Shown one piece after another: positions 1 through 25,509 of a stretch of 25,509 nucleotides of DNA. The notes below the pieces were generated by a model. The model made no database searches, had not been told where the DNA came from, and saw only the letters and a program-made list of their open reading frames with translations. Made by a program: the position numbers and the translations under genes. The DNA is from Baffinella frigidus. Taxonomy: Eukaryota; Cryptophyceae; Cryptomonadales; Baffinellaceae. How positions within the stretch are numbered: the stretch's first letter is position 1; the number at the start of each line of letters is the position of its first letter. The stretch spans positions 171,884-197,392 of the forward strand of contig MU646773.1 of assembly GCA_026770585.1 (NCBI GenBank). The letters are read 5' to 3'.

Positions 1-146
1 GTTTGGGGTTTAGGGTTTAGGATTTAGGGTTTAGGGTTTAGGGTTTAGGGTTTAGGGTTTGGGGTTTAGGGTTTAGGGTTTAGGGTTTAGGGTTTAGGGT
101 TTAGGGTTTAGGGTTTAGGGTTTAGGGTTTAGGGTTTAGGGTTTGG
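1..146 (+). repeat. Telomere-type (TTTAGGG)n array
   Basis: About twenty near-perfect TTTAGGG heptamers with a few TTTGGGG and GATTTAGGG variants. The G-rich strand runs 5' to 3' into the window. A true chromosome end on the left would show CCCTAAA on this strand, so the array is interstitial or the contig is broken inside an array. It is C-rich on the minus strand, the coding strand of the next gene. Confidence 0.95.
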
Positions 147-522
147 GATTCAGGGGGGAGCGCCCTCTACTCATCACACACACACACCAAATCAATCGTG
201 GGGGGGGAGGGGGGGGTCAGAGGACAGGAAGTATGCACACAGCTTCGCAGGTGGTCCACTCTGAAGTGGGCGTTTATTGCCAGGCTGGTCAGAAGAGGGG
301 CGGAACGGGACGCGATGTCCACATCTGTGGAAACCCGTTGAACGACACCGGCGCTCAACCGAAAAAGACTGTTGACTGTCCTGGGGAGAGCTTGTACCGG
401 GACGATGCGAGTCCCGAGACAACGTTCCTTCGCCGCCACCAGTCGAACAAGAGACATCGTAGATTGATTGAAACGGGATAGCTGAGCGAGACTACAGAAA
501 CCCCCATACCTGTAACGGACTC
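147..522. other. No recognisable gene; possible 3' flank
   Basis: About 375 bases after the telomere array. It holds a short CA run (174-187) and G-runs (200-217). Overlapping open frames exist on both strands, including a minus-strand frame of 119 codons, but none resembles a family I know and none shows clear splice-site support. It probably lies downstream of the minus-strand membrane-protein gene or holds unrecognised last exons of it. Confidence 0.4.
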
Positions 523-3500
523 TCAAGCGGAGTGGCCACCCTGCCCCACCCCCTTCTGAACATTAGTTGCACACGATCTGTTTTCTGCGAGGCTCCCGGG
601 GAGGGGAGTTCCCTTTACGCGGTAGAGTGTGATGACGATTCGGACGTGGAAGACGCCGACGAAATAGCCACTGAGGGGCGGAAGGCCTATCGCTACCCCT
701 CCGAAGCGGACCGAATCAATCATGTGACTTGAGCCATTTCCCGCTCGGAGCAATCCGTATTCGGAGATAATGGATTGCCTGCAATGCAAAAAAGATTTTC
801 TTGATTTGGTCCACTTCGGAGGGCTAGGGCGCTTGCCTGAACGCGGTAGAGTGTGATGACGATGAGTACGTAGAAGACGCCGACGAAATAGCCGCTCTCG
901 CACCCGTACTGCGCAGAGACGATTTCCGTGTTGTTTTGCTTCTCGCAGAAATGCGACCTGCAGCGCGAAACACGGTCACGAGCGTTGGGGGCCGACTTCA
1001 CCGCTTGACTTCGCTCGAGCACAACTCTCTTCGGAGGGTGGTGTCTCAAAGGTGTCTATCCACATAGTGGCACACAGAGTCTATCTCTGCCTCAGTCGGG
1101 TTGGCTGATCGTTTTCACAAAAGTGGACGAATGTGTACCGCACACCAGGGAAATCAACTTCCGGTCTCCTCATTTTGAGGAGATCAGATTAACTGAGGCA
1201 GCGCTAGAGAGTGTGCGGTCTGGTACCAGTAGGGCGCGAGGAGGATGAGCGAGATGTGGATGAGAGCGAAACAGAAGGCATCACCATCGACAACCCCGGC
1301 GACAAAAAGCTAGCGCTCACCAGTAGGGGGCGACAAAGCGCCCAGGTTCACCAACATGTAGGCTGAGAGACTGGGGTACCAGTAGGGGGCGAGGAGGATG
1401 GAGGAGATGTGGATGAGGGCGAAGCAGAAGAGGCGGAGCCCAACGGGCGTCTCTGTGTCTCGGGCCGACTGCCGATTCTCAACTTGACACGCTGGCTCCC
1501 CGGTACAAACCCGTCAACTTTCCCGCTGGTTGCAGCCCAGGCTCACTGAATTGGTGAGTCTGAATCGACTGGGGCAGGGAGACTCATCCTCGAAAACACG
1601 GTGCTGAGTGTGCGCTTGGGGAGGGTGGGGTTTGGTACCAGTAGGGTGCGAGGAGGATGGGGGAGATGTGGATGAGGGCGAAGCAGAAGAGGCGGAGCCC
1701 GACGGGCGTCTCGGTGTCTCGCACCGCGCGCACCTCTTCGAAATTCGCCATCATATCCCGCAGGTACACCTGTACCGAGGCTGGCTCGTCTTAAGGCTCA
1801 TAACCGTTTGGATCACTCATCTCCAGACTTGAGCGTAATGCAGGAGAAGAAAGAAGATCTGTGGCCCCGCCACGCCCCAGCACACACGTTACCACGAGAC
1901 CCGAAACCCGAAACCTACAGGACTTGCCCAGACATAACACAGGTGGTACCGAACGCAACACATAAGGCGCGCCGCCTGCACTGACAGCACCGCCCAGGTG
2001 CACGTTGTACGTACGGTAGCCAGCACGTGCGTGTGCCCCCCCCTCCTGAGGGCAGCACACGCAACTTCTAGCGCTGCCTCAGTCGGATTGACTGATCGTT
2101 TTCACAGTTGACCGCCTGCACTGGCAGCACCGCCCAGCTGCATGCTGCACGCTCAACCCTAGTAAACCACACACCCTAATGTTTAGGCCCTTCATCCCAT
2201 AGGGTGTGGGGTCCGCCTGCACTGGCAGCACCGCCCAGCTGCATGCTGCACGCTGCACGCTAAACCCTGAGAAACCCTAAACCCTAGGGTTTATTCCCTA
2301 AACCCTAGGGCTGAACCCTGAGAAACCCCAAACCCTAGGGGTTATGCCCTACACCCCTAGGGTTTAGGGTTTAGGGCACGTGCAGTAGCGTGTACGTGCC
2401 TCCCCCTCCTGATGGCAGACATCGCAACCTAGCTCTGCCTCACTGAGGTTGGCTCATCGTGTTCACACCAAAAGTTGACGGATTTGTTCCACACACCCGG
2501 GCACTCAACTTCCGGTCTCCTCATTTTGAGGAGACCAGATTGACTCAGGCAGAGCTAGGCAACTTGGCAGATGCACACCTGGAGTCGCGACAGGCCGCCT
2601 TCCCCCGGTTTCGAGAAGCCGGTCTTGGCGCTCAGGTCTCTGATTTTGAGGGAGATGGCTGCGAAGCCATCGTAGGGATTTTGAATAACCCCTAAGCGAT
2701 GAGACCTAGGACCCTATGGTAGGCAATCCGTAGGGACATAGGGGGGTTCCTACGGATAAGGTAACGGACACTCGGGCTCTCAGCGCCCGAAAATCCCTTC
2801 GAAGTCCGCTGTGTGGTTAGTAGGCGCACCTGGAGACGCGACAGGCCGCCTTCCCCCGGTTTCGAGTACCCGGTCTTGGCGAGCAGGTCTCGGATTTTGA
2901 GGGAGATGGCTGTGAAGCCGTCGTATACCACGTGCCCCGCTTCCGTCATGTGCGGGGATTTCATGTACCTGACCGCACCCCCTTTTCAGGAACCGAACCA
3001 GGACCCGAATCGTATGTTGACCCGTGTCAGTCCTTGCGGGTTTTTCAAGACCCTTGCGGGCTTAACAAAACGAAAATAGCAACGGGGTCGAGTGGCTTTG
3101 AGGGAGATGGCTGTGAAGCCGTCGTAGACTACGTGCCCCGCTTCTGTCATGTGCGGCGACATCATGTTCCTGCACGTACATAGATTGTTGGATCACGCAT
3201 CGCCAGGTTCGAGAGTAAAAAAAAAGAGAAGATGATGAAGAAGAAGAAGAAGACTTCTTGTACCTGCCATCACGCACCCCATCCCGTTTAGAGTTTTCGA
3301 GAGAGAGAGATAGACAGAGAGAGCACGAGCGAGAGAGACGAGTGAGCGAGAGAGAGCGAGAGAGCGAGCGAGAGAGATATATAGAGAGATATAGAGAGAT
3401 AGAGAGAGAGAGACGAGTTAGTAATGGGCCACCACAGCCTCACACCCTAAACTCAGCCCCACCATGTTGACTCAACCGGCAAGGTCTTGCAATTCATCCA

Positions 3501-4697
3501 GGGCTTTGAGCCATTACTCGGAAAATCTGGGGGGGGGGGGAAGACACAGCCTAACCCGGGTAGCTCGCTTGCACGAGGTGTACCAGGAGAGGCACAGCGT
3601 GAAGAGTCGCGGGAGGCTGCGTAGCGCTGCCGCAGTCTATCTGGGCGCACCAATTTGGAGAGCCCGGGTTCGTTTCCGCTCCACAGTTGACGGATGTGCA
3701 CCGCGTACACCCACCATGTCAACTTTAGAACATAAAACCAGCATGTCAACTTGAGAATAGTCTGACAACCAACCTGCGTGAGGCATAGCTAGGATGGTGC
3801 ACACCACTCAATGTCGACGTTCTGTGCGGTACAAATCCGTCGACTTTGGAGCGGAAAAGAGCCCGGGCTCACCGGGTTGGTGAGCCCAAAATAGAGTGAT
3901 ACAGAGCGAGAGAGGCGGCAGTCGCGGGAGGGTGCATACCACCAACTACCAGAAGCGAACCAAATCGAAGAATGGCAAACGTTGATTTCCCCTGCACACT
4001 AAACTCTCAGGGTTTAGTCTGCAGGGGGAATCAAGTGTTGCTTTGGTTCACTTCTGGTGGCTGGTGGTACCACTCGATATCGTCAACCAGCCGCCGGAAG
4101 ATCTCCTCAACCTCCCCAGCGATCTGCCCGTCCCCGGTTTGGTCGAACGTCTTGAAGATGAGGTACGTCGCGAAAATGGTCCCCTTGAGGTGCGCCAGCG
4201 CCGCGAGCGCGCGCTCCCGCCGGGAGAACGACGCCTGCCCCGCGCTCCCCGTCAGCTCTGGCCACGGGCCAGATTTCCCCCCCAATTTCCCAACGCAACT
4301 CCAAGCCTCGCATCTGAAGCCTTCGCCTGGGGTTAGTGCAGCCGGGTGTGCTCCCGAACTCCGGGCCGTGAACACCTCAGATGGTTAGCCCAGTGGAGCA
4401 GGCTCCGGGTTGCACCTGCACGGAGAAGACGAGCGGGAAGATGGTGCCGACAGCGACGATGTTCATCGAGAAGTCGAACGAGAAGTCAAGCATTCCCTTG
4501 GCGCAGAAGAGAGTGGCGGTCGCCGTGCAGACCACCATGAAGAACGTGTGCCACGTCGATGCGAACCGGATCCCCTCCCACACGAGCGCGGCAGCCTCCA
4601 GGAAGCGCGACCAGTTGCTCGTCATGCCGCCCAGCTTCCCGGTCACCCCCTTGATGCGCGCCGCCATGACCATCCCGCTGTCGATAACGACCCCCAT
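523..4697 (-). CDS. Bestrophin-like multi-pass membrane protein, spliced gene
   Basis: Minus-strand exons: 4697-4416, 4234-4071, 2968-2830, 1769-1639, 957-837, and tentatively 555-523. The first five join in frame (phases 0, 2, 0, 2); TG|G tryptophan codons are completed at two junctions, giving 279 codons. Introns are GT-AG except the last, which uses a GC donor (CAG|GCAAGC). Hydrophobic segments lie in exon 1 (FFMVVCTATATLF and IVAVGTIFPLVFSV), exon 4 (LFCFALIHISPILLAPYW) and exon 5 (GYFVGVFYVLIVITLYRV). The stretch FPLVFSVQ/ASFSRRERAL and the later YLRDMMANFEEVR ... TPVGLR block resemble an algal/stramenopile membrane family related to bestrophin/UPF0187 anion channels, by my recollection. 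The ATG at 4697 is preceded by in-frame stops, although an acceptor near 4729 could add an upstream exon. The usual acidic C-terminal tail was not found; exon 6 (ten residues, then TGA, after ACTAATGTTCAG) is weak. The exon chain is firmer than the family name. Confidence 0.72.
617..673 (-). pseudogene. Echo of membrane-gene exon 5
   Basis: Repeats the GYFVGVFYVLIVITLYRV-coding part of exon 5 with a few substitutions (FHVRIV for FYVLIV). It lies inside the last intron and its donor end is changed. It looks like a decayed partial exon duplication, not a used exon. Confidence 0.75.
1083..1208. mobile_element. R1 MITE-like element (degenerate)
   Basis: About 126 bp with inverted ends built on CTGCCTCAGT, at 1087 and again reversed near 1194. 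It carries the R1 core (GTGGACGAATGTGTACCGCACACC ... TCAACTTCCGG, quoted in part). No coding capacity. It sits in intron 4 of the membrane gene, just beside an echo of exon 4. Confidence 0.6.
1222..1348 (-). pseudogene. Echo B of membrane-gene exon 4 plus a fragment
   Basis: Positions 1222-1279 repeat the 3' half of exon 4 (FCFALIHIS-ILLAPYW) including the TACTG|GTACC donor. A further scrap of the same exon end, CCAGTAGGGGGCGA on the plus strand, lies at 1322-1335. Both lie in the intron that follows exon 4. Confidence 0.75.
1375..1462 (-). pseudogene. Echo A of membrane-gene exon 4
   Basis: A longer copy of exon 4 covering RDTETPVGLRLFCFALIHIS to LLAPYW and the GTACC donor. Only a few bases differ from the full exon at 1639-1769. 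It lacks the upstream YLRDMMANFEEV segment and its acceptor, so it is unlikely to be spliced as such. Confidence 0.78.
1475..1570. mobile_element. R1 core fragment
   Basis: Contains CTCAACTTGACACG, then GTACAAACCCGTCAACTTTC and GGCTCACTGAATTGGTGAGTC, which match the core of the R1 family seen at 3627, 12115 and 20156. The ends are not clear. It interrupts the region just 5' of echo A on the coding strand. Confidence 0.5.
1970..2268. repeat. Three dispersed copies of a 45-55 bp unit
   Basis: The unit CGCCTGCACTGGCAGCACCG followed by CCCAGCTGCATGCTGCACGC occurs at about 1973, 2111 and 2213. The first copy is diverged. They lie in intron 3 of the membrane gene. No coding meaning was found. Confidence 0.7.
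2262..2377. repeat. Head-to-head telomere-like heptamers
   Basis: CCCTAAA-type and TTTAGGG-type heptamers alternate and meet as AAACCCTAGGGTTT (about 2289 and 2357). The result is a fold-back array, unlike the one-direction arrays elsewhere in the window. Confidence 0.8.
2429..2558. mobile_element. R1 MITE-like element, intact ends
   Basis: About 130 bp bounded by inverted CTAGCTCTGCCT ... AGGCAGAGCTAG. The internal GGTCTCCTCATTTTGAGGAGACC is itself a palindrome. The core has AAGTTGACGGATTTGTTCC and CACACACCCGGGCACTCAAC. Non-coding. It lies about 13 bp beyond the donor copied in the exon 3 echo. Confidence 0.75.
2571..2682 (-). pseudogene. Echo of membrane-gene exon 3 (3' part)
   Basis: Minus-strand frame reads YDGFAAISLKIRDLSAKTGF ... 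GGLSRLQ followed by a GTGTGC donor. It matches the 3' two-thirds of exon 3 (2830-2968) with a few changes. On the coding strand it follows exon 3 with an R2 element between, so exon, palindrome and partial copy are arranged in series. Confidence 0.85.
2690..2817. mobile_element. R2 palindromic element
   Basis: The ends are related to CACAGCGGACTTCGAAGGGA / GGGGTTATTCAAAATCCC. The core is CCTTATCCGTAGGAAC ... GTCCCTACGGATTGCCTACC. Related copies lie at 15035, 15190 and 16805. On the coding strand it begins about 13 bases after the 5' splice site of exon 3. Confidence 0.72.
3093..3170 (-). pseudogene. Second echo of membrane-gene exon 3 (5' part)
   Basis: Minus-strand reading MMSPHMTEAGHVVYDGFTAI continues to SLK and then diverges. 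It copies the 5' half of exon 3 and lies upstream of it in intron 2. The true exon at 2830-2968 is the only copy with both splice sites and the right phase. Confidence 0.85.
3228..3416. repeat. GAA and GA-rich microsatellites
   Basis: (GAA)n with an A-run at 3217-3256, and interrupted (GA)n / GAGC repeats at 3298-3416. They lie in intron 2 of the membrane gene. The open frames across them are low complexity and not credible proteins. Confidence 0.9.
3627..3793. mobile_element. R1 element
   Basis: Inverted ends TAGCGCTGCCGCAGTCT ... GCGTGAGGCATAGCTAGGA. The core has CACCAATTTGGAGAGCCCGG, CCGCTCCACAGTTGACGGAT and CATGTCAACTT. It is followed by a second partial R1 copy. Confidence 0.65.
3800..3925. 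mobile_element. R1 element, partial copy
   Basis: Contains TGTGCGGTACAAATCCGTCG, then ACTTTGGAGCGGAAAAGAGC and CCGGGCTCACCGGGTTGGTG, in inverted orientation to its neighbour at 3627-3793. Confidence 0.6.
3937..4070 (-). repeat. Imperfect inverted repeat at the 5' end of intron 2
   Basis: Arms of about 60 bp face each other round a short loop near 4005. The arm starting at the splice donor (GTACCACCAGCCACCAGAAG) pairs with TTCTGGTAGTTGGTGGTATG on the same strand. In the pre-mRNA a long hairpin would start at the first base of the intron after exon 2. Confidence 0.8.
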
Positions 4698-4966
4698 CTT
4701 GCTCCCCGCCAAACGTTGATCCGCAGCCTGCTAGCGTCAACTAAAGCAGTTCCGGGTGTGGTCAACCGTGAAGCCTCTTGGTCGCAGCGTGAAACCTCTT
4801 GATCGCAGCAATGATCAAGCTTGACGAAGGCGAAAGCTTCCTTCAATGTCCAGCCATATTTTGGGCGATAATCAAACAGGTTATGAGCAGAAAAAGGGCT
4901 CCAACGACTTCCAAAATCCGGAGGGCATCGCGCGGCGTTCAGGCTCTGCTGCGTTCTCTCCACAGC
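4698..4966. promoter_or_regulatory. Shared divergent promoter region
   Basis: About 270 bp between the start codons of the minus-strand membrane gene and the plus-strand FG-repeat gene. It is lower in GC than the flanking exons. It holds two tandem copies of the 21-mer CGTGAARCCTCTTGRTCGCAG (4767-4787 and 4788-4808; the motif is 21 bases with one trimmed here: CGTGAARCCTCTTGRTCGCA). An in-frame ATG at 4811 could lengthen the plus gene by 52 residues. No TATA box is evident. Confidence 0.5.
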
Positions 4967-7900
4967 ATGAACTTCTCCACCCCCCCCCCCATCGGGAGCA
5001 GCTTCAGCGCCAAGCTGGACGCCGCCGCAACCCCAGCGATGGGTTTCGGTGCGGTGGCGCCTCCAGCTGGCGGTGGCTTCGGCTTTGGAGCGAAGCTCGA
5101 TCCCCCAGCACTCCCAGCGGCGGTGGCGCCTCCAGCTGGCGGCGGCTTCGGGTTTGGAGCGAAGCTCGCTCCTGCCGCGGCCCCAGCACTCCCAGTGCGG
5201 ACATCCCCAGCACCCCCAGTGCGGCAGCGCCAGGATCCGGGCGGGATCGCGCCCGCTTGGACGCAGGCTGTTGGAGGGGACGAAAACGCGCGGCGGGAGC
5301 GGGATCTGGTGGATGGCTTGAAGTGGGCGGTGTCGCACAAGAGCGCGGTTGTCTGTCTGGCGGCGAGCTGGCTGCCAGAGCCGTACATCCAAGCAGGGGT
5401 AAAGTGGCTGCGGCGGGAGGCGGCGAAGCTAACTGACGTCCGGTTCGTGTTTGTGCTCCTGGAGGGGCACGCGCCCGAGCTTCTCCCGCGCTTGCAGATC
5501 GTGCTCCACCACAATCTGCGCGTCGTCGGCCACGCTGACGAGGCGGTCGTGCTCCGCGAGCTCCTCCAGTCCAACGCCGACCTCGTGAAGCAGTACCCCG
5601 CCGTGCTCCTCCTCAAGGCCGGGAAAGTCGAGCAGGTCGTCCACGGGCTCCGCCCCGAGGACATCGAGGGCATCTGCAACAAAGCCCGGACCGCCAAGGT
5701 CGCGACGGGCGGGATCGGCGCCCCCGCCCCCGGAACGACCCCCGCCGAGGCCTTGGACGGAAATGCGCTCCACCGCGGCCCCAGCGCCCGAGGGGGTGGC
5801 AAGTCCGCGCCACTCGACATCCCCGAGGACATCCGGCTCTGCCGCGCGACGGTCGCGTCCTTGCTCACCGACGCCGCGGCCCACGCCAAGGAGCTGGCCG
5901 GGAAGGTGACGGCGGCCGCGGCGCAGCCTCCTGTCGCGGCGTCTGCGGCGGAGGCGGGCGCGCTCGCGGAGCAGGAGAAGGCGTGCGTCGCGCTGGTCCA
6001 GGGTGCTGAACACGCGCGGCACGATGGGGCCGGGCAGGTGCGGCGCGCCCGCCCCTCTCAAGGTTTTCTCTGTCTGGTGTACGGCGAGACCATTTGCTAC
6101 TGGACTGGGGCCTGACCAGAGTGTCGCGCGATGTGCATCGTTGAATCTGAAGATTCATCTTCCAAACCCCACCCCCGAGATTCTGATCCGGAAGCGTGTG
6201 CCGGGGCGCGGGTCGTTTGCTGCTGGGGCCTTGCCAGAGTGTAGATAGGCCGGGCATCATTCAACATGCCAACTCTCACTCCCGAAATTCTGATCTGGAA
6301 GCGTGTGCAGGGGCGCGGGTCGTTTGCTCGGAAGATCCACGAGGAGGGGCTGCAGACAAGCAAGGACCTCGCGCAGGCGAGCGTCCCCCGTATGCTTTTT
6401 GACTAACCCCAGCTTTTTCCTGTGCGGGGGACACTTCGGACCCGTACGCCTCCGAAGTTGACTTGCCGAATTCGTGTGCAAAGGTCGATTCGTATGGAGA
6501 AGTTGGGGGCTCGGGGCAGTGCAGGTTGTTATCCACAGGGACGGGACTGCTAGCTCTGTCCCAGCCTCTGTGGGCTCACTAATTTCGTGAGGCCATGCTC
6601 TTCCCCGCTCCAAAGTTGACAGACCTGTAGAGCCATTCCGGTAGGACTTGTCGCGTTTTCGACTTCGAGATTTCAAGATTTCAGACTTCAAAAAGGTTTT
6701 AAAGGGCGTAAAACGTTTCAAAACACACCGTTTCAAATCTCATGGTACAAATGAAGTCTCGAAGTCTCGAAGTCTCGAAATCGAAAACGCGACAAGTCCT
6801 ACCGGAATAGCTCTACCGCACACCCAGTCAACTTGAGAATACTCAGCGAACCCGACTGACACAGAGCTAGGACTGTGGCGCAGGCCCTGGCAGTACCTGC
6901 ATCGTGTCACGACGTCACCCCAAAGTTGACAGGTTTGTACTGCACACCCGGGATATCAACTTGTGGATAGTCCGGGAGACGGTGGCGGGGCTGTGGATTT
7001 AGCCAGAAGGATTGGGCCAGAAATCCCTTCGTAGCCCGCTGTGAAAATTATTGCACGTGAAAGAGGGCACGAAACGAGGGCACAAAATGCAGGTGAAAGA
7101 GGGCACGAAACAATATTGCGCCCACGAATGTCTCAAATTCCCAGACCTTTGACGCGTTTCCGGGCAAGAATCAGCGTTACTTAAAACTGAATTTCTGATT
7201 TGTGACTTGGCGTTTTCCACAGGCGCTGGCTGCGCTGTCGAGGTGCGAGGCGCACGTGAAAGAGGGCACGCGCGCGGGGGCTGCCACGTCCATCTCCACG
7301 TCCTTGGATCGCCTCAAGGTCGCGCCCCCGCTTTCTCAAACCTTAAACCCTAGACCCCACACCCCAAACCCTACACCCTGAACCCTGAACCCTGAACCTT
7401 GAACCTTGAACCCTAAACCCTAAACCCTAAGCCCTGAACCCCATACTCTAAACCCCAAACCCTAAACCCTAAACCCTACACCTTAAACCCTAAACCAACA
7501 AGTGTCTTGCTCGTTTGCCCACCCGCCGACCCCGGTACACATGATGGCAACTCCTCACACACGCACACACAAAGCGGCGCCATGCACTAGCGGGCCTCAG
7601 CGGCGAGGCGCGTGAACCCCCACACCCCTCCTTCTGGTAACAGAATCGTGACTTGAACAAGCATCGCATAACCAGGATGCGTCGCACGGCGCACGAGGCG
7701 GAGGGGCTCATCACTATTCACCTATTTTCGTCTTAACCCCGTCTATCATATCTCTTCCAGGATGAGAACGCTGCGCTCAAGACCGACTTGCAGAAGCGCA
7801 CTGACAACCCCCTCCCGTGCAGGCCAAAGGACACTGAATCAGTATCCCTTTTATGCTATGTTACGCATGGATGTTATTCCCAAGATATAAACAACCCCCC

Positions 7901-8395
7901 TCACCCCACGCCCCCCCCCCCGTGCAGGCCACGGTGGTCGACAAGGGCGAGGCCCCCTCGCGCATCAAGTGCTCCTCCTGGCTCGAGGCCGAGCTCGGGG
8001 CCTGGTCCGCGCTCACCGCCTCCGCCCCCCCGCACGGCGGGGCACACCCACGCACCCCATCCACCGACAAGGAGGCGAAACACCGCCTCTCCCCGCTCGC
8101 GTGGGCGATGCAGTCCTCCCCCACCACCCGCTCACGCACAACGTCCCCCGCCCCCCCGACCCCCACGCCGCGGAGCACGGCGGGGGACATGCTGCGCACG
8201 CCGCCGCCGCCGGCAAGGGGGGCCGCGAGGGCTACGGCGTCGCCTGGGTCGCCATGGACGCCTCACCAGGTCCCGCCCCGCCCCTCAAAAAGCAGCGTTG
8301 CCGGGGCGCCCCTCGAGGCTGTGTTCGGTGTTGGGCCTGGGCGGGGCAGCGGGGGGGGGCGAGCTTTCAGGACACCAGGCCCCCTCCGTGCCTGA
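4967..8395 (+). CDS. FG-repeat protein with CxxC-less thioredoxin-like domain, spliced
   Basis: Exons: 4967-6037 (357 codons), 6311-6376 (GC donor CAG|GCGAGC), 7223-7318, 7761 to about 7793, and 7928-8269 or on to the stop at 8393-8395. The first three junctions are phase 0 with AG acceptors. Residues 1-70 hold GFG/GFGFGAKL repeats in Pro/Ala/Gly-rich sequence, like the FG repeats of nucleoporins. Residues about 125-240 look like a thioredoxin fold: AVVCLAASWLPEPY takes the place of the WCGPC strand, and QYPAVLLLKAGKVEQVVHGL looks like the cis-Pro and last strands. Both catalytic cysteines are absent, suggesting a binding role. Exons 2-4 and the end of exon 1 are helical (FARKIHEEGLQTSKDLAQ, LAALSRCEAHVKEG, DENAALKTDLQ). 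The last exon is Pro-rich. The donor after DENAALKTDLQ was not found, so the 3' part is uncertain, and the gene may continue to the terminal exon at 11299. The function (nuclear pore or otherwise) is inference. Confidence 0.62.
6105..6222 (+). pseudogene. Upstream echo of FG-gene exon 2 and its flank
   Basis: Repeats the segment at 6225-6330 (GGGGCCT-GACCAGAGTGT ... CCGAGATTCTGATCCGGAAG ... GGCGCGGGTCGTTTGCT). The second copy runs into the true exon 6311-6376. This copy breaks off after the first few codons of the exon. Confidence 0.72.
6548..6871. mobile_element. R1 element carrying a nested MITE
   Basis: Ends CTAGCTCTGTCCC ... GACACAGAGCTAG, with core CCGCTCCAAAGTTGACAGAC and CCGCACACCCAGTCAACTTG. 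The core is split by a 184-bp palindromic element at 6630-6813. It lies in intron 2 of the FG gene. Confidence 0.8.
6630..6813. mobile_element. Nested 184-bp MITE with TA duplication
   Basis: Terminal inverted repeats of at least 32 bp start GAGCYATTCCGGTAGGACTT and go on GTCGCGTTTTCGA. TA flanks both ends (6628-6629 and 6814-6815). The interior is AT-rich, with three GAAGTCTC-type units. The TA target and long inverted ends suggest Tc1/mariner-type mobilisation. It encodes no transposase. Confidence 0.88.
6905..7045. mobile_element. R1 and R2 fragments
   Basis: An R1 core piece at 6918-6985 (CCAAAGTTGACAGGTTTGTA, then CTGCACACCCGGGATATCAA) is followed by an R2 end at 7005-7045 (AGAAATCCCTTCGTAGCCCG). 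Intronic. Confidence 0.55.
7050..7108 (+). pseudogene. Two short echoes of FG-gene exon 3
   Basis: GCACGTGAAAGAGGGCACG from exon 3 (7252-7270) recurs at 7052-7070 and, one base off, at about 7090-7108. A GAGGGCAC scrap lies between them. Both are upstream of the exon in the preceding intron. Confidence 0.75.
7338..7497 (+). repeat. C-rich telomere-like array in intron
   Basis: Degenerate CCCTAAA, CCCTGAA and CCTTGAA heptamers. It is C-rich on the coding strand of the FG-repeat gene and starts about 20 bp after the donor at 7319. Confidence 0.95.
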
Positions 8396-8550
8396 AAAAA
8401 CACCGCCCCTGCCTCTTGGGCTTTATGGTGTCCGCCCCTGCCACGTTAGGTTGACGGTGTTGGGGCATGTGGGGCGCCCGTTCCACGTTTGTGCAAGGGT
8501 GGGGCGTGTCGGTGGTTTTCTGGTGTTAGGGCCTGGGTGCGGCGGCGGGC

Positions 8551-8593
<43 letters not shown>

Positions 8594-8640
8594 GGACGAG
8601 CCCGCCTCGTGATGTACCTCTCAACCCTATCCGCTGACAG
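8270..8640 (+). other. 3' part of FG gene, GC-rich tail and GT microsatellite
   Basis: From the possible donor at 8270 one frame stays open to a stop at 8395. (GT)n spans 8552-8591. A GYGVAWVAMDASP-like reading in a second frame near 8230-8270 could point to a frameshift or a further exon, but I could not settle it. Confidence 0.4.
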
Positions 8641-8937
8641 CCACGGACGTAGCGCCCCCCACTGGCTGACGTCCACTCGCAGTGTGTACCCCACAGGCAG
8701 GAGGACTTACATCGACGTTTTGTACCGAGTCGTGTCCAGATAAGTCCTCCGTCATCGTTGGCGTTCGGCATGAAAACCCCAGCCGCTGACGTAGCGTCCC
8801 CCACAGGTAGGAGGAGGCAGCGCAGGGGGAAGCGCAGGGGGGGGGGCGTGGGGTGGCGGGTGGCGGGGGGGCAGAGAGTCGCCACTGGACATGCATTCGC
8901 TGGGGGCGGTGCTAGAGGTCCCATTTCCTAACACCGA
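8640..8937. repeat. Diverged direct repeats, no gene
   Basis: GACGTAGCG ... CCCCACAGG-AGGAGGA segments recur at about 8645-8705 and 8786-8817, followed by a G-rich stretch. Open frames here are low complexity. No gene was recognised. Confidence 0.45.
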
Positions 8938-9200
8938 CACCCTAAACCCCCAATCCTAAACTTTAAAACCCTAAACCCTGAACTCTGAACCCTGAACTCT
9001 GAACCCTGAACCCTAAACCCTAAACCCTGAACCCTAAACCCTAAATCTTACACCTTAAACCCTGAACTCTGAACCCTAAACCCTGAACCCTGAACCTCAA
9101 ACCCTAAACCCTAAACCCTAAACCCTAAACTCTAAACCCTAAACAAAAAACCTTCCAAACTCTGAACCCTGAACAACACACTTTGGAAACACTAAACCCT
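8938..9200 (+). repeat. C-rich telomere-like array
   Basis: About 35 degenerate CCCTAAA/CCCTGAA heptamers with CTCTGAA variants. C-rich on the plus strand. Confidence 0.95.
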
Positions 9201-9284
9201 ACACCCGAAAGCAGGGGCATGGAGAGGCGGCGCGGTTGCCGAGTGGGATCGATTCTCCAGGGGGGCTCAGCGCCACAGGTGCGT

Positions 9285-9392
9285 GTAGTGATGACATACT
9301 TGTGTTGATATACTAGTGCGTGATGATATGCTGGTGATGATATACTAGTGAGTGATGATATACTAGTGATGATATACTAGTGATGATATACT
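9285..9392 (+). repeat. Minisatellite, TGATGATATACTAG units
   Basis: Six or so units of TGATGATATACTAG, some extended by TGAG or TGCG. It is flanked by a pair of diverged 70-bp direct repeats (about 9217-9290 and 9408-9485) ending AGCCACAGGTG. Confidence 0.9.
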
Positions 9393-9663
9393 GCGGAAAC
9401 CTCAGGGTCAGTGCAGGGAGAGGCGTGGCAGGCGCGTGGATTGAGTGCCGGAGGGGGGGCTAGGAGCCACAGGTGTGCACATAGCAAACTCCTCAAGGAA
9501 AAATACCAACCTGCTAATTAGAACGCAGCAAACTATCCCAGAGAATGGCATGTGTGTGGGAGAATGGCGTGTCTATTGATCGCTTCGCAATACCGCGGGA
9601 CGCGCGGGTTCACCCTGGAGAGTGTATGTGCGTCCTGACCCGAGAGCAACCCCCATAAAGGTA

Positions 9664-9759
9664 TCCCTCAAGTGGCGCTTACGCTCCTACTTACGCGGCC
9701 TATACCTAGGAGCCTACCACCTTCTGCGGGTCAAATATGACCAGCTCGCACTTAAGGGG
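9664..9759. mobile_element. R4 MITE-like element with TA flanks
   Basis: 96 bp. Inverted ends TCCCTCAAGTGGC ... GCTCGCACTTAAGGGG, flanked by TA on both sides (9662-9663 and 9760-9761). It interrupts one unit of the surrounding tandem repeat, which proves it is an insertion. Confidence 0.85.
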
Positions 9760-10228
9760 TACGCGTTGGTGGTTTGCATGAACTTTATTGGACACCCACA
9801 AATTACGAAACGGTGATTGTTGGTGGTGCGGCGCAGGTTGGTAGTGGCAAGTGACTGTGCGTGTCCTGATCCGAGAGAAACCCACGTAACGGTATACTTT
9901 TGTGTGGTTTGGCAGGTTCAGCTATGGCATACCCACAAAATCACGAAATGCTGAGTGTTGGTGGTGGTGCGGCGTGGCAGCTGTACTGTGCGTGTCTTGA
10001 CCCGAGATAAACTCACGTAACGCTATACTTTGTGTGGGTTGGCAGGTTCAGGTATCGGATACGCACACAATCACAAAATGCTGAGTGTCGGTGGTGGTGC
10101 GGCGTGGCAGCTGTACTGTACGTGTCCTGATCCGAGATAAACCCCTGCACGTGTAACGGAATACTTTGTGTGGGTTGGCGCAGGTTCCTCGTGGCAAGTT
10201 CGCCCCGGAGAGTGTGTGTGTCCTGATC

Positions 10229-10276
10229 TGTATCCCTTAAGTGGCGCGTACGCTCCTACTTACGAGGCCTATGGTG
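10229..10276. mobile_element. R4 element, truncated
   Basis: The left half of R4 (TATCCCTTAAGTGGCGCGTA, then CGCTCCTACTTACGAGGCCT) with no right end. Confidence 0.75.
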
Positions 10277-10299
10277 GTGTGGAGCAGGTTCATCGTGGC

Positions 10300-10720
10300 A
10301 AGTGAAGCAGACCCCGCAGAGCGCTGACTCCCGGCGGAGCGCCCGCCCTGGCAGCTCCGGATCTCGCGCCAAGTCAGCCCCCCTCCCTCTGTCCCCCAGA
10401 CTTTATAGGAGAGAAGACTTGGGTGAGCGCTGACTCCCGCAGGAGCGCACGCCCTGGCAGCTCCGGCTCTCGCGCTAAGTCTGTCCCCTCCCTCTGTCCA
10501 ATCCCTTAAGTGGCCAGACAGTCAAATTTGACTGCCAAGAAGTCCTAGGCAGGTCCTAGGGCCCTGCGGTAGCGTGTATGAGCCTACTGGGCACTTACGG
10601 GATAGACATTATAGGAGGGAAGACTTGAGTGAGCGTGTGACTCCCCGGTGGGGGACACACCCTGGCAGCTCCGGCTCTCGCGCTAAGTCTGCCCCCTCCC
10701 TCTTTCCTGATAGGAGAACA
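10300..10720 (+). repeat. Three tandem units of about 105 bp
   Basis: The unit GCGCTGACTCCCGSMGGAGC ... CCCTGGCAGCTCCGGCTCTC ... CCCTCCCTCTGTCC ... AGACTTTATAGGAG occurs at about 10320, 10427 and 10635. An R4 element at 10502-10602 splits the second spacer. It could be old exon echoes, but no convincing frame was found. Confidence 0.75.
10502..10602. mobile_element. R4 element inside tandem repeat
   Basis: Ends TCCCTTAAGTGGCCAG ... TGGGCACTTACGGGA; the core CCTAGGCAGGTCCTAGGGCC matches other R4 copies. Removing it restores the spacer of the neighbouring unit. Confidence 0.8.
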
Positions 10721-11000
10721 GACTGAGCGTGTTAGCGTGTTGACTGTCCCATCTCTGGTCGTTGCGATGCCGGGCTGCTTCTTCCAATAGAGAGCCGCTA
10801 TCCCTACGCGGGAGCGCTATTTTATTTTAAAACACCCCAACGTATTTTAAGAATTTGTACCACAATCATCCACTTTTGGAGAGAATTGAAGGGGGGGATG
10901 ACTTTGATAATAGAGGGCTGCACCGGATGAGTGCGTTATTGGAGCCATTTGAGGTTAGGCCCTCCCAGGTAGCCTGGTGCATCTCTCACGGTTGTAGCAA

Positions 11001-11061
11001 TCCTGGTTCAGCTCTGACAGGAGCGGTGCACGCATGACCCCCATGGAGGAGAAGCAGCAAA
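11001..11061 (+). pseudogene. Echo of the terminal exon at 11299
   Basis: Copies the intron end and the first codons of the 11299-11374 exon (TCCTGGTTCA ... GACCCCCATGGAGGAGAAGC). R3 and R4 elements lie between echo and exon. The acceptor is CATG instead of CAGG here. Confidence 0.8.
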
Positions 11062-11143
11062 ACCCCCTCAGGACACTAGGCATAGGCCTCCTGTAGGGTC
11101 CTAGGAGGAGGCGGTTTCTTATGAGCGAGGTACCCCTGCAGCT
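11062..11143. mobile_element. R3 element, one end
   Basis: Core CTAGGCATAGGCCTCCTGTA and the right end GGTTTCTTATGAGCGAGGTA followed by CCCCTGCAG. The left inverted end is absent, replaced by the exon echo. Confidence 0.7.
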
Positions 11144-11155
11144 CTCACGGTTATA

Positions 11156-11255
11156 ACCCTTAAGTGACCAGGCCTCCAAATTTGGGGGCCTGGTGTCCTA
11201 GGCTGGTCCTAGGGCCCTACGGTAGGGCGTATGAGCCTACTGGGCACTTAAGGGA
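11156..11255. mobile_element. R4 element with TA flanks
   Basis: 100 bp, ACCCTTAAGTGACCAGG ... TGGGCACTTAAGGGA, with TA at 11154-11155 and 11256-11257. Inside are palindromic CCAGGCCTCCAAATT/TGGGGGCCTGG and the shared CCTAGGGCCCTACGGTAGGG core. Confidence 0.85.
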
Positions 11256-11298
11256 TAGCAAAATCCTGGTTCATCGCTGACAGTTGCGGGGCACGCAG

Positions 11299-11374
11299 GA
11301 CCCCCATGGAGGAGAAGCAGCAAGCGGTGCGAAGCATCCTGAAGCAGCAGGCGCTCTTCGGCTCCCGCGCCTAG
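11299..11374 (+). CDS. Terminal exon of a plus-strand gene
   Basis: Preceded by a CACGCAG acceptor. The frame continues a codon split after two bases and reads TP-MEEKQQAVRSILKQQALF, then GSRA and TAG. This is a compact helical C-terminal tail, much more protein-like than the opposite strand, and it has an echo upstream, as coding exons do in this window. The earlier exons are not found in 8400-11290. It may be the end of the FG-repeat gene or of a separate gene. It converges with RPB7. Confidence 0.5.
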
Positions 11375-11704
11375 TGTACATTCAAATCGAACGAACGACA
11401 GTGGCCTCCTCGGGATTCGTGGAGCCTGTAGCATTCACACCTGGGAGGAAGGGCGTCGGGCCCGCGTCGGAGTGAGGGGCCCGAAGTAAAGAGTAAACCG
11501 TCCTTTCTCTGAAGTAGAGAGATTCAGTAGAGACTTTCGACGCGGTCGTACATAACCCTACGGTGGTCCCAGGGGGGTGCGCGGCTCCTTATGAGCGAGG
11601 TACCCCTGTAAACAACTATGACCATCGCAGCAAAGCCTCAAGTCCAAGCAACCGACCTCTCACTCGCGCACCTGAGTAAGCCACGGCAACGATAGCTAGC
11701 ACGG
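11375..11704 (+). other. 3' flank with an R3 end
   Basis: Probable 3' untranslated and intergenic sequence after the stop at 11374. Positions 11560-11613 carry one R3 end (CTTATGAGCGAGGTACCCCT). No open frame of note. Confidence 0.5.
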
Positions 11705-11902
11705 AAGGGGCGGGGTTTAGGGTTGGGTGTTTGGGATTTAGGTTTTAGGGTTGAGGGTTCAGGGTTTAGGGTTTAGAGATTGGCTTTAGGGGTTTGGGTT
11801 TAGGGTTTAGGGTGTAGGGTTGAGAGCTCAGGGTTTAGGGTTTAGGGTTTAGTGTTTCGGTTTTAGGGTTTAGGGTTTAGGCTTTAGGGTTTAGGGTTGA
11901 AC
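11705..11902 (+). repeat. G-rich telomere-like array
   Basis: Degenerate TTTAGGG heptamers on the plus strand, in the convergent intergenic region before the 3' end of RPB7. Confidence 0.95.
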
Positions 11903-11963
11903 TCCGGTGCTGCATCACGTCTGATCTTTGCTCCTGAACGCGACGCCTTTCCGTGACATGCTT

Positions 11964-12084
11964 ACAGGGGTACCTCGCTCATAAGAAACCGCCCCCCCCA
12001 TCCTAGGGCCACCATAGGGCCCTGGGCATGGGCCTACTGTAGGGTCCAGGGGGTGGCAGTTTCTTATTAGCGAGGTACGCCTGT
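11964..12084. mobile_element. R3 palindromic element
   Basis: 121 bp. Inverted ends ACAGGGGTACCTCGCTCATA (then AGAAAC) and GTTTCTTATTAGCGAGGTAC (then GCCTGT). The core is CATAGGGCCCTGGGCATGGG. It can fold on itself almost end to end. Confidence 0.88.
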
Positions 12085-12114
12085 ACCCTTTCCACGCGCC
12101 TCGGGAGCAAAATG

Positions 12115-12215
12115 CCTAGCTCTGTCTCACTCGGGTTGACTACTATTCTCAAGTTGCCATGTTGGATTCGCTGTACACACCCGTCAACTGTGGAGCGGAA
12201 AAGAGCAGCAGCAGA
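12115..12215. mobile_element. R1 fragment
   Basis: Starts CTAGCTCTGTCTCACTCGGG and continues TCTCAAGTTGCCATG ... TACACACCCGTCAACTGTGG. The right end is not visible. Confidence 0.6.
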
Positions 12216-12292
12216 AAATAAAAGCCACCCTACACGACTGTGCGCATGCACTGTTGTAAAAGAGCGGTGGTCCATCTTTGAGTCACCCCTCT

Positions 12293-12412
12293 ACAGGAGT
12301 ACCTCGCTCATAAGAAAGCGCCACCCCCCTAGGACTACCATAGAGCCCTAGGCATAGCCCTACTGTAGGGCCTCAGGGTATGGTTGGTTTCTTATGCGCG
12401 AGGCGCCCCTGC
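12293..12412. mobile_element. R3 palindromic element, second full copy
   Basis: ACAGGAGTACCTCGCTCATA (then AGAAAG) ... GTTTCTTATGCGCGAGGCGC (then CCCTG). Same length as the copy at 11964 but diverged, so the two are old independent insertions. Confidence 0.85.
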
Positions 12413-12495
12413 ATTTTTCCCCGCAACCAAGCTCACTGACACTCACTTTACTCAGCACCCCCCTCACCCCACCTCTACGATAAGACCCCCCTTGC

Positions 12496-14192
12496 TCACG
12501 CGTCGATGGGACCCAAGAAGTCGCCCAGGATGGTCCCGACTCCGTTCTGTTTAGGGTTTAGGGTTCAGGGTTTAGGGTTTAGGGTTTAGGGTTTAGGGTT
12601 TAGGGTTTAGGGTTTAGGGTTTAGGGTTTAGGGTTTGGGGCACGGCATAGGTCGGGGCACGGTAGTGGTTAGGGTTCAGGGAGAGCACGGCAGGGTTACG
12701 GCTTCAGGATTCATGGGTCCAGGTTTCAGGGTTCAGGGCTTAGGGGTTAGCGTTCAGGGCTAAGGGTTCAGGGGCGAGGGTTCAGGGTTCAGGCACGCTG
12801 ATGTTAGGAATCACGCTGGTGCCCTACCAATTCATCTCAACTTCGCCAGGCCCTTGGACTCGGTGCACTGTTTTGCCAAGAGCACGGCGCGCCGATGCCA
12901 CGCGGTGGACTACGAACCTTTCATCAAAAATCAACTTACCCTGTGGGTAGTTAGCTTTTAGGATGTTCTCATGCAAATTCCATCCAGATGGCACGGGGAG
13001 AGAAGTAGGGTTCAAGGTGTGTGCGAGCGCGAGCTCAAAGAAATTGCCGAGTTGGTGATGTCGTTGCTCGTGCGGAAGAGGGGCGGGGTTCAAGGTGTGT
13101 GCGAGCGTGCGCGTCACCCCCAAAGTCACGGAACCGATAGCACGGGAAGAGGGGCGGGGCGGGGTTCAAGGCCAGTGCGAGCATGAGCGTGAAATCACCG
13201 AGGTGGCGAGTCACGGTATCGATAGCTAGCACGGGTAAACGGGCTGTTTTTCATGGTGGGTGCGAGCGCGAGCTTGAAGAGGTTATCGAGTTGGTGATGT
13301 CATGCGGACGCCAATCAGGCCCAGCAGCAGTTCGTCGGCGGTTTGCTTTCAAGTAACTCTGTCTCCCTCTCCCCTAGATAGATCGATATATAGCTAGATC
13401 TGAATAGGATTGAATGGGATTACCGAGTTGGTGATGTCATTGCTCATGCGAAGGCCAACCTATCTATGTATCTGTGTATCTATGTATCTATGCATCTATG
13501 TATTTATGCATCTATGCATCTATGCATCTATGTATCTATGTATCTATGTATCTATGCATCTATGTATCTATCGCGTCATTACCGAGTTGGTGATGTCATT
13601 GCTCATGCGGACGCCAATCAGCCGCAGCCGCAGCAGCGATCCGTCCCTGCCCGGAACGCCCAGGTTACTTTTCTATGAAAATAGATAGATAGAAAGATAG
13701 ATCGATAGATACGAAAAGGATTTAGGAATATGAATAGGACCAGCCGCAGCCGCAGCGGTCCGTCCCTGAGCGGATGCAAGAGGTTCAGCAATGGATACGA
13801 GCCGCGAAAGCCATACTTTCCTATGAACATCCTATCCAGATGTATCTATCTTTCCATCTATCAATCTATACATCCATCTATCTATCTACCCCCCCTCGGA
13901 AGGAAGAAGGGCCACGGAAAGGGACTGACTAGCTCTGCCGCAGTCAAACAGGGCTCGTCATCACAACAGTGTGGGTGCCGTTTGAGAGGGAGATGCGAGT
14001 GGGGGGAGGGAGAGATCGGGGGGAGGGTTGTGGGCGGNNNNNNNNNNNNNNNNNNNNNNNNNNNNNNNNNNNNNNNNNNNNNNNNNNNNNNNNNNNNNNN
14101 NNNNNNNNNNNNNNNNNNNNNNNNNNNNNNNNNNNNNNNNNNNNNNNNNNNNNNNNNNNNNNNNNNNNNNNNNNNNNNNNNNNNNNNNNNNN

Positions 14193-14286
<94 letters not shown>

Positions 14287-17200
14287 AAGACTTGATGATC
14301 AAGCTGCCATCCCGCGACTTCCAGCAAGGCGGGGCGTGGTCGGCATCCCACTCGAGGTGGTCAGGCTCTTCGCTCAGCCGGCCGTCGCTCAGGTTTGTCT
14401 TGGCGATGAAAACCTGCCGGGGGGGAAGTTAAGGTTAAATAAATTATTCATTTAATAATTTATTTAATATATATGCCGCCAGCCGCCCGTCAGTCTAGCG
14501 CTGGTCGGCATGCCACTCGACCACTTAGCACGCGCCGATTTCCGTCCCCCCCGGATACCCGAGGGAAAAGCGGTTTGAATCCCAAGGCAATGGATAAGAT
14601 TCTAGTTCAAATAGTTCAAGCCCACGGTGGCTGCTAAGTGGATGGTGAGGCTCTTCGCCCAGCAAGCCGTCGCTCAGGTTCGTCTTGGCGATGAAACCTG
14701 CCACCTCAAAACTTCAGTCCAGCTCTGCCTGAGTAAAACTGAGCTCGCCATGAACCACTTTCAGAGCAGACGCCCCGTTGCAAAACGGCACCTCAACGGT
14801 TTTGATGGCGAGCCCAGTACCACCACCTGTAGGCATTGGGATAGAATTTTCTCTTTATGGCGTTGAATGGATATATCTCACTCATTATGGGGTTCGAACG
14901 GGATCACCTTGAGTGCCTGGTTGTTTATACTCAGGCAGCGCTATAGTCAGTCCCTTTCCGTGGCCCTTCTTCCTTCCAAGGGGGGTTTCACAAGCACAGA
15001 AAGGAAATCCTGGTCGAGGATTGCTACCACAAAGCGGGCTACGAAGCGATTTTCGGCCCATTTCGGGCCGAGTTTGCGTTACCTTATCCGAAGGAACCCC
15101 CCCATGTTCCTACGGGTTGCCTACCGTAGGGTCGTATGTCTCATCGCTCAGGGGTTATCCGAAATCCCTTTCCACGCCGGCTGTGTGGCAGGATTGCTAC
15201 TGCGAAGCTCCGAAACGGCAGAGTGAAGACTTCACCGTCCACAGGGACAACGCACCCTCCCGAGAAGACGGCCCTATGTCCCTACGGATTGCCAACCTTA
15301 GGGTCCTTGGATTATCCACGTATGGGGTATTCTCGAAATCCCGTCGCAGACCGCTGTGTGGTAGCGGCAGCGAAAGCAAGACGAAAACCAATGTACAACA
15401 CGACACAACACAAACAAGTAAGCTAAATAAATATTTATAAAATAATTTTCAACGGGTTATATAAAATGATTTAAAACTGGTTTGATGATTGACGGACCTG
15501 CATAGGCCCGCACTGGACGAACAGCCCCTGCTGCGCCGAGGTCTTGACCAGCCCGTTGATTACCTAAGGTTTCGGGTTTGGGGTTTAAAAGTTTGGATGT
15601 AGGGTTCAGGGTGTAGGGTTCAGAGTTCAGGGCTTAAGGTTTAGGGTTCAGGGTGTAGGGTGTAGGGTTCAGGGTGTAGGGTTTAGGGTTTATGTCCAGG
15701 GGTCAGGGTGTAGGGTTCAGGGTTCAGGATTTAGGGTTTAGGCTGAAACATGATTCAGGGTTTAGAGAATACCTCTCCCTTGAACGGCTTGAAGACGATC
15801 GCGTCATATGGCACCGTGAACACCGCCGTGCCTCCAGGCTTCATCCCTGCCCGATAGGTTTGGGTTTTTAGGGTCCAGTGTTGAGGGTTCAGACGTGAAG
15901 ACGATCGTAAGGGTGAGGGTTTAGGATGCCTATCGAGTCATATGGCACCGTGGACACCGCTGTGCACCCAGGCTTCATCCCTGCAGCATAGGGTTTGGGT
16001 TTCGGGTTCATCCCTGAAGCATAGGGGTTAGGGTTCAGGGTTCAGGGTTTGGGGGCTTGAAGACGATCGCGTCATATGGCACCGTGAATACCGCTGTGTC
16101 ACCAGGCTTCATCTCTGAAGCACAGTGTTTAGCATTTAGGGGTTCTATCGAGTAATATGGCACCGTGAACACCACCGACCCCCCAGGCTTCATCCCTGCA
16201 GCACAGTGTTTAGAGTTTGGGGTTTGGGGTTTGGGGTTTAGGGTTTAGGGTTATCGCGTCATGGCACTGTGCATACCGCCGTCCCCCCAGGCTTCATTCC
16301 TAAAACATAGGGGTTGGGGGTTAGGGTTTAGGGTTTAGGGTGTAGAATTTAGGGTTTTGGGTTTCGGGTTTCGGGTTTAGAGTTTAGGGTTTGGGGTCTG
16401 GGATTTAGGGTTTAGGGTTTAGGGTTTAGGTTTTAGGGTTTAGGGTTTGGGGTTTAGGGTTTGAGGGTTTAGGGTTGAGAGTAATGGGTCATGGGTTATG
16501 GGTTATGGGTTATGGGTTATGGGTTATGTGTTATGGGTTGTGGTTCTACTATCACTAGCAAGATCGAATTGTGTAGCAAATTTCTTTGACATAAACCTTT
16601 TCTAGAAAGCTTTATCTGAGAATAAGAGTGTGTGGGAGTGTGAGGGAGTTCGAGCGCGGACAGGTGGGGCATTTGAGGAATCTAGGTTGCCTGCGTAACA
16701 CTGGGCTCGCGATAGAATGCATTTAGGGCAGAGTGACTGGTAAGCAATTGCAAGTATGGTACATGTATGGGAGGATCCATTTTAAGAAGGCAGGGCTAGG
16801 GCCAAACAGCGGGCTACCAAGGGATTTTCCGGGCTGGAAATGCCCGAGTTTTCTTGACCTTATCCGTACGTATGTCCCTACGGGCTGTCTAACGTAGGGT
16901 TCCAGGTCGTATCGCCCAAGGGGTATTCAAAATCCCTTTGAAGTCTGCTGCGTGGGAGTGGCGGCGGACCCGTGGGGTTGATCTTGCCCTCCAGGCGGTC
17001 CACGTCGATCTTGATGACCTTGACAATGAACCCGAACCGCTCGCTGCACGTGTTCTCCACCTGTGCACCATCGCAGCTCTCGGCTCACGCGGCTGCGTCG
17101 GCTGGCGGCACGCTATGCTCGTGGGCGCCATCTGTCCAGTGGTTTCTCCACTCCACACTGTCCCGGCAGTGAGTCCTGCAAGGGCTAGCAGGGTGTCGAG

Positions 17201-17473
17201 GGGAGCACGAGGGGAGCAGTTGCGAGATGTTCGGGGGGACTGGGTTCCACGTGTCCGTGAGACCGTCCAGCTGGAAAAAACATGCCTTCTGCGATGCCAG
17301 CGTGTGGGAGGGTGGCGACGCGGCGCAAGGTTCTGCGGGACGGGCGCCGCGAGGGAGGGACGGGGGATCACCTCCGTCACCAGCTTCCGCTTGATGGTGT
17401 CGACCAGGCCCGGTCCATAGTCCTTCGGGTCGACCGCGAGGTTTTTGGTCATCTGCTTCACGTGGAAGAACAT
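12496..17473 (-). CDS. RPB7: DNA-directed RNA polymerase II subunit RPB7
   Basis: Seven minus-strand exons: 17473-17372, 17060-16970, 15846-15773, 15563-15498, 14413-14292, 13646-13583, 12546-12496. They sum to 570 nt: 189 codons plus TGA, with all phases agreeing (0, 1, 0, 0, 2, 0) and GT-AG at each intron. The start MFFHVKQ and DPKDYGPGL ... IKRKLVTE are typical of RPB7, followed by VENTCSERFGFIVKVIKID, PYDAIVFKPFKGE, GLFVQCGPMQVFIAK, DGSLLRLRLIGVRM and VGTILGDFLGP. These make the N-terminal RNP-like domain and the C-terminal OB/S1 domain. RPB7 pairs with RPB4 to form the polymerase II stalk that contacts nascent RNA. Family length is about 170-176 residues; extra residues lie near SEEPDHLEWDADHAPP. 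Intron 5 contains the assembly gap. The short second intron flank abuts an R2 element. RPC25-type paralogues begin differently, so RPB7 is preferred. Confidence 0.94.
12547..12795 (+). repeat. Telomere-like array in RPB7 intron 6
   Basis: TTTAGGG heptamers, near-perfect at 12550-12640 and degenerate (TTCAGGG) after. On the coding (minus) strand it is C-rich and ends CCCTAAACAG|AACGG, so the array runs directly into the acceptor of the last exon. Confidence 0.95.
12796..13281. repeat. Tandem units with exon 6 echoes; no other gene
   Basis: GGGTTCAAGGTGTGTGCGAG and following GCGAGC recur at about 13008, 13086, 13160 and 13250. An open minus frame at 12824-12960 (GKLIFDERFVVHRVASARR) was considered as an exon, but it is not needed for RPB7 and matches no family I know. 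Confidence 0.55.
13042..13078 (-). pseudogene. Echo of RPB7 exon 6
   Basis: TTGCCGAGTTGGTGATGTCG followed by TTGCTCGTGCGGA copies the donor side of exon 6 (RMSNDITNS|GTAATG region) with three changes. Confidence 0.75.
13283..13341 (-). pseudogene. Echo of RPB7 exon 6, longer copy
   Basis: Copies GGCGTCCGCATGACATCACC and on to the donor, with TTGCTC lost and the acceptor side changed. Confidence 0.78.
13420..13460 (-). pseudogene. Echo of RPB7 exon 6, donor side
   Basis: TTACCGAGTTGGTGATGTCA followed by TTGCTCATGCG is identical to the end of exon 6 and its donor, then diverges. An ATCTATGT minisatellite separates it from the true exon. Confidence 0.85.
13460..13572 (+). repeat. TATCTATG minisatellite
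   Basis: About fourteen 8-base units (TATCTATG with TATGCATC variants) immediately downstream of RPB7 exon 6. Related GATA/ATCT runs lie at 13680-13712 and 13840-13890. Confidence 0.95.
13741..13773 (-). pseudogene. Echo of RPB7 exon 6, acceptor side
   Basis: CAGCCGCAGCCGCAGCGGTC followed by CGTCCCTGAGCGG copies the acceptor and first codons of exon 6, upstream of it on the coding strand. Confidence 0.8.
14038..14192. other. Assembly gap (155 N)
   Basis: Unresolved bases within RPB7 intron 5. RPB7 needs no coding sequence from the gap, because exon 5 and exon 6 join in phase across it. Confidence 0.99.
14193..14285 (+). repeat. 93-base G homopolymer beside the gap
   Basis: Uninterrupted G from the gap to six bases short of the exon 5 donor (GT at 14291-14290 on the minus strand). 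On the coding strand it is poly-C just inside the intron. It could be real or an assembly artefact. Confidence 0.9.
14503..14521 (-). pseudogene. Short echo of RPB7 exon 5
   Basis: GTCGAGTGGCATGCCGACC on the minus strand matches CTCGAGTGGGATGCCGACC (LEWDAD) of exon 5 with two changes. Confidence 0.65.
14635..14702 (-). pseudogene. Echo of RPB7 exon 5 with a one-base deletion
   Basis: Reads FIAKTNLSDG-LGEEP-H on the minus strand after a GGCAG acceptor. One T is lost (GTTTCATC for GTTTTCATC), breaking the frame from exon 4. It copies the 5' half of exon 5 (14413-14292). Confidence 0.85.
14720..14820. mobile_element. R1-related palindrome
   Basis: CTCTGCCTGAGTAAAACTGA, then GCTCGCCATGAACC ... 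GGTTTTGATGGCGAGCCCAG: inverted arms about 20 bp each. Lies in RPB7 intron 4. Confidence 0.55.
15035..15190. mobile_element. R2 element
   Basis: AAAGCGGGCTACGAAGCGAT ... CCTTATCCGAAGGAACCCCC ... GAAATCCCTTTCCACGCCGG then CTGTGTGG. About 155 bp, in RPB7 intron 4. Confidence 0.78.
15190..15362. mobile_element. R2 element, second adjacent copy
   Basis: ATTGCTACTGCGAAGCTCCG ... CCCTATGTCCCTACGGATTG ... CGAAATCCCGTCGCAGACCG then CTGTGTGG. More diverged than its neighbour. Confidence 0.6.
15570..15760 (+). repeat. Telomere-like array in RPB7 intron 3
   Basis: TTTAGGG, TTCAGGG and TGTAGGG heptamers between exons 4 and 3. C-rich on the coding strand; the donor of exon 3 reads GAG|GTATTCTCTAAACCCTG. 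Confidence 0.95.
15894..16305 (-). pseudogene. Four echoes of RPB7 exon 3
   Basis: Partial copies at 15931-15987, 16055-16120, 16145-16203 and 16252-16305, with a scrap at 15894-15908. All share the unit CATATGGCACCGTGAACACC ... CCAGGCTTCATCCCTG. They are separated by short telomere-like arrays. All lie in intron 2, upstream of the true exon 3 (15846-15773), the only copy carrying both the GGGCAG acceptor and the VFKPFKGE|GT donor end. Confidence 0.9.
16205..16545 (+). repeat. Telomere-like array in RPB7 intron 2
   Basis: TTTAGGG and TTTGGGG heptamers interrupted by an exon 3 echo (16252-16305), then (GGGTTAT)n at 16480-16545. C-rich on the coding strand. Confidence 0.93.
16805..16955. mobile_element. 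R2 element beside the exon 2 donor of RPB7
   Basis: ACAGCGGGCTACCAAGGGAT ... CCTTATCCGTACGTATGTCC ... AATCCCTTTGAAGTCTGCTG then CGTGGG. On the coding strand it starts about 14 bases after the 5' splice site. Confidence 0.82.
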
Positions 17474-17792
17474 CCTTTCCCCTCACCCCCCCCCCGCCCT
17501 CCACACACGCGCACGGATCCCCGGGGACGGGGGTTGCGGACCGTCCTGGTGCCAACAGGACAGCGCCGGAGGATAGCCCTCTCCGGGAGGATGCTTCGCT
17601 GCTCCGGGCGAAGGATCTCGATGATCCCAAGCACCCCGTCTCACAACCCACGACTTCCGACAGGACCCCGGCGGTGGAAATCCGTGGAATTGGGGTCAGT
17701 TCACAAAATGTCCACTTTTGGAGAAAAATCGATTTATTTGTCGGGTAAAATGACTTTAGTTCAAACTCACCAACGACATCTACAAACGAAGG
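17474..17792. promoter_or_regulatory. Shared divergent promoter region
   Basis: 319 bp between the RPB7 start (17473, minus) and the coiled-coil gene start (17793, plus). It contains a C-run at 17488-17497 and an AT-rich patch near 17710-17765. CCACTTTTGGAGAAAAATCG at 17710 resembles a segment at 10872 and may be part of a dispersed repeat. No TATA box is evident. Confidence 0.5.
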
Positions 17793-20700
17793 ATGGCGAT
17801 GGTCTTGGCGCGGCCCACGCTCCCGGAGATGAAGGAACTGCTGGCGGAAAATCAGAAAGATCTGCAGCTCACCGTGGTGCGTGCCGTGCCCTTGATCGGA
17901 TCCCTCTGGTGTGCGGGTTCTTGCTTCTGGCAGGCGGGCGGCGGGTGTGCGATGCTGACCAAACCCTCCTTGCGCAGACTCGTGCTATGGAGCAATGGGA
18001 GGAGCGAGGCGAGGATGAGGAGCAGCGATGGACCAACATGGAATTGGCCAAGGATGAGCATGCTCAGGCCAAGTACGTGTACGTGGAGATGGCAGGCAAG
18101 GAGAGGTTTTGTCGGGAGATCAGGGATGGTGACGAGCAGATGGTGAGGGACGTTGAAGGCGCAACAGAGCGCATGGAGGAATCCAGGCAGGAGGTGAAGG
18201 ATGCCAAGGTGCACGTCACCGAGTTCAAGGATTCGATCACCGCTCTGATCTCTCAGACGCTCGTAAAGAAGGAAGAGTTCGAGGCCGAGGTTGACGCTCT
18301 GAGCAAAATCGTGGAGGAGCGCGAAGCGCCGGGCGCGGACGGCGGCCTCCTCTCAGAACCGGAGGTGGCCGATGCCGAGGCGAAGATCGTCGACAAGCAG
18401 CAGCTTCTCCAGCGGGTCGATGAGGGGAAGTTGAAGGACCTCCATCAGGAGAAGCAGCAGCTGGAGGTTTCAGTGCGCACCAAAAACGAGGAGATCGAGA
18501 CCTCGAAGCCGGGGCCGGGGCCCAACTTCCGCGAGACGAAGAACCGGCGGATGGCGGCTTGGTACCGCTCTGCGAACACGGCGCTCTGCTCGCTCGCCAA
18601 CGTCGTTTCCGTCACCATGGCGGAGTCCGCCGCCGAGGTGCGCCTCCCCTTTCCCACCCGGATACCTCCACCGCGGAAAGCGCGTGTGTGCAGTGCAGTG
18701 CAGTTGGAAACGTGGCGGCTGACGCCCGCCACCAGGCCTCCCGAGTCAAGTGTTTTGACTGTGTGCGTTGGGAGGGTGTATTCCTGGGAGGGGTCGATTT
18801 CCGTTTCACCCGGGTACCAAATTCGGGAAATCTACAGAAATACTCCCCCCCCAGCGCGACCATGGTGTCTCTAGGGCCGCACCGACCGTAGGGGTGAACC
18901 GCTGCAGGATTTCAGAATACGTTCATTGAACAGCACACCCCCGCGCCAAGTGTTGGTCAACTGAAGTGGCACGAAATAGTGTGCACTTGCGAGGGCTGGT
19001 TGCCCCCCACCCCCACTCGGAAGGCTACGGGGCACGACCCTCCCCGGAAATCCGGTGAGAGACGTGACAAGTTGCTGACTTTTGGCGTGTTTCTTGGGCA
19101 AGAATCCAATGATTATCTTAAGCACGGTTCCTCGTAGTGTTCCGAGCGGCCGCGGCGCTGCTCGGCACGCATGCACCCTACCCCTTCCTGTGCACCCCTA
19201 ACCCCTTCAGACCCAGCGGGCGATCAGCGTAATCGCCACCCCTACACCATTCCACACCAAATTCACCGCACACGTCACCTCCTTAGCCTGAGTCACTCTA
19301 GCCAGGTGCGACGAGCCTGCGTCGCTCTAGCCAGGTGGGGGCCCTCTGGCTCACCCCCAAAACCTCCTCGATTTTTACGGGGGTTGACTTGCGAACAAAA
19401 CCTTCCCGCCATCAGGTGGAGATGGACATTCTGCCCCCCACAGTGTAGGCCCCAACGGGCGAGGCCCCAGAGGTCGATCATGGCAATCTCATCCGGAGGA
19501 GTATTCAAGTTGAATACGATCTGGCCACGAAAATTATTACACATGGTCTCACACAAGAAACAGTACAAAAAATTGTATAGTAATTGTTGTTGCCAGATCT
19601 GATTCAACTTGAATACTCGGCGGGATTAAATCGCCACCCTTACACACACCATTCCAAGCCACATTCACCGCTAGCTACCTCCCTAGCCTTAGTCACTCTC
19701 GCCAGATGGGGACCCTCTATCTGACGCGACAACGCTCTTTCCCTCTATCTGACGCGAGAAATCTCTTTCCCTCTATCTGACGTGACAACGCCCCCCGATT
19801 TTCTTAGGGGTTGCCTTGACGAAACAATTCATTCCCGCTATCAGGTCGAGATGGACATCCTGCCCTACACGGAGGGGGTGCGCAACCCCGCGACGGCGCC
19901 CACGCGCTACACTCTCGTCCTCGCATACGACCACGTCTGCCCCCCGCCCCGCTCTCTGTACTGTTTGGTGTACAGGTGTACGGTTAGTTGTGCAGGTGTA
20001 CAGTTTTACTGTGGTGTATACGGTTTTACTCTTTTTTGTAATGTTAGTGGTACAGTTAGTTGTACAGACCTCAGTGGTTGAGTGTGCTGGGTGTAGGGTG
20101 TAGGGTGTAGGGTGTAGGGTGTAGGGTGTAGGGTTTAAGGTTTAGCGTTGCCGCAGACTAGCTCTGCCTCACTCGGGTCCAGTATCAGGCTGTGCGCTAG
20201 TTGACATGCTGGGTGTGCGGTACACACCCGTCAACTGCGGAGCGGGAAAGGGCCCGGGCCCGCCAAATTGGTGAGCACAAACAGACCGAGACAGAGGTGG
20301 TGAGTGCCCCGCTTCCTCCGGAGGTGATACCGCCTCCCCAGGTGGATGCGGCGACCCCCCGGTGGGCGGCGTGCCTCACACTGTCTCAGTACCGCGCTTC
20401 ATCCGGAGGCCGCTGTCGAGCGAGGAGGAAACAATTAAAAAGATTTCAAGGACTTTCACCGGAAAGCCGAGGTCGTTTTTCGACCTGGACTGTCTTAAAT
20501 GTGCCGAGTTCGCTCGACAGCGGCACAGGGGCGCTTCGGGAAATGGCATGCCATGCAGAGTGCACTGCGAGCCAGGATTTTTTACCGTAAGTCAACAAAG
20601 CTGATCCTCGGCAGTAAGTTGCCATTTCGTTTAGATGGACCTGCTCTGGGTGCAGGCATTTGACTTACGGCGCTGGCTTTGAGGGGGAGTTGACTTAGGC

Positions 20701-22132
20701 GAAATGTTCTGGCTCCGAGTGGAGTGCGGTGTCGAGCACGGCACTAGGGCTCCGAGGCCAGGGGTTGCACAGGTACGTAGGAGCAGTCAAAGGTCTCACT
20801 CGTACGCCTGAATCCTCAAGTTGACGGACTATCCTCAAGTTGACATCCTGACTTCCGTGTACAACCGCAGGGGGATGATGTGGAGACGCTCAAGGCCGCG
20901 AACCTCTCGCCCAACGACGTAAACCCCAAACCTCAAACCCTAAACCCTAAACCCTCAACCCTGCATCCCAAACCCCAAACCCTAAACCCTGAACCCCAAA
21001 CCCCAAACCCCAAACCCTAAACCCTAAACCCCAAACTCCAAACCCTCAACCCTAAACCCTAAACCCTCAACCCTAGGTGGACATTACGGATCTCGAGGAC
21101 GCGGCGCTGTTCCGCGATCCCGTGACCGACAAGCAGGGCTCGCTCGCCACCCTTCTCTCTGAGGTACAAGCCTCTCTGCCACCCTTATCTCTGCTACCTT
21201 TTTCTCTGCGACCTTTTTCTGCGAGGTACACTTCGCTCTGCCACCCTGCTGTCTGAGGCACGCGCCTCCCCGTGCGGTTTACGGGGAGACCTTGGCGGCC
21301 TCGCGTAGGGGCTTCTTGATTGCCACTCTTCTCTCTGAGGTACCCTTCTCTCTGAGATTCCCAACGATGTGATGTGGACATTACGGATCTCGAGGACGCG
21401 GCGCTGTTCCGTGATCCCGTGACCGACAAGCAGGGGTCGCTCGCCACCCTTTTCTCTGAGGTACGAGCCTCCCCATGCGGCTCTTGGGTCGAGGTGAATG
21501 ATCCATCAACCCTCAACCCGAAACTCGAAACCCGAAACCTGGAGGTGTCGGGAGGGAACTGACCGAGGCATCAGCGAGCACGTAGTTTTCCAGACCGGTC
21601 GGCAGGGCAGAAAACAAGGTTGTGGTGTGGCGGCGCTCGGGCGGTGGTGGCTCTGAGGGGTTTAGGGTTTAGGGCGGCTTTGATGGGCGGCGTGCGATGC
21701 TTGCTCGCGAGCTTGTATAGAGATGTGCGAAAGGCAGGTTTCGGATATTCGCCTGCTGGATGCCGGTGAAACTCAACATTTATGTTTGGGACGGTGCGCA
21801 GGTGAAACTAAACAATACTGTGTGGGACGGTGCGGGTGAAAACCAGGGCGGCGTGCCGGCTGGCGCTCCAGGAGGGTGCGGGCGCACTGGCGGAGTTGAC
21901 TGAGGAGTTGGGCGAAAATCAGGCTTCGGGGATTGTGCGAAAATCAAGCTTCGGGTCTCTCTAACGGTGCAAAACAACCGCAGGTGAAGAACCGCGTGGC
22001 GTGCCGGCTGGCTCTGGAGGAGGAGCTCTCCGTGCTCCGCGATTCCTTCTCTGTCGATATCGAGGAGGTGCGTGCCCAGTCACCTGCGAGAGGTGGTGGT
22101 GGGGGGAGATCATCGGATCAGACAGACCGTAA

Positions 22133-22194
<62 letters not shown>

Positions 22195-22795
22195 GCACGC
22201 TTGAAACACGATTCTGGAGAAAGAGCTCTCCGCGCGATTGCTTCTCCGTCGATGTCGAGGATGTGCGTGACGAGTCGGGGTGGATTGGCTGAATAACAAA
22301 GTGGATTGGCTGAATAACATACACGCAAGTTGGTCGTTGAGGTGGAACCCCTCTGGGCCTTGCGCGGCTCACGGAGGAGCACTCTGGCCTGGTATCCTAA
22401 ACCCTAAACACTACACCCTCAACACTGAACACTAAACACTGAGCACCAAACACTTCACCCTCAACACTGAACACTAAAAACTTTACCCTCAACACTGAAC
22501 ACTAAACACTGAACACTAAACACTTGACCCTCACCACTGAACACTGAACACTGAACACTGAACACTAAACCCTTCACCCTCAACACTGAACACCACACCC
22601 TCAACACTACACCCTACACCCCACACCCCACACCCCACACACTACACACTACACACTACACACTTCACACTACACACTACACACTACACACTACATACCA
22701 AACCCGAAACCCTCAACCAGGAGAACGGCGCGGTGGTGCTTCGCATGTCGCCCAAGGACCCCAACGCCAAGACCCCGACCAAGGTGCCTCCCGCC

Positions 22796-22832
<37 letters not shown>

Positions 22833-22857
22833 CTCTCGCTCTCGATCTCGCTCTCTA

Positions 22858-22903
<46 letters not shown>

Positions 22904-24745
22904 CCGCCCTGACAGCCCCCCCTCGGGACTGAAAACTGTGCAGCGGCGTGCTGGTGTTGAACTCCTAACTTTCTCCGCCCCACATGACAGGTGGTGCGCT
23001 CGCCCGCGAAGCCCGCCCCGGCGCGGTGGCACTGCGAGGTCTTACCCCTCACCTCTGAAGCCTGAACCTTAAACCCTAAACCCTAAACCCCAAACCCTAA
23101 ACCCTAAACTCTCTAAAACCTAAACCCTAAACCCCCTCAACCCCCAAACCCTAAACCCTGAACCCCACACCCTAAAGCTTCAAACCCAAACCCTAAACCC
23201 TGAATCCTAAACCCTGAACCCTGAACCCTAACCCCCAAACCCTGACCCCCGAACCCCCGAACCCCCAAACCCCAAACCTCAAACCCTACACCCCAAACCC
23301 CAAACCCCCAACCCCAAACCTCAAACCCTAAACCCCACCCCCCAAACCCCACACTCCACCCCCCAAACCCTAAACCCTCAGCCCGAAACCCGAAACCCTA
23401 AACCCGAAACGCAACACCAGGTGGTGATCGACATGGACTACCCGCGCTCGCACGCCCCCCCCAGTGTCCGCTCGGTCTCTACACCCTAAACCCTTTATGC
23501 CTTTTATGTTCTTTATGCCCTAAATTATCAACCTTCGCACGCGCCCCCCAGCGTCCGCTCGGTCTCCGAACTCTCAACTCTGCACCATGAACCCTACACC
23601 CTACACCCTTCACCCTACACCCTACACCCTACACCCTACACCCTACACCCTACGCCCTACACCCTACACCCTACACCCTACACCCTACACCCTTCTCTCC
23701 ACACCCTAAAACCATAAACACTCAACCCTAAACTCTAAACCCTGAAACCATCGGCATGGCCTGCCCGCGCTCGCACGCCCCCCCTGGCGTCCGCTCGGTC
23801 TCTAGACCCTAAACCTGAAACCCCACACCCTAAACCCTTCAACCCTAAACCCTGAACCCTAAACCCAACCCCTTAATGCCCCAAACTCCCCAAAGCCCCA
23901 AACGCCACACCCTAAACCTCAAACCCTAAACCCCAAACCATAAAACCTAACGCTTAAACCCTAAACCCTGAAGGGGGTGCAGTTCCGTTAGGAGTGCGTG
24001 AACTCGCCCTGTGACCGTGTCCCGAACCCCGGCACCCTAGACCCTTACCCGAAATCCCCAACCCCAACCCTCCGTCCTAAATCCAGGTCCGCAAGGGGAC
24101 TCGCCCTGAGAACAGCGCAACCGTGACCGTGTCCCGAACCCCGGCACCCTCAACCCGAACCCTTAATCCCCACGGGGTGGTGAAGGGTGCCGTGTGCCGC
24201 CCGATGAGATGGCCGAGGTCGTCGATGAGCTTCAACCTGAACCCCAACCCTCCGTCCTGAACGCAGTTCCGCAAGGGGACGGGGGCCTCGCCGGGCAAGA
24301 AGCGCGAACGCGGCATCGAGGTACACCCCCACCTAGTTTCAGGGGTGATGGCATTTATGTAGTACTTTTCAGGGTTTCGGAGAGAGAGCGAGGGAGCGAG
24401 AGAGAGCGAGAGAGAGAGCGAGTGTGTGTGTGTGCGAAAGAGAGCGAGAGCGAGAGCGAGAGCGAGAGCGAGAGCGAGAGCGAGAGCGAGAGCGAGAGAG
24501 AGAGAGAGCGCGCGAGAGCGAGCGAGAGAGAGCGCGCTCGCGCGTGCGCGCGAGAGAGAGCGAGCGAGAGAGAGAGACAGCCGGGAAACAAGCGCGAACG
24601 CGGCATCGAGGTGAACCCTAAAACCTTGAACCTAAAACCTCAACTCTAAACCCAAACCCCTGCACCGCAGGACGCGGTGAACGAAGACCACAAGACAGTC
24701 ACGTCCCTCGTCACGGAACTCCGCGCGCGTCTCGGTGGCCAGTAG
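17793..24745 (+). CDS. Coiled-coil protein with RWD-like C-terminus; KNL1/Spc105-type candidate
   Basis: Eleven exons: 17793-17876, 17978-18637, 19845-19934, 20871-20918, 21077-21163, 21984-22067, 22721-22783, 22991-23038, 23421-23474, 24267-24320, 24671-24745. All ten introns are phase 0 GT-AG, giving 448 codons then TAG. Exon 2 is a long acidic coiled coil (residues about 30-215), ending RRMAAWYRSANTALCSL. The later exons give short strands and helices: VEMDIL, RYTLVLAYD, DVDITDLEDAALF, VKNRVACRLALEEELSVL, GAVVLRM, then WHCEVVIDMDYPRSHAPPSV. The last resembles the strand and YP motif of RWD domains. A coiled coil followed by RWD folds, with an aromatic W(Y) helix before the first strand, recalls the C-terminal kinetochore domain of KNL1/Spc105, which binds the Mis12 complex. 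MELT and PP1-binding repeats are absent and the gene starts close to RPB7, so it would be a short form. The exon chain is well supported; the family is a hypothesis, and another RWD protein is possible. The stop lies in an R4 element. Confidence 0.62.
19230..19446 (+). pseudogene. Echo of exon 3 and its upstream intron
   Basis: The block CCACCCCTACACCATTCCAC ... GCCAGGTGG ... CGCCATCAG|GTGGAGATGGACATTCTGCC repeats 19630-19870, where the true exon 3 follows. The echo stops at ten codons (VEMDILPPTV, then TAG). Confidence 0.85.
19499..19618. mobile_element. 120-bp MITE-like element
   Basis: 26-bp inverted ends GAGTATTCAAGTTGAATACG (then ATCTGG) and CCAGATCTGATTCAACTTGA (then ATACTC), with two mismatches. 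The inside is AT-rich, unlike its surroundings. It lies between the two copies of the exon 3 block. Confidence 0.88.
20085..20140 (+). repeat. TGTAGGG array, opposite polarity
   Basis: Seven or so GGTGTAG heptamers, G-rich on the coding strand of the coiled-coil gene. Exception to the general polarity; a sister array is at 24818-24862. Confidence 0.95.
20156..20300. mobile_element. R1 element
   Basis: CTAGCTCTGCCTCACTCGGG ... AGTTGACATGCTGGGTGTGC then GGTACACACCCGTCAACTGC ... CCGCCAAATTGGTGAGC, ending near GAGACAGAGG. Confidence 0.7.
20409..20524. mobile_element. 116-bp element with perfect 15-bp inverted ends
   Basis: GCCGCTGTCGAGCGA at 20409-20423 and its exact complement at 20510-20524. 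Inside, AGGTCG-TTTTT-CGACCT (20470-20486) forms a small hairpin. It could be a MITE or a structured RNA. Confidence 0.65.
20920..21076 (+). repeat. Telomere-like array filling intron 4
   Basis: The intron reads exon-GTAAACCCCAAACCTC ... ACCCTCAACCCTAG-exon; it is almost wholly CCCTAAA-type heptamers, so both splice sites are at the array's edges. Confidence 0.95.
21164..21365 (+). repeat. Repeated exon 5 donor scraps
   Basis: Several copies of CCACCCTT-TCTCTGAGGTAC from the end of exon 5 and its donor occur between 21179 and 21358, each diverged (TCTCTGCGACC, TGTCTGAGGCAC and so on). Confidence 0.8.
21374..21460 (+). pseudogene. Full-length, in-frame copy of exon 5
   Basis: 87 bases, three differences from exon 5 (two silent, one Leu to Phe), with the GTACGA donor kept. 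No AG directly precedes it (GATGTGAT|GTGGAC). The bases before it, CCCAACGATGT, echo the end of exon 4 and its donor. Very recent duplicate. It could be an alternative exon only if another acceptor is used. Confidence 0.88.
21838..21880 (+). pseudogene. Echo of exon 6, 5' side
   Basis: AGGGCGGCGTGCCGGCTGGC followed by GCTCCAGGAGG is a diverged copy of the start of exon 6 (KNRVACRLALEE). Confidence 0.78.
22133..22191 (+). repeat. CA microsatellite
   Basis: About 29 uninterrupted CA units, between exon 6 and its downstream echo. Confidence 0.97.
22208..22272 (+). pseudogene. Echo of exon 6, 3' side
   Basis: TCTGGAGAAAGAGCTCTCCG ... GATTGCTTCTCCGTCGATGT then CGAGGATGTGCGTGA copies the second half of exon 6 and its donor, beyond the CA run. 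Confidence 0.83.
22393..22715 (+). repeat. Variant array, AACACTGAACACTA units
   Basis: Heptamers drifted from CCCTAAA to CACTGAA/CACTAAA and then ACACTAC. It fills intron 6 up to the exon 7 acceptor (CCCTCAACCAG|GAG). Confidence 0.93.
22798..22902 (+). repeat. CT microsatellite
   Basis: Interrupted (CT)n with CGCT and TATCT variants in intron 7. Confidence 0.97.
23045..23420 (+). repeat. Telomere-like array filling intron 8
   Basis: About 50 heptamers drifting between CCCTAAA, CCCCAAA, CCCGAAA and CCCTGAA, ending AACGCAACACCAG at exon 9. Confidence 0.95.
23475..23975 (+). repeat. Intron 9 arrays with two exon 9 echoes
   Basis: Telomere-like repeats, including (CCCTACA)n at 23588-23690, interrupted by exon 9 copies at 23535-23573 (CGCACGCGCCCCCCAGCGTC ... 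CTCGGTCTC) and 23757-23805 (GGCATGGCCTGCCCGCGCTC ... CTCGGTCTC). Both keep the donor TCG|GTCTC, which supports the exon 9 end at 23474. Confidence 0.87.
23978..24112 (+). pseudogene. Two upstream echoes of exon 10
   Basis: GTGCAGTTCCGTTAGGAGTG at 23977 and CCAGGTCCGCAAGGGGACTC at 24084 copy the acceptor and first codons of exon 10 (CAG|TTCCGCAAGGGGAC). Each is followed by a shared GTGACCGTGTCCCGAACCCC block. Confidence 0.82.
24378..24577 (+). repeat. GA/GCGAGA microsatellite
   Basis: About 200 bp of (GAGAGC)n and (GA)n with a short GT run at 24423-24434. It separates exon 10 from its downstream echo. Confidence 0.97.
24580..24611 (+). pseudogene. Downstream echo of exon 10
   Basis: GCCGGGAAACAAGCGCGAAC followed by GCGGCATCGAG and GT copies the last 31 bases of exon 10 with minor change, donor included. 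Confidence 0.87.
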
Positions 24746-24816
24746 GCTCATACGCCCTACCGTAGGGCTCTAGGACCTGGCGTGGGTCTTTTATGACCCC
24801 CTGGCCACTTAAGGGA
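24738..24816. mobile_element. R4 element overlapping a stop codon
   Basis: CCAGTAGGCTCATACGCCCT then ACCGTAGGG ... GGCCACTTAAGGGA is R4 in reverse, with its first 13-14 bases missing. The TAG at 24743-24745, which ends the coiled-coil gene, and the CAG before it lie in the element. Confidence 0.8.
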
Positions 24817-24817
24817 T

Positions 24818-24907
24818 AGGGTGTAGGGTGTAGGGTGTAGGGTGTAGGGTGTAGGGTGTAAGGTTTCGCCGCGCGGTTGACTAACTTGTGCGCGGTTGAC
24901 TAATTTG
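24818..24907 (+). repeat. TGTAGGG array and a short direct repeat
   Basis: (GGTGTAG)n at 24818-24862, then two copies of GCGCGGTTGACTAAYTTG (about 24872-24908). Downstream of the coiled-coil gene. Confidence 0.9.
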
Positions 24908-25231
24908 CTTTATTAAATGGATTTTATGGGATCTGGGATCTGGTGCGTGGACAGGCGAGGGCCGCACCCTGAACTGGACCCCGCATCCCGGCGGGGCCTG
25001 CAGCACGCCGGGGATGCAACTGCACTCCTCAGAGTTACCTCGCTCGTAGTGGACCCTGGGGTGCGTTTTCTTATGCGGGGGGAGCCCTGCGCGTGTCACC
25101 GCCCCTTTACATTACGCTTATTGCGGCGGATCACGGCGTTGCAACGCCTTTTGCTCGCGGGCGCATCTACATGCGGAGTAAGTGCGGCGGATCACACATG
25201 TACATTATGTTCATTACTCTGGATCACGGCT
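24908..25231. other. Convergent intergenic region with R3 end and exon echo
   Basis: Positions 25027-25092 carry a diverged R3 (GTTACCTCGCTCGTAG ... TTTTCTTATGCGGGGG). Positions 25097-25165 repeat the end of the exon at 25232-25316 (GCGGATCACGGCGTTGCAAC, then GCCTTTTGCTCGCGGGCGC). No other gene is seen. Confidence 0.6.
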
Positions 25232-25316
25232 TTACGCCGGCTGGTGTTCGCGGGCGACGCGGAGCTCATCGGCAACCTCGGCCATCTCTTCGAGCGCGTG
25301 CCGCCCCCAGGAGTAG
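25232..25316 (-). CDS. Terminal exon of a minus-strand gene entering from the right
   Basis: After a GTGGACAG acceptor (minus strand) the frame, entered with a codon split two bases in, reads YSWGRHALEEMAEVADELRV then AREHQPA and TAA. It is a helical, protein-like C-terminus with a downstream echo of its tail and stop region at 25097-25165. The family is not recognised. The rest of the gene lies beyond the window. Confidence 0.55.
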
Positions 25317-25489
25317 CTGTCCACTGAGATGAATGGCGGGACGCCTCCGAGCCTGTTGGACCCGAGGAAGGGTCAGGGTCTAGGGTGCGCGGCATGTGAG
25401 GCCTACCCCGTGTACAGTCGATCTAACGGTCCGAGGCGGGCTCGTCCTAGTCTATGTCCTTACATGGAGGGCTAAGGGTCCAGGGCACG

Positions 25490-25509
25490 CCCCCCCCCCC
25501 CCCCCCCCC
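25490..25509 (+). repeat. Poly-C at the window end
   Basis: Twenty C with nothing beyond; like the G-run at 14193 it may mark an assembly break. Confidence 0.9.

Follow-up and report, generated by a model that had tools for sequence, protein, structure and literature searches.

The window analyzed here, a stretch of 25,509 nucleotides of Baffinella frigidus DNA (positions 171884-197392 of contig C462 in assembly G000, 382 Mb), was modeled as four genes with a total of 29 exons and 25 introns: a membrane-protein gene (M, minus strand), an FG-repeat gene (FG, plus strand), RPB7 (minus strand) and a coiled-coil gene (CC, 17799-24745, plus strand, 11 exons). The published draft of strain CCMP2293 is given as 534.5 Mb with 41.1% repeats (PMC9756366). 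Throughout, "echo" denotes a partial copy of an exon in the intron or flank adjoining that same exon; exons, echoes and associated elements are listed in Table 1.

Transcript support differed between the genes. Joining the RPB7 exons on the minus strand of the window produced a peptide identical over 152 residues to B. frigidus protein P0001, whose sources include NCBI and the MMETSP transcriptomes, among others. The CC model agrees with P0024, a 446-residue protein that was read as the product of a spliced transcript because its longest contig (1465 bp) is too short to accommodate the CC introns. M exons 1-3 and the start of exon 4 agree with transcriptome protein P0028, which is chimeric past approximately residue 210; its first part matches the M gene of the window and its last part a paralog on another contig (G000:C227:357066-362359), reflecting either an assembly chimera or something odder. 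P0028 does not bear on M exons 4 and 5, and the FG model is covered by no transcript, its exons having been placed by splice signals alone, with the start of the last exon a guess. A Pfam search of eight window ORFs returned nothing beyond a sub-threshold match of the CC protein to the kinetochore family Sos7, and the window contained no tRNA and no Rfam match at gathering score.

Between 14038 and 14285, next to the RPB7 exon 5 donor, the sequence reads as a string of N and then 93 G, probably a gap artifact; the splice joint of exon 5 is still given by P0001. A 52-bp inverted repeat (92%, 13890-13939 / 14934-14985) brackets RPB7 exon 5 and its echo, and a 34-bp inverted repeat (88%, 24198-24231 / 25263-25296) lies between the CC gene and a coding-like stretch near 25232.

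Partial exon copies and the splice sites they keep

Self-comparison of the window revealed many same-strand repeats adjoining exons. A strict test, with exon-only queries aligned to the introns of the same gene, arrays masked and a score of at least 20, produced 20 merged matches at 11 of the 29 exons. No exon (0/29) was matched in any control, i.e., antisense introns, the introns of other genes (each of three draws) or block-shuffled exons (each of ten sets). A sensitive pass (40-bp flanks, cut-off 18) yielded 27 echoes at 14 of the 29 exons, and all 14 are among the 25 exons shorter than 200 nt (our own count). This total includes one echo of the FG last exon that was added by hand and leaves out 15 CC exon 4 hits, which were matches to telomere-like arrays. 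Aligned lengths ranged from 19 to 107 bp and identities to the exon from 74 to 96%, except for an exact 19-bp piece of FG exon 3; with identities in this range, the echoes are not simple assembly duplicates. Across the masked window, 56 local direct pairs were detected versus none in each of 30 dinucleotide shuffles.

The central claim of the preliminary description, that partial copies in the same orientation adjoin exons, was thus confirmed, as exon-versus-own-intron alignment exceeded its shuffled, antisense and other-gene controls and the local direct pairs of the window exceeded the dinucleotide shuffles. Its claim of six transcription units with echoes was borne out for M, FG, RPB7 and CC, each with at least one such exon, but not for the two units placed at 11299 and 25232: the former most probably belongs to FG as its last exon, and the latter coincides with a weak pair (25108-25163 / 25201-25256, 73%) and has no gene evidence. 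That echoes flank most small exons holds, barely, for the 14 of 25 exons below 200 nt, whereas its extension to every gene has to be qualified, as three of the four modeled genes also have exons with no echo recorded.

Table 1 Exons, echoes and associated elements in the window
Feature	Position	Strand	Remarks
M exon 3	2830..2968	-	present in transcript-derived P0028
M exon 3 upstream echo (exon -9..73)	3097..3179	-	acceptor side kept, 88%; exon in public model P0027
M exon 3 downstream echo (44..145)	2573..2674	-	donor kept, 91%; partly coding in P0027
Insert between M exon 3 and downstream echo	2675..2823		element C copy (element listed 2674-2817); flush both sides
M exon 4	1639..1769	-	gene model
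M exon 4 downstream echo	1375..1467	-	donor kept, 94%; element A between
M exon 4 second downstream echo	1193..1277	-	donor kept, 84%
M exon 5	843..957	-	gene model
M exon 5 downstream echo	602..672	-	donor kept, 85%
FG exon 2	6311..6389	+	inferred from splice signals
FG exon 2 upstream echo	6170..6221	+	acceptor side, 92%; nearly plain tandem unit
FG exon 3 piece, 19 bp	7053..7071	+	no splice site; exact match
FG last exon (probable)	11287..11372	+	by eye; start guessed, 11284 to 11299
FG last exon upstream echo	10999..11060	+	matches 11262-11323, 90%
RPB7 exon 3	15773..15846	-	agrees with P0001
RPB7 exon 3, four upstream echoes	15925-16002, 16054-16141, 16147-16223, 16253-16339	-	acceptor side kept; amid telomere-like sequence
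RPB7 exon 5	14292..14413	-	agrees with P0001
RPB7 exon 5 upstream echo	14643..14702	-	acceptor kept, 90%
RPB7 exon 6	13583..13646	-	gene model
RPB7 exon 6 downstream echoes	13419-13458, 13043-13076	-	donor kept; alignment
RPB7 exon 6 downstream echo	13300-13330	-	neither splice site; alignment
RPB7 exon 6 upstream echo	13741..13774	-	acceptor side, 84%
CC exon 3	19845..19934	+	gene model
CC exon 3 upstream echo	19380..19441	+	acceptor kept, 83%; within ~400-bp duplicated unit
CC intron 4	20919..21076	+	~154/158 nt telomere-like, C-rich on sense strand
CC exon 5	21077..21163	+	agrees with P0024
CC exon 5 partial downstream echoes	21208-21255, 21233-21268, 21315-21354	+	donor side kept
CC exon 5 full-length downstream echo	21374-21471	+	donor side kept, 96%
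CC exon 6	21984..22067	+	agrees with P0024
CC exon 6 upstream echo, first part	21832..21875	+	acceptor side, 80%
CC exon 6 downstream echo, last part	22213..22276	+	donor side, 81%
CC exon 9	23421..23474	+	agrees with P0024
CC exon 9 downstream echo, partial	23535-23581	+	donor kept
CC exon 9 downstream echo over full exon	23709-23815	+	donor kept
CC exon 10	24267..24320	+	agrees with P0024
CC exon 10 downstream echo	24580..24618	+	donor kept, 90%; microsatellite between
Element A copies	1081-1207, 2429-2558, 20158-20296 and others		
Element C copies	2674-2817, 15026-15169 and others		

The splice site kept by an echo is set by the side of the exon on which the echo lies. Single-site echoes make up 23 of the 27, in agreement with the preliminary description, in which copies keep one splice site and lose the other; all 11 upstream examples retain the acceptor together with the beginning of the exon, all 12 downstream examples retain the donor together with its end, and opposite polarity was observed in none (0/23). 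The others comprise two downstream echoes spanning the full exon and two that keep neither site. Counted per exon side, 16 of 17 fit this polarity rule and none is opposite, for which the chance under random sides is approximately 3 in 100,000 (our own arithmetic); without the hand-added FG echo the rule is followed by 22 of 22 single-site echoes and 15 of 16 exon sides. Because one exon must stay whole, the rule is what duplication of a contiguous stretch over a splice site would give; transfer of a fragment to a remote position is not enough to produce it. Polarity is the footprint of a change from P-D-Q to P-D-insert-D-Q, with selection keeping one exon whole. The exon-side edges of the echoes fall mostly within unique coding sequence (alignments read by eye), which, together with the one-sided splice-site rule, fits an error of repair or replication better than recombination between repeats.

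P0001 and P0024 are echo-free at the joints that they cover, and so is P0028 in its first part. The public model of the M gene (P0027) includes both M exon 3 echoes (2573-3179) as coding, whereas P0028 does not, and automatic annotation may therefore be wrong in other genes, although this is the one case seen. Exon-echo mismatches at the first, second and third codon positions numbered 28/376, 40/379 and 48/377, respectively (p = 0.056; 6 indels; FG pairs left out), suggesting that the echoes decay nearly neutrally; neutrality is only approximate because mismatches are somewhat commoner at third positions.

Local direct repeats beyond exons and the DNA between copies

Local direct repeats (gaps of up to 700 bp) cover 28% of the non-exon bases in the window and 21% of the exon bases, a share that rises to 38% when small exons are taken alone. 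A process specific to exons is disfavored by the exon value compared to the non-exon value, though not by that of the small exons, whose enrichment may arise in part because selection holds one copy constant. The duplicated fraction of unmasked DNA was 25.4% in the window, 23.1% in five echo-blind loci and 19.8% in 29 loci containing element A (see below). The five loci are the readable part of 20 stretches in which 163,526 of 200,000 bases are N, and they form a small sample (30,038 unmasked bases) because most sampled bases read N; at gaps below 800 bp they contained 85 direct versus 8 inverted pairs. The duplications are thus not exon-specific, and their density is similar in the few other loci read.

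An independent example was encountered in a locus fetched for element A and likewise echo-blind (L010), which encodes part of an LL-diaminopimelate aminotransferase-like protein (best solved-structure matches, E ~1e-6). One of its exons has three more partial copies downstream, one with a changed donor. The exon that follows is accompanied upstream by a copy that includes the acceptor and downstream by a copy, only some dozen bases long, that includes the donor. With the working exon chosen by inference from residues shared with the family, this unrelated gene shows what appear to be copies in the order predicted by the duplication model. In the M paralog on C227, query residues 310-330 align at two places separated by 130 bp, the second of them weakly (E 0.056; coordinates alone). 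An aldolase exon in another locus (L014) had no local echo, though this locus ends soon after the exon, and a RAN-like query produced no clear gene. No second copy of the echo locus was found, CC exon 2 having a single match in the assembly.

Gaps between local direct pairs were rarely small (≤5 bp in 3/129, ≤30 bp in 7/129), and since classical tandem duplication leaves no gap, the filler needs explaining. Of the 94 testable pairs, 38 have an insert similar to an outer flank, consistent with a larger tandem unit that includes the insert, and 56 do not. Most inserts contain no recognizable foreign DNA, and the inserts are heterogeneous, with no single shared family. Between exon and copy, a telomere-like array, microsatellite or palindromic element had been reported as nearly always present. 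Arrays or palindromes do exceed expectation in exon-side inserts (11/17 versus a control mean of 6.4, with 2 of 400 control sets as high in an automatic test), which falls short of nearly always; inspection by eye showed telomere-like sequence or a copy of element A or C in three of the six inserts negative in this test, whereas controls were judged by the automatic test alone. Away from exons, the corresponding values were 30/60 versus 24.5 (reached in 6 of 60 control sets) and, in a second set, 57/111 versus 49.2 (reached in 7 of 60). A tie to repeats is accordingly seen at exon sides and is weak or absent elsewhere. Dispersed-family hits were obtained for 44 of 104 inserts versus 36, 40, 30 and 31 in controls (with the fetched loci as the database), and telomere-like inserts numbered 15/104 versus 11-19 in controls; arrays lie next to the echoes of RPB7 exon 3 and of CC exon 9.

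Elements A and C each represent a dispersed fold-back family; a first look at the genome gave 895 candidates for A and 2362 for C, and for element C 40 places were scored. A process driven by the inserts was considered and rejected: several of the 29 element-A loci had repeats in both flanks at first look, but a controlled test showed no excess, as 8 of 52 full-length A/C copies were flanked by direct repeats and 3 were near flush, versus 230 and 126 of 1500 random 140-bp segments. The upstream insert at M exon 3 gave no other match in a search of the assembly, and a single match does not prove rarity.

Of the 25 modeled introns, 13 contain telomere-like arrays, and in 11 of these 13 the sense strand is the C-rich one (p = 0.022; exceptions, M intron 3 and CC intron 3), a bias that could come from splicing selection because the arrays contain neither GT nor AG. 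The full-length copy of CC exon 5 is preceded (stretch 21357-21373) by sequence that matches the end of exon 4 over 8 bp, with the array absent between them (by eye). Together with the array of CC intron 4, this hints at a gained intron, one short match being no proof.

Origin of the echoes

We interpret the echoes, with moderate confidence, as what is left of short direct duplications of local sequence, common where the genome was readable and filtered by selection on genes, with staggered-break end joining as their most likely source. One event would take a contiguous stretch D of ~30-100 bp. Breaks with long staggered ends would be filled in on both sides and end-joined with filler at the junction, and the product would be P-D-I-D-Q, with two direct copies and a usually unrelated I (~30-400 bp) between them; some events would instead leave near-adjacent tandem units. 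A D crossing an exon/intron border would be tolerated only when one copy stays part of a whole exon, and the other copy would stay behind in the intron as an echo that keeps the splice site on its side, decaying almost neutrally thereafter. The copies, their polarity, the similar density in other loci, the near-neutral decay and the lack of echoes in transcripts at covered joints are observations, whereas we infer the staggered break, the fill-in, the origin of I and the order of events. Of the recurring break-and-repair duplication proposed in the preliminary description, local duplication across the splice site is retained and fits repair, whereas a process linked to exons is not, and the tie to repeats loses force away from exons.

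The main rival is short-range template switching or templated filler, in which an end that has stalled or broken would switch back to a neighboring D, copy it and rejoin, I being pre-existing. It is compatible with an insert make-up near background, with broadly spread gap sizes and with M exon 3, where the flush element C seems truncated by a few terminal bases and linked to the echo via a short shared motif (by-eye reading of this one site). However, it does not by itself predict the polarity rule, and copies with the opposite site, which it leads one to expect, are missing from all 23 single-site echoes; we regard it as a serious but clearly less likely explanation than staggered-break end joining. 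More speculative, and in our judgment unlikely, is that the telomere machinery routinely processes breaks whose single-strand overhangs are long (telomerase extension, then fill-in by CST and Pol alpha-primase), leaving D - telomere-like repeat - D scars that enlarge and create introns, as CC intron 4 and the short match preceding the exon 5 copy would illustrate; the C-rich sense orientation would then be kept because (CCCTAAA)n has neither GT nor AG.

An inserted element, whether mobile, introner-like or fold-back, that generated a very long target duplication would account for element C lying flush between M exon 3 and its echo, for element A beside the echo of M exon 4, with one side flush, for the near-flush repeats around elements at two further loci (L028 and L054) and for the flanking repeats of several element-A loci at first look, families A and C both being dispersed. 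Such an insertion is nevertheless improbable given that the A/C copies were flanked no more often than random segments and that the inserts share no family; the insert with no other copy found also speaks against it, subject to the limit on rarity noted above. That echoes serve as alternative or decoy exons could be argued from the good splice sites of some and from the two used as coding in P0027, but transcript-derived proteins skip them at covered joints, most have one splice site only and their mismatches are spread across codon positions, making a function of this kind very improbable. Unequal recombination between dispersed repeats, plentiful as these are, would duplicate whole exons between repeats, whereas the edges observed lie mostly inside unique exon sequence, and we give it hardly any weight. 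Assembly artifact, suggested by the draft status and by the gap and homopolymer runs near 14038-14285, is highly unlikely, as copies differ from the exon and from one another, similar copies occur on another contig and CC exon 2 was matched once in the assembly.

Comparison with known systems

Should the density seen here extend genome-wide, this alga would offer a natural record of a break-repair signature, in which exons act as fixed references orienting each scar and divergence ranks the ages of scars, and intron growth and birth would become directly testable in a large cryptophyte genome. Among the PMC-licensed papers that the literature searches listed, exon echoes in cryptophytes were mentioned in no title or opening part of an abstract. 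The statement that no named system matches the pattern does not stand, since staggered-break repair and small tandem duplication are already described (PMC4202315, PMC3443670, PMC8355091).

Staggered double-strand-break repair has been proposed for new introns of Daphnia, in which repeats shared with the exon measure 4-12 bp and internal repeats from repeated breaks are also present (PMC4202315). The echoes resemble these in having direct repeats of exon-terminal sequence across an insert; the polarity rule indicates, indirectly, that a contiguous target was duplicated in direct orientation on both sides of the junction, and the exon-side edges in unique coding sequence are without long homology. 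They differ in size, as repeats of ~20-100 bp (19-107 bp aligned) contrast with a few to ~12 bp, and in setting, as they lie in introns and in other DNA, whereas Daphnia has presence/absence alleles (PMC4202315). Rogers and Bendich describe direct repeats of 4-30 bp (mean 11.4) at or near the borders of 213 of 213 introns and read them as insertion traces (PMC11782384); the position near intron ends is similar, but here longer exon copies lie inside the intron.

Small adjacent duplications in human and mouse cells arise by fill-in at 3' overhangs through CST and Pol alpha-primase and are, like the echoes, short and contiguous with non-homologous edges, but there the copies are adjacent whereas here they are usually 30-400 bp apart (PMC8355091). 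As the gap counts above indicate, adjacent copies are rare in the present material. Patch-mediated break repair has reportedly been described in rice by Vaughn and Bennetzen in 2014, with natural insertions said to be local duplications. Intron gain by tandem genomic duplication with AGGT likewise duplicates exonic sequence within a gene; there, however, the duplicated unit becomes the intron (PMC3443670), whereas an echo sits inside a longer intron, which is not a single duplicated unit between two AGGT copies. Introners would form one dispersed family with terminal splice sites, and no such family was recognized among the inserts, nor were A/C copies enriched for flanking repeats. Interstitial telomeric sequences, inserted at break repair and accompanied by duplications at 6 of 130 rodent and 4 of 25 primate loci (PMC2246262), share the occurrence of telomere-like arrays at interstitial sites, but here such arrays are common in introns and have no clear tie to duplications. 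Overall, known repair errors would explain the echoes in kind, while copy length (~30-100 bp), density and polarity appear to set them apart.
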